Assembly: GCF_003086295.3 (NCBI RefSeq)
Contig: NC_092046.1
Location: 103,457,363-103,521,362, forward strand
Direction: 5' to 3'
DNA length: 64,000 nt
Origin: Arachis hypogaea
Taxonomy: Eukaryota; Streptophyta; Magnoliopsida; Fabales; Fabaceae
Made by a program: the position numbers and the translations under genes. The stretch's first letter is position 1. Each line of letters begins with the position of its first letter. The notes under the pieces were generated by a model. The model had not been told where the DNA came from. It saw nothing but the letters and a program-made list of their open reading frames with translations, and ran no database searches. Positions 1 to 64,000 of this stretch are shown in pieces.

Positions 1-1359
1 ATCCTTCCAATTCATCAATTATCATACTTTATCCTAACTTCATAACTCACATCATTTATCAACAATTCTAACACTCACCTTCAATTGCCAACAATATCAA
101 TATTTATCATCAATCATCAACCACCTCAACAAATCCTCATTAACAACAATAAATCACACATTCCTCATCAACCTTCATAATCATTAAATACCACAACCTC
201 ACCAAATCATATAATCATTATTATTAGTATTTGGATTCATTCCACACAACACCATCACTTCACCTATCAACCCTCATCAACAACACCAATCATCAATACT
301 CATTAACACCAACAATTTTCAATAATCATCATCAACCAATACTACCAATAATTAATATCAATTCACATATAATTAATCATCCACCAACAACATTCAATCC
401 TATCTTAGAGCCAACTAGCTTAAGTGTCCATAAATATTATATATTACATAAAGGAAACTGAAACCATACTTTGACCGATTCCCAAACGCTGCAAACACCA
501 AAACAAAGCCACCAAACTTGATCCAAAGCCTCAACCAACTCTAACAAACACCAAAGCTCAAACTAACAACACATATATCACCAAACTCAAAACCTAAGGT
601 ACACAAAACAACTAAACACAAGGGTTTAGTAAAACCTTACCTTACCCAACAAGATTAGGAGTAAAATCCAATAATTACCCACTACTAGAGATCACCTAAA
701 CAAGTAAACCACAAAACTTGCTCAAAAATTGAACCCAAAATGCGCAAAAATCTAGGCACAAAACTGGAGAGTGAACAACAATTTTTTACCAGGTTTCTTT
801 AGATGAAAAGGAAGAGTTCGCCAAGAGCTTCGCGTGGCCGCAAACGGCTCGTCAATCGAAGCTCCGTAGCTCAAGTTACAAGCAAAAGAATGTGAGGGTG
901 AATAGTGTTCTTTCTTCTCCCTCTCCTCTCAACTCAGCAGCTCCCCCTTCTTCAAATGAGGGTGGAAAGAGCTGAAAAGCTCGTTAAGTGAGCTTATATA
1001 TGTTGGACCTTGGGCCCAACTTGGGTCCGGTCCAACCCGTTAGTGTTTTTAGCACGCTCGCCCCAACTTTGGGCCAAACCCTTAACACTAATGCCCGGTT
1101 TTCCATTTCTAATATTTTTCTAAGGTTTTCAATTGTTTTCACTTTTTCTCGCACAGTACCGGGCAGACTTAAACCGGTTTGACCGGTTTAACTGCCGATT
1201 CGCGGTTTTTTACGTTTTTTGTAAAAAACACATTTTCTGACTCAGAAAGACCTTTTGAGTCCAAAAGTCATATTTAAATCCCCAAATTCTCATTCTAACT
1301 TTTCGGAACTTAATTTGGGCATTTAAATTATTTTATTCGTGAAAAGTCCAATTTTTACA
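1..1359. other. Degraded LTR-like or repeat-derived sequence, no gene
   Basis: The first 480 bases are a CAT/CAA-rich low-complexity stretch. The rest resembles the inside of a long Ty3-type LTR: pyrimidine-rich runs near 900-960, GGGCCCAA-type words near 1010-1070, and an ACCGGTTT-rich stretch near 1170-1200 that recalls the interior of the solo LTR at 52459-56302. A possible TTTTTACA end lies at 1359. I could not find both ends or a target-site duplication. The short open frames here are low-complexity translations and I do not accept them as genes. Confidence 0.25.
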
Positions 1360-1615
1360 GTTGCCGCTCTGGTGACCTGTTCCGGGTTTCACAGTGAGAT
1401 CGAGTTTTAAAAGTCGCATGGCTTCCATGTTTCGCGTGATACTGCTCCTTGGTTGTGATCCGACCCTCGAGGCTTTGTACTGTGAGGCACAGCTCTTGGA
1501 TTATTCGAGTTGCCTTTTTGCCTAAGTCGTTGGGGTACCAGGTTTCATGGGGTGGATGGCTATCTTCCCTTGGTTGCTATTGGGGCGGGAACAGTTGACG
1601 AACAGCGCTTGTTAT

Positions 1616-2137
1616 TTATCGGTGGGTGGGAGTGGTGATCTTCCGGTGTTCCAGAGTTGGAGTTTGTGTGTGTGAGTTGTGAGGGCTTGGGGATCGCTCC
1701 TCGGGGTTATCTGCCATGCCGTCGCGACGTTGCAGTCCCCACAGACGGCGCCAATTTATTGGGAGACTCTGGTACGGGTTGTGAAATAGATCGGGGACTT
1801 GCGGGTCGAAACGGTGGCCGGATCGCCTGTGAGCAATGGGGGGTGGTACATGCAAAGACACTCCGATACTCAAGTCATAATGGATGTTAGAGGTATAAGG
1901 TGTGTAGAATGAATCGCATACCTGAGGAGGCCTGGGGTTCCCCTTTATATAGGTGATAGCAATTATCTTAACTTATCTTACTTGGTCAAGATAAGAGAGG
2001 TATTTTAGATTCGAATGTTGATTAGAAGATCTAGTAGGACGGTTTTGCGCCTTCTAGAAGGAGGAAGCAGGCTGAACCCGAGTAACCGGGTTCGGAGACT
2101 GTTCCAAGTGTGGGATCCGAAGGTCGGGTCCGTAACA
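1616..2137 (-). mobile_element. Truncated 5' end of a Ty3-type LTR element (LTR, primer site, gag start)
   Basis: Read on the minus strand, a short LTR (2137 down to 1760) starts TGTTACGG, holds a TATA-like box (plus-strand CCTTTATATAG at 1942-1952) and ends TCTCCCA. A primer-binding-site-like TGGCGCCGTCTGTGGGGA lies at 1753-1736. A leader ATG at 1717 opens a 33-codon frame starting MADNPEERSPS that stops at 1616. An LTR, then a primer site, then a short leader and a gag start is the usual order for Tat-lineage Ty3 elements. Nothing recognisable as gag or pol follows, so this is a remnant. The LTR/PBS spacing of six bases is my reading and could be off by a few. Confidence 0.5.
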
Positions 2138-5001
2138 ATATCTAAATTTTCAAACCAAAGATTTGTAGTTTTTCAAACTTATATGATGAGTTTCACACGT
2201 TCACTTAATTAGTTTATTCATCAGAAACGTATGAGGCTTTCGCACACTTTTTCTTACAACCAACTACAATTCTAATATTCTATTCTTTAATTTGCCCCCT
2301 CTGGTTGTTCAGACTTCAGAGACCGATAACTTCTTCAATAACAAGCTTCTTCTAACAAATATATAGCTGGCCCTTCATTTTCATCATGCTTAAGCTACAA
2401 AAAGTCAAAAAAGTATTGACTTGTTCCTTAACCAAATTTATCAGCAACTTTCAGCATTGTTGTGTAACTTTTCTTAATTTCATTTTTAAATTTGAGCTGG
2501 GGTCATTATGACGTTTACCTTTCGGTAGAGACCAAGGTAGTTGGGGGAGAACCCACCTTACTCATTTTTGTTTGCTATAATTTGTATTGTTCTTCTATGT
2601 ACATGATGCTGGTCCAAAAGTATAGAGTACGGTCACCACCATCAAACTAAATTGCAACCCAAAAGGTCCTTTATACTACTAAAGATTCATGTTTTGCTCA
2701 ATTACCTTCTCTATGATTGAAACTAAAGCTTTTCTTATGGAAGTGCATCATTATTATTTTCTTGAACTATATCAAACTTTATCAATAGGGTTAGAATTTC
2801 TGGTCTCTTAAAATGTGTATCGGGGGTATTAAGGGTATATTTGAGGCCAATACCCACATAGAGAGTAGTAATATATGTAGAATCCAGAGAGTAGACATAT
2901 TTGGTGAGGGGATCATATTTTGTTTAAACAAAAAATAATGGGATACTGGGATCTACATAATTTATCATTTATTCTTACTCTTTTTGTATTTTCTATGCAC
3001 TTTTATTCTGTATGAGAGTAGACACCATATTTAATTATTTTTATGAATGCTCGCCTAAAAATATAAGATAATATGTGATGTATCGATTGGTTTTTCAGTA
3101 TAGTTTTGTTCCTACGGGAACAAAGTTAGCTCATTAAAAATTGAGAGGGGACTTTGAAAATTAAAAATGTCTAGGAGGTGGTCGGAACTCTTCCTAAACA
3201 TACAGTGCAGTTTGAAAGACACAAATTATGGTCTTGAAAACCTTTGAATTACACTCATTATAGAGGTTATAAGCCAGAATAAAACTTGTCATATATGCAA
3301 CATTGCAATTCTTCTCACTTATGAGAACTAAGAAAGTAGCTTTTTAGCTAATATTATTGGTGCATATGTTTATACATAATATTAAATGAATTACATATCT
3401 CATGAAAATGCTGTTTCTCTTACTTTATGTGTGGAATCTGCTTTTCCATAAGCAGAAAGCACCTACAAAGCACTTTCCAGCTTAATTCCTTTAATTTGCA
3501 TTGGTCCAATGTTCCCTATTAAAAGTATTCATTCTTCTAATACCTTGTGCTGCAACTAATGGTGCTCTTCTATTATACGTTTTCTATAGACTCTGTTTAA
3601 TTGTGGGTATATACATAGCTTTGTTGTCACGCATGCAAGAGTAAATTCTTGCGCTACAATTCAACCATATACATGTATTCTTTAAAATTATAAGACCCAT
3701 ATGTATCTGGGTCACTTCACATATCATAATTCAAAGTACTAATTAACTAGTAATTAAATACTTAACACATATATTAGGAGGACACTAGGGTGCTACTGGC
3801 ACCAGCATCTTATTCTTTTACACATCCATGTGCTATTGCCACCGTGTGAATCGTCAAGTGTTACTTCGATTAAATTTAAATTGAATAATAAACAATATAT
3901 ACTTCCATTCCATTTTTCTTTCGTGTTCCCGCAACCTTTGTTATTGCAGACAATAATAGAATATAGCACAGAAGATTCAATTATACATAAGTAGTCTTTT
4001 GAGAATTGTTAATTACATAAGGCTTTGGTTCTTGGTTTTTCCTCACACATGCTATAAAGGTTCTATAGGAAGTATAATACGTATTAATTAACTATCAATT
4101 TAATTAGCATTGGCTTTGTAAGGAAGCATATAAAAATATAGACAACTAGAATGAGAATGAGACCCGCCCAATGCATGCAATGATAAATTCAGGATAGTAT
4201 ATATTATATTTTAGTAAGTATTATACTGGTTAGCCATTAATTAAATGATTATATTATATATATATAATAAAATCAGTTACCAAAATTAGTTTTTGGTATA
4301 AATTATATATTAAAATACAAAAAATATATTAAAAATAAACTAAACAACACATATGTTTATATACAAATACATGATGGCTGATTTTGGTGATTAATTTTAG
4401 TGTACAAATAATATTTTTGTTAATTAAAATATATACAATCTAATATTAAATTTGATGTGTTTTTTATTTAAAATATTTTGTAATACAAAAGCTTTTTATC
4501 TTAAAGTTGTATAAAACTACATCTTCATTTTTTGTTTTTATTTTCGCATTTGTTTTAATTTACAGATTTAGTCTTCTTATGTAGTGTTTGTCTTCTTTTT
4601 TTTATTTTTAGTTATTGTTGGAGTTGTTTCTTTTTTCTTTCTATCATATGTTCTTGTGAAGACATGTTCTTTCTAAATTGTTGATTTGTATGTATTTTCT
4701 ATTGTCTTTTTCGTTCCATCTTTGTATGAATGTTCTTCCTATATCTTATATTCATTAATTTTTCTTTTTCTTTAATCTTTTTATTGATATGTCATGTAGG
4801 TCAGATAATATTAGTGTTGGTAAAATTGGTTCCTATAATAAAAAAATATAAATGAAAAATATAAATGATATTTTGAACAAATAAAATTGTTGTAGTATTA
4901 TTACATATTTTATTTGTTGTAGGGATTGAGTTTCAGTATTTTTTGTTGAGATAAATGTCTTGGTAATAGATTAATAGTATATTGTTAAGAGCCTTCTTTA
5001 A
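2138..5001. other. Gene-free AT-rich intergenic sequence
   Basis: I see no open frame with coding character, no RNA gene and no clear transposon ends here. Composition is mixed at 2138-4100 and strongly AT-rich after that. It may hold older host intergenic DNA. Confidence 0.5.
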
Positions 5002-5019
5002 AGTTGAATCATTTACTTT

Positions 5020-5107
5020 TTTTTTTTATCAAAGATAGGAGACTCGAACCCGCAACCTCTTAATTGAGTATGGGGAGACTATGTCATTTGAGCTATAACT
5101 CGTTGGC
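5020..5107 (-). mobile_element. Short tRNA-derived SINE
   Basis: On the minus strand the element starts GCCAACGAG at 5107. It has an A-box-like TAGCTCAAATG and a B-box-like GGTTCGAGTCT, then ends in an A-run (plus-strand T-run at 5017-5027). An 18-bp direct repeat, AGTTGAATCATTTACTTT, flanks it at 5002-5019 and 5108-5125. Internal pol III boxes, an A tail and a long target-site duplication are the hallmarks of LINE-mobilised SINEs. The body is only about 88 bp, essentially the tRNA-related head without a long 3' unit. It is not a tRNA gene: the acceptor stem does not pair and the A tail and duplication are present. Confidence 0.85.
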
Positions 5108-5539
5108 AGTTGAATCATTTACTTTGACTTCAAATATAAGTGAGGTTGTATAAATTTTTCAATTGGGATGGCGTTTCAATGTCATTGCTGTTTTAGAGTG
5201 TAATTAATTAAATTTAAGGTAGTTGTGCCTAATAATTTTTTTTTGCTTTTCTATCAAATAGGATAAAAATTATTGTAACACTTTGATTTGAAACCTTTAA
5301 TTTAATTTTAAAACTATATTAATTATTGAATTAGTAATTTATAATTTGATGGATTTTTTATGATAAGTATAATTTGATAGAATTTTTTATAATTTGAATC
5401 TGTAATATATTTTATGTTGTAGCACAAAAATTTTATTTTTTGTATTTTTATGAATTTTTTTGACATCTATTTATTTTTCTTCTCTTAATGCATACATTTT
5501 TTAATGACAGATATATAATAGTAAAAATAAAATTGTTTA

Positions 5540-5541
<2 letters not shown>

Positions 5542-5585
<44 letters not shown>
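5542..5585. repeat. (TA)n microsatellite
   Basis: An uninterrupted run of about 22 AT dinucleotides in AT-rich, gene-free DNA. No function suggested. Confidence 0.95.
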
Positions 5586-5587
<2 letters not shown>

Positions 5588-6252
5588 AGTAAGTTATTTT
5601 TAATAAGAATAATTTAAATAGCATAAAATAATAATACTTGTTAATATTTTTTTTAGCCTACTTTGTTAGATAATGTCGTGAGTGATATAAACTTAAAATA
5701 GTGTTAGAAAAATATCAAAATTGTATTTTTGATGTAAATAGATTTAAATGAGTATAATTATAAGGATTTTAAAATATAATTAAATATAAAGTATTATAAA
5801 ATAATGAAAAATATAAATAGTAAAAATAATAAGGGTATTTTTTGTAAATTTGTTTTAAAAATGTAATAAATATTTTTATTTTATATCTAATCATCTAATA
5901 GTATCATTTCTAGGTAGATAGGTTCCTTTTTATTTGTTAGTGTAAATATTTTTTATAGGCGAATTATGAATTGTGAAATGAAGAATGTAAGAGTCATATG
6001 TATAATATATAAGTAGGTCAAGTAGTATAAAATTTGAATATTTTATAACTTAAAATTTATTGTGATAATATTATTACTATGACACTTTTAAAGTAGATGT
6101 TTATTATATTTAATTTAATTAATACTTTGTATTTTTATTGAATAATAATATGTAATAAATTAATTAATTATAAGAGTTATTGTTTTAATTTTTTTTACAT
6201 ATTTTACTAAAAATTGATTTAACATTTTTAAGTTTTAAATAATTAAAATTAA

Positions 6253-6568
6253 GGTTTAATTATTCTGTTGGTCCCTATAGTTTCGCGAAAATTTAAATTA
6301 GGTCCCTATAGTTTTTTTTCTTTTAATTGAGTCCCTGTACCAATTTTTTTTCAATTAGGTCCCTCTTGGCAGTAATTGGCTTAATTTTATAGATAGGGAC
6401 CCAACTAAAAAAAAATTTGGAGCAGGAACCCAAATAAAAGAAAAAAAAAAAGTGTAGGAACCCAATTAAAAAAAATTTAATGCAAGGACTCAATTAAAAG
6501 AAAAAAAAAGTACAGGAACTTAAGTAAAAATTTCGCGAAACTATCGGGACCAACAAAATAATCAAACC
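6253..6568. mobile_element. Mutator-type MITE (foldback)
   Basis: The 316-bp element starts GGTTTAATTATTCTGTTGGT and ends with the near-perfect reverse complement, giving terminal inverted repeats of about 42 bp that include TTTCGCGAAA. It is flanked by a perfect 9-bp duplication TAAAATTAA at 6244-6252 and 6569-6577, the size made by Mutator-like transposases. The interior repeats short GGTCCCT / AGGGACC words on both arms, so the whole element can fold back. There is no coding capacity. Related foldbacks with this end are widespread in legumes. Confidence 0.87.
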
Positions 6569-6692
6569 TAAAATTAAAGACATGACATCATTAAAAAAAG
6601 AAAAATGGCTTAAATTCAATATTCAAAGAATTGGTGTCAACTTTTATATAGTATAAATAGATAATAGTTCGCTCATTTAGTAAATCAAATAG

Positions 6693-6697
<5 letters not shown>

Positions 6698-6749
<52 letters not shown>

Positions 6750-6809
6750 CAACTTAATTAGGATTTTTTATTTATATAAATTAAATAATTATATTATTTA
6801 TTGAAATCC

Positions 6810-6894
<85 letters not shown>

Positions 6895-6925
6895 ATGAAC
6901 AACTTAATTAGGATTTTTTATTTAT
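6698..6925. repeat. Two (TA)n tracts with a duplicated 29-bp flank
   Basis: (TA)n runs at 6698-6746 and 6813-6892 are each followed by the same 29 bases beginning GAACAACTTAATTAGG (6747-6775 and 6897-6925). An AATCCGTTT word also recurs at 6804 and 6932. This looks like a duplication of roughly 150 bp in which the dinucleotide tract then expanded. Confidence 0.85.
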
Positions 6926-6943
6926 TTATCAAAATCCGTTTTT

Positions 6944-7865
6944 AAGCGTATTTTGTTTACAGAATAAACGAAGTAAATTAATTTTACACGTGTAAATGAA
7001 ATACAGTGAATATCATGAGACGTGTATATTTCGTTTACAGTGAAAATAAAATACGTGCAAAATACATTATAAACGAAATACGAGTACCTGTAATTATAAA
7101 AAAATTTATTTTTATAGGTATAAATATATAATTTTTAAAATGATAAAACCGTTTTAAAAATATAATTTTTACCGATTTTAAAATTAAAATTTGATATATG
7201 TTTTTTAATTTAAATCTTATTTATATTTTAAAATTTAAACTAATAAATTATTATCTAAACGTTTCCATTAATATGGGAGATAGACGGTTTTAATGAGCGG
7301 TTTTAACTCAAGTTACATCATTCAAAACTGCTCATTCAAACACGTAATTTAAATCCATCTTTTTGAATCGTAGCGATCAAATCATAATTTAAAATGGAGA
7401 TCACATTATATTCTAAAAACCATCTCATTTAAATTAGTACTCAAAAAAAAAAAAACATAAAAAATTTAAAAATTTTGATAAACAAAATTTAAACGATATA
7501 TAATTTAAATTTAAAAATTTTAATATAATTTGAAGGATATAATTTGAACATTTTAAATAATAGAGTATATGAAAAATCTTATAAAATTTGTTATATTAAA
7601 ATGGCAAGTTTAAATTGCGTGACTTCAATTAAGACCGCTCGTTAATTGAAATGTTCCCATGTGTAGAATAACAATGTGAAAAAATTATTAGTTTAAATTT
7701 TTAAATATAGATGAGATATAAATTAATTAAGGTAAAATTAAAAGTTATATTTTTATATAAACTAATTTTATTTTTTAAATCGGTCAAAATTATATTTTTA
7801 ATACCATTTTATCAATTTAAAAATTATATTTTTATACCTATAAAAATTAAATTTTTTATAATTAC
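6944..7865. repeat. Large inverted-repeat (foldback) element, right end cut by the copia insertion
   Basis: Sequence at 7090-7250 is closely repeated in reverse complement at about 7700-7865, for example GTAATTATAAAAAA at 7090 against TTTTTTATAATTAC ending at 7865. Just outside the left arm is another small inverted pair (CGTATTTTGTTTA near 6949 and TAAACGAAATACG near 7070). The middle (7260-7690) is AT-rich with no ORF. The symmetry stops exactly where I place the copia LTR border. The likely explanation is a MITE-like foldback whose right end continues beyond the copia insertion, outside this window. Confidence 0.55.
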
Positions 7866-8864
7866 TGATGAGTTTGGAAAACTCTAATTTAAATTAGTGA
7901 TGAACAAACATTATTAATTTGGTTTCAATTCATATATGTTGATTAAAATAATTTTGCTATGCAGGTTTCAATTGGGCCGAAAAGAAAGAAAATTATAACA
8001 AGCCTAATTCTATCAAAAATATATCCAGCCTTGGTATTAAATTGTTGTGATTATGGTGGCTGAAATTATGGTTATGTTACTTGGGCCGAAAAGAAAAGAA
8101 AAATTCCAACCCCAATATGAATGTAAACATTCAGCCTTGTTCAAAATGCTTAAGTATTATGGCTGAAGCGATTTGTGGTTAATTGGGCCTGAATCAAATT
8201 TATCTAGCCCAAAATGATTTGCCCCAAGACTATTAAGGTTGGTCCGAAAATTAAAAAAAGAGAAAGTAAGGAATGCTTTCAACGGATCTCTTTCTCTCAT
8301 GTGATGGATTCCAAATTTAATTCAATTATCATTAATGCATTGGAATCATGAGAGAGAAATTGATTTGATGGTGATCATCAATGCTACACGCTACTCAGCA
8401 AAAGGGAAGCAAAAGTAACTCATTTTTAATTAATTTGTTCAAATTCATTAAATTGCTTTTGCTTTATACTCTCTCATCTCTCTCATCTCTCTTCTCTATT
8501 CGGTCAGATCACAGTAGAAACCATGGAAGCTATGACGAGCTACCATAGAGATGAAGATGCAAGCAACAAGACTATTGTAATGATGGCAAGAAAAAGAAAA
8601 CAAAAAGTATGTTGTGGCTGAGATTTTCATCACATATGGTAAGATTTGGTAAAGAGATCTCAGCTTCTCCATACCAAAAATGGAAGAAGAAAATTTCGGT
8701 CAGAGGAAGAAGATCTCAGAGGCATGGCTCGTCTCTGCTTTTGTGTTCACTCATCACAGAAGGTAGCTAAGGTGGCTGCGTGAAGGAGGAAGCAAAAGTG
8801 GAGCAGGAGGAGCTATCATGCATCAAGAAGCATCAAGGGCTAGAAATTCTACTTGGAGGGTAAG
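7866..8864 (+). other. Copia 5' LTR, segment 1 (U3)
   Basis: Starts TGATGAGTTTGG and runs to the target site of element A. It contains several TTGGGCC-type words (7971, 8090, 8182) and a pyrimidine-rich TCTCTCATC run near 8470-8500. It joins segment 2 at 30704 once element A and one GTAAG copy are removed. No ORF is supported. Confidence 0.5.
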
Positions 8865-10325
8865 TGATAAACCTCCTTTGTAGGGTTTATCTTGTGTTGA
8901 ATTTAGAGCATTTTGATAACCTTTCCTCACATTTATTCAATGAAATAGCATGATTTTGTGATTGACCCCTTATTTGTGCTTAAATGTGAAAACATGCTTT
9001 TAGACCTATAATTTGATGAATTTCTATTTCCCTTTGATTCTACTAGATGCCTTGATGTGGTTGTTAGTGATTTCAGAATTGAAAAAGGCTAGGAATGGAT
9101 CAAGGGAGCAAGGAAGGAAGCATGCAAGTGGAGAAGATCATGAAAAGCCAAAGAATTGAACTCGTCCATGGACGTGCGCGCGCACCAGGCGCTTACGCGT
9201 ACCTTGCGAAGTCACCCATGGACGCGTATGCGTGCTGTGCGCGTACGCGTCGGTGCTGATATATGATTTTTTTTAATAGAACACGTGCATGGCAATTTTG
9301 GAGGGTTTTCAACCGCATTTGGAGTTGAGTTTTGGTGGAAAAAGGGCTAAAAAGACCAAGGAATGGAGGGAAAAGCAATATATAGATTCATACACACACA
9401 TTAGGCTAGTTAGTTGGAGTTTTTAGAGAGAGAAGCTCTCACTTCTCTCTAGAATTAGGATTAGGATTATGTTTAATTTTTAGATCTAGGTTTTAATTCA
9501 TGCTCTCTTCTATTTCTTCTTCTTAATTCCTTGTTGTTACATTCATCATTCTCTATTGTTGTTATAATTTCTTCTACTTTGTTTGTAGATATACTTTTGT
9601 TCCTTCTATTTTCTTTTAATGCAATTTGAGGTAATTCATGTAGATCTTGTTTTCTTTGATTGTTGTTTTTTATTTCTTACATTCAATTGTTGTTAGATTC
9701 TATTCTTGTTATCAATTTACTATACTTTTCTTTTATGCCTCCCAAGTGTTTGATGAAATGCTTGGTTGGATTTTAGTATAGATTTTTATACCTCTTGGCC
9801 TAGGTGGAGTTATTAGTGACACTTGAGTTATCTAATTCCTTTGTTGATTGATAATTAGAAGTTGCTACTTGATTTGGATACTACTAAAGCTAGTCTTTCC
9901 CTTGGGAGTTAGCTAGGACTTGTGGAATCAAGTTAATTCATCCACTTGACTTTCCTCCACGATTAGAGGTTAACTAAGTGGTAGCAATGGACAATTTTGG
10001 TCACAATTGAGGAAGATAACGAGGATGGAACTTCCAATTCTCATAACCTTGACAAGAGCTTTTCATAGTTGCTAGTTTATTTTCATTGCATTTTACATTT
10101 CTTGTCTCCTATCTCAAAATCCCCAAAACAACCATAACCAATAACAAGAACACTTTATTGTAATTCCTAGGGAGAACGACCCGAGATTCAATACTTCGGT
10201 TTATAGATTTTAGGGGGTTTGTACTAACCAAATTTTTGTATGAAAGGACTATTGTTGGTTTAGAAACTATACTTTACAACAAGAATTTATTGAGAATTCT
10301 AAACCGTCAAAAGTCCTAATCATCA
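8865..10325 (+). other. 5' LTR of element A
   Basis: 1461 bp, TG...CA. A GC-rich palindromic stretch (ACGCG, GCGCGCGC and CGTACGCG words) lies at about 9167-9254, and a TATA box (TATATAG, 9379-9385) about 125 bases downstream. Near the 3' end is the conserved word AGGGAGAACGACCCGAG (10167-10183). It pairs with 29234-30698. Confidence 0.95.
9379..9385 (+). promoter_or_regulatory. TATA box in the 5' LTR of element A
   Basis: TATATAG in GCAATATATAGATTC, conserved in the 3' LTR at 29747-29753, downstream of the palindromic array. Confidence 0.55.
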
Positions 10326-10328
10326 AAA

Positions 10329-10346
10329 TGGCGCCGTTGCCGGGGA
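10329..10346 (+). promoter_or_regulatory. Primer-binding site (tRNA-Asp) of element A
   Basis: TGGCGCCGTTGCCGGGGA, three bases after the LTR end, is the complement of the 3' end of plant tRNA-Asp including CCA. The same 18 bases serve the Athila-like element (23178-23195, minus) and element B (50539-50556, minus). Confidence 0.93.
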
Positions 10347-10494
10347 ATTGCAATGGTGTTGTGTTATTGGTTATTGTACATATGTGAATTTTGTGAATAG
10401 CTTGATTTTTGCATTGCTTGCTAGTCTTTGCTAGTTTAGGACTTTGTTTCATTATTTTTCTATTTTCTTTTGAATTTTATTTTCTCTTTCCATA

Positions 10495-12189
10495 ATGAAT
10501 TCTCACCCTTTTGGCTATGAGTTTGGTTCTAATTGTGTTGTAGAAAATGTGAACTTCAATAATGACACTCATTATGGATGGAACCAACAAAGATGGGAGG
10601 AGCCTCACGGAATTGATCACTCCTATTGGCAACAACCTCCGGATGCGTATAGGTATAATTTCCACCCTAATGCATGTCAATTCAATGGATATGGTGAAAC
10701 TTTTTGTGAAAATCAATCACCACCATCATATGCCTATGAATCTTATCCTCAACATGAACCTCAACCATACTCACAAGCCTTTCCATACCAAGCACCTTCC
10801 TATGATCCATATCCATCATATGACCAATCACCCATACCATATTCTTATGACCAATATGAGCAAGAACCTTTAGAACCACCACAACCCTATCATGACTACT
10901 ATGAAGAACCACCTCAATATACACCATCTCCATACCCTTACCAAGAAGAACCACCTTCCTACTATGAACCCTTTCTCCAAAATAATGAACCCTCTTATCC
11001 ACCCCAAGCCCCAATAGATGACTCTCTCACCTTGCTACTTCAAGGCCAAGCGGACATGCAAAAGAACACTCTAGAGTTTGTGACTAATTTGATCAAGGTA
11101 GTGCACACGTTAGCCTACCAATGTTTGAATACTCACGGTGTCTTTGTGATCACATGTGGAAAACCAAAAGAAGACCAAAGCATGAAAGAGAGATTGGAAA
11201 ATCCGGTGGAGAAGAAGGAAGAGTCGAACTTTGTCTTGGAGAAATTGGAGAAACCTAGGGTTATTGAAGAAAAGGAAGAGGTGGTTGAAGATCTAGGGGA
11301 TGTGGAACCACCATGGATATCTCAACAACCTCCGGAGCATATCAAGATTGAAGAATATGAGAAGGATGATCAAGAGATGGATTCAATCATCAATGATTTC
11401 CTCTCAATAATTGAATCCTCTCCCATGGGACATGCAAATGAAGCTATTGAAGACAACTCAACACCAAATCTTGTTGGTGATCCCATTGACGACTCTTCCA
11501 TAAAAGGTGAAGTTGATATGGAAATAGACTTCACATAACCTCCTAAGTTCGATTTGATTGATGATGAGGAGGAATTGGAAGAAAGCAACAAGCATGAAGA
11601 GGATGAAAGAAGTTGTCAAGAGGCGGAAATACACAAAGAAGAGCGAAAAGAAGTCGACCTTGCATTGTCTAAGTGTGGGGAGGTCGCCCTCCCTAAACCA
11701 TCGTCCAACACACCGTTCAAGTGGGTAAAACTCTCACCTTTAAGCCTTACTTTCTCACTTGAATATGGCTTGATTGAAAATGATGGACAACTTAGAGCTC
11801 TTTGTGAAATTAAGAGTAAAAAGGAGTTGTGTAGTGGTTGGAAGTTTGGAATTAAGCTCATTGAGGTCAAGATCTCAAGATATAGGAACTATGATTGGAT
11901 GAATGCCACTTTACATGGGTCTAGGAAGAAGGCTTGGTATGCTAGAGAGAATTCTGCTTGTTCTACTTGTCAACCGCCCGAACTGAAAACTCATGAAGGT
12001 CAACAAGAAAACGGGTGCGAAAATAAGATATGGGATCCCAGATCGCAGTACGAAGACCAACTAAGGGAGCTCATATCTTGGATGGAACTCCATCCAAACT
12101 TGGTGAAGAAGGTTAGAATTTTTATCAACCATTTGAGGTGCAAAGATCCTTGGAGAATCAAGGATGAGTACAAGCATAAGCCACCATGA
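10495..12189 (+). pseudogene. Element A ORF1: Pro/Tyr/Gln-rich then acidic protein, one in-frame stop
   Basis: I do not recognise a catalytic family. One frame runs from the ATG at 10495 to 12189, broken by TAA at 11536-11538. Residues 1-175 are rich in Pro, Tyr, Gln, Ser and His with YDPYPSY- and PPQYTP-like runs. Residues 180-215 look helical and leucine-rich (DDSLTLLLQGQADMQ). About 225-380 is a charged Glu/Lys region. The C-terminal part (KCGEVALP..., NYDWMNATLHGSRKKAWYA, DPWRIKDEYKH) looks more folded. There is no zinc knuckle and no major homology region, so it is not ordinary gag. It sits where gag should be, about 150 bases after the primer site. Element C (60016-60934) carries an ORF of the same design. 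Its role is unknown; RNA binding or packaging is only a guess. Confidence 0.6.
11670..11684 (+). promoter_or_regulatory. Polypurine-like 15-mer inside ORF1 of element A
   Basis: TAAGTGTGGGGAGGT, identical to the tract abutting the 3' LTR (29219-29233) and to an internal copy at 27529-27543. Here it lies within the coding frame (SKCGEV). Confidence 0.5.
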
Positions 12190-12829
12190 CAAGAGCTTCC
12201 CAAATGTCCAACTTAAGGACTTAAACTAAAAGTGCTAGGTGGGAGACACCCCACTATGGTATACTCTTTCCATTCTCTTGCAGATTTTATTAATAAGTGA
12301 TTTGAGTTACCATTGTAGGTAGTTTTCCATTTCATTTTAGTTGTTTTAATAAATTGATTGTTAGCATTCTAACATGTATGCTGTGCTTGTCAGTAGTTGA
12401 ATGAATTTCATAACCAAGATTAATCTTTGTGAATTGTGTACTTTTTGATTGGTTAGAAGTTGTAGTTGTTGTTAGGGAGTTTTGGGCAATTTTTAACCTT
12501 TTAGCTTTTCTGGAAAAAAAAAAGAAAAGGAGGAAGACGCGCGCGCACGCTGTATGCGCACGCGTCCATGAGCGGCACCAGCCCATACATTTTTCCAGAG
12601 AGTTGTGCTGGCGTTGGGCCAGCACTAAGCCTTCAGCCCAACTCGTAGCACGCGTGCGCGTACTGCGCGCACGCGTCTTCACCAATTTTCCTAGTCACGC
12701 GTGAGCGCACGGGATGCTCCCGCGTCCATCCCTAAACTCATCAATGCACGCAGACGCACGCTGTGCGTGCCTGCGTCGATTCAAAAAATGGGATAACCTT
12801 AAGGGTGCGACGAGAACTCGCGCAGACAC
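12190..12829 (+). repeat. GC-rich palindromic word array in element A, non-coding
   Basis: After ORF1 the sequence holds GACGCGCGCGCACGC, GCACGCGTGCGCG and CGCACGCGTC words, mainly at 12535-12780, interspersed with ordinary sequence. The same words appear in the LTRs of element A. No coding is supported. The Athila-like element is inserted at the end of this stretch (target ACCCC, 12830-12834). Confidence 0.7.
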
Positions 12830-12834
12830 ACCCC

Positions 12835-14334
12835 TGATGGTGTGCAGAAATTGGCAAATTAAAAATTGTTAAAACATTTACGTTGTAAGTATAGTTCTTA
12901 ACTTGCCAGAAATCTGCTCCTCAATTTAGAAAGGTGTCACAGAAAATTGAATTTAAAATACTGGGAGTATGAATCCCAGGTCGTCTCCCAATGAGTCACA
13001 GAAAAGTGTGCTATTTTATTAATCAGAGGTTTTCAAAAAAGGTTTGAATTGGGCAAACAAGAAATTAAATTGGTAAATTTGAATAATGTAAATAAAATCC
13101 TTGACTGGGAATTGATTAGTTGGAATCCCTATTATTGTTGGAATGAATTTCAGGATTAATTGACAATTAAAGGTTATCCTGTTTGGTTATCCTTCGCTAG
13201 GTGAAGGAAAGTCAAACAAGTTGGAATGCTATGTCCGTTCACAAGTTGCAATCCACTTAATAAAAAGGGATTGGTGTTAGTGATTAGGAGGCAATCCAAC
13301 CATAAACCCAATTGCAATTTTTCTTTCAAGCCTTCTAACTCAAGGGTTCCTTTCAATCAATTCCCCATCAAGTTAGGGAACTACTCGCTCATTGTGAATG
13401 TAAAATTTATAGCATATAAAAAGGAATTAAAGAAAGACATTGTAACTAAAGTTAAAATAGTCAATTAAAAATAAAAGTGATCCTTGTATTAAATAATCCT
13501 AAGAATATTCCAATGGTAAAATTAAACAAAGCAAGGAACATGGAAGATTAAACCAAGTAAAGAAAACGAACTAGAATGACAAAGTCTTGATGAGGTAATA
13601 ACTCTTCTCAGTGTTCCAATGCCAAAAAAAAAAGTAAGAGAAAACTAAAATCCTAAGAACTATGAATGTGTAGAGAGAAAACCTAGAGGAGGAGCAAAAC
13701 TAGATCTAAAAACTAAAACTGTGTAGAATGAATGTTCTCTTTGGTTTCTGCATGTTCTCTGGCCCTAGTCTGCTGTTCCGGGCCGAAAGCTGGGTCAAAA
13801 TAGGGTCCGAAATCGCCCCCAGCGAATCTGTAAATTATGCAGATCGCGCAGGTCATGCGATCGCGTCGCTCATGCGGACGCGTCATTCGCGTTTCTGCTT
13901 TGCCACGCGGACGCATCGTCCACGCCTCCGCGTCGCTCGTACTTTTCCATTTCGCGCGGTTGTGTCATCCATGTGGCCGCGTCACTGCGATTTGATCTTC
14001 TCCGCGCGGTCGCGTCGCCCATGCGTCCGCGCGCTTCTCGCTGGTCATCTCCTCAATTTCTTGTGTTCCTTCCATTTTTGCTAGCTTCCTTTCCAATCTC
14101 CAACTCATTCTTGCCCTATAAAGCCTGAAATGCTTAACACACAAATCATGGCATCGAATGGAATAAAGGAGAAGTAAAATGTACAATTAAAAGTCTCTAG
14201 GAAGCATTTTTCACTCATGTAATAATTTCAGGAAGGAAATATAATTGCATGCTATTTTAATGAATAAGTGGGTCAGGATCATGATAAAACCACACAATTA
14301 AACACAATATGAACCATAAAATAGTGGTTTATCA
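12835..14334 (-). other. 3' LTR of the Athila-like element
   Basis: 1500 bp. A GCGTCGC / CGCGGACGC / GCGGTCGCG palindrome array lies at about 13838-14040. It has 49 bases at about 13990-14040 that are missing from the other LTR. The R/U5-like hairpin CTGGGA...TCCCAG then GTCGTCTCCC sits at 12961-12990. Confidence 0.93.
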
Positions 14335-14371
14335 ACCTTCCCACACTTAAACATTAGCATGTCCTCATGCT
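14335..14371 (-). promoter_or_regulatory. Polypurine tract with upstream hairpin, Athila 3' LTR edge
   Basis: Minus strand: AGCATG, loop AGGA, CATGCT (14371-14356), then five bases, then TTAAGTGTGGGAAGGT abutting the 3' LTR at 14335. The tract is the expected plus-strand primer. The hairpin immediately before it is conserved in design across elements. Confidence 0.85.
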
Positions 14372-15782
14372 TAATTGAAGGAGATAAATTAAACAAGTAT
14401 GAACATGCAGAAACTCATGCAATGCAATGCAATCCTATATATATATATGAATGTAACTATATGATTCTTGTCCACTTGATCAAAAGTAAATAAGTTCTTC
14501 AAAATAATTATAATTCAAATTCCACTAATTCAATTCTTATAAAGTAAGAGCAGATAAAAATGCAAGAGGATAGCTCATGAAAGCAGGAAACATAGAAATT
14601 CAAGCATGGAACCTTCACTGATGGTGTATGTACACTCTAGTCTCTCTAGTGTATAGGGTAATCACTCTATCCTTCTCTAATCATGCTCTCTAACTTTTTT
14701 TTTTCTCCTAATCAATCAACAACAGTTAACATACCAATACAAACATCATGAGGTCTTTTCAAGGTTGTAATGGGGCTAAGGTAAAGGTAGGGATACATAT
14801 ATGGTCAAGTGAGCTTATAAATTGAATCTTTAATTAACCCAAGCTTCAACCCAACCTATATATTTTACATGACTTTAGAATTCATGCCTAGCTACCCAGA
14901 GTTCCCCTTTTACATTCCATACTCATGTATCAACTTTTTATTTCAATTTTTATCATATGTGCATTGATCCTTGAATTCTTAATTCAGCATTGGGGTAATT
15001 TTGTCCCCTTATTTATTTATTGCTTTTTTTAATTTTTTTTAATATAAAAATAAACATAGCTTATCAATGCACATAGATTTTTAATTCTTATAGTTTCACA
15101 TAAATAGGTATCCAAATTCCCATTGTATTATCATGACATATTCCCTTAATAACTTTTGTTCCCATAATTTCCCATACTTAACTAGCACACACAATTCTAT
15201 CTTAAGCTAACCAAAGATTCAATTTGGGATATACAATTGTTTTTCCGCTTAAGGCTAGTAATGTGGTGAAATATAGAACAAATGGGATTTAAAGGCTCAA
15301 AGTGGTTAACAAAGGTAATTAAAAGGGTAGGCTTAATTTGGATAAGTAAGCTAAACAAATAATGGCCTCAATTATATGCAAGCATACAAATATAATAAAT
15401 ATTGGACATATAAGATAAAACAAAATATAGATTACAATCATAGAGAAGTAAACACACAAGAATAAAATAATTATGGTTAAATAATGTAACCATTCATAAA
15501 GGCTCAAATCTCACGGGTTGTGTGTTCTTTAGCTCAAACATCATGTTCCAAATATAACTTCAAGCAAATTTATCATAAAATTTTGAAAATTAGTGAAATT
15601 TTGTTCCAAAGATAGAGTCTTAGAAAAAACTTATTGTCTTTTCAATCAAGTAGAACATGCATGCAACTAACCTATTACTATACAATTTATCCTATTCTAT
15701 AAAAGAAAGAAAATCTAAATAAATATCCTAATTTATTGGTGCTAGGGAAGAGAAATTACCTCCGGAAGTCAGGTACTGACCG
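14372..15782 (-). other. Athila 3' untranslated region
   Basis: AT-rich and non-coding. A stretch near 14640-14780 (for example AGCCCCATTACAACC and AAAAGACCTCATGA on the minus strand) is clearly related to element A at about 28760-28930, evidence of kinship between the two. The apparent open frame near 15319-15507 is AT-rich and not convincing. Confidence 0.6.
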
Positions 15783-15820
15783 ACCTCCCTACACTTAAGG
15801 CTTTGCACCGTCCTCGGTGC
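15783..15820 (-). promoter_or_regulatory. Internal hairpin plus polypurine-like tract at the end of the Athila 3' ORF
   Basis: Minus strand: GCACCG, loop AGGA, CGGTGC (15820-15805), six bases, then TTAAGTGTAGGGAGGT (15798-15783). The hairpin encodes the last residues of the 3' ORF (GTEDGA) and the tract overlaps its stop codon. Confidence 0.75.
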
Positions 15821-16320
15821 CATCTGTCAGGAACAGGGGTGGGCTGGTAGCAGTATCTCCACAGTCGGGACCATTATGGCTCCCTGTGCTGGTAAAGGAA
15901 GTGGAGTCCGGGGTGTCTGAGTCCTTGAATTTTTCCTTGAGTAGCTCCTTGAGGTGTTTGAATCGGCGCTCGTTACGGCGCTCTCTTAACTTCGCTTTTT
16001 GGTCTTGCCGATCCAATCTTTGGATTATCTGCTGGAGCAGTTCATCTGTTGTAGGTGCTTGTGGTGGTGAAGAAGGGATATCTTCAACCGGAACAGTGGG
16101 AAGGCTTGTAGTGGCTGCTGAAAGTCTGAGGTATTTCCCATTAGGGACATACTGATCATCCCGTGGGAGCATGGCTTTCGTCAACCTTTATGATCCTCTT
16201 AACTCTTTTTGTTGAGGGCTTAACTGCAGTTGAAGAAGGCTCTGCCACTAGTGCTCTTTTAGTTCCTCTTCTTGCTGGAGGTTTGGGAGTAGCTTTCTCT
16301 TTTCCTTTCTTGGTGGCCAT
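15795..16320 (-). pseudogene. Athila 3' ORF (env position), frameshifted, probably internally deleted
   Basis: The ATG at 16320 is directly preceded by CCCTTTTTCAGG, a good 3' splice-site context, so the ORF may have been expressed from a spliced RNA. The N-terminal part (to 16156) is basic: MATKKGKEKATPK, then RRGTKRALV and KRVKRIIKVD, a likely nuclear-targeting region. A second frame (16184-15795) gives a proline-rich stretch and a charged helix (LLQQIIQRLDRQDQKAKL, then RRNERRFKHLKELLKE). The two frames overlap, so a frameshift is needed to join them. No signal peptide or membrane segment is visible, so despite its position it does not look like an envelope protein. It resembles the two ends of element A ORF2 with the central plant-transposon domain missing. 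Confidence 0.55.
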
Positions 16321-17094
16321 CCTGAAAAAGGGAAGAGAAGGTAAATTAAATTCAAAGAGATATATAGCAATGAAGAGAATGAAAAAGGGATGGTTGTAAA
16401 TGCACATTAAAAGGTAAATGATGTCAACACATCCTCATGAGTACATGTGAAAGATCATTAATGGAGAATAGTTAGTGCATATGATGACAAGTGAATGCAA
16501 GGTGTTTATTGGCATGCCGGCAAAGGGCATGAGTAGCATAGACCAAGCATTACTTTGTAACAAACCATCACGTTTGTATTGACAATTAAATTCAATTAAT
16601 ATAATAGTAAAGGGGATTTGTGAAAAGCAAGCATTGAATAGTAGAATAACATAGAGAAGTGCATAATGCCATATGGGCTTTTTCACAAACACATAGCATG
16701 CAAGGTAAATAAATTATAGAAAGTATTAAAGTGAACATGCAATCAACCCTTTAAAGAAAATAATATATAATTGTCAAACAATTTGCAACAATCCACAAGC
16801 ATATAATGAAAAATAATGACTCAAATAAAATTCTAACACCATGTAAAAAGGAAAGAAGTAGGAAGAAAATATGAATAATGAAAAGAAAAAGAAAAGAAAA
16901 GAAAATAACATATAAAATAAGAAGAATGATAGAAAAGAAAAGGGTGAAGAAGAAAATAAAACCTTGTTAATGGAGGTGAGGGAGAGAGAGTGAAAGGTGA
17001 GATAGAAGGAAGAAGAGAGAAGGAAGAAATAAGGAGGGAAAAGAGAAAAATAGGATTTGGAGAGAAAAAGATATGATATTTGACAAAATTAGAG
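16321..17094 (-). other. Non-coding region between Athila integrase and 3' ORF
   Basis: AT-rich with a long purine-rich stretch at 16850-17070 (AAAGAAAAG and GGAAGAAG runs). Its translation gives Phe/Ser/Leu-rich junk frames, which I leave out. It may contain the intron before the 3' ORF. Confidence 0.5.
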
Positions 17095-17640
17095 AAACTG
17101 TGCGCCGCAAGCGACGCGATAGCATGGGGCATGCGGTCGCGCGACTTGTGCTTAAGGTGGTTGACGCGGTCGCGTTGGCCACGCAGTCGCGTGACCCAAT
17201 TTGTGCCAGTGGCGCGATGGTTGCCTCGCACTCGCACAACTCTCTGTTCAAAATCATTAAATGCCAAATTCTAGGTGACGCGATCGCGTGAGGCATGCGA
17301 TCGCGTGAGTGGGCTTCAGAAGGGAACAACGCGGCCGCGTGGGGCACGCGGTCGCGTGAAGGGGATTGCGCGTCCAGCGCCAGTCCAGCATCACTCTAGC
17401 ACAACTTTCAGCTGTGCACCCCTTTTACGTCGAAAATCAGGGCATGCGGTCGCGTGGGGCCCGCGGTCGTGTGGGAGGTCAGTATGCCCATATGACGCGG
17501 TCGCGTGGGACGATTTGTGCCATTGGCACGCCTCCAGCCACGCTCCAGCCTGACTTTCTGTTCGTTTTTATTTTTCTCCCCTCTCCATGCGATGCGGACG
17601 CGTCCCTGATGCGGTCGCGTCGCGTGGCAAAATTTTTTTT
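17095..17640. repeat. GCGGTCGCG palindromic word array, Athila 3' region
   Basis: About a dozen copies of words such as GCGGTCGCGTG, GCGATCGCGTG and ACGCGATCGCG, usually in pairs joined by GGGCATGCG- or GGCCACGC-like links, separated by unrelated 20-60-base text. The same words occur in the Athila LTR array (13838-14040). Short open frames across it in both strands arise from the repeat. Confidence 0.8.
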
Positions 17641-17803
17641 TTTAATAATAAATATGCAGATGCAGATGCACGAAAGTACTGATAAAGAGAAGAGTTATTG
17701 AATATGAGAAACTAAAAATAAAGAAAAGAACAATCATACCATGGTGGGTTGTCTCCCACCTAGCACTTTGCTTTAACGTCCGTAAGTTGGACGCTCCACT
17801 AGC

Positions 17804-18799
17804 TCAATCTTCTGCTATGTGGGGGTCTTCCAAGAGGAAGATCTCAAGATCTTTATTCTTCTGTATCTTCTCGCCATGGTATAGCTTCAAACAGTGTCCA
17901 TTAACTTTGATAAGTTCAGAGTGTGAAGGATGGCTTAGGTGATAAACTCCGTACGGTTTGGCCTTCTCTACTCTGTATGGACCTTCCCATCTTGATCTCA
18001 ATTTGCCTGGTATGATCCTCAGTCGAGATTTGTAAAGGAGGACTAAATCCCCAGGCTGGAACTCCTTTTTCATGATGTTCTGATCATGTACAGCCTTCAT
18101 CTTTTCCTTGTATAGTTTTGAGTTCTCATAAGCTTCTAGGCGAAGGCTCTCCAGTTCTTGCAGTTGCAACTTCCTTTCAGCTCCGGCTTTCCCAATTTCC
18201 ATGTTGCACTCCTTGACTGCCCAAAAGGCTTTGTGCTCCACTTCAACGGGAAGATGACAAGCTTTTCCATAAACTAAGCAGAAAGGACTCGTCCCAATGG
18301 GTGTTTTATATGCTGTTCTATATGCCCAGAGTGCATCTTGTAGCTTGGTGCTCCAGTCTTTTCTATGGGGTTTGACTATCTTCTGCAAGATACGCTTTAT
18401 TTCTCTGTTTGACACCTCGGCTTGCCCATTGGTCTGAGGGTGGTATGCTGTTGCAACATTATGAATTATCCCATGCTTCTTCATTAGTCCTGTTAGTCTC
18501 CTGTTACAAAAATGGGTGCCTTGATTGCTCACAATTGCTCGTGGTGATCCAAAGCGACAAATAATGTGGTTTCTCACAAAGGAAATAACAGTGTTAGCAT
18601 CATCAGTGCAGGTAGGAATTGCTTCCACCCACTTGGAAACATAATCCACAGCTAACAATATATAAAAATATCCATTAGAATTTGGAAAAGGACCCATGAA
18701 GTCAATGCCCCAAACATCAAAGATTTCACAGAAAAGCATAATTTGTTGAGGCATCTCATCCCTCTTGGATATATTACCAAATTTTTGGCATGGGGGCAA
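17804..18799 (-). pseudogene. Athila integrase, second catalytic Asp replaced by Asn
   Basis: A 331-residue frame continuing pol after a frameshift in a C-run near 18793. The core begins [20 protein letters not shown] (D33), then [10 protein letters not shown], then the place of the second acidic residue as VSNQGTHF (residue 92, codon 18524-18526), then [18 protein letters not shown] (E128). The D-D35-E spacing is exact, but residue 92 is Asn. The codon change fits G-to-A decay at a methylated CpG. The C-terminal part ([20 protein letters not shown] then RSRWEGPY) is typical of Athila integrases, and no chromodomain follows. Integrase inserts the element cDNA into chromosomes; without the Asp this copy should be inactive. 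Confidence 0.88.
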
Positions 18800-21498
18800 G
18801 ATTTACAAAACTCAACAGCGTCTCTAAAAAGAGTAGGCCACCAGAATCCATTGTCCAAGATTTTTCTAGCAATTCTCTGAGGGCCAAAATGTCCTCCACT
18901 ATCAGATGAGTGACAGGCCTCTAAAATGGACTGGAATTCTGATTGAGACACACAACGTCTAATTACCTGATCAGCGCCACATCTCCATAAATATGGGTCA
19001 TCCCATATATAATATTTAGACTCGCTTTTCAGCTTGTCTCTTTGGTGCTTAGAAAAGTTTGGAGGAAATGTGCGGCTAACTAGATAATTAGCTACAGGTG
19101 CATACCAATGGGATACTTCAGATACTGCTTGCAGGTTATCAAATGGGAAATTATCATCTATAGGAGTAGAATCATCCTTAATGTGCTCAAGGCGACTCAA
19201 GTGGTTTGCCATTAAATTCTGGTTACCACTCCTATCCTTTATTTCTAAATCAAATTTTTGTAATAGCAGTATCCAACGTATAAGTCTTGGTTTGGACTCC
19301 TTTTTGGCTAATAGATACTTTAAAGCTGCATGGTCCGAAAACACTACTACTCTAGTACCAAGTAAATAAGCTCAGAATTTATCCAGAGCAAAAACAATAG
19401 CAAGAAGCTCTTTCTCAGTAGTAGTATAATTGGACTGGGCAGTGTCTAAGGTCTTAGACGCATAAGCAATAACAAAAGGGTCCTTACCTTCGCGCTGAGT
19501 TAGCGCTGCTCCTACTGCATGGTTGGAAGCATCGCACATGATTTCAAACGGATGGCTCCAGTCTGGTCCTCTTACAATTGGAGCTTGAGTCAGTGCGGTC
19601 TTCAGCTTATCAAACGCTTGCTTGCAATCTTCACCGAACTCAAACTCAATATCCTTCTGTAGTAATATGGATAAGGGAAGTGCTACCTTACTGAAGTCCT
19701 TTATGAATCTCCTGTAAAAACCTGCATGGCCAAGGAACGAACGGACTTCCCTCACAGAAGAGGGGTAAGGTAAACTAGAAATAACATTCACCTTTGCTGG
19801 GTCTACAGAAATGCCAGTATTAGATATCACATGTCCTAGTACAATCCCTTGTTTTACCATAAAATGACATTTTTCAAAATTCAATACAAGGTTTGTATTA
19901 ACACATCTATCTAATACTCTAGATAATCCATCTAAGCAAAGGCTAAAAGAATCACCATAAACACTAAAATCATCCATAAAAACCTCCATACAGTCCTCAA
20001 TAAGATCAGAGAAAAGACTCATCATGCACCTTTGGAAAGTAGCTGGTGCATTGCACAAGCCAAAGGGCATTCGTTTGTAAGCATAAGTCCCAAAAGGACA
20101 TGTAAAAGTGGTCTTTTCTTGATCCTCAGGAGCTATATGAATCTGGAAATAACCTGTGTAACCATCTAAAAAGCAATAATATGACTTACCTGACCGGTGA
20201 TCCAGCATTTGATCAATAAATGGAAGTGGGTAGTGATCCTTACGGGTTGCTTGGTTGAGACGCCTGTAATCAATGCAGACTCTCCAAGCATTCTGAACTC
20301 TAGTTGCTATAAGCTCTCCATGCTCATTCTTCACTGTAGTGACTCCAGACTTCTTGGGCACCACTTGTACTGGGCTAACCCATTCACTGTCTGAAATGGG
20401 ATAGATGATACCTGCTTCCAATAGTCTAGTCACTTCCTTTTTGACAACTTCCAAGATAGTGGGATTCAATCTCCTTTGGGGTTGACGGACAGGTCTTGCT
20501 CCCTTTTCTAAAAATATTCTGTGCTCGCATACTTGAGGGTTGATGCCTACTATGTCTGTCAAACTCCACCCAATTTCCTTCTTGTGCTTCCTCAGTACAT
20601 CAAGTAACTGCTCTTCTTGTTGAGAAGTAAGTTCCCTTGCAATGATAACCGGAAACTTCTGCTCATCTTCAAGATAAGCATATTTGAGATGTGGAGGGAG
20701 GGGTTTCAACTCTAACTTCTGATCATGGGCAGGCTCTGGATTATCTGGAGCTTGTGAAAATGGCGAAGTGCCCTCATTGTCAGTTAAGAGGGTCCCCACA
20801 CTTGGACCTTGTCCAGTGTGCCTCTCTTCTAATTCTTCCTTGTGAACTGCAGCTACAGTTTCATCTATGACATCACACTGGAAGATAGAATGATCTTCTG
20901 GAGGGTTGTTTATGACTCCATTCAGATTGAAGATTACTATGCGGCCATCTATTTCAAAAGAGTATGTTCCTGAAAAAGCATCCAATTTGAATTTTGATGT
21001 CTTCAGGAATGGTCTTCCAAGTAGGATTGATAATGGCTTATCCGAGTCATTATGGGGCATTTCCAAGATATAAAAATCAGTGGGAAATGTAAGCCCTTTA
21101 ATGTTCACTAAAACATCTTCAGCAACTCCAGCCACTATAATAATGCTTATATCTGCTAACACAAAACGAGCTGCCGACCTTTTTAAGGGAGGGAGCCTCA
21201 AAATATCATATATGGACAAAGGCATTATACTGACACATGCTCCTAAATCACACATGCAATCATAAATTACTACTCCACCAATAGTACAACTAACTATACA
21301 AGGACATGGGTCACTACACTTTTCAGGTAATCCTCCCATTAAAGCAGATATGGAACTACCTAAAGGAATAGTTTCTAATTCATTAATTTTGTCTTTATGT
21401 ATACATAAATCTTTTAGAAACTTTGCATATTTAGGTACTTGTTGAATAACACCAAAAAGAGGAACGGTTACCTCAACCTTTTTGAATATTTCTATCAT
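18652..21498 (-). pseudogene. Athila protease, reverse transcriptase and RNase H
   Basis: A single frame with gag, from 21498 to 19372 (708 residues) and on to 18652 after TGA at 19372-19374. The protease shows CMCDLGACVSIMPLS and LGRPFLKT. RT shows WRVCIDYRRLNQAT, MPFGLCNAPATFQR and the catalytic FMDDFSVYGD. RNase H begins FEIMCDASNHAVGAALTQ and carries TEKELLAIVFALDKF just before the stop; the frame resumes with VVVFSDHAALKYLL. A zinc-binding integrase N-terminus (about 18860-18790) ends in the frameshift. The TGA can be explained by C-to-T change at a CpG. The enzymes copy element RNA into DNA in cytoplasmic particles. Confidence 0.9.
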
Positions 21499-23085
21499 TT
21501 TGGGATCGGGTTCCAGCTGCTTCCTGGGCTTCCTTGCAAGTTGTGGAAATGGAATAGGAGTAGTGTTTTCTAGAGTGTCTGCGCCTCTCGATGCTTCCTC
21601 CTATGGTTGGACTTCTTCTTTTTCAGCTATGTCCTGTATGTCTTCTTCCTCTTCAACATCTTCTATTTCTACTACCTCTTCAGCTGAGGCGTGTTCTGGT
21701 GAGCTTGGCTCCTCCTGATTCCTCTCCTGCAGTGTGGTTCCGGACCTCAGGGTGATGGCATTAATGCCTCCCCTTGGATTCTGCTGCTGGGTATTCTGTG
21801 GTCCTTGGGATTGCCTCAGGTGAGGTGCTCTATAAGGTTGGTTCTGCTACCTGTTGTTATTATTATTCCACCTCTGATTTTCCTGATTATCTCTGCCTCC
21901 TCTGTTATTGTTGTCCCTCCAATTCTGGTTAGAATTGTCCTGCCATCCATGGCTGTAGTTGCCACCTTGATTGTACCCTTGGTTGGGGCGGTCGTAGAAA
22001 TTATGAGTGGCTGCCACGGTGTTATCTTCTTGCTGGAGCTGCAGACACTCATCAGTATAATGGCTATAATCTGCACAGATTCCGCAGACTCTCTGTGGGA
22101 CTAACTGTTGGCCTTGCTGTGGTGAAGGAGGTTGAGCTTGCTGAACTTGTTGTTGATTCAATTGCATTTGCTTCAGCAAGTTGGTCATTTCACAGATACT
22201 CTGAGTTAGAGCAGCAGTCTCTCTACTAGAGGATACTTCTGCAACGGCTTTTGAACGGCCTTGCTTCTGTCTGTGGTTCCTAGTAGATTCAGCTAAGTCA
22301 CTGATCAATTGCCATGCCTCATCAGTGGTCTTGTACTTCTTCATAGACCCATTGCTAGCACTTTCCAATGTGGTCTTATCTTGGGGCCTCATACCCTGTG
22401 TGATGTAGCTGAGCAACACTATCTTGTCAATCATGTGGTAGGGGCATGCTTCCAGAAGATTATTGAAGCGCTCCCAATATTCAAAGAGAGTCTCGTTGTC
22501 ATCTTGAACAATTGTGGAAATGTCTTTCCTCAGTTTATCAGTAACTTCAGATGGAAAGAATTTCTCCAAAAACTCTTTTCTGAGCGTATCCCAGTTGGAT
22601 ACATTTGCTAGGGGTTGAGTGTAGTACCACTCTCTTGCCTTTCCCTCAAGAGAAAATGGGAAATCTTTCAGCAGAATTGAAGTTTCATCTATACCATCTC
22701 GCCTGACAGTAGAACAGGCTGCCTGGAAATCTCTCAGGTGCTTGATGGGCTCTTGAGCAGGTAAGCCATGAAACTTGGGCATCAAATTGAGCAGTGCGGT
22801 CTTTATTTCAAAATCTATAGCCACCGCTGGGTGATGCGCTTGAAACGGTTGCATTGTAAAATCAGGGGCTCCTTCCTCCTGGATGGTAACTCTCCTAGCT
22901 GCCATGTCGTCTGCACGTGAATCAACCGAATCAGTAGAACGGGAGCTGGTTTCTTCCTCAAGTTCACTTTCAGATCCGCCCTCAGAGTGGACTAACCAAC
23001 GCTGAACTCGCCTTATTCGTGAAATAGTCCTTTCAATTTCAGGATCGAATACTAGCAAGCACGGATCAGGAAGTGAACGCGTCAT
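21499..23085 (-). pseudogene. Athila gag and gag-pol linker
   Basis: Starts at 23085 (MTRSLPDPCLLVFD). A retrotransposon gag domain spans roughly residues 110-270 (REWYYTQPLANVSNWDTL, EFLEKFFPSE, EYWERFNNLLEACP). Then come a Gln-rich segment, a zinc knuckle CGICADYSHYTDEC (CX2CX4HX4C) and an Asn/Gly/Arg-rich tail. In-frame TAG codons lie at 21847-21849 and 21601-21603; otherwise the frame runs straight into protease, so the element used one gag-pol frame. The linker between the stops is Glu-rich. Gag builds the virus-like particle and binds RNA. Confidence 0.88.
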
Positions 23086-23177
23086 TTGACGAAAGAAACA
23101 GGCAGCTCATAGTAGCAAAATAAAATAAAATGCAAATAAATAAATTCTAATTAATAACTTTAGCACTCTATTGCAAC

Positions 23178-23195
23178 TCCCCGGCAACGGCGCCA
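23178..23195 (-). promoter_or_regulatory. Primer-binding site (tRNA-Asp) of the Athila-like element
   Basis: Minus-strand TGGCGCCGTTGCCGGGGA, five bases inside the 5' LTR, matching the tRNA-Asp 3' end and identical to the site of element A. Confidence 0.93.
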
Positions 23196-23200
23196 AAAAT

Positions 23201-24650
23201 TGATGGTGTGCAGAAATTGACAAATTAAAAATTGTTAAAACATTTACGTTGTAAGTATAGTTCTTAACTTTTCAGAAATCTGCTCCTCAATTTAGAAAGG
23301 TGTCACAGAAAATTGAATTTAAAATTCTGGGAGTATGAATCCCAGGTCGTCTCCCAACGAGTCGCAGAAAAGTGTGCTATTTTATTAATCAGAGGTTTTC
23401 AAAAAAGGTTTGAATTGGGCAAACAGGAAATTAAATTGGTAAATTTGAATAATGTAAATAAAAGCCTTGACTAGGAATTGATTAGTTGGAATCCCTATTA
23501 TTGTTGGAATGAATTTCAGGATTAATTGACAATTAAAGGTTATCCTGTTTAGTTATCCTTCGCTAGGTGAAGAAAAGTCAAACAAGTGGGAATGCTATGT
23601 CCGTTCACAAGTTGCAATTCACTTAATAAAAAGGGATTAGTGTTAGTGATTAGGAGGCAATCCAACCATAAACCCAATTGCAATTTTTCTTTCAAGCCTT
23701 CCAACTTAAGCGTTCCTTTCAATCAATTCCCCATCAAGTTAGGGAACTACTCGCTCATTGTGAATGTAAAATTCATAGCATATAAAAAGGAATTAAAGAA
23801 AGACATTGTAAATAAAGTTAAAATAGTCAATTAAAAATAAAAGTGATCCTTGTATTAAATAATCCTAAGAATATTCCAATGGTAAAATTAAACAAAGCAA
23901 GGAACATGGAAGATTAAACCAAGTAAAGAAAATGAACTAGAATGACGAAGTCTTGATGAGGTAATAACTCTTCTCAGTGTTCCAATGCCAAAAAAAAAGT
24001 AAAAGAAAACTAAAATCCTAAGAACTATGAATGTGTAGAGAGAAAACCTAGAGGAGGAGCAAAACTAGATCTAAAAACTAAAACTGTGTAGAATGAATGT
24101 TCTCTTTGGTTTCTGCATGTTCTCTGGCTCTAGTCTGCTGTTCCGGGCCGAAAGCTGGGTCAAAATAGGGCCCAAAATCGCCCCCAGCGAATCTGTAAAT
24201 TATGCAGATCGCGCAGGTCACGCGATTGCGTCGCTCATGCGAACGCGTCATTCGCGTTTCTGCTTTGCCACGCGGATGCATCGTCCACGCCTCCGCGTCG
24301 CTCGTACTTTTCCATTTTGCGCGGTTGCGTCATCCATGCGGCCGCGTCGCTTCTCGCTGGTCATCTCCTCAATTTCTTGTGTTCCTTCCATTTTTGCTAG
24401 CTTCCTTTCCAATCTCCAACTCATTCTTGCCCTATAAAGCCTAAAACACTTAACACACAGATCACGACATCGAATGGAATAAAGGAGAAGTAAAATGTAC
24501 AATTAAAAGTTTCTAGGAATCAGTTTTCACTCATGTAATAATTTCAGGAAGGAAATATAATTGCATGCTATTTTAATGAATAAGTGGGTCAGGATCATGA
24601 TAAAACCACACAATTAAACACAATATAAACCATAAAATAGTGGTTTATCA
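23201..24650 (-). other. 5' LTR of the Athila-like element
   Basis: 1450 bp, closely similar to the other copy apart from scattered single-base changes, mostly C/T or G/A, and the 49-base difference in the palindrome array (24203-24355). It carries the CTGGGA...TCCCAG hairpin at about 23327-23345. Confidence 0.93.
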
Positions 24651-24655
24651 ACCCC

Positions 24656-26152
24656 CAACCCCCTCTTTCTCTTCCAACGTTCCTCTTGCCTCCTCCCTTC
24701 TCCCAGTAGCAACTCTGACCACCGCTCGCCGGCGTCCAACCACCGCCGTCGCCCCTCTCTTCCCTCACTACCACCCTATTCTCTCTCTCTCGTTCTCACT
24801 CATCCTTCCTCTCTCATTTTTCCTCTCTCACTACCACAACCTCAACCGAGCGCCGCTGCCCTTCACCACCGGCGAGCGCTGCAATGCCGTCGCAGGCCTC
24901 CATCTCCTCCTCCCTTTTCTCATTTCCCACCCCCCATTCCATTCCACCCTGCTCCCAGGTTACTCCCTTGCCTCTTCTTCCTTTATTTTATTTTCCATTA
25001 GTTTACTGTTAGTTCTAGTTAGTTAGAATTTGATTTTGATTGTTAGGATTAGTTAGAGATATCTACTGTTAGGTAGCTAGGATGTGGTTAGAGGATTCTA
25101 GGCCTGATAATTACGCCATATTTGTTTACCTAATTGAGCACATGTTGATTGATTGCTGCGTGGTATTGATCATATTTTGCCATGATGCACTCTTCATATT
25201 CTGCTGCCTGCTGTATTTCTCATTCTGTGATTATGTTGCTGCTGCCTGGTTATATGCAATCCACTTGTCATCATGATTATTGCTTTTTGCTACTGATTAA
25301 TTATGCTTGTTGTTTTTTGGATTCATATGACTCTCCTGCTGTTTTTTGGCTATCCGGGAACGTCCAAATTACAGTCGGGATACTGCCCAATTTTTCCAAA
25401 AACTATTTTAACCTTCAAATCTTGCCTAGGATTGAACTTGGCATTTTCAAATTAACCTTTGCCCAACTCACACCAAGTTCAATTTCTAGGACATTTGGGC
25501 TAGCTTTTCCGTTCTTATTTTGTTTCCCGTGATTAGCAGTGACTAAATGAACTTAAGGTATTGCCTAAACATTTCATTGAACCATAATTTGCAATTTCCT
25601 TACACGATGTTCATTCTTTCACAATAATTGGTGTATCCCTATGGTGTAACTCTTTTTTTTCACTCTATTTGGTCTTCACCTTTTCATAGTTACACAAACG
25701 CACTCTATTGCTTATAGCACCAATTATTGGAAATCCATTATCACATGCTTTTGGCATTCCTACATTCTCATGAGTGTGAACATGATTGTTGTACACATTT
25801 TGCGATTCTTTTTTAATTAGGCCATTCTCCATCATACCACTAATTCTCAATCACTTTTTAATTCACTAACTTGTCTAACCTACTGATTTCATTTCTCATT
25901 TTACTAAACTCTTTAACCATTCTTTTGAGTTATGATGATTAATGTGCCTAATACATGAGCATTGTGTTACATTGTTTGAAATGTTTAATTCTTAGTTTAT
26001 GGATATGTCTTCTGTGCTTACATGCATTCCAAGTTGTTAATCTTAGTTCACATCATGATTACTTGTCATTCATCTTACACCCTGAACATGTTCTTCCTTG
26101 CTTCCTGCTACGTGTTTAATTGCTTATATTCTACTCTATTCTGTTTTTCAGG
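24656..26152 (+). other. Element A leader upstream of ORF2: C-rich start, then T-rich intron-like sequence
   Basis: 24656-24960 is unusually C-rich (CTCTCTCTC, CCACCGCCGTCGCC and CACCGGCGAGCGC words), like the 5' leader of a plant gene. The following 1.2 kb is T-rich with no ORF and ends TCTGTTTTTCAGG directly before the ORF2 ATG, a strong 3' splice-site context. A 5' splice site is plausible near CCAGGTTACTCC (24955-24966) but not proven. This looks like an internal promoter/leader or captured host sequence with an intron. Confidence 0.45.
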
Positions 26153-27389
26153 ATGTCGGATAAGGGAAAAGGCAAAGCCACCTCCAAAAAGAGGAAAAGG
26201 GCCCCAGATTCTACTTTCTCTCCTTATGTGGATTATTCAAAAAATCCTATTAATGATGAGGAGAGGACAAATCAATCATTGCCTGCCCAGGATACAGTCA
26301 AATTCCCTAATCTCTACTATGAACTTCGGTTCCCGAGCTACAATAAGAAGAACTTGAACATTGAAAAGAAGTTGGTTATTCCATCCGATTTGAGGCAAAC
26401 GATTAATAACCGCATTGAGAGGATGGGGTTAGACTTTGTAGATCGTGAACTTAGCCGGGTGAACCGGCCTTGGGTGCAAGAATTCTATTGCAACTTCTTC
26501 TGCCACACCCTTGACTCGGTACTTGTTAGAGGTATTCAGGTGCCCATCACTAAGCAGGCCATTGAGGACGCCCTTACTTGTAGGCCCAAGTCAGGTGATA
26601 CTGATGCCTTTGAGCAGGCCGAGGTGGAGCTCCACTGCATGACCTTTGATTTTGATTCTTTGAGGGCAGTGGTTGCTATCTCGGAGGCTCCCTGGGTTAT
26701 GGATGTGGACAACAAGGCACCCAAGGGGATATGCTTTACCTATCTGAGCAGAGAGGCCAAGACATGGCAGTAGATTTTTGCCCACTACCTCATGCCGACT
26801 ACCCACTTCTCAGAGATCCCCGTTGTTATGTTGATCCTGATCAGCTATGTGCTAGAGGGGAAGGATGTCTATTTCCCCCTGCTGATCAGGCAGTTCATGT
26901 GGCAGGCCCACATCAGAGGATCCTTTCCATTTCCCGTCCTTGTCACACAGATGGCTCAGTGGGCCGGTGTCCAGTGGCTACCGGAGGACGTGTCGCCACC
27001 CCACCGCTCCCTAAGAAGGAGCCAGTGACCATTCCATGGGGTCCTGGGTGATCGATAAGCCTCCTTCCCGGCGCCGATCTCGGGCTAGGGCAGCAGTTGA
27101 GGGAGCTGGACCTTCTTCGTCATCAGCCCCAGCAAGAGCATCTACATCAGCAGCAACAATTCCTTTACCACCACCACCAGCGCCCCAGCCAACCTACTTA
27201 CTGGTTCAACGTCTTTTTCGGTTCATGGAGCGCAGCAAGCGCCAGCTCATGCGTCGCGTGGACTGGATTGACCAGATATTTATGGCCCAGGGCTTTGAGC
27301 TGCCCCCTCTTCCAGAGTCCTCCGGTTCAGATGAGGAAGCCCATGAGGAGGGGCATGAGGACTTACATGATGAGGATTCACATGAGTAG
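26153..27389 (+). pseudogene. Element A ORF2: putative plant transposon protein domain, broken
   Basis: The ATG at 26153 follows TTTTTCAGG. The N-terminus is basic (MSDKGKGKATSKKRKRAP). The body carries the features I associate with the putative plant transposon protein domain (PF20167-like): WVQEFYCNFF, VLVRGIQVPITKQAIEDAL, then after an in-frame TAG (26771-26773) IFAHYLMPTTHFSEI and LISYVLEGKDVYFP. Two frameshifts near 27000-27050 lead to the C-terminal frame (27036-27389) with a Pro/Ala/Ser-rich linker, the helix FRFMERSKRQLMRRVDWID and an acidic His/Glu tail. The domain has no assigned activity. The ORF lies where Athila elements carry their 3' ORF. Elements B and copia carry relatives. 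Confidence 0.65.
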
Positions 27390-27504
27390 GAGCCGGTTCA
27401 CGTGGAAGCACCACCACAGACCCAGGCTACCTAAGAGACACCTCAGCCACAGCCCCAGCCAGAGCCAGAGCCGACCGGTGTACCTCTCCCTGAGCATGAG
27501 GATT

Positions 27505-27543
27505 AGCATCGGGGACAATGCTTGATCTTAAGTGTGGGGAGGT
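27505..27543 (+). promoter_or_regulatory. Internal hairpin plus polypurine-like tract after ORF2 of element A
   Basis: GCATCG, loop GGGA, CAATGC (27506-27521, one C/A mismatch), seven bases, then TAAGTGTGGGGAGGT (27529-27543). Same design as the module at the 3' LTR edge (29197-29233). Confidence 0.7.
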
Positions 27544-29196
27544 TGCCGTTGGCACCATCGGTAGATCGGTGAACACTTCGGCTATTTTCCTAGTTATGCT
27601 TTCCTAGTTATCTTATTTTTCACACTATTGTATATATTGGTTGTTTTGGATATTTTGGATACTTCTAGTTGCATACTCTCTCATTTTGGATGTAGATAGT
27701 GTGGGTGTTGGATTTCATACTTTAGTTGGGTTTTTCTTTATATAATTATCCTCTTAGCTTGTGGTTGTGATTAGAAATTGTTTTGGAATTGTTAAGACCT
27801 AGTTAACCCTTTTTCAAAAGAAAAGGGTAAACTAAGGAATTTTTGGAATTTCTCAATCACAACAATGCTTAGTCAAAATTATGAAATTTTCAAAAGAATC
27901 TATCTATAGAGCACAATCCAATTGATTGAAAATTTTTGTAACTTGCTTGAATTAATATTTTGTGAAGCATGTATTGAGCTAAGAACACAAGTATGTGAGA
28001 TTTGAGCCTATTGATGTGATTACATCTTATAACCACTTACTTTTCTTCTTGTGTGAAATTGTTCTCATCCTATGATTGTGACCCTTGATTTATTTAATTC
28101 TATATGTCCAATTATTTCTTGTATTCATGTATTTATATGATTGAGGACATCATTTCGTTTAGCTCACTTACCCAAATAGCCTTACCTTTTATCTTCCATT
28201 GTTAGCCAATTTCAGCCTACGATTAACCCACTTTGTTCTTAATTTTAGCACATTACAAGCCTTTAAGCAAAAAAAAAAAACAATAAATGTCCTTAATTTG
28301 GATTTTTGATTAGCTTAGGCTAGTGAGTGTGAGTATCATTCAAGTGTGGGAAAATTTGGGACATTGGTTGAATAAAAAGGTAGTTTGTAATTTTGTTATA
28401 AATATTGGGAATTGGGTACATGCTCATGTATTGATTAAATGTATAGACCTTATGCATTGATGTTCTTGTAGATAGTTAAAAAATAAAAAATAAAAAAATA
28501 AAAAAATAAAAAAAAGAAAAAAAAGAGAAAAGAAAAGAAATAAAAAGAAGACAAAATGCCCCAAAGCAAAGCTCAATAAGGGTCAATGCATAAGTGTTGT
28601 GAAATGAAAAGGAAATGCATGAGTATGTGAAAAAGTGAGAAAATGGGTAGTTTGGATTAGCTTTGAAATTGTATAGGATGTCATAGGTTAGGTGGGAAGT
28701 TTAAGCTTATGAAAGATTCAAATTTCAAGCTCACTTGACCAAATATGCATCCTTACCTTGACTCTAGCCCCATTACAACCTATGAAAAGACCTCATGATA
28801 CTTGTATGCATGCATTGAATGATTGTTGATTGTTAGATGAAGAACAAAATTTGGAAAACATGATTAGGAGAGAATTGAGTGAATCAACCCCTAAACACTT
28901 GTGTGAATAGAGTGGATACACATCCGGTGAGGGTTCGATTGCTCAATTACATATATTCACCATTATCACCTATATTCATGCAAGTTTGTAAACTCTTTTG
29001 ATAAGTCAATACAATTGTGGGTTGGGTTTGATTCCCATTGTTTGAGCCCTTTGTGCTTACATGTATTCTCTTGGAATTTGATTTGTTTTGACCAAGCATT
29101 AGCATTCATATAGTTAGTTGCATTCATTTAGATAGTTGCATATAGGTAGTTTAGTTGCATTGAATAAATGTCATACCCTTTGATTCATTCTTGGTT
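27544..29196 (+). other. Element A 3' untranslated region
   Basis: Non-coding and AT-rich, with an A-rich simple tract at 28478-28550. About 28760-28930 matches the Athila 3' region (AGCCCCATTACAACC, AAAAGACCTCATGAT, CATGATTAG, AGAGTG). Confidence 0.6.
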
Positions 29197-29233
29197 AAGC
29201 ATGAGGACATGCTTGGTTTAAGTGTGGGGAGGT
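29197..29233 (+). promoter_or_regulatory. Polypurine tract with upstream hairpin, element A 3' LTR edge
   Basis: AAGCATG, loop AGGA, CATGCTT (29197-29214), four bases, then TAAGTGTGGGGAGGT (29219-29233) directly against the LTR start. The tract is the expected plus-strand primer. Confidence 0.88.
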
Positions 29234-30698
29234 TGATAAACCCCCTTTGTAGGGTTTATCTTGTATTGAATTTAGAGCATTTTGATAACCTTTCCTCACA
29301 TTTATTCCATGAAATAGCATGATTTTGTGATTGACCCCTTATTTGTGCTTAAATGTGAAAACATGCTTTTAGACCTATAATTTGATGAATTTCTATTTCC
29401 CTTTGATTCTACTAGATGCCTTGATGTGGTTGTTAGTGATTTTAGAATTGAAAAAGGCTAGGAATGGATCAAGGGAGCAAGGAAGGAAGCATGCAAGTAG
29501 AGAAGATCATGAAAAGCTAAAGAATTGAACTCGCCCATGGACGCGCGCGCGCACCAGGCGCTTACGCGCACCTTACGAAGTCACCCATGGACGCGTACGC
29601 ATGCTGTGCGCGTACGCGTCGGTGCTGATATATGATTTTTTTAATAGAACACGTGCCTGGCGATTTTGGAGGGTTTTCAACCCCATTTGGAGTTGAGTTT
29701 TGGCGGGAAAAGGGCTAAAAAGACCAAGGAATGAAGGGGAAAGCAATATATAGATTCATACACACACATTAGGCTAGTTAGTTGGAGTTTTTAGAGAGAG
29801 AAGCTCTCACTTCTCTCTAGAATTAGGATTAGGATTATGTTTAGTTTTTAGATCTAGGTTTTAATTCATGCTCTCTTCTATTTCTTCTTCTTAATTCCTT
29901 ATTGTTACATTCATCATTCTCTATTGTTGTTATAATTTCTTCTACTTTGTTGTAGATATACTTTTGTTCCTTCTATTTTCTTTTAATACAATTTGAGGTA
30001 ATTCATGAGGATCTTATTTTCTTTGATTGTTGTTTTTGATTTCTTACATTCAATTGTTGTTAGATTCTATTCTTGTTATCAATTTACTATACTTTTCTTT
30101 TATGCCTCCCAAGTGTTTGATGAAATGCTTGGTTGGATTTTAGTATAGATTTTTATCCCTCTTGGCCTAGGTGGAGTAATTAGTGACGCTTGAGTTATCT
30201 AATTCCTTTGTTGATTGATAATTAAAAGTTGCTAATTGATTTGGATACCACTAAAGCTAGTCTTTCCCTTGGAAGTTGGCTAGGACTTGTGGAATCAATG
30301 TAATTCATCCACTTGACTTTCCTCCACGATTAGAGGTTAACTAAGTGGTAGCAATGGACAATTTTGGTCACAATTGAGGAAGATAACGAGGATGGGACTT
30401 CCAATTCTCATAACCTTTCTAAGAGCTTTTCATAGTTGCTAGTTTATTTTCATTGCATTTTATATTTCTTGTCTCCTATCTCAAAAACCCCAAAACAACC
30501 CATAACCAATAACAAGAACACTTTATTATAATTCCTAGGGAGAACGACCCGAGGTTCAATACTTCGGTTTATAGATTTTAGGGGTTTGCACTAGTGATAA
30601 CCAAATTTTTGTATGAAAGGACTATTGTTGGTTTAGAAACTATACTTTACAACGAGAATTTATTAAGAATTCTAAACCATCAAAAGTCCTAATCATCA
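29234..30698 (+). other. 3' LTR of element A
   Basis: 1465 bp, closely matching the 5' LTR. Palindromic GC-rich stretch at about 29538-29627 and TATATAG at 29747-29753. It ends AATCATCA and is followed by the GTAAG duplication. Confidence 0.95.
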
Positions 30699-30703
30699 GT
30701 AAG

Positions 30704-30911
30704 TCAAGTTGGATGGCTTAGATTGATGAAGATTGGTGTAAAGAGAAGACACAGAGGTAATTGTATGTTGGGTTTTAGCATTCGATTATCTTTCTCCTCT
30801 CTCTGGCCGAACCGGTTTTGCATGAAGAAGAAGAAGTTTAGCTTGGTTCATTTGGTTTCAACCGTGGAGGCTTCTCCCTATATAAGAGAGAGAACAGCCA
30901 GGGCTTGAAGT
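30704..30911 (+). other. Copia 5' LTR, segment 2 (promoter part)
   Basis: This 208-bp piece lies between the GTAAG duplication of element A and the GAAGT duplication of the solo LTR. It carries a TATA box (TATATAA, 30879-30885) after CCGGTTTTGC and a GAAGAAGAAG run. The next insertion lies 26 bases after the TATA box, close to where transcription should begin. Confidence 0.65.
30879..30885 (+). promoter_or_regulatory. TATA box of the copia 5' LTR
   Basis: TATATAA followed by GAGAGAG, in the expected place upstream of the R region. The solo-LTR insertion at 30912 separates it from the rest of the transcription unit. Confidence 0.6.
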
Positions 30912-31269
30912 TGATGACAAGTCATCTTAGCCTAGTTTTACTAGCCTTTTTCTTTGTTTTTATTTAGTTTTATACACTTTCTTGCATTCTAAGTAAGTAA
31001 TTTGGAATGGAAATGCATGGTTTCTTTGAATCAAACAACCACCATTTAATTGATGCTAAATCATGAGGTTTAAGCTAAATTTAATTGATTTTTAATGATT
31101 TATAAACCTTGTGAATTTGGTGATACTTTGATTGGTTGTTTTGATTACTTGTAGGTGAAGAAAAGAAAAAAATAAGGAAAGCGTAGCCTAAGGAGCATGA
31201 TCTAAGCAAAGAAAGAAAGCGTGGCACAAGGAAAGGAAGCGTGGCTCAAAGAAGGAGAAGCATAGGTGC

Positions 31270-31895
31270 ATTCAAGAAACAAGGGCACAAAGCTCTTGCC
31301 AAGAGCTTTAAAGCTCTTGTGGAGAGCTTTCCTTCAATGAATCAAGAGCCAAGCTCTTGGCAAAGAGCTTTATCAAGAACACATGAAGAAGGAATCAAGA
31401 GCCAAGCTCTTGGCAAAGAGCTTTGAAGCTCTTGCCAAAGAGCTTTTTCGTGCATGCCTTGGAGAAAATCAAGAAGGAAAAGCCCACTAATGCACTCACC
31501 AAGGCTTGAACCCATGACCAAGAGGAGTGGGGCCAGCGCTACTTCACAAGGAAAAACAAGCCAAAAATAGCTTGTTTTCACTCACCAAGGTTCGAACTAG
31601 GCACCTCAAGGAAGCAAAGCCTTGTGCGCCACTCATGTGCCAAGAAAAATTAGCTTATCTTCCTTCACCAAGGATTGAACTGGGCACCTCAAGGAAGCAA
31701 GACTTTGGGGGCTTCTCTAGTGCCAAGAAAATTAGCTCCACAAGTGCTCCACCCAAGATTTGAACCAAGGACCTCAAAGACAAGTAAAGCTCTTGCAAAG
31801 AGCTTTGTTCTCTTGGACCGTGCGCAACACATTGGAAGGAAAGGGAACCAAAGCTCTTGGCCAAAGCTCTTGCCAAGAGCCGAACTCTTCCCTGG
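31270..31895. repeat. AAGAGCTTT / AGCTCTTGCC palindromic array in the solo LTR
   Basis: Words such as AAGCTCTTGCCAAGAGCTTT and AAGCTCTTGGCAAAGAGCTTT recur at 31290-31450 and 31787-31885, split by unrelated text with repeated CACCAAGG.TTGAAC..GG phrases at 31497, 31588, 31665 and 31750. The array lies upstream of the TATA box, in U3. Confidence 0.8.
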
Positions 31896-31996
31896 GAGGT
31901 GCACCATGGGCCAAAATTCATCTAAAATCCAAATTAATTCATTTCTTCACCAAATTTTAGAGCCCATCCAAATTCTTAGATCCAAATTAGGAAGTG

Positions 31997-32005
31997 TATA
32001 AATAG
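31997..32005 (+). promoter_or_regulatory. TATA box of the solo LTR
   Basis: TATAAATAG about 110 bases downstream of the last palindromic word; this fixes the plus-strand orientation of the solo LTR. Confidence 0.6.
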
Positions 32006-32943
32006 GAGCTAGTTTGATGTAATTAGGACCTCTTACCTTTTTCACACTTTGGGATTTTACTTTGAATTTTCATTTTGAGCTTTTATTTTGAATTTAGATC
32101 TTAGAGAATTGAGAAGGAGAATTGATCTCTCTTCTTCTTGGTTCTTGCTTGAGCACTCCCTAATTTTCTTGCTTTTGATCTTGGGTGGAGAATTGAAGAA
32201 CTTCTGTTTCAATCTCACCTTGAGATCTCTTGTTTAATTTTACTGCATAATTGAATTCCAATTCTGTTTACTGCATCTTCTTCTACTCTCTGCAAATTTA
32301 CTTCTGCAATTTACTTTTCATTTCCTTTTGCAATTGCTCTTGTTGGATCAAGGAAGGATTTGAGATCTAGACTTATTTTCTAGTCTCCTCCACTCCTGAG
32401 ATCTTCAACCTCTTTTAATTTGCTGCAATTTAAGCACAAGTCATTTTCTGTTTTAATTTCTCAAGCACTCTTGCTTTTCTGTTTAGATCTACTTTACTTC
32501 AATTCACTTTCTATTTTTCTGTTTTGTTGCAATTTAATTCCTCTTATTTAAATTCTGCAATCCCAATTCCCAATTCCTTTTATAATTCAAGTCATTTACA
32601 TTTCTTTCACTTTAAGATTCAGCCATTTACATTTCTTGCAATCTAAGTTTCTGCAATTTACATTACTTGTTCTTTAAGATTCAGCTTATTTACTTTCTTT
32701 GCTCTTTAATTTCCTGTAATTTACCCTTCTCCCTTTACATTTCAAGCAATTTAGTTTCTGTCAAAAATAAACCACTCAACCAATACTTGATTCGCTTGAC
32801 TAAATCAACCACTAAACTAAAATTGCTCAATACTTCAATCCCTGTGGGATCGACCTCACTCATGTGAGTTATTATTATTTGATGCGACCCGGTCCACTTG
32901 CCGGTGAGTTTTGTGTTGGATCGTTTTCCACACCATCAGAAGT

Positions 32944-33656
32944 AAGGAGTGAGAGTGTAAGGCACAAAGTTCTCATAGCTACCTAAGCTAACAGAAGTTC
33001 TTCTCCTTCAATGTTCTTCATTTTATATTTTTCTGTTTAATTTTGTCTATCTTGAGTCTCATGAAAAAAGGCAAACAGTGAGGTTTGTAAGAAAATGTCA
33101 TAGAGCAGAAAAAGGCAGAGAGTGCAAAATTAAAAGAAAAAGCCATAGATGTCTTTAGAGGTCCTTTGTACATCTGTATTGTGTTTCATGATTCTGTAAA
33201 AATTCCCTTGCAAGTTGGGTCAGCGCTTAGCAGTTGGAAAGCTTGGCAATGACCAAGTCGAGTTCAGAATTGGGGTTTAGATTCTGGACTTGTCCCGAAT
33301 AGGAAGGGTAGTTCCTAGGGAGAATTGGTGTTTGTAATCAAGAATGATTATAGTGACATTCCATCATTGTTGTGATGGAGACTCGATGTAGGCTGCACTG
33401 CACTTAGCAGCTGAACCAAGATATATCTTGGTGTAATTTTCTCTCTCTTCTACTCCATTTCTGTTTCTGCTACCTAGGAGATAAAACTGAAAATATCTCG
33501 TGCCGGCTGACGAGATAAAAAGAAAAAGTCTCGTGGCTGGGTACGAGACAAAAATATAAAAGTCTCTAGAAGTTGTTTCAAAGACCAACAAGTGTTATTA
33601 AGTGAAAAAGGGGCTAAGATTCAACCCCCCCTTCTCTTAGCCACTGAAAACCATCA
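32944..33656 (+). other. Copia 5' LTR, segment 3 (R/U5)
   Basis: Continues from segment 2 after removal of the solo LTR and one GAAGT copy. It ends TCAACCCCCC...CCATCA, two bases before the Met-tRNA primer site, as expected for a copia 5' LTR. No ORF. Confidence 0.65.
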
Positions 33657-33658
33657 AT

Positions 33659-33670
33659 TGGTATCAAAGC
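33659..33670 (+). promoter_or_regulatory. Primer-binding site (initiator tRNA-Met) of the copia element
   Basis: TGGTATCAAAGC, two bases after the LTR end, matches the complement of the tRNA-iMet 3' end with one change (TGGTATCAGAGC is the usual form). Confidence 0.85.
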
Positions 33671-33717
33671 TTGGTCTTAAAGAGATCAAGCTTTGTAGAT
33701 TGGAAAAAAAGATCCAG

Positions 33718-35436
33718 ATGGCAAAAAATAGTGGATCAACTCTGGTGTCCTACAATCTGACAGAAGGACAGTCAAGCAACAGACCTCCTCTTTTCAATGG
33801 GAAAAACTATACTTATTGGAAGGAGAGAATGAAAATTTTTGTGCAAGCAGTAGACTACAGGCTCTGGAAGATCATCTTGGAGGGTCCTTTATTTTCAATC
33901 ACCACAAGTGCTGAAGGAGTAGTTTCTCTTAAACCCGAAGCAAGCTGGACCGAAGAAGACAAAAAGAAGGTGGAGCTCAACGCCAAGGCTGTCAACTTGA
34001 TCAACTGTGCTATCAGTTTTGAGGAGTAACGACGGGTATCACGATGCACAACGGCAAAGAAAATCTGGGACAAACTTCAAATCACTCATGAAGGAACCAC
34101 CATAGTAAAGAAGATCAGAATAAACATGCTGAACAGAGAATATGAAATGTTCTCAATGAAAGAAGGAGAATCAATAGATGAAATGTTCGAAAAATTCAAC
34201 ATTATCATTGTTGGCTTGGATGCTATGGGAATAACGTATCCTGATTCTGTGCTTGTGAGGAGAGTTCTAAGATGTCTTACAAAAGAGTGGGAAACTAAAG
34301 CTTTAATTATATCTGAGAGTAGTGGTCTAGATTCCATGACATATGATGACTTGAGAGGAAACCTACTTGCTTTTGAAAACACTTATTTGAAAAAAGATTC
34401 AAAAAAGAAAGGAATTGCTTTTACATATGTTACTAACCCCCTGGATGATGAATCCAGTGATAATTCCTCTAAAAATGAATTTGTGTTTTTTGCCAAAAAA
34501 TTCAGGAAAATGGTGAAGTTCAAGGAGAGAGGCAAGGGAAGCAGCTCTAGGAAACAAAGAAAAGATCTCAGCAAGGTGATATGTTACAACTGCAAAGAAA
34601 CTGGACATTTCAAATCAGATTGCCCTAAGTTGGAGAAAGAAGAAAAACCAAAGAAGGGAAAGAAAAAAGGTCTGATGGCCTCTTGGGAGGACTTGGAAAA
34701 CAATTCTGAAGATGATGAAGAATCTGAAACCAAGTCTCAACCATGTCTTATGGCAGACCACATTGAACAGGTAGTTATTCATAACCCTGACACTGAAGCT
34801 CTTCATCTTATGATAGACCACCTTTCTGAAAAAATTATATGCTTTTTGCTGGATAATCAAGATCTTGAACAATAAATCACCATTCTTAAAGCAGAAAATG
34901 GTTTTCTCAAAGAAAAACTAAGGGAGGCCAAAACTGCTGTTGATCTTGTTGAAGAAAACAAGCAGTTAAAAGCCCAACTTAGGAGCTATGAAAGTGATCA
35001 TTCTGTTGTTGCATATGTAAATTGTTTTAAAGAAAATGAAGAGTTGCTTAAAGAGGTCAAAAGGCTTAAAGAAGACTTAACCAAGTTCACTCAAAGTTCT
35101 GAAAATCTAAATCAAATCTTGGCTAGTCAAAAACCTCTTTATGATAAAGCTGGCTTGGGCTTCTTTAAATCTGTTGAGAAACTTTATTTTGAAAACATTT
35201 CCTCATCTTCTAATGATACAAGGTTTCAAAACCCAACAAGCTTTAATAAAACAGCAACTCCAAGGTTTTGTAGACTATGTAACCGAAATGGACACTTTCC
35301 CATTCAATATTTTTTTGGTGAAAGGATGATTGGTGATAAAGTTTACAAAGTTGTTTTTGATTATAATGGATTGAGACATAAGAGATGGTTTAATGTGAAA
35401 GGATCCAAGAAGATTTGGATACCTAAGGTCACTTGA
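33718..35436 (+). pseudogene. Copia gag, with CCHC knuckle, broken
   Basis: The frame opens at 33718 (MAKNSGSTLVSYN). NYTYWKERMKIFVQAVDYRLW is the typical copia gag N-terminus. The frame is interrupted by TAA at 34027-34029, TAA at 34873-34875 and TGA at 35434-35436, all in the same frame. It contains the UBN2-type region (DEMFEKFNIIIVGLDAMG, LRCLTKEWETKA), the knuckle CYNCKETGHFKSDC, a Lys/Glu-rich tail, a coiled-coil stretch (NGFLKEKLREAKT... KENEELLKEVKRLKED) and a second degenerate knuckle CRLCNRNGHF lacking the last Cys. The long gag with coiled coil fits SIRE/Maximus. It would form the particle shell. Confidence 0.85.
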
Positions 35437-35449
35437 GCTTGTTTTGTAG

Positions 35450-36760
35450 GTGTGCCTAGAATCCAAGCGGAAGGACAATATGTGGTACATGAACAGCGGA
35501 TGCTCTAGGCATATGACCGGAAAGACAACCTTCTTCATAAAGCTTGATGAGTATGATGGAGGATTTGTCACTTTCGATGATGATGGTAAAGGAAAGATAG
35601 TGGCCATTGGAAAAGTTGGTAAAAGCTTCTCATCTTGTATAAATGATGTTCTTCTTGTAAATGGTTTGAAATATAATTTACTTAGTGTGAGCCAATTGTG
35701 TGATCTAGGATATGAAGTTATTTTTAGAAAGTTTATGTGCTTAGTTGTATGTGAAAAATCTGGGGATATTTTATTTGAGGCTAAAAGGTGCAATAATGTG
35801 TATGGATTGACTCTTGAGGACTTGAAAGAACAAAAAGTGACATGTTTTACTTCTCTTGAATCTGAAAAATGGCTATGGCATAGAAAATTGGGTCATGCTA
35901 GCATGTATCAAATTTCTAAGCTAGTCAAGAAAAATTTGGTTAGAAGAATTCCAAATATCAAATTTGATAAGGATCTTACTTGTGATGCTTGCCAATTAGG
36001 CAAACAAGTAAAATCCTCTTTTAAACCAAAAGATGGAATTTCAACCAAAAGGCCATTAGAGATGTTACACATTGATCTTTTTGGTCTAACAAGAATCCAA
36101 AGTTTAGGAGGTAAATACTATGGTCTAGTGGTGGTGGATGATTACTCTAGATTTGGTTGGGTACTTTTTCTTGCTCATAAAAATGATGCTTTCCATGCTT
36201 TCTCAACCCTTTGCAAAAAAATTCAGAATGAAAAAGGATTTAAAAATTGCCCATTTGAGAAGTGATCACGGAAGAGAATTTGAAAACCAAGACTTTGAAA
36301 AATTCTGTGATGATTTTGGAATTGCTCATAATTTTTCATGCCCTAGAATCCCTCAACAAAATGGGGTGGTTGAGAGAAGGAATAGAATCCTTCAAGAGAT
36401 GACTAGGGCCATGCTTTGTGATAATGAAATTCCAAAATTTTTATGGGCTGAAGCTGTAAATACAGCTTGTTATATTTTGAATAGGACCATTATTAGAAAA
36501 GGGTTGAAGAAAACTCCTTATGAGCTATGGAAAGGAACCCCTCCAAATCTTAAGTATTTCCATGTTTTTGGATGCAAATGCTTTGTACTTAACAATAAAG
36601 GAAACCTTGGTAAATTTGATCCAAAATCCTATGAGGGGATGTTTGTTGGATACTCTACCACTAGCAAGGCCTATAGAATTTATCTCAAAGAACATAGGAC
36701 CATAGAGGAATCCATACATGTCTCTTTTTGTGATTCTAATTCAATTTCCAGTACTGTGAT
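35450..36760 (+). pseudogene. Copia protease and integrase, broken
   Basis: A frame change near 35450 separates this from gag. The protease active-site region reads WYMNSGCSRHMTG, where the family has an Asp before SGC; here it is Asn, so the catalytic residue is missing. The GAG-pre-integrase motif (WLWHRKLGHASMYQIS) and zinc residues (CDACQLGKQ) follow, then the integrase core with LHIDLFG, VVVDDYSRFGWV, LRSDHGREFEN and QQNGVVERRNR. A one-base insertion in an A-run near 36245 shifts the frame inside the core. The usual D-D-E residues are present. Confidence 0.87.
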
Positions 36761-38571
36761 AGAAGATGATACAGATTGTGAAGATGTTGTCAACAAGGAA
36801 ACCAGTGAAGAGACTACTAAGTCTGCTCAAAATAAAGAATCTGTTAGTTCAGTTTTGTCTTGTCAGGATAGAAGAGACATTTCCATTTTGTCTCTTGAGC
36901 CAGCAAGAGAAATTGGAACAGAACAACCCACAGAGGCTCATCAAAGCTCAACACCACCCCGAAATCCTAGAGAATGGAAGTCCATGAGGAGTTATCCTCA
37001 TGACTTTATCATTGGTGATCCCTCACAAGGTGTAACAACAAGATCCTCATCCAAAAGGCAAACCGAACCAAGTAATTTTGCCCTCTTGTCACAAATGGAG
37101 CCCAACAATGTCAAACAAGCTCTTGAAGATCCATCATGGGTCAAAGCCATGCAAGAAGAGCTTTCTCAATTCGACAAGAATGAGGTTTGGACACTAGTAC
37201 CCCATCCGGATGGTAAGAAGGTTACGGGTACTAAGTGGGTTTTCAAAAATAAATTAGGTGAGGATGGAAAAGTTGTTCGTAACAAGGCTAGATTAGTGGC
37301 CCAAGGTTACCATCAAGAAGAGGGTATAGATTTTGATGAGTCTTTTGCTTCGGTAGCTAGAATGGAAGTAATTAGGTTGCTTCTTGCCTATGCTGTCCAT
37401 AAGGGTTTTAAAATGTTTCAAATGGATGTCAAATGTGCTTTTCTTAATGGCTTTATTGATAGAGAAGTGTTTGTAGCACAACCCCCCGATTTTGAAGATA
37501 AAGAATTTCCAAACCATATTTTCAAACTCTCAAAGGCTCTTTATGGCCTTAGACAAGCTCCAAGAGCTTGGTATGAAAGGCTTAGCGCCTTCTTGTTGGA
37601 AAATCAATCTCAAAGGGGTACCACCGACACTACTTTATTCATTAAAACATTTAATAATGATATTCTCCTAGTTCAAGTTTATGTGGATGACATTATGTTT
37701 GGGTCGGCCAATGAGTCTTTGTGTGAAGAGTTTGGAAAACTCATGACTAGTGAGTTTGAAATGAGTTTAATGGGAGAGCTAACTTTTTTCCTTGGCCTCC
37801 AAATTAAACAAACTCCTAGTGGCACTTTCATTCACCAAGGAAAGTATGCAAAATAACTTATTAAAAAATTTGGCTTAGAAAGTTCCAAACCAATGGGAAC
37901 ACCAATACATCCAAACACTAAACTTGAAAAGGATGATGATGGCAAATATGTGGATGAAACAAGGTATAGAGGAATGATAGGTTCACTCATGTATCTTACC
38001 TCCTCTAGACCGGATATTGTTCAAAGTATGGGTGTATGTTCAAGATTTCAGTCTCACCCAAAAGAGTCCCATCTTTCAGCCGTTAAGCGCATCATTAGAT
38101 ACATTAAGGGAACTAGTGATTATGGCTTGTGGTATCCAAAATCTGATGATTTTTGTGCAGTAGAGTTTTGTGATGTAGATTATGCGGGAGATAGGGTGGA
38201 TAGAAGGAGCACATACGGCATGTGTTACTTTCTTGGAAGCTCACTTAACATGTGGTTAAGCAAAAAACAAGCCACAGTGGCTCTATCCACAGCTGAAGCT
38301 GAATATATTTCTGCATCTGCATGTTTTTCACAACTAATTTGGTTAAAAACGCAGTTGGAAGATTACAAATTAAAAATCAATAGTATACCCTTATTTTGTG
38401 ATAATATGAGTGCTATAAACATTTCTAAAAACCCTGTTCTGCACTCAAGAACCAAGCACTATTGATATTCAATTTGTAAAATCTGAAGACCAACTTGCTG
38501 ACATTTTTACAAAACCCCTCTGTGAAGACAGATTTTGCTCTTTGAGAAAAAGTTCGGGAATGATTGAATGA
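36761..38571 (+). pseudogene. Copia reverse transcriptase and RNase H, broken
   Basis: In the same frame as the integrase end. After an acidic variable linker, RT starts near 37130 (WVKAMQEELSQFDKNEVW). It includes ARLVAQGYHQEEGIDF, FQMDVKCAFLNG, LSKALYGLRQAPRAW and the catalytic YVDDIMFGS. TAA at 37854-37856 stops the frame, which resumes to RNase H (SLMYLTSSRPDIVQ, YAGDRVDRRSTYG, ATVALSTAEAEY, CDNMSAINISKNP). At about 38463 the frame breaks and a segment is missing before the C-terminal motif SEDQLADIFTKPL, which ends at 38571. Confidence 0.87.
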
Positions 38572-39170
38572 GTTTTGTTGATAATTTGTGAAATTTTCAA
38601 TTCTGTTTGGTTTTGTCTCGTAGGAAGGCAGAGACATTTTTGGGACATGAGGAACACGCCATGACTCAGGGGGAGACTGTGCTAACTTTAATTATCTTGG
38701 GCTCCACCAAATTTCTTTGACCTCACTCTGACCAGTTTTAAATTCCTCCTTGTGTTAATCACAATTCTCTTTTGTTGTCCTATCAAATCTTGTTGGAAGA
38801 AGTTATTGTCAAATCAAATCTTTTCCCTCTTCTCATCCCTTGATTCTAGGAACCAACCTTTCAGTTTTAATTTCAAATAAAAGGAAACTTTCTTTGGTTA
38901 ATAACCGCTCATTAATGGGTATTAACTCCCTCCAATTCTCTCTCCACTCAACATTTAATGCTTCCCTAACCTCCCACATCTCTCCACTCAATTCGGTTCT
39001 CTCTTCATCTTCGCCCTTCCACTTCTCCATTTTTATTATTATGAAAAAAAACTGCTCCAAGGAAAAGTGAACGAATCCTTATCTCCAAAAAATCCTCCAC
39101 CCCTCTAATCCACACTCATATACACATTCATTCTACATCTTCATACTCTCCCTCACCATCATCTAAGAAA
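38572..39170 (+). other. Spacer between copia pol and the 3' ORF
   Basis: Non-coding. It holds an AGGGGGAGA polypurine-like tract at 38668-38676 followed by TGTGCTAAC, the position and form of a 3' LTR junction in copia elements that lack a 3' ORF. No LTR starts here. Confidence 0.5.
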
Positions 39171-40452
39171 ATGGACACCATGAGGAGAAAGGTGATAGCA
39201 ACAAAGACTTCCTCAAGGAAAAAGAAGGAACCCATGGTTGAAGAAGAAGAGGAGTCCCACACCTCACCGCCTCTATCACCACCGCTATCACCGCCGAAGA
39301 GGACCACCCCCGAACGCAGTTCACAGAAGACCAAAAGTTTTGTGTTACACAACACGAGGGAACCAGCCAACTTAGAATCATTGGAATTTAAAAATAAGTT
39401 CAACAAATCTCATTCACACTTTGATCCAGCCAGGTTCAATTCATGTGCATCCTATGAGTTCCACAAGGAAGTGTTAGAGAAACGCCACTTATGTGCCACA
39501 TACCTAGTGAATCTGGACTCACTGACAGCCAAAGGAATCAACTTTTCTCATCTGTTTGAGAATCTGAAATGGACTCCTCTACTCCATATTCAGAAACCCG
39601 TTTACCCTGAATTGGTACGTGAATTTTATGCTAATATGAGGCTGATCAATGGTACCATTCATTCCTATGTAAAGAGGGTATACATGACTCTGAACTCGGA
39701 GACAATCGGCGCTGCCCTAGGCTACACGGATGAGGGACCAAGAGCGTACATGACTGATAAATGGGACTCTCTTGTTGGAGTCACATCCAAGGTTGCCCTT
39801 CAACAAATCTATGAGAACTTGTCTAGCTTGGATGGCACCATCCCGACTCACAAGGCACTCGGTTCCACAAACTCATTGCTCCACAGAATCATCACTCATC
39901 TTCTAACTCCTCAAAGTGGTTCACATAATAGAGTAACTGTTTCTGACTCTCTTGTACTCTTTGCTATTGTTACTTCCTCTCCTATTTCTTTTCGATACCT
40001 TATGATAAGGCATATGTGGGAATCTGTTAAAAGTACCAAAAAAGGCAAATTTACCTTATGGCATATTTCTCACCAGTATTTTTGAATATTTTAAAGTTGA
40101 TCTAATAAATGAAGTTGTAGAGAATAAGGTTTCACTCATTAAGGGAGGAGGAGTTATGAAAGGGAACAAAGGAAAAAAGTCTATTCCCTCTGACAGCAAG
40201 TTTGAGAGCCGGCCACCTGAGCATTCCAAGACAGCAGAATCGATCAAAGACATTCTTACTGAGTTCTATAACATGTCTAAACTAATGGTGGATTCATACA
40301 AGGCTGCACGTAAACAAGCTTTTGAAAATGAAAGGGCATGGGTGAAGTGCCAAGAGAGGGTGGGCCTAAAGCTGCAAAGCTTTGAAGAAGAGATGGGGGG
40401 TGCCAATGATGATGATGCAGATGGCTCTGAGTACAATTTATCCGATGATTGA
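39171..40452 (+). pseudogene. Copia 3' ORF with plant transposon protein-like domain, one frameshift
   Basis: The ATG at 39171 (MDTMRRKVIATKTSSRKKKE) opens a frame to 40085. A one-base shift near 40045 leads into a second frame ending at 40452. The N-terminus is basic, then acidic and Pro/Ser-rich. The middle shows VYPELVREFYANMRLI, YVKRVYMTLNSETIGAALGY and ITHLLTPQSGSHNRVTVSDS, matching in order the motifs of element A ORF2 and element B (VQEFYA, VRGKYLDFSPENVR, IIPTSNRSEVTVDRA). The C-terminus has a charged helix (KLMVDSYKAARKQAFENERA) and an acidic end. SIRE-type elements carry an env-like ORF here. I see no signal peptide or membrane span and prefer the plant-transposon-domain reading. 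Function unknown. Confidence 0.65.
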
Positions 40453-41227
40453 TCACTGTGTTTTCTTTTGTTGATATCTGGCTTGATTTGGCTCAATTTG
40501 ATACTGTTGTAGGCTGTTATGGATACTTTAGACTTGTAATACTTTAGACTTGTGATACTCTGTTATTTTGCTACTGGTAATATTTTGGATATTTTGCATA
40601 TTATTGTCATTTTTTGCAGGTCCCCTTTGATGACAAAAGAGGGAGGAAATGCTGAAAAAATTGAAAGGCTGAAAATTGAAAGGCTGCTTTGCTTGAAAAG
40701 TAGATAGAACTAAAAACAGGGGCTGAAATCAAGTTGATTCATGATAACCACTGTACATGAGAAGTTCTGATTGTGTTGCTCTGTTTTATGGCTTGATACT
40801 AATTATGCAGGTTTATGATTATCATGCTCTGATTTTTGGCTGTGATAAATTTGTTTAAGCTCTGATAATTTTAGTTTAGTAATCTGCAAATTTGTTTTAG
40901 TTTGTATAATAACCTGAAACAGTTTCATAGATTGAAAACTATTGTTTGGCAAATCCTTTGGCAAGAAACTGTTTTTTTGGAAAATTAGTTTAATACAAAG
41001 TATGTTGAGTTTTTAATATATGTTGAAAAGAATTCTGAAAGTACTCAAGCATGCTTTAATTTTTGATTGTTTTTATTGAGCAGAAAGTCAATTTTATCAT
41101 AACAAATGAGTTTTGTTTATCACTTCAATTCTGCTCATAAATCAAGCCATTCAACATTACAAAATTTTTATATGTTGAATAACATAGTTGCCTTAAGCTT
41201 GATTTCAAAAGTTACAGGAAAAACTTT
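40453..41227 (+). other. Copia 3' untranslated region
   Basis: T-rich and non-coding. It contains GATGACAAAAGAGGGAGGAA (40628-40647), a polypurine-like tract after the 3' ORF. The true 3' LTR is not reached before element C begins at 41228. Confidence 0.55.
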
Positions 41228-41377
41228 GATGGGTTGGAACCGAAATTCCAACACCAAAACTCACCGGCAAGTGTACCGGGTCGCATTAAGTAGTAAAACT
41301 CACTTAGAGTGAGGTCGATCCCATAGGGATTGATGGATCAAGCAACTTTAGTGGGTGATTAGTTTAGTCAAGCTAAC
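41228..41377 (-). other. Element C 3' LTR, segment 1 (U5 end)
   Basis: Contains CACCGGCAAGTGTACCGGGT, then the hairpin CTCAC-TTAGA-GTGAG (41299-41313), then GTCGATCCCATAGGGATTG. The same module is at the end of the solo LTR and of LTRs B, D and E. Confidence 0.75.
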
Positions 41378-42520
41378 TGGTGCGCAGAAATTGTGATTAC
41401 ACTTTAATTATGTAAAATTCATCGCTCTTTCTTTCCCTGGTAATGGCGCCAAAAATATGATGCCAATACCATGGTTCACAACTTCGCACAACTAACCAGC
41501 AAGTGCACTGGGTCGTCCAAGTAATACCTTACGTGAGTAAGGGTTGAATCCCACGGAGATTGTTGGTATGAAGCAAGCTATGGTCACCTTGTAAATCTCA
41601 GTCAGGCGGATATTAAAATAGTAATGGAGTTTTCGAAAATAATTAATAAAATAGGGATAGAAATACTTATGTAAATCATTGGTGAGAATTTCAGATAAGC
41701 GAATAGAGATGCTTTCGTTCCTCTGAACCTCTGCTTTCCTGCTGTCTTCATCCAATCAGTCTTACTCCTTTCCATGGCTGGCTTTATGTGATACATCACC
41801 ATTGTCAATGGCTACTTTCGGTCTTCTCTCGGGAAAATGATCCAAATGCCCTGTCACGGCACGTCTAATCGTCTGGAGGCATCACCCTTGTCAATGGCTT
41901 CATCTTATCCTCTCAGTGAAAATGGTCAACGCACCCTGTCACGGCACTGCTATTCATCTGTCGGTTCTCGATCCTGCTGGAATAGGATTTACTATCCTGT
42001 TGCGTCTGTCACTACGCCCGGCAATCGCGAGTTTGAAGCTCGTCACAGTCATTCAATCATTGAATCCTACTTGGAATACCACAGACAAGGTTTAGACCTT
42101 CCGGATTCTCTTGAATGCCGCCATCATTCTAGCTTACACCACGAAGATTCCGATTAAGAAATCTAAGAGATACTCATTCAATTCTAATGTAGAACGAAAG
42201 TGGTTGTCAGGCACGCGTTCATAGGGAATGATGATGATTGTCACGTTCATCACATTCAGGTTGAAGTGCAAATGAATATCTTAGAAGCGAAATAAGATGA
42301 ATTGAATAGAAAACAGTAGTACATTGCATTAATCCTTGAGGAACAGCAGAGCTCCACACCTTAATCTATGGAGTGTAGAAACTCTACCGTTAAAAATACA
42401 TAAGTGAAAGGTCCAGGCATGGCCGAATGGCCAGCCCTCCTGATCTAAGAACCAGGCGTCCAGAGATATAACTCAGGATCAAAAGATAATCCAAAGATGT
42501 CTAATACAATAGTAAGAGGT

Positions 42521-42530
42521 CCTATTTATA
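42521..42530 (-). promoter_or_regulatory. TATA box of the element B LTR
   Basis: Minus-strand TATAAATAGG, duplicated in the 5' LTR at 51706-51715; the palindromic words lie upstream of it in U3. Confidence 0.6.
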
Positions 42531-42644
42531 ATAAACTAGCTACTAGGGTTTACAGAAGTAAGTAATTACTGCATAAATCCACTTCCGGGGCCCACTTGGT
42601 GTGTGCTTGGGCTAAGCTTTAACTTTCCACGTGCAGAGGCCATT

Positions 42645-42760
42645 TGTGGAGTTGAACGCCAGGTTTTGATCCATTTCTAGCGTTCAACTCTGGTTTTTGA
42701 TCCCTTTCTGGCGCTGAACTCCAGAATTGGGCAGAGAGCTGGCGTTGAACGCCAGTTTGC
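42645..42760. repeat. GGCGTTGAACGCC palindromic words in the element B LTR
   Basis: GAGTTGAACGCCAGG, TAGCGTTCAACTC, TGGCGCTGAACTCCAG and TGGCGTTGAACGCCAG within about 110 bases; repeated in the other LTR at about 51832-51945. The same words form the internal array at 46010-46200. Confidence 0.8.
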
Positions 42761-43129
42761 GTCATCTATTCTTGGCCAAAGTATAGACTATTAATATTTC
42801 TGGAAAGCCTTGGATGTCTACTTTCCAACGCAATTGGAAGCGCGCCATTTCGAGTTCTGTAGCTCCAGAAAGTCCACTTTGAGTGCAGGGAGGTCAGAAT
42901 CCAACAGCATCAGCAGTCCTTCTTCAACCTCTGAATCTGATTTCTGCTCAAGTCCCTCAATTTCAGCCAGAAAATACCTGAAATCCCAGAAAAATACACA
43001 AACTCATAGTAAAGTCTAGAAATGTGAATTTAACATAAAAACTAATGAAAACATCCCTAAAAGTAACTAGATTCTACTAAAAACATACTAAAAACAATGC
43101 CAAAAAGCGTATAAATTATCCGCTCATCA

Positions 43130-43167
43130 CAACACCAAACTTAAATTGTTGCTTGTCCCCAAGCAAC
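43130..43167 (-). promoter_or_regulatory. Polypurine-like tract with upstream hairpin, element B 3' LTR edge
   Basis: Minus strand: an 8-bp stem GTTGCTTG / CAAGCAAC with loop GGGA (43167-43148), four bases, then TAAGTTTGGTGT (43143-43132) next to the 3' LTR. Confidence 0.8.
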
Positions 43168-44285
43168 TGAAAATCAAATAGGATGAAAAGAAGAGAATAT
43201 ACTATAAATTCCAAACTATCAATGAAACAGAGCTTCAATCATATGAGCGGGACTTATAGCTTTTTGCCTCTTGAATAGTGTTGGCATCTCACTTTATCCA
43301 TTGAAGTTCAGAATGATTGGCATCTATAGGAACTCAGAGTTCAGATAGTGTTATTGATTCTCCTAGTTCAGTATGATGATTCTTGAACACAACTTCTTTA
43401 TGAGTCTTGGCCGTGGCCCTAAGCACTTTGTTTTCCAGTATTACCACCGGATACATAAATGCCACAGACACATAATTGGGTGAACCTTTTCAGATTGTGA
43501 CTCAGCTTTGCTAAAGTCCCCAATTAGAGGTGTCCAGGGTTCTTAAGCACACTCTTTTTTTTGCTTTGGACCTTGACTTTAACCGCTCAGTCTCAAGTTT
43601 TCACTTGACACCTACACGCCACAAGCACATGGTTAGGGACAGCTTGGTTTAGCCGCTTAGACTAGGATTTTATTCCTTTAGGCCCTCCTATCCACTGATG
43701 CTCAAAGCCTTGGGATCCTTTTTATTTGCCCTTGCCTTTTGGTTTTAAGGGTTATTGGCTTTTTGCTCTTGCCTCTTGGTTTTAAGAGCTTTTGGCTTTT
43801 TCTGCTTGCTTTTTCTTTTTCTTTCTAAATTTTTTTTTCACCTATTTTTTTTCTTTTTTTTTTTTGCAAGCTTTGTTCTTTGCTGCTTTTTCTTGCTTCA
43901 AGAATCATTTTTATGATTTTTCAGATTATCAAATAACATGTCTCCTAGTCATCATTCTTTCAAGAGCCAACATATTTAACATTCTTAAACAACAACTTCA
44001 AAAGACATATGCACTGTTCAAACATTCATTCAGAAAACAAAAAGCATTGTCACCACATCAATATAATTAAACTAAGTTCAAGGATAAATTCGAAACTCAT
44101 GTACCTCTTGTTTTTTTGAATTAAAACATTTTTCATTTAAGAGAGGTGATGGATTCATAGGACATTCATAACTTTAAGACAAAGTTACTAACTACTAATG
44201 ATCATGTAATGAAGACACAAACATAGATAAGCACATAACATAGAAAACGAAAGCAGAAGAAATAAGAACAAGGAATGAATCCACC
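43168..44285 (-). other. Element B 3' untranslated region
   Basis: Non-coding. A T-rich simple stretch at 43795-43870 gives a Phe-rich junk frame. About 43400-43480 (CTAAGCACTTTGTTTTC and GTATTACCACCGGATACAT) is related to element C at 58430-58480 and 58600-58650, so B and C share 3' sequence. Confidence 0.6.
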
Positions 44286-45437
44286 TTAGTGATGGTGGCG
44301 TTTCCTTCTTGAGGAACCAATTATGTCCTTGGGCTCTTCTATGTCTCTTCCTTGTCTTTGTTGCTCCTCCCTCATTGCTTTTTGATCTTCTCTTATTTCA
44401 TGGAGCATGATGGAGTGCTCTTGATGTTCCACCCATAATTGTCCCATGTTGGCACTTAATTCTCCTAGGGAGGTGTTGATTTGCTCCCAATAGTTTTGTG
44501 GGGGAAAATACATTTGAGGCATCTCCGGGATCTCATGGTGATGAGCTTCCTGCGCCTCTTGAGCTCCATGAATGGGCTCTCTTGCTTGCTCCATCTTTTT
44601 CTTAGTGATGGGCTTCTCTTCCTTAATAGGAATGTCTCCTTCTATGAAAGCTCCAGCTGAGTAACATAGATGGCAGATAAGATGAGAAAAAGCTAGCCTT
44701 GCCATGGGGGATGACTTTTCGGCTATTTTGTAGAGTTCATTAGAGATGACTTCATGAACTTCTATTTCCTCTCCAATCATGATGCTATGAATCATGATGG
44801 CCCGATCCACAGTAACTTCAGATCGGTTGCTAGTGGGAATGATTGAGCATTGAATGAACTCCAACCATCCTCTAGCCACAGGCTTGAGGTCCAATCTTCT
44901 TAGTTGAACCGGCTTGCCTTTGGAGTCAATCTTCCATTGAGCTCCTTCCAAACATATGTCCATAAGGACTTGGTCCAACCTTTGATTAAAGTTGACCCTT
45001 CTAGTGTAGGGGCGTTCATCTCCTTGCATCATGGGCAAGTTAAACGCCAACCTCACATTCTCCGGACTAAAATCTAAGTATTTCCCCCGAACCATTGTAA
45101 CGTAGTTCTTTGGATCCGGGTTCTTACTTTGATCATGGTTCTTGGTGATCCATGCATTGGCATAGAACTCTTGAACCATTAGGATGCCGACTTGTTGGAT
45201 GGGATTTGTTAGAACTTCCCAACCTCTTCTTTGAATTTCATGTCGGATCTCCGGATACTCATTTCTTTTGAGTTTGAAAGGGACCTCGAGGATCACCTTC
45301 TTATTGGCCACAACATCATAGAAGTGGTCTTGATGGGCTTTGGAGATGAACCTTTCCATCTCCCATGACTCGGAGGTGGAAGCTTTTGTCTTCCCTTTCC
45401 CCTTTCTAGAGGATTCTCCGGTCTTAGGTGCCATCAA
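44286..45437 (-). CDS. Element B 3' ORF: putative plant transposon protein domain, intact frame
   Basis: A 383-residue open frame, the only uninterrupted large ORF in the window. N-terminus basic/Ser-rich (MMAPKTGESSRKGKGKTKAS). Residues about 30-260 carry the domain: YDVVANKKVILEVPFKLK, IQRRGWEVL, ILMVQEFYANAW, VTMVRGKYLDFSPENVRLAF, then WLEFIQCSIIPTSNRSEV and VDRAIMIHSIMIGEEIEV. About 310-375 is an amphipathic coiled coil (NTSLGELSANMGQL... EIREDQKAMREEQQR), and it ends RRKRHHH. Basic ends suggest nucleic-acid contact, but no activity is known for the family. It stands at the env position of an element that lacks pol. Intactness fits recent insertion. Confidence 0.72.
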   Translation of the reverse strand: MMAPKTGESSRKGKGKTKASTSESWEMERFISKAHQDHFYDVVANKKVILEVPFKLKRNEYPEIRHEIQRRGWEVLTNPIQQVGILMVQEFYANAWITKNHDQSKNPDPKNYVTMVRGKYLDFSPENVRLAFNLPMMQGDERPYTRRVNFNQRLDQVLMDICLEGAQWKIDSKGKPVQLRRLDLKPVARGWLEFIQCSIIPTSNRSEVTVDRAIMIHSIMIGEEIEVHEVISNELYKIAEKSSPMARLAFSHLICHLCYSAGAFIEGDIPIKEEKPITKKKMEQAREPIHGAQEAQEAHHHEIPEMPQMYFPPQNYWEQINTSLGELSANMGQLWVEHQEHSIMLHEIREDQKAMREEQQRQGRDIEEPKDIIGSSRRKRHHH

Positions 45438-45472
45438 TGGTAATGGAAAAATAAAAAGCTTATGCTTTTACC

Positions 45473-45507
45473 ACACCAAACTTAGAATATTGCTCGCCCT
45501 CGAGCAA
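45473..45507 (-). promoter_or_regulatory. Internal hairpin plus polypurine-like tract before the element B 3' ORF
   Basis: Minus strand: TTGCTCG, loop AGGG, CGAGCAA (45507-45490), then TAAGTTTGGTGT (45484-45473), 36 bases upstream of the 3' ORF start. Same design as at the LTR edge, with a different stem sequence. Confidence 0.75.
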
Positions 45508-46394
45508 GAAAAGAAAGAATAGAGGAAGAAGAAGAAGAAAATATGGAGAAGAGGGGTGAAGTGTGTTTCGGCCAAGTAGAGAGGAGAGGGTTATGTTGTG
45601 TGAAAATGAGAAAGAATGGAGGGCTATATATAGGGGAGGGAGGGGGGTTAAGGTTCGGCCATTTAGGGTGGGTTTGGGTGGGAAATTGGTTTTGAATTTT
45701 GAAGGTAGGTGGAGTTTATGAGGTTGGTTTATGGGGAAGAGTGGATGGATGTGAGTGGTGAAGAGGTGATGGGGAAGAGAGATTGAGGTGATTGGTGAAG
45801 GGTTTTGGGGAAGAGTGTTTATGGGATTGTGTGAAAGAGAGGTGAGAAGAAGTGAGTGGAGGTAGGTGGGGATCCTGTGGGGTCCACAGATCCTGAGATG
45901 ATCCTGTGGGGTCCACAGATCCTGAGATGATCCTGTGGGGTCCACAGATCCTGAGGTGTCAAGGCATTTACATCCCTGCACCAATTTAGGCATGCAAAAT
46001 GCCCTTGCACACAACCCTGGGCGTTCAGCGCCAGGTTGGTGCCCATTTTGGGCGTTCAACGCCCATTTGTTGGCCATTTCTGGCGTTGAACGCCAGAACC
46101 ATGCCTGTTCTGGGCGTTCAGCGCCCAGACACTGCCCATTTTGGGCGTTCAGCGCCAGAACCATGCTCTGTTCTGGCGTTGAACGCTAGACAGATGCTCC
46201 TCCAGGGTGTGATTTTTCTTTTGCTGTTTTTGATTCTGTTTTTGATTTTTTTGTTTATTTTGTGACTCCACATGATCATGAACCTATAAAGACATATAAC
46301 TAAGAAAAATATAGTTAGATAAATAAAAATTGGGTTGCCTCCCAACAAGCGCTTCTTTAATGTCAATAGCTTGACAGTGGGCTCTCATGGAGCC
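45508..46394 (-). repeat. Element B spacer: triplicated GATCCTGTGGGGTCCACAGATC unit and GGCGTTCAACGCC array
   Basis: Non-coding. 45870-45955 holds three tandem units of about 28 bases, each with the palindrome CTGTGGGGTCCACAG. 46010-46200 holds seven or more GGGCGTTCAGCGCC / TGGCGTTGAACGCC words with spacers of 15-25 bases. Both strands show short open frames there that reflect the repeats. This spacer sits where RT, RNase H and integrase would be. Confidence 0.75.
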
Positions 46395-46990
46395 TCACAG
46401 ATGTTCAAAGCATTGTTGAGACTCTCCAACACTAAACTTAGAGTTTGGATATGGGAGTTCAACACCAAACTTAGAGTTTGGTTGTGGCCTCCCAACACCA
46501 AACTTAGAGTTTGACTGTGGGGGCTTTGTTTGACTCTGCTTTGAGAGAAGCTTTTTATGCTTCCTCTCCATGGATGCAGAGAGAGATCCTTGAGTTGTAA
46601 ACACAAGGTTGTCCTCATTCAATTGAAGGATTAATTCTCCTCTGTCCACATCAATCACAGCTCTTGCTGTGGCGAGGAAAGGTCTTCCTAGGATGATGGA
46701 TTCATCCTCTTCCTTTCTAGTATCCAGGACTATGAAATCAGCAGGGATGTAAAGGCCTTCAACCTTTACTAACACGTCCTCTACTTGTCCATAAGCCTGT
46801 TTTCTTGAGTTGTCTGCCATCTCTAATGAGATTCTAGCAGCTTGCACCCCATAGATTCCCAGTTTCTCTATTACAGAGAGGGGCATGAGGTTTATTCCTG
46901 AACTAAGGTCACACAGAGCCTTAAAGATCATGGTGCCTATGGTACAAGGTATTATGAAATTTTCAGGATCCTGTCTCTTCTGAGGTAATG
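46395..46990 (-). pseudogene. Element B aspartic protease region
   Basis: The frame shifts by one base near 47008 relative to gag. Then DLDQLTLPQKRQDPENF and IIPCTIGTMIFKAL lead into LCDLSSGINLMPLSVIEKLG, the protease active-site region, and DESIILGRPFLATARAVID, the second conserved block. The end (from about residue 140 of the 178-residue frame) runs into four GVGxPQPNSKFGVG-like repeats at 46425-46515, which on DNA level are the ACACCAAACTTAGAGTTTGG units. No RT follows. A protease would process gag. Confidence 0.75.
46429..46515 (-). repeat. Three tandem units with the TAAGTTTGGTGT tract
   Basis: ACACTAAACTTA (46429), ACACCAAACTTA (46462) and ACACCAAACTTA (46495), spaced 33 bases apart, each followed by GAGTTTGG. 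On the minus strand each equals the tract found beside the 3' LTR. Confidence 0.85.
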
Positions 46991-47004
46991 TCAGTTGATC
47001 CAGA

Positions 47005-48723
47005 TCACCTTAGTTCATTGATGAACAAGGGGGGTTCATCTTCCCAAGTTTCAATACCAAATAATTTGGCATTCAGCTTCATGATTGCACCAAGAAACTT
47101 GGCAGTTTGCTCTTCAGTAACATCCTCATTCTCTTCAGAAGAGGAATACTCATCAGAGCTCATGAATGGCATAAGGAGGTTCAATGGAATCTCTATGGTC
47201 TCTAGGTGAGCCTCAGAGTCCTTTGGTTCCTCAGAGGGAAGCTCCTTATTGATCACTGGACGTCCCAGGAGGTCTTCCTCCTTGGGATTCACGTCCTCCT
47301 CTCCCTCATTGGGTTCGGCCATTTTGGTTATGTCAATGGCCTTGCACTCTCCTTTTGGATTCTCTTCTGTATTGCTTGGGAGAGTACTAGGAGGGATTTC
47401 AGTGATCCTTTTACTCAGCTGGCCCACTTGTGCTTCCAAATTTCTAATGGAAGACCTTGTTTCATTCATAAAACTTGCAGTGGCCTTGGATAGACCAGAG
47501 ACTAAGTTTGCTAAATTAAAAGTATTTTGTTCAGAGTTCTCTGTCTGTTGCTGAGTGGATGATGAAAAAGGCTTGCTATTGCTAAACCTATTTTTTCCAC
47601 CATTATTAAAGCCTTGTTGAGGCTTTTGATCCTTCCATGAGAAATTTGGATGATTTCTCCATGATGAGTTATAGGTGTTTCCATAAGGTTCACCTAAGTA
47701 ATTCACCTCTGCTATTGCAGGGTTCTCAGGATCATAAGCTTCTTCTGCATAAGAAGCCTCTTGAGTACTGTTGGATGCAGCTTGCATTCCATTCAGACTC
47801 TGAGAAATCATATTGACTTGCTGACTCAATATTTTGTTCTAAGCCAATATGGCATTCAGAGTATCAACTTCAAGAACTCCCTTCTTCATAGGCGTCCCAT
47901 TACTCATAGGATTCCTCTCAGAAGTGTACATGAACTGGTTGTTAGCAACCATGTCAATGAGTTCTTGAGCTTCTGCAGGCGTTTTCTTTAGGTGAATGGA
48001 TCCACCTGCAGAGGTATCCAATGACATCTTTGATAGCTCAGATAAACCATCATAGAATATATCCAGGATGGTCCACTCTGAAAGCATGTCAGAAGGACAC
48101 TTTTTGGTCAGCTGCTTGTATCTTTCCCAAGCTTCATAGAGGGATTCACCTTCTTTCTGTTTGAAGGTTTGAACATCCACTCTAAGCTTACTCAGCTTTT
48201 GAGGAGGAAAGAACTTGGCTAAGAAAGCCGTGACCAGCTTATCCCAAGAGTTCAGGCTGTCTTTGGGTTGAGAGTCCAACCATATTCTAGCTCTGTCTCT
48301 TACAGCAAAAGGGAAAAGCATGAGCCTGTAGACTTCAGGATCTACTCCATTAGTCTTAACAGTATCACATATCTGCAAGAATTCAGTTAAGAACTGAAAA
48401 GGATCTTCAGATGGAAGTCCATGAAACTTGCAGTTCTGCTGCATCAGAGAAACTAATTGAGGTTTCAGCTCAAAGTTGTTTGCTCCAATGGCAGGAATGG
48501 AGATGCTTCTTCCATGTAAATTGGAATTAGGTGCAGTAAAGTCACCAAGCATCCTCCTTGCATTATTATTATTTTCGGCTGCCATCTCCTTTACTTGTTC
48601 AAAATTTTCAATAAGGTTGTCTCTGGATTGTTGTAATTTAGCTTCTCTTAGTTTTCTTTTCAGAGTCCTTTCAGGTTCCGGATCAGCTTCAACAAGAATG
48701 CCTTTTTCTTTGTCCCTGCTCAT
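47005..48723 (-). pseudogene. Element B gag, one in-frame stop, no zinc knuckle
   Basis: Starts at 48723 (MSRDKEKGILVEADPEPERT). A retrotransposon gag domain spans about residues 85-215: PFQFLTEFLQICDTVKTNG, MLFPFAVRDRARIWLDSQP, LVTAFLAKFFPPQKLSKL, ESLYEAWERYKQLTKKCP. TAG at 47839-47841 interrupts the frame, which continues to 47005 with GNTYNSSWRNHPNFSWKDQ and an acidic tail. The Cys-rich zinc knuckle expected between the gag domain and that motif is absent. The sequence is close to Athila-type gag but differs from the Athila copy here. Particle-forming, possibly impaired in RNA binding. Confidence 0.83.
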
Positions 48724-50538
48724 AAGAAAGAGAAGAGAAAAAGAAAAGAAGAGGAATCCTTTATGTCACAGTAAAGAGGTTCCTTATTGTTAGCAGAAAA
48801 AGAAGAAGAAGAAAAATTCGAACACAGATAGAGAGAGGGTTCAGATTTTTGGTGGTGTGAGGAAGAGATGTTAGTAGATAAATAAATAAATAGAAGGGGA
48901 TGAGAGAGAAGGAATTTTCGAAAATAATTTTTGAAAAAGAGTTAGTGATTTTCGAAAATAGTTTTGAAAAAGGTTAGTAGTTTTTCAAAAATTCAAATAA
49001 AAAAATAATTAGTTAATTAAAAAGAAATTTTTGAAAAAGGGGGAAGATATTTTCGAAAATGAGAGAGAGAGAGTTAGTTAGGTGGTTTTGAAAAAGATAA
49101 AAAACAAACAAAAAGTTAGTTAGTTAGTTGAAACGAATTTTGAAAATCAATTTTGAGAAGATAAGGAGTTAGGAAGTTAGAAAAGATATTTTGAAATCAT
49201 ATTTTTGAAAAAGATAAGATAAGAAGATATTTTTGAAAAGATGTGATTGAAATTAGTTTTTGAAAAAGATTTGATTTTTAAAATCTCAATTAATGACTTG
49301 ATTCACAAGAAATCACAAGATATGATTCTAGAACTTGAAGTTTGAATCTTTCTTAACAAGTAAGTAACAAACTTGAAATTTTTGAATCAAAACATTAATT
49401 GGTGATGTTATTTTCGAAAATATGATGTAAAATTAAGAAAAAGATTTTTGAAAAATATTTTTGAAATTTTCAAAAATAACTAAAAAAATTGAAAAAGATT
49501 TTGAAACAGATAAGATTTTCAAATTGAAAATTTGATTTGACTCATAAAAACAACTAGATTTTAAAAATTTTTGAAAAAGTCAAATCTAATTTTCGAAATT
49601 TTGAGAGAGAAAAAGGGAAAGATATTTTTTTGATTTTTGAATTTTTTATGATGAGAGAGAAAAACACTAAAAAGATGCAATGCGTGAAATTTTTAGATCA
49701 AAATATGTGATGCATGCAAGAATGCTATGAATGTCAAGATGAACACCAAGAACACTATGAAGATCATGATAAACACCAAGAATATATTTTTGAAAAATTT
49801 TTAATGCAAAGAAAACATGCAAGACACCAAACTTAGAATTCTTTAATGCTTAGACACTAAGAATTCAAGAATGCATATGAAAAACAAGAAAAGACTCAAA
49901 ACATGCAAATGCAAAGATCAAACAAGAAGACTTACTAAGAACAACTTGAAGATCATGAAGAACACTATGAATGCATGAAAATTTTCGAAAAATGCAAGAT
50001 GCACATGCAATTAACACCAAACTTATAACATGACTCAAGACTCAAACAAAAAAACACAAAAAATATTTTTGATTTTTTATGATTTTCTAAATTTTTTTTT
50101 TTGGAATTTTTTTTCGAAAATTATTTGAAAATAAAAAATGAGGATTTCAAAATCTTTAATATGAATTCCAGGAATCTTGTGCTCTTTAGTCTAAAGCTCC
50201 AATCAAAGGGTCAGACATGGCTTAATAGCCAGTCAAGCTTTAGAATGGATTTACATCCATTGAGGTGATTAGTTGAAGACCAATCCCAAAGGAGTTTGGG
50301 TATGGCTTTTCAGCCAGATAGGATTCAACATGTTACCATGAAACTCTAGAATTCATTCTTGAAAGTTTTGAAGCCATAGAATAATTTATTTTTGAAAACA
50401 TTTTTATTTTAAATTTTTTTTTCGAAAACAAAGGAGAAAATTTTGAAAGATTTTTGAAAAATTTTTGAAGAGAAAACAAAAAGAAAATTACCTAATCTGA
50501 ACAACAAGATGAACCGTCAATTGTCCATACTCGAACAA
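48724..50538 (-). other. Element B leader, rich in TTTTCGAAAA words
   Basis: About 1.8 kb without an ORF between primer site and gag. From 48850 to 50460 it is a field of TTTTTGAAAAA and TTTTCGAAAA palindromes, with CACCAAACTTA tracts at 49824 and 50014. Unusual length and composition for a leader. Confidence 0.75.
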
Positions 50539-50556
50539 TCCCCGGCAACGGCGCCA
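50539..50556 (-). promoter_or_regulatory. Primer-binding site (tRNA-Asp) of element B
   Basis: Minus-strand TGGCGCCGTTGCCGGGGA, six bases inside the 5' LTR; a perfect match to the tRNA-Asp 3' end. Confidence 0.93.
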
Positions 50557-50562
50557 AAAACT

Positions 50563-52315
50563 TGGTGCTCAGAAATTGTGATTACACTTTAATTATGTAA
50601 AATTCATCGCTCTTTCTTTCCCTGGTAATGGCGCCAAAAATATGATGCCAATACCATGGTTCACAACTTCGCACAACTAACCAGCAAGTGCACTGGGTCA
50701 TCCAAGTAATACCTTACGTGAGTAAGGGTCGAATCCCACGGAGATTGCTGGTATGAAGCAAGCTATGGTCACCTTGTAAATCTCAGTCAGGCGGATATTA
50801 AAATAGTAATGGAGTTTTCGAAAATAATTAATAAAATAGGGATAGAAATACTTATGTAAATCATTGGTGAGAATTTCAGATAAGCGAATAGAGATGCTTT
50901 CGTTCCTCTGAACCTCTGCTTTCCTGCTGTCTTCATCCAATCAGTCTTACTCCTTTCCATGGCTGGCTTTATGTGATACATCACCATTGTCAATGGCTAC
51001 TTTCGGTCTTCTCTCGGGAAAATGATCCAAATGCCCTGTCATGGCACGGCTAATCGTCTGGAGGCATCACCCTTGTTAATGGCTTCATCTTATCCTCTCA
51101 GTGAAAATGGTCAACGCACCCTGTCACGGCACGGCTATTCATCTGTCGGTTCTCGATCCTGCTGGAATAGGATTTACTATCCTTTTGCGTCTGTCACTAC
51201 GCCCGGCAATCACGAGTTTGAAGCTCGTCACAGTCATTCAATCATTGAATCCTACTCGGAATACCACAGACAAGGTTTTGACCTTCCGGATTCTCTTGAA
51301 TGCCGCCATCATTCTAGCTTACACCACGAAGATTCCGATTAAGAAATCTAAGAGATACTCATTCAATTCTAATGTAGAATGGAAGTGGTTGTCAGGCACG
51401 CGTTCATAGGGAATGATGATGATTGTCACGTTCATCACATTCAGGTTGAAGTGCGAATGAATATCTTAGAAGCGAAATAAGATGAATTGAATAGAAAACA
51501 GTAGTACTTTGCATTAATCCTTGAGGAACAGCAGAGCTCCACACCTTAATCTATGGAGTGTAGAAACTCTACCGTTAAAAATACATAAGTGAAAGGTCCA
51601 GGCATGGCCGAATGGCCAGCCCCCCTGATCTAAGAACCAGGCATCCAGAGATATAACTCAGGATCAAAAGATAATCCAAAGATGTCTAATACAATAGTAA
51701 GAGGTCCTATTTATAATAAACTAGCTACTAGGGTTTACAGAAGTAAGTAATTGCTGCATAAATCCACTTCCGGGGCCCACTTGGTGTGTGTTTGGGCTGA
51801 GCTTTAACTTTCTACGTGCAGAGGCCATTTGTGGAGTTGAACGCCAGGTTTTGATCCATTTCTGGCGTTCAACTCTGGTTTTTGATCCCTTTCTGGCGCT
51901 GAACTCTAGAATTAGGCAGAGAGCTGGCGTTGGACGCCAGTTTGCGTCATCTATTCTTGGCCAAAGTATGGACTATTATATATTGATGGAAAGCCCTGGA
52001 TGTCTACTTTCCAACGCTATTGGAAGCTCGCCATTTCGAGTTCTGTATCTCCAGAAAATCCACTTTGAGTGCAAGGAGGTCAGAATCCAACAGCATCAGC
52101 AGTCCTTCTTCAACCTCTGAATCTGATTTCTACTCAAGTCCCTCAATTTCAGCCAGAAAATACCTGAAATCCCAGAAAAACACACAAAATCATAGTAAAG
52201 TCCAGAAATGTGAATTTAACATAAAAACTAATGAAAACATCCCTAAAAGTAACTAGATTCTACTAAAAAGATACTAAAAATAATGCCAAAAAGCGTATAA
52301 ATTATCCGCTCATCA
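50563..52315 (-). other. 5' LTR of element B
   Basis: 1753 bp and nearly identical to the 3' copy, including the internal decayed primer site (50619-50636). TATA box at 51706-51715 (minus). Confidence 0.93.
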
Positions 52316-52320
52316 CTAAC

Positions 52321-52458
52321 ATTGATGAGTTGAAGTGAAATTGAATTAACAGAAAGTAAATGGCAATGAATTGTAAATTGCAAAAAGTCAATTGGACAGA
52401 AACTTCAATTGGCAAGAAAAGTAAATTGAGAGAATCTTAAATGAAAAGAAATGTAAAT
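52321..52458 (-). other. Element C 3' LTR, segment 2
   Basis: 138 bp between the CTAAC duplication of element B and the TAAAT duplication of the large solo LTR. Words such as AAAGTAAATGGCAATG match the style of the solo LTR 30912-32938 read in reverse. Confidence 0.75.
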
Positions 52459-55400
52459 TGTAACGACCCAATTTTCAATATGTCTAGATCATACCGGAAA
52501 CTGAGCGCTACCAATTAGTCTTCCTAATTATTTTCTATTATTTATCATATGAGCCTGATTCGTTGTTAAAAAAGTAGTTAATTTGCGAGGTTTTTTTTTT
52601 TTTGAAAACGTTTGGATTAATAGTCGGAATCACTCATAATCAATTCACAAGTAACAACAGATAAAACGGTTATAAACAACCACACATAAATACATCACAA
52701 GTAGCGAGCAATATTTAGTGATCCAGACTTTGTTAGAGTATAGACCTTTAGTTAGAACACCCTTAAATATAGCTAGATAATAACTATATACATATACATA
52801 CATACAACCTCCCAGGTCCTGACCTGTTTAAGAAGTCCCTAAGCTGGCACCCAGGCTAGCCTCGACCCTATACTCACCTAGTCCCTCTAAACTACTAAAG
52901 CGAGGGAAAGTACGTTCTAAGTCTTCACAACTCAAGTCAGGTGGAACATCATCAAAAATTAGAACATCATCTGCTACTCCTCTGCACGATCAGACTTTTC
53001 CACAGGACATCTCTCCGGTACCTCATCAAGTAGCCACACAACAGGAATCTCGTACACAGGATTTAGGTTAAAGTGCGCATACGAACGGGCTGCAGACGTT
53101 GGCTGGTCTCACAGTATATACATATAAATAGAGAACAATACTCACCCTAGACTCAGAAGACTATCTAGAGCAGAATCCTCTTCTTGCGAATGGTCATCAG
53201 CGAATTATGGTGAGGTACTCTTACTTCCATCTGAAGGGGGAAGGGAGAGAGAAGGGGTAAGAACTGGGGAGTCCTTAGTAGGGTCGGGGTTATTAGTTAC
53301 GTTCATTAATTCTATGTTGTTTAGCAGACTATTAGCAGAATACAAGGAAGCAGTAATTAGAAAACACAGATAAGTAGAAAAGATAGAGAAAACAGATAGC
53401 AGAACATAAACAGAAGAATACAAGAAAATAACACAAACACAGAGAATGGAATACAAACAAGGAAAGCATACATTCATACCACAATCATAACAAAGGAAAT
53501 GCGCAACCAAGTATGATGCATGTCTAGCCCTAGCGCAGGTAATGAGCTCATCTGTCGGTTACATACCCGCTCCCGACGTTACCCGGAGTCCTTTGACCAG
53601 GTAAGGCTTTCCTGTTGGCAATGTCCCTCGCAAGAGTCCTTTGACTTGCAGGGCGACACTAGCAACCCACTGCAAGAGTCCTTTGACTTGCATGGCAGAG
53701 CTAGTTAACTTATATCTGCCAAACACACTCACTGTAAGAGTCCTTTGACTTACAGGAGCACACACACACACTCACTGTAAGAGTCCTTTGACTTACAAGA
53801 GTATATGCCAGTTATGTTTTCTCGATACCTCTGTAAGAGTCCTCTGACTTACAGAATAGCATTATAGTTAAGTATCCCAGGAAAGCACTCTCAGTGGTCG
53901 TACCACCATCTATCTGACTGCCTTCATGCAACAGATCATCACATAATCATTCTCATTATCATCATTCATTATCATTCTCATTATTCATCATCACTTTCAC
54001 ATTCTTATCCAGTACCTCTTTCTTTCTCGGTATCTCTTTACTCTATTTTAATTATTCTGTTCTCTGCATCTCTTTTCTCTTCTCTAATTACTCTTTTCAT
54101 CTGTATCTATATTACTCTTTTTCTCTTTATCTCTTTACTTTACTCTGGTTACTCTGTTTTCTGTGTTTCTCTACTCTACTCTGATTTCTCTGCTTAACGT
54201 ATGTACTTAAAGTTTATGTAAATTTTGGTATGAATAGTTAGCCTGTCCCAAGTATAGGTTCATTAAGTCTATACTGAAACAGTTTAACTTTTCATATTAT
54301 ACCTAACCCTAGTCGCAACTCAAGTACTAACTAAGTTGCCCTAGTTCGTTCATTGTTCTTTAACTTTTTATCTTTAACTTTTTATCTTTTGGTGTTTATC
54401 TTTTCTTTAACTTTTTATCTTTTATTTATCTTTACCTCACTAATATGTTCTTACCACTCCCTAGGTGTTTTATGAAGGTAATTATGAGATTCCGCGCTTA
54501 AAGTTGTCTTTCTAAAGCTTTTACAGAAAACTGCCTTTTTCGCATTATTTTATTATTTTTATTAAAATATTAATTTTAATTAAATATTATTATTTAATAT
54601 TTTATTATTATTTATTATTTTATTAATATATTTTCGAAAATTAACTTACCTTTTACTTTTGACCTTTAAAATTCACTTTTTACCACCCGTAACTTTTAAT
54701 ATTTCTACTTTTACCACCCTAACTTTCAGAAATTACCAAATAACCCCTCAAACACCAAAATAATTACTTCCTTGCCCTTTTATGAATCAAAAAGGTGTTC
54801 TTTATTGTTCTTCACCACACTCAAAGTGTTCTTCATGTTCTTCATAAATTCTTCAGATTCTTTCTCTGTTTTTACCCGTTTTTCAGTCTTTTCAGCAACC
54901 GATTTTTACCAAAATTCAAAATAAATTCCCAGCCACTAAAACCCCATATTTTCTACATGACTTGAACACAAATTGAACCCCAATTTAGGGCCTAGGGTTT
55001 CGTTTTCCAGAAGCCACAAGAACATACATTCATAGCTTGAATTTCATCAAATTTCATCAAAATTTCACCAAATTTTCACCAAGAATCAATCATATATGCA
55101 ACCAATATTTAGCACAGCTAAATCATACAACATTCACACATCTCAAACACAAATAATCAAGATTAATTTCGTGACACCCTACCTTGATTTGCTGCTCCAA
55201 ATCCGGTTAAACTTTCAGGTGGTCCTTAAGCACTTTTTCCTCCTAAATCACATCAAGAACAACTTTAAATCCAAAACTCTCAACTGACCAAATCTCACTC
55301 AGTATGTTAGGAAGAGATATCTCACCTTAGACTTGCTGGAAATTCACGTTTCTTGGCCCTCAAGTCAAGTTAAGCATGATTCCTAAGGAAGAACATCAAG

Positions 55401-56302
55401 AAAACACATGTTTTGCATGGTTTTCCTTGAAAACCGAATTGAAATGGGAGGGAGACAGCCATCTCACCTTATTTCCAGCCTTGATAAATCACATGGTTAT
55501 GTAGAGGAAGAAGAGAGGATCATTTTGGTGAAAACGAAGTTTTGATTTGAGTTTTAGTTCAGAAGAAATCAAGCTTTGAAAATTAAGTGTTCATAAAAGT
55601 TTCTCTCTTTTCTCTCTTGTTATTTTCGGCAAAAATGATGATATGAGACATCCTTGGAGGTCTTGGGGGGTGTAAGGTGAGTTGTGATTGGTTGGCTTGG
55701 AGGTGGATTAAAATAATATTAAAATATCTCTGGTGTACAACTACTAAAACTAGGTGTATCGGAATACTCGTAAAAACATCTCTAAAAATTATTTTCTGAG
55801 CTACTAGCATAAATGACACTAGTAACATATTTATTATGAGAATAGAACATGTATAATGAGGCCTTGGTATTGCTAAATTCATCAGAGAGTGCTGGTGCTA
55901 AGCTGCACTAGTAAACCGTAAACCCGGTTAAACCGATTTTCTGTTTTTAACAAAAACAGACCAGGTAACCTTATAATATCATTCAAGCATGTTCTAATAC
56001 TAATATAATGATAATATTATACTATTATCTCTCTCCTCTCATGAATCGAGTCCGGTTCGTCAAACAGAGACTATTTACGAAAATCAGAATTAAAACTGCC
56101 AACCGATATGGTTCAAAAACTAGGTTCTTCCCGATTGCATTATCAAGCTTGCCTCAGGGGAGGTTCTAGCTTAAGAATGACATAATGATAATGAGGATTG
56201 AGATGCTTGATGATATAACAAAGGTGTTCCCTTTACTGATCTTCCGGAGAAACCCGTACTTTCAGAAAAGATCTCATATACTCGAAAATTAGGGTTGTTA
56301 CA
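52459..56302. mobile_element. Large solo LTR (3.8 kb), probably Ty3 chromovirus type
   Basis: Starts TGTAACGACCC and ends GGGTTGTTACA, an imperfect 11-bp inverted end, with a perfect TAAAT duplication (52454-52458, 56303-56307). There is no internal coding region, so it is a solo LTR. The ends and length recall Tekay/Del-type chromoviruses, which is inference. A TATAAATAG at about 53125 suggests, weakly, plus orientation. The interior has five covarying hairpin repeats (53629-53853), a pyrimidine-rich stretch (53960-54190) and a TTTTTATCTTT repeat near 54360-54430. No protein frame is convincing. Confidence 0.87.
53629..53853. repeat. Five hairpin repeats with compensating stem changes
   Basis: Units at 53631, 53671, 53733, 53776 and 53832 share the core AGTCCTTTGA between two arms. 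Two units have (T)GCAAG...CTTGCA and three have TGTAAG...CTTACA, so both arms changed together. A sixth, decayed unit lies at 53585. Confidence 0.85.
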
Positions 56303-56795
56303 TAAATTGCATCAAATGTAAAGGGAGTTGGGTACAGGGAGATTAAACAAAGCAATAGATCAAAGCTTAGAGAAACTGCAGAGAATTAAACTTGCAGAAA
56401 AAGTAAATCAGATCATGAACAGAAATGTAAAATGCCGAACAAGTGCAGAAGAATTAAATTGCTTGAAAGTAAATTGAAAGCAAATGGAACAGAAGATTTG
56501 AGTTCAAGATCAATGTAAACTGATGTGTATAATTGCAAAAGAGGAAATTTGCAGAAGAAGTGAGAATAAAAAAGAAACAATTGGGATCTAATCTTTAATT
56601 CATAAAGTCAAGAAACAGAAAAGAAATGGAACTCTGAGAGGAAGAACTTCAAAGAATTCTTCAATCAGAGTTCAAAAGCCCAGAATCAGATCTCAATTCT
56701 CAAGTTCAAAAGAAAAATTAAAAGAGAGAGAGCTCTCTACTCCTACTCCTACTGCTCCCTACTGGAGCCAGCCTCCTAATGAAATGAAATTGATG

Positions 56796-56807
56796 CCTTT
56801 ATATAGG
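56796..56807 (-). promoter_or_regulatory. TATA box of the element C LTR
   Basis: Minus-strand CCTATATAAAGG, downstream of the AGCGCT array on the minus strand. Confidence 0.6.
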
Positions 56808-57009
56808 CTTTACAAAGTGAAAATGAAATTGAAATTAAAAACAAATTACAATTGAAATTCCTAATCTAGCTTGTTCTTGTGCCTTTGAATGATGATGTGG
56901 GCTTTGCTTGCTTTGGATTTGAAAAGAGATGGGTTCGGTTGGCCTTGGTTCAATTGACATGGTTCAAGGTTGCTTGGTTCAAGTTGGTTTGGTGTGTGGG
57001 ACCTTCCAG

Positions 57010-57590
57010 GGTAGTGCTCGGTTGAAAAAGAGAGTGCAGCATTGCCTTGTTTGCCTTGCCAAATTGGTTGCGTGCCAAGCCTTGCCCGTGTAAGGGAGAG
57101 TAGCGCTCAGTTAAGTGAGAGAGTGCAGTGCTCCATTGTTTTTAGTGGGACTCCAATTTCGAACTATGAGGGAAGCATACTTGGTGCAATTGTCTTGTGT
57201 AAGGGAGCGCTCAATGAATAAGACCAACGCAGCGCTCCAAGCTTTGGGTTGAGGCTCCCTTGTTCGAGCCTTGGTGGTTGCACTCTTGCTTTGTTTTTGT
57301 TTTAGTGAGAGCCCGATAAAGTTAACTAAGTTAACTTAGCACTCTCTCTTTGAGTGCTGATGCCTTGTTTTTGGCATTCCTGGTAGCGCTCGGTTAAATC
57401 ACTTCATTAAGCTCCCTTTGCCTTATGAGGAAGCTCCCCTTCGAGCCTTGGGTGAAACTATATTGGTGCCCAATTCCTTGCTAAGGTAGCGCTCAGTTTA
57501 CAATCTTCACTCAGCGTCCTTTGTTTTGGTACATGGTCTCCACTTCGATCCTTGGTTGTCCCCTTTGCTAGGTGTAGCGCTCTGCTTGCT
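57010..57590. repeat. AGCGCTCAGTT word array in the element C LTR
   Basis: GTAGTGCTCGGTT, GTAGCGCTCAGTT, GAGCGCTCAATG, GCAGCGCTCCAA, GTAGCGCTCGGTT, GTAGCGCTCAGTT and GTAGCGCTCTGC recur with paired GAGAGTGCAG phrases and repeated CC.TTCGA.CCTTGG phrases. Palindromic core AGCGCT; in U3. Confidence 0.75.
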
Positions 57591-58153
57591 TTTATTGGCC
57601 GTTGCATTAATAATATTATATGCATGCTTCATGGTTCAATTAATTAGTAATGCCGTAAAGCTTCATGCATTTCATTCATTAGCATTAGTAATTAATTTTT
57701 TCCTGTATGCATCCATTTACTTATTAATGTAATGCATTAACGTAATGCCAATTGCATTAGTAATTAAAGTTGCATGCTTTCATGACTTTAATTAATAATG
57801 TTTTAATGCATTAACTTTATTTGCCAATTGCATTAAACATTTCATGCATGCATGCATATGATATTGATGCATGTGCCAAGGCTTCATGGTCATAGGCCAC
57901 GCTTTTAAAAGCATGGCCTAAGATTCCAAAGCGTGCTCATTCTTCAAATCATGCCCAAAATTCTTCTTTTCTTCTTTTTAGCTTATTTTGTGCTCTTTTG
58001 CTTCTTTTTCTTCTTATTTCCTACAAAATTTATAAAATCAAAAGATCAAGAAAATATACCATTTAAGCACAAAAGAATGCAATATTTAAGCACTAATTAT
58101 CAATTTCTTATATGAAAAAGCGTAGAAAAACATGACATGATGACATGTCATCA

Positions 58154-58190
58154 CAACACCAAACTTAAACCTTGCTTATCCCCAAGCAAG
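58154..58190 (-). promoter_or_regulatory. Polypurine-like tract with upstream hairpin, element C 3' LTR edge
   Basis: Minus strand: CTTGCTT / AAGCAAG stem (58190-58171) with a GGGGAT loop, then TAAGTTTGGTGT (58167-58156) next to the LTR end. Confidence 0.78.
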
Positions 58191-60015
58191 AAAAGAATCA
58201 TGCAATAGAGATTGACAATCCAAGGTAAGAAGAATAGCAACTCAATGTTCATGGTTGGCTAGTTTTCTATGTATGCCACAATTACAAAAGACATATAAAT
58301 GATTGATGCTTCTATCTAGCTCAATTTATGAAATCTTTTCCTTATACTTCTTCCTTGAAGCAAGCTTTTGATTTTCTTATTAGCTTCTCCTTTTGGGTGC
58401 TTTGCCCCATGAGTTGATAACAAAACTACGACTCTAAGTGCTTTGTTTTCAAGTATTACCACTTGATACATAAGTACCACAAGCATTTAATTAGAGGACT
58501 TCATTAAGCTTATTTGTTTCTTTTCTTGACTCTCTAATCATTGATGCTCAGACCCTTGAGCTTTGAGGGAGTGCATTTGCACTTGAGCCTAGCCTTGACT
58601 CTAAGTGTTTTATTTTCAAGCATTTTGCTTGATACATAAACACCACAAGTACTTAACAATGGAATTGTCATTGGTACTCAAAGCCTTCAGCTTTCTCATT
58701 CTTTCCCTTTTGCTTTTCTTAATTTACAATTTCTTCTTCAAGGTTTTCATGATTTCAAAAGATTTCACAAAGTGTTCTAGATGAAAACTTCAATTAAATA
58801 AAATCCAATGCAATTGAGCAACAATTAACCATACTAGCCTTCCAATACTTGTATGCACATGCTAAACTCTTCTTTCATGACCTTTTTTGTTTATGATCAT
58901 GATGCTTTATTGCTTTTGAAGTCACAAAACTCAAGTTGGTAGTCATAATGTCACAGCAACATGTTGCAAATCAAAATTCACGCTATGCTTATTCATACCA
59001 CACATGCATACAGAGAAGATAAAGACAATCATGCAATTTAAAGTGCTGGAAACAAAGGAGAGGAAAAGGAACTTTACAACCTTGTAGTTCATCTTCTCTA
59101 TTGTTGTCATTTTCCTCCCATTCTTCCTCTTTCCTTGCCAAACTCAGAATGCTTTCTCATCCTTAAGCAACAATTAGAACAATGGCTATGGGGCTAAGAT
59201 GGATCATGAATGTCTTACACAATGAAATATTAGTAGCACATGTGTTTTAAGCAAGCAAAATTAAAGATAACAATCAAAGCACAAGGGGCAGAGACATTGT
59301 GATTGCAAACATAAGAGAGTGTGAATGATACATGGCATAAAAAATGAGTGGCACACCAAACTTAGTGTGACACTTTCGCTTGGAATTAATGCAAGTATCC
59401 AGTAAAGATTGGAAGCAAATTTTGTTACATAGCAACACCAAACTTAGAATGCAATCTTATGTCAATTTATTTGAACTAGACTAAACAAAGGGAACTATTA
59501 TATATTAAATACAATCACCAAGCCAAGAATCTGTCATGAGTAAGGATCTCTTGGTGATGTATTAACAAAAACAGTTAAGAAGCAAAATAAGTGAAAGCAT
59601 TAAAAACAAAGAAATAACTAAAGTAAACAGAATAACAAAGTGTCAAACCAAAAGAAAAATTAACACTGCAAAGGCATTATGATTATGCAGACAAGTGGTG
59701 TTGCTTAATGAATTGCATAGAGAATTAAGTGGCACACCAAACTTAGAATCTTAGTGTGACACTTTAGAATTGATGCAATCATCAAGAAAGATTGAAAAAA
59801 AATTGTTGCAGGGCAACACCAAACTTAGAATGTAACCATATGCCAATTTATTGAAATTTAAACAAAGCAAACAGAGAAAGTAAACAAAGCAAAGAAAAGA
59901 AATATTACCTACGGTTGACATGTTCTTCACTTTCTTCCTCTTCTTCCAGTTTGTTAAGAGGAATGACCTCAATGGGAGAGATGAACCAGCTAGTGTCCCT
60001 TGTCTTGGCCTCTCC
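58191..60015 (-). other. Element C 3' untranslated region with an internal duplication
   Basis: Non-coding. Blocks at about 59340-59475 and 59723-59855 are related copies, each with two ACACCAAACTTA tracts and an AGTGTGACACTTT word. A GTGCTTTGTTTTCAAGTATTACCAC-type stretch (58440, 58607) is shared with element B. Confidence 0.65.
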
Positions 60016-60934
60016 TCAGCAAGCTTTTTTTTTGTTAATGGCTTGATTGAGCTTGCTTGCTGGATCAGGGGGAGGATTGCTTGTAGTTGACCTTCTCTTC
60101 TTTATGAATATTGTCCTTTGTAGTTTGGTAACAATCCTCTTCTCGGTGCTTTTGTTAATTGCCTTCACTTCCTTGAATTCAAGTCTTGGTGGTTGTGTGA
60201 TTGTTGGAGTGTTCTCCTCATCAAGAGCTTTTTGTATTGATGGTTCAGTGAGCTCTTCCTTTCTGTAATTTTCAGCTTCAATTGAGTGTGAACTTCCTTG
60301 ATTGGCTTCCTCCTCTTCTTTTACATGATCTTCCATTAAGTCTTTTGGGAGTGAAGCTTCATGTTCCTCTATCACCTCAATTAGCTTCTGTGAATATGAA
60401 GCCATAGGTTCAAACACCTCCACAACCTCCTTTTCCATTGAAATTTCACTTGACACAGAGACTTCCTCATCTTGCCCTTCCTTTTTCTTCTTTGCACTCA
60501 ACAATTGAGCTAACAGCACTTCCATGTTTGTGAGGGAGTTCTCTTGTTCTTTCCATGATCTCTGTGCTTCCCTTTCGTATCTTTCAAGCATGGTTTCAAG
60601 CCTTGAGAGGCTTTGGTTCATAGAAGTTTGTGTGGACTGTGAGCTTTGGAAGAGAGTTTGTGTCAAGGGATAGTTAAGTGATGAAGAATTTTCAGATGAA
60701 AAACTGGGAGATAAGGTTTGACAGCTTTCCATGAATGAATTGAAGGTTTTCTCAAGTGATGATAGCTCTTGATAAGTGGAGTATGAATTTTCAAATGCTT
60801 TCTGATTTTGATTCTCCCAAGCACAACTTGAAGAATTGTTGAATTCATCACAGTATGAATCATCTTGTGGCATTGGGGAACAATTTTCCATGTATGCATT
60901 GACAGCTAATGAATCCAATTCACACCCCCATTTA
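60016..60934 (-). pseudogene. Element C ORF1: acidic, coiled-coil protein, N-terminus cut by element D
   Basis: The frame runs from the D insertion to 60016. Residues upstream of FKWGCELDSLAVNAYMENC belong to the D LTR. It has a Ser/Asn/Gln-rich start (NENQNQ-like, SSENSSSLN), a coiled-coil helix (SLSRLETMLERYEREAQRSW then NSLTNMEVLLAQLLSAKKKK), a long Glu-rich acidic region and a basic end (KRIVTKLQRTIFIKKRRS). The design matches element A ORF1: low-complexity aromatic/polar start, leucine helix, acidic middle, basic tail. Family unknown. It stands in the gag position for a minus-strand element. Confidence 0.55.
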
Positions 60935-61855
60935 AAAATTGGTGAATTAGTTCTTTTGGCAAGCGCACCAAAATTATCGTCAAGTAATAACCCACAGTGG
61001 AGTGGGATCGTATCCACAAAGATTGGCAAATTCGAGCAGTTTTAATTAATTGATGAATTAGTCAAGCAGATCAATAGGATTGTAAAGTGCAGAATTGTAA
61101 ATGACATAAATGTGAATGACTAGAATAGAAAGAAAAGCAATAAAGTGCAGAAATATAAATGGCAGAATGTAAAGTGCAGAATCATAAATGACTTGAATGT
61201 AAATGGGAATGGGGAATTACTGAATGTAAAATTAAGCTATAGAGAAATGGATAGATAAAAATGGGGAAATTCATTGAGATTGGGAGATGTTGTCTCTTTG
61301 GATCAAATTTAGCTTATATCCTCTTCAATCATGCAACTCATTGACCTCTTGGCAATCATGATTGATTGAGCCCTAATCCCTTGGTGACTCAATCTCTCAG
61401 ATCTTGATCAATAGCCAATTCCTTGGTTTAATTGCTCATGAAGAGAGATATGCTTGGTCCCTGATTATACCACACACCATTATAGGTCCAAGTAGAGGGA
61501 GGATTATATGTCACATATCCAAACACCAAAACCCAGATTCTACTCAAGTGTGAGAAAGGATTTCAAGCATGGTTTCATGTTTCCTTTCCCAAGGTTCCCA
61601 TGAAACCCAATTGCATTCAATCTCTTTTCCAAGATAATTGAACACTAAGCATTAAGAATGAAATTCCTTCTAGCAAATCAAAGAGAAGATAAAGAGAAGA
61701 AGAATTTCACTATTATCAATCCATCAAGTACAACAGAGCTCCCTCTCTCAATGAGAGGGAAGTTAGCTACTCATAGCTCAAAAAGTACTCAAAAGTGAAG
61801 TGTAAAAGTGGATCTAAAACTGACTACTTAACCCCTTCTTCAGTACTCCTTGGGG

Positions 61856-61865
61856 GTATTTATAG
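61856..61865 (-). promoter_or_regulatory. TATA box of the element D LTR
   Basis: Minus-strand CTATAAATAC, about 90 bases downstream (minus strand) of the palindrome array. Confidence 0.55.
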
Positions 61866-61954
61866 TACTCCTAGTAAAATAAAAGAATTACAAAAGTGAA
61901 AAAGGAAAATTTCATTTTGGAGGGAAAAGAAAATACTCAATAAGCGTGACTTCC

Positions 61955-63290
61955 CAGCTGGCGTGTGGCTGGCACTTTACTGGCGTGTCACGTGCCCTTT
62001 ATTTCTAGCTTGGCGTGCCACGCCCAATACTTTAAGTGGCACGCTCATCTCTCTATCAACTTTGGCGTGCCACGCCTTCGAACTCAAGTGGCACGCCAAA
62101 GTGGAATTCTTGTGTTGGCGTGCCACGCCTTCGAACTCAAATGGCACGCCCTTTGCCTTTTTCCACTTTTCTTTGTCTCTGAAAACTTGAACTGGCGTGC
62201 CACGCCCAGGGTCTGGCATGCCACGCCCTTGCTCTATTCTTGGCTAAGCTTCTTTGGAAAGTTGCGCTAGCGTGGCACGCCCAGGGTCTGGCGTGCCACG
62301 CCCCTTTTGTGAGTGAGTGGTTCCTCTGTTTGGCGTGCCACGCCACGAACTCAAGTGGCATGCCCCAATACTTCTTTGCTCTCTGAATGACACTGGCATG
62401 CCACGCCTGGTTGCTTAAGTGGCACGCCTAAGTAAAGAATGGTGAGTGGCATGCCACGCCTTCGATACCAAGTGGCACGCCCCATGTAATTGGCCTCCTT
62501 CATCCTCTCTGGAAACTTATACCAGCGTGCCATGCCTAAAGGCTGGCGTACCACACCCATGATCTTGTCTTGGTTCCAGTAGTTGGCGTGCCACGCCTCA
62601 GCCTTCAAGTGGCACGCCATAGTGACATACTTGGGTTGGCGTGCCACGCCTTCGATACCAAGTGGCACGCCCAGTCCTTGCTTTTGTTATCTTTATGCAT
62701 TGGCGCGCCACGCCTGGTCGCTCAAGTGGCACGCCTAAGTGAGGTTGAGAGGTTGGCATGCCACGCCTTTGACTTCAAGTGGCACGCCCAGTCTTCAATT
62801 GCCTTCAGCCCTTTCTCTGGATTATTGTACCAGCGTGCCACGCCATGCTGTTCAAGTGGCATGCCCATGGATTTGTGAACTTTTCAAGCTTGGCGTGCCA
62901 CGCCTGGGTTCTCAAGTGGCATGTCCAAGTGACTTCTTGGAGCTGGCATGCCATGCCTTCGATACCAAGTGGCACGCCATAGTGGAGGTTCTTCTTGGAA
63001 TGGTGAGTTGGCGTGCCACGCCCCTTTGCTCAAGTGGCACGCCCATAGTAGTTGATGGGTCAGGCGTGCCACGGCCAACCTGGCGTGCCACGCCCCTTTT
63101 GTGTCCTCCATTGTAGCTCTCTGGAATTTTGTATTAGCGTGCCACGCCTAGTCCCTGGCGTGCCACGCCCACATGCATGCTTGGACTTCTTCTCTGGACT
63201 TTAGTACTGGCGTGCCACGCCCAACTCCTGGCATGCCACGCCAGTGCATTTTTGTGGCGTTTGCTCTCAAGTGGCACGCCAGTTTCACAC
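61955..63290. repeat. GGCGTGCCACGCC inverted-repeat array in the element D LTR
   Basis: About 20 paired units in 1.3 kb. Most have the form GGCGTGCCAC, then GCC plus 10-14 variable bases and AA, then GTGGCACGCC, giving a perfect 10-bp stem; units lie 50-75 bases apart with unrelated spacers. A second type pairs two GGCGTGCCACGCC words around CAGGGTCT or AGTCCC. Variants are mainly CG to TG or CA. Many short ORFs overlap it in all frames and are repeat artefacts. Confidence 0.92.
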
Positions 63291-63479
63291 GCCCAGCTTC
63301 TTGTTTGTCTTCTACCCATTTTTGTTGCCTTTTTCACCTGAAATTCAGTACAACTCATCTCAAAGTAGTGTCCCATAATATTCATCAAATAATGCATGAA
63401 TTGTACTGATCAAATGAGATTTATGCTCTTTTATGGTCTTCTTTATGCAAGAAAGAAGGGTAGATGATGCAAGTCATCA

Positions 63480-63515
63480 CAACACCAAACTTAAGCTTTG
63501 CTTGTCCCAAGCAAA
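63480..63515 (-). promoter_or_regulatory. Polypurine-like tract with upstream hairpin, element D 3' LTR edge
   Basis: Minus strand: TTTGCTT, loop GGGAC, AAGCAAA (63515-63497), then TTAAGTTTGGTGT next to the LTR end. Confidence 0.78.
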
Positions 63516-63796
63516 TCAATGTGAGTAAGCCTTTATAACTTGAGGCCTTGGCTTTGAGTGATTGCAATACAACTAAGAGTAAGAATAAGTGTTCAACACA
63601 TGTATGAATGTTTTAATGTCATGAAAAGCTCTTGGATCCTTGAGGGTTCTTTCAGGTATAGGCTTTAGGGGTCCTTTCTATTGATTGTCACCTTGAAGTA
63701 GCAAGGGTTGTTTTGTTTTCTTGACCACGACTCTAAGTATTTTGTCTCAAGAAAACCCTTTAATTAGGCTTTCAATTAGTGATGCATGGAAAACTT
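63516..63796 (-). other. Element D internal 3' sequence
   Basis: Non-coding, with ACTCTAAGTATTTTGTCTCAAG (63730-63750), related to the shared 3' stretch of elements B and C. Confidence 0.5.
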
Positions 63797-64000
63797 GTCT
63801 CATAACAAATTTCCTTCGGCAAGTGTACCGAATTTGTCGTCAAGTAAAAACTCACAATAGAGTGAGGTCGAATCCCACAGGGATTGATTGATCAAGCAAC
63901 TTTAATTAGAGGAATGTTCTAGTTGAGAAAATCAGAATTTGGGTTGAGAATTGCAGAAAGTTAAATGGCGGAAAAGTAAATAACAGAAAAGTAAATGCTA
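63797..64000 (-). mobile_element. Element E: start of another LTR, cut by the window end
   Basis: From about TGTCTCATAAC (63797; border uncertain) the sequence runs into CGGCAAGTGTACCG, the hairpin CTCAC-AATAGA-GTGAG (63851-63866) and GTCGAATCCCACAGGGATTG, followed by GCAGAAAGTTAAATGGCGG. This is the LTR-end module seen in C, D and the solo LTR, so a further LTR is nested in element D. Confidence 0.55.

Follow-up and report, generated by a model that had tools for sequence, protein, structure and literature searches.

A covarying purine-loop hairpin beside the primer tracts of Arachis hypogaea LTR retrotransposons: a possible signal for plus-strand priming

Introduction

In a stretch of the Arachis hypogaea genome that holds several LTR retrotransposons, a small purine-loop hairpin recurs just upstream of the tract adjoining the 3' LTR, and again inside some of the elements, which raises the question of what such a structure does beside a primer site. 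How the purine tract is selected as primer is incompletely understood, and polypurine tracts (PPTs) have no common consensus sequence, according to the relevant passage of PMC3185511. A structural mark at a fixed distance would constitute a definable primer signal for plant LTR retrotransposons and would explain primer sites that are not purine tracts; the hairpin motif would help annotation tools to locate 3' LTR edges, and pausing of reverse transcriptase (RT) as a primer selector would become directly testable. The window analysed here comprises 64 kb (GCF_003086295.3, contig NC_092046.1, 103,457,363–103,521,362, forward strand), in which an initial annotation had described eight instances of a hairpin followed by a polypurine-like tract.

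Results

All eight instances (8/8) are present in the window at the coordinates and on the strands first reported, five at LTR edges and three inside elements. At the 3' edge of element A (plus strand), the hairpin AAGCATG(AGGA)CATGCTT (29197..29214; pairing probability 0.92–0.99 for pairs 1–6) precedes the primer tract TTTAAGTGTGGGGAGGT (29217..29233), and the LTR begins at 29234. The remaining edge modules are on the minus strand: AGCATG(AGGA)CATGCT (14356..14371) with tract TTTAAGTGTGGGAAGGT (14335..14351) in the Athila element; GTTGCTTG(GGGA)CAAGCAAC (43148..43167; recovered by scan and predicted fold) with the non-polypurine tract TTTAAGTTTGGTGTTG (43130..43145) in element B; CTTGCTTG(GGGA)TAAGCAAG (58171..58190; looser scan and predicted fold) with the same tract TTTAAGTTTGGTGTTG (58154..58169) in element C; and TTTGCTTG(GGA)CAAGCAAA (63497..63515; predicted fold) with tract CTTAAGTTTGGTGTTG (63480..63495) in element D. 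Each of these tracts immediately precedes the 3' LTR, a position that makes it the expected plus-strand primer site. For A, Athila and B this placement was verified by LTR pairs and 5-bp duplications (GTAAG, GGGGT and GTTAG, respectively), whereas for C and D it was inferred from shared junction sequence only. The LTR of B starts with TGATGAGC, so the B tract extends 2 nt beyond the end initially assigned to it.

Inside element A, the hairpin AGCAT C G(GGGA)C A ATGCT (27505..27522, plus strand; looser scan and predicted fold) is followed by TTAAGTGTGGGGAGGT (27528..27543), 16 nt identical to the A edge tract. The Athila element carries GCACCG(AGGA)CGGTGC (15805..15820, minus strand; scan and predicted fold) with tract TTAAGTGTAGGGAGGT (15783..15798), and the ORF listing holds no frame of at least 180 aa at this module. 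Element B carries TTGCTCG(AGGG)CGAGCAA (45490..45507, minus strand; scan and predicted fold) with tract TAAGTTTGGTGT (45473..45484), directly before a stop-to-stop ORF at 45467–44286 (PF20167). In the element that we take to be Athila, Retrotrans_gag, RVT_1, RT_RNaseH, H2C2 and rve match in gypsy order within a single element, on the minus strand at 23106–17804.

While the hairpins are real, the common design first proposed for them needs qualification: the GGGA loop of C is closed by a G-U pair, D has a GGA triloop, and pair 2 of the internal A hairpin is a C-A mismatch. The tracts also differ in purine content: 9/12 before the LTR in A and Athila, against 6/12 in B, C and D, which are not purine-rich. 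In predicted folds with 100 nt of flank on each side seven of the eight hairpins form; the Athila edge hairpin has a probability of 0 in this long context, where another fold wins.

Across the 64 kb, perfect hairpins that have a G[AG]GG[AG]C loop and a stem of 5 bp or more number one on the plus and four on the minus strand, each of them among the eight. A looser rule, composed after inspection of the eight modules (RGGR or GGA loop, at least 6/8 standard pairs, AAGG or AAGT starting 8–14 nt on), returned exactly these eight. When the threshold was set at 7/8 pairs or more, the window gave 7 hits against a mean of 0.425 and a maximum of 2 in 40 dinucleotide shuffles; at 6/8 or more it gave 8 against a mean of 2.2 and a maximum of 11, so the weakest module, the internal copy of A, is not significant on its own. 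Rfam matches in the window at gathering score consisted of snoR71 only, located elsewhere, and none fell on the modules.

We then considered stem variation across families within the one genome, using 29 modules selected by hand from 61 to cut redundancy, with two badly decayed ones (L108, L114) retained. Paired cells made up 91.8% of the alignment compared with 55.0% after shuffling, and the covariation score was 0.899 compared with 0.222 ± 0.033 in shuffled and ≤0.207 in slid alignments. Changes on both sides were seen at 7/8 pairs; neither the number of pairs with double changes nor the number of pair types in the 29 modules was above shuffles. Figures for all 61 modules agree with this result. 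Six perfect inner pairs occur in 41/61 distinct modules, with seven different inner stems, and the mean number of pairs was 7.38 of 8, falling to 4.50 (maximum 5.28) after random re-pairing of arms. Pairing ends sharply after pair 8, with pairs 9–10 at column expectation (61 modules). The stem is under selection as a structure, as had been proposed from the differing stems of the eight modules and as the paired fraction and covariation score above shuffles support. Judged by eye, G-U versus A-C mismatches revealed no strand preference. In the loop region of the 29 modules G10, G12 and G13 are invariant, and A14 and C15 are conserved in ≥90%.

Genome counts were taken from the single 2.56 Gb host assembly, where exact copies of the two main tracts number 51,073 and 35,263, the former being the B-type 21-mer of tract with junction. 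A search by tract alone, covering edges and internal sites, found an RGGR loop upstream in 69/76 sites and no regular loop in the other 7, a count that leaves out 25 sites found via a loop-containing pattern, 8 found via similarity to the A edge and the 8 initially annotated; the loop accompanies most tract sites in this genome. Neither outcome that would have spoken against the structural reading, a multi-family alignment lacking significant stem covariation or a hairpin missing from most 3' LTR edges, was therefore seen here, the 76 sites comprising both edges and internal copies. In 51/66 distinct tract-only sites the RGGR hairpin was the longest tetraloop hairpin within 60 nt, and in 51/51 of these it lay 11–13 nt from TAAG, with no loop or distance imposed. 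Among 34 edge modules with stems of at least 5 bp, the loop lay 25–27 nt and the stem base 15–21 nt (17–18 nt in 21/34) from the LTR; this constancy is partly built in by the fixed tract length (14–15 nt to the LTR) and by allowing only loops 20–36 nt away, so that the free part of the spacing result is the 11–13 nt of the tract-only sites.

When loop, closing pair and tract were fixed and the rest of the stem left free, 14 of 19 sites had stems of at least 6 bp, 3 had 4 bp and 2 were decayed. A generic loop-plus-AAGG search gave 2,837 matches against 172 in the reversed control; we rejected these matches as modules, as the listing was mostly an unrelated stemless repeat and 15/20 inspected had stems of 3 bp or less. 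The other five had 8–9 bp stems and an LTR-like start (ATGTAA, once ATATAA), and only these entered the counts. Across species, a pattern scan of viral contigs matched three contigs whose flanks held no module, and scans of viral contigs with integrase and RT proteins found no relatives.

Chromovirus-like elements also have the hairpin, a wider spread than initially assumed. A chromovirus-type tract guessed beforehand had 16 copies, with a perfect 8-bp stem in 7 and the loop in 13, and this tract is 12/12 purines. For these elements (L069–L084) Tekay is presumably the appropriate label; the two integrase pieces tried (L072 and L079) both gave an SH3_Tf2-1 match and no chromodomain match.

A, Athila and B each carry the combination of hairpin and tract both at the edge and internally, and three further pairs show the same arrangement (L040/L041, L046/L047 and L062/L063); the hairpin is thereby linked to the tract rather than to the LTR. 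The A-type tract yielded 28 same-strand pairs among 100 sites, 56/62 B-type internal sites have a downstream edge, and the B-type internal 19-mer has 24,744 genome copies. In the listed pairs the internal copy sits in the linker, mostly 1.2–2.3 kb from the LTR, and not in mid-pol; in family G internal and edge tracts differ. Eight rarer internal modules were traced for 3 kb, and an edge tract with loop lay downstream in only two (L129, L130), with an imperfect stem at the L129 edge.

Discussion

What calls for explanation is a structure that covaries, keeps a nearly fixed distance to its tract, is shared by two kinds of element and appears twice in each Athila-type one. Our main reading, to which we assign a probability of roughly 45%, is that the module acts in cis, in the RNA of plant Ty3/gypsy elements, to signal plus-strand priming, with RT pausing at the foot of the hairpin. 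Along the RNA the module would run from a pyrimidine-rich stretch (Athila-type only) through a 7–8-bp RGGR hairpin and a short spacer to a tract that begins with TAAG and then the LTR junction. As the minus strand is made, RT would copy U3, then the tract, and would pause at the hairpin foot, 15–21 nt (mostly 17–18) from the LTR, which would place RNase H near the primer/LTR junction; the stem could change freely as long as it stayed paired, with loop, length and distance kept. HIV-1 RT cuts 17–18 nt behind the primer end, and such cuts are likely only at polymerisation pauses, for example at template hairpins, in the account given in part of PMC3627382; a passage of PMC3187697 also reports that RT pauses, and that strand invasion occurs, at the bases of hairpins. 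The 17–18 nt value is that of HIV-1 RT, and a term search of a Ty3 review returned no corresponding cut distance for Ty3.

At the B-type tract, where purines make up 6/12 positions, resistance of purines to RNase H would by itself be a poor marker, and, since this most abundant tract group is not polypurine, the hairpin may take over some of the tract's function. It is possible, though we hold this only tentatively, that a hairpin ruler acting via RT pausing directs RNase H to cut at the LTR junction and so has let the tract lose its purine character in the ~51,000-copy group, the design predating the divergence of Athila-type elements from chromoviruses and being used twice per Athila-type element. 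Because the stem-base distance is scattered and the loop distance tight, the ruler may instead start at the loop, or the spacing may reflect shared descent. Further findings weigh against the priming reading: the competing fold at the Athila edge, the two covariation counts no higher than in shuffles, the differing tracts of family G, the 6/8 rarer internal modules for which no loop-bearing edge tract appeared within 3 kb, the 7/76 tract sites lacking a regular loop, and the paired PPT of yeast Ty3.

The same contrast in spacing (25–27 versus 15–21 nt) favours a protein-recognition site, where RT, integrase or Gag would bind the RGGR loop and be placed on the tract, the stem merely presenting the loop, which is the most conserved part of the module. 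A GGA triloop, AGGG or GGGA nevertheless replaces AGGA in places, at odds with putative binding of this kind, and we regard it as unlikely, if a serious candidate. For the internal module the corresponding question is whether it is a functionless relic, an old 3' end left behind when the element gained sequence before a new one, as the initial annotation had allowed alongside a central PPT and a processing or export signal. This would give a simple origin for a copy near the coding end; in the beet chromovirus Bongo3 an additional PPT overlaps the gag-pol stop (PMC3605345), and the 6/8 rarer internal modules without a hairpin-bearing edge tract within 3 kb suggest that some may be orphaned or truncated. 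Against it, many copies retain an intact internal stem, with paired changes distinguishing the families (GCACCG, GCACGG, TGCTCG), and internal tracts have many exact copies, as the 19-mer and pair counts above show. The pairing of edge and internal tracts in many elements argues against the relic, as does the recurrence of the hairpin with other stems, and we judge the relic to be rather unlikely. Under the priming reading, the internal copy would provide an additional priming site in the linker, built to the same design.

Purine-loop hairpins occur in retroelement packaging regions, and the hairpin could be a packaging, dimerisation, export or 3'-processing signal that merely happens to lie near the tract. 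This sits poorly with a hairpin that accompanies the tract at both of its sites in an element and with a window where every perfect RGGR hairpin of 5 bp or more belongs to the modules; RGGR loops, moreover, are not self-complementary and so offer no kissing loop. We regard a signal of this type as improbable. Chance or pure inheritance of a functionless palindrome is very improbable indeed, for although family copies share a stem by descent, perfect inner stems of seven kinds, a loop that stays fixed and an abrupt end of pairing at 8 bp speak against it, and the covariation counts contradict it.

Parts of the design have parallels in known systems. HIV-1 central PPT and Ty1 PPT2 lie inside coding sequence, while the internal copy here lies in the linker. 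Both likewise provide a second plus-strand initiation site beside that at the LTR, as mentioned in a passage of PMC2829016. An internal PPT in the linker of Athila-type elements (Athila4, Calypso) has already been published (Wright and Voytas 2002, cited in PMC2829016); it belongs to the same lineage type and the same kind of internal place, and the citing passage speaks of no hairpin. Bongo3 PPTa of the Beta vulgaris chromovirus is likewise an extra PPT at the gag-pol end, and the main text of PMC3605345 makes no mention of a hairpin, stem or inverted repeat there.

As in retroviruses and Ty1, the tract adjoins the 3' LTR, the LTR starts with TG, and T-rich letters lie directly upstream (TTTAAG), resembling the PPT with its U-box; a T-box or U-box of this kind plays an important part in the priming of several retroviruses and of Ty1, as stated in part of PMC10085805. 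What differs from the retroviral and Ty1 PPT is the covarying hairpin upstream and the half-purine B-type tract. In yeast Ty3 RNA the PPT itself lies in a paired region, and the pertinent portion of PMC11381356 mentions no such upstream hairpin; in the portion of the literature searched we found no description of an upstream covarying hairpin. A further likeness is the PPT inverted repeat of Sireviruses and other copia elements, a structure beside the PPT proposed to aid primer formation, with several PPT copies per element; there, in the relevant passage of PMC2829016, the PPT is in the loop, the LTR contains the right arm, and the repeat is missing from upstream PPTs. In the present modules, in contrast, both arms lie upstream of the tract (8/8), and the internal copy retains its hairpin.

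Eight hairpin-tract modules in nested retrotransposons

The window contains nested LTR retrotransposons and corresponds to C11:103457363-103521362 in the host genome as searched (2.557 Gb, 440 contigs). Element A, with LTRs at 8865-10325 and 29234-30698 (+), is split by the insertion of an Athila-type element, whose LTRs were placed by self-comparison at 12835-14337 and 23201-24653 (-). Element B has LTRs at about 41378-43129 and 50563-52321 (-), and between A and B is a copia element (+) carrying the domains Retrotran_gag_2 and RVT_2. The primer-binding sequence TGGCGCCGTTGCCGGGGA is common to A, Athila and B, and the target duplications are GTAAG, GGGGT and GTTAG, respectively. PF20167 (named Transposase_32) matched the 3' parts of gypsy-type A (26120-26770, +, below Pfam's cut-off) and gypsy-type B (44289-45467, -), as well as a region downstream of RT in the copia element (39045-40082, +); its presence in both suggests that the ORF with this domain was exchanged between superfamilies. 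An Rfam snoR71 match (RF00097; 48082-48189, +; 42.3 bits, cut-off 40) runs antisense to element B's gag ORF.

The initial annotation proposed eight modules of shared design, each a hairpin with a purine loop, a short spacer and a polypurine-like tract, located either at a 3' LTR edge (edge modules of A, Athila, B and two further elements, C and D) or inside an element (internal modules of A, Athila and B). All eight, and no others, were recovered by scanning the 64 kb with a rule drawn up after they had been seen. Requiring at least 7/8 pairs, the scan found 7, whereas 40 shuffles averaged 0.425 (never above 2); at least 6/8 pairs gave 8 versus 2.2 (maximum 11). With 100 nt of context on each side, seven of the eight hairpins are predicted to form, and the Athila edge hairpin is not.

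Hairpins at sites found by tract alone

A G[AG]GG[AG][CT] loop was present at the usual place in 69 of 76 sites retrieved by tract only (30 from a TTAAGTTTGGTGTTGTGATGA search, 30 from TTAAGTGTGGGGAGGT and 16 chromovirus-like); of the other seven, L028 has a GGA triloop, L029 is a truncated copy, and L060, L065, L071, L076 and L080 are decayed. Among the 66 distinct 60-nt upstream stretches, 56 contained a tetraloop hairpin of 6 bp or more. The longest of these carried an RGGR loop in 51, every one 11-13 nt from the TAAG that starts the tract, while another hairpin was longest in five, at 19, 28 or 46 nt; ten stretches, seven of them chromovirus-like, had no such hairpin within the 60 nt.

As a first prediction, the chromovirus-type query was a tract based on a 3'-end motif of chromoviruses, with no stem included. 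In seven of its 16 copies the hairpin GATTTTCG(AGGA or AGGG)CGAAAATC stands intact upstream of the tract; the remaining copies have damaged versions of it there. The frame ending in the LTR's TAA passes through this hairpin, and two integrase pieces of these elements matched SH3_Tf2-1. For a second prediction, the pattern specified the loop, its closing pair and the tract but left the rest of the stem free; it returned 19 places (stem at least 6 bp in 14, 4 bp in 3, decayed in 2). Further chromovirus-like edge stems were AATTTTCG/CGAAAATT, AAATTTTG/CAAAATTT and TTTCG/CGAAA.

Pairing is kept while stems differ

The tract-only sites were pooled with the eight window modules, 8 sites similar to the A edge and 25 retrieved by patterns that included the loop; of the resulting 117 sites 109 had the loop, in 61 distinct 24-mers. 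These 61 paired at 7.38 of 8 positions (7.11 Watson-Crick), compared with 4.50 when arms were re-paired at random (maximum 5.28, 1000 trials), and 20 of 30 inner non-Watson-Crick pairs were one transition from a pair. Pairs 2-8 were paired in 70-98% of modules versus 42-61% expected; pairs 9 and 10 were at or below expectation (36% vs 38%, 28% vs 40%). Seven different inner stems were perfect among the 61: AGCATG, ATTTTG, GCACCG, GCACGG, TGCTCG, TGCTTG and TTTTCG.

The suggestion that pairing persists across differing stems was borne out in 29 distinct modules chosen by hand (232 cells), with 91.8% of cells paired versus 55.0 ± 2.7% after shuffling. Their covariation score was 0.899 versus 0.222 shuffled and 0.107-0.207 slid, with both-sided changes in 7/8 pairs. 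In the same 29, counts of doubly changed pairs and of pair types showed no excess over shuffles.

Spacing and a possible role in primer formation

In 34 distinct edge modules with stems of at least 5 bp (7 modules whose stems were shorter and 8 matches lacking the strict loop were set aside), loop end to LTR measured 25 nt (4), 26 (21) or 27 (9), and stem base to LTR 15-21 nt, with 17-18 nt in 21/34. The expressions used set the tract part and loops were sought only 20-36 nt away; with tract length and loop range thus preset, the independent spacing finding is the 11-13 nt between loop hairpin and TAAG. Eight internal modules gave comparable values, with 26-28 nt between loop and tract end; here 3 short-stemmed modules and 7 matches lacking the strict loop were set aside.

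HIV-1 RT makes polymerase-dependent RNase H cuts 17-18 nt behind the primer end, likely only where polymerisation pauses, for example at hairpins (PMC3627382). We infer that the hairpin acts as a ruler for such a cut: RT would copy U3, then the tract, and stall at the hairpin, which would keep its RNase H close to the junction of tract and U3, the point at which the 3' end of the primer has to be generated. A ruler would account for pairing, loop and distance being kept but stem letters left free, for the hairpin accompanying the tract at both edge and internal sites, and for a usable tract with 6/12 purines, as in B, C and D. A protein binding the loop would also account for the tighter loop distance.

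Upstream of the stem, the pyrimidine share was 0.77 at Athila-type edges versus 0.40-0.43 further upstream, 0.98 versus 0.55 in B internals (n = 3), barely raised in A/Athila internals (0.69 vs 0.60), and not raised in chromovirus-like modules (0.52 vs 0.47). A U-box aids priming in other systems (PMC10085805).

Extra PPTs are already known in Athila4 and Calypso linkers (PMC2829016, citing Wright and Voytas 2002), and in a beet chromovirus a second PPT lies at the stop of pol (PMC3605345). In Sirevirus and copia elements the PPT sits in the loop of an inverted repeat, a feature that their upstream PPTs lack (PMC2829016). The word "hairpin" is absent from the main texts of PMC1142308 (Diaspora), PMC2410132 (Athila in Arabidopsis), PMC2829016 and PMC3605345, and no such hairpin appears in the passages covered of the CRM paper PMC3059260. 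The literature searched, which mostly excluded subscription papers such as the FIDEL paper, yielded no description of the hairpin; an earlier one may exist.

Internal and edge modules often occur together

Exact copies of TTAAGTTTGGTGTTGTGATGA numbered 51,073 genome-wide (control 0) and those of TTAAGTGTGGGGAGGT 35,263 (control 5). Of 30 TTAAGTTTGGTGTTGTGATGA sites examined, 29 showed the LTR start of B-type elements or a close variant, so this tract group is dominated by one family. This most abundant group is represented in the window by the B primer site (43130-43145, -), which has 6/12 purines before the LTR and so bears little resemblance to a classical polypurine tract.

For TAAGTTTGGTGTGGTAAAA, the 19-mer of the B internal module, 24,744 copies were counted (control 0). 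In the overlapping part of chromosome C1, 56 of 62 B-type internals were followed within 6 kb by a same-strand edge tract (54 at 1.2-2.3 kb, two at 3.8-3.9 kb); an exact internal copy lay upstream of 57/100 B-type edges, and the first 100 A-type sites listed included 28 adjacent same-strand pairs 1403-1788 bp apart. Internal plus edge is therefore a common anatomy in the two main tract groups. Rarer internal modules show it less clearly: among eight followed for about 3 kb, an edge tract with loop lay downstream of two (L129, L130), only a tract-like stretch lacking the hairpin of two more (L128, L131), and neither of these of the other four (L132-L135).

Stems and tracts persist from one family to the next, and for this reason we favour the internal copy as a putative second priming site over a relic, with two cautions: internal and edge tracts differ in family G, and some rarer internals lack an edge. 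Tract-like linker copies without hairpin were seen at about 745 in L128 and about 892 in L131 (TAAGTGTGGGGGAA), and at about 28340 in the window (CAAGTGTGGGAAAA). Within 27490-27522 (+), AGCATGAGGATT lies upstream of the A internal hairpin and resembles half an edge hairpin, as though part of the module had been copied.
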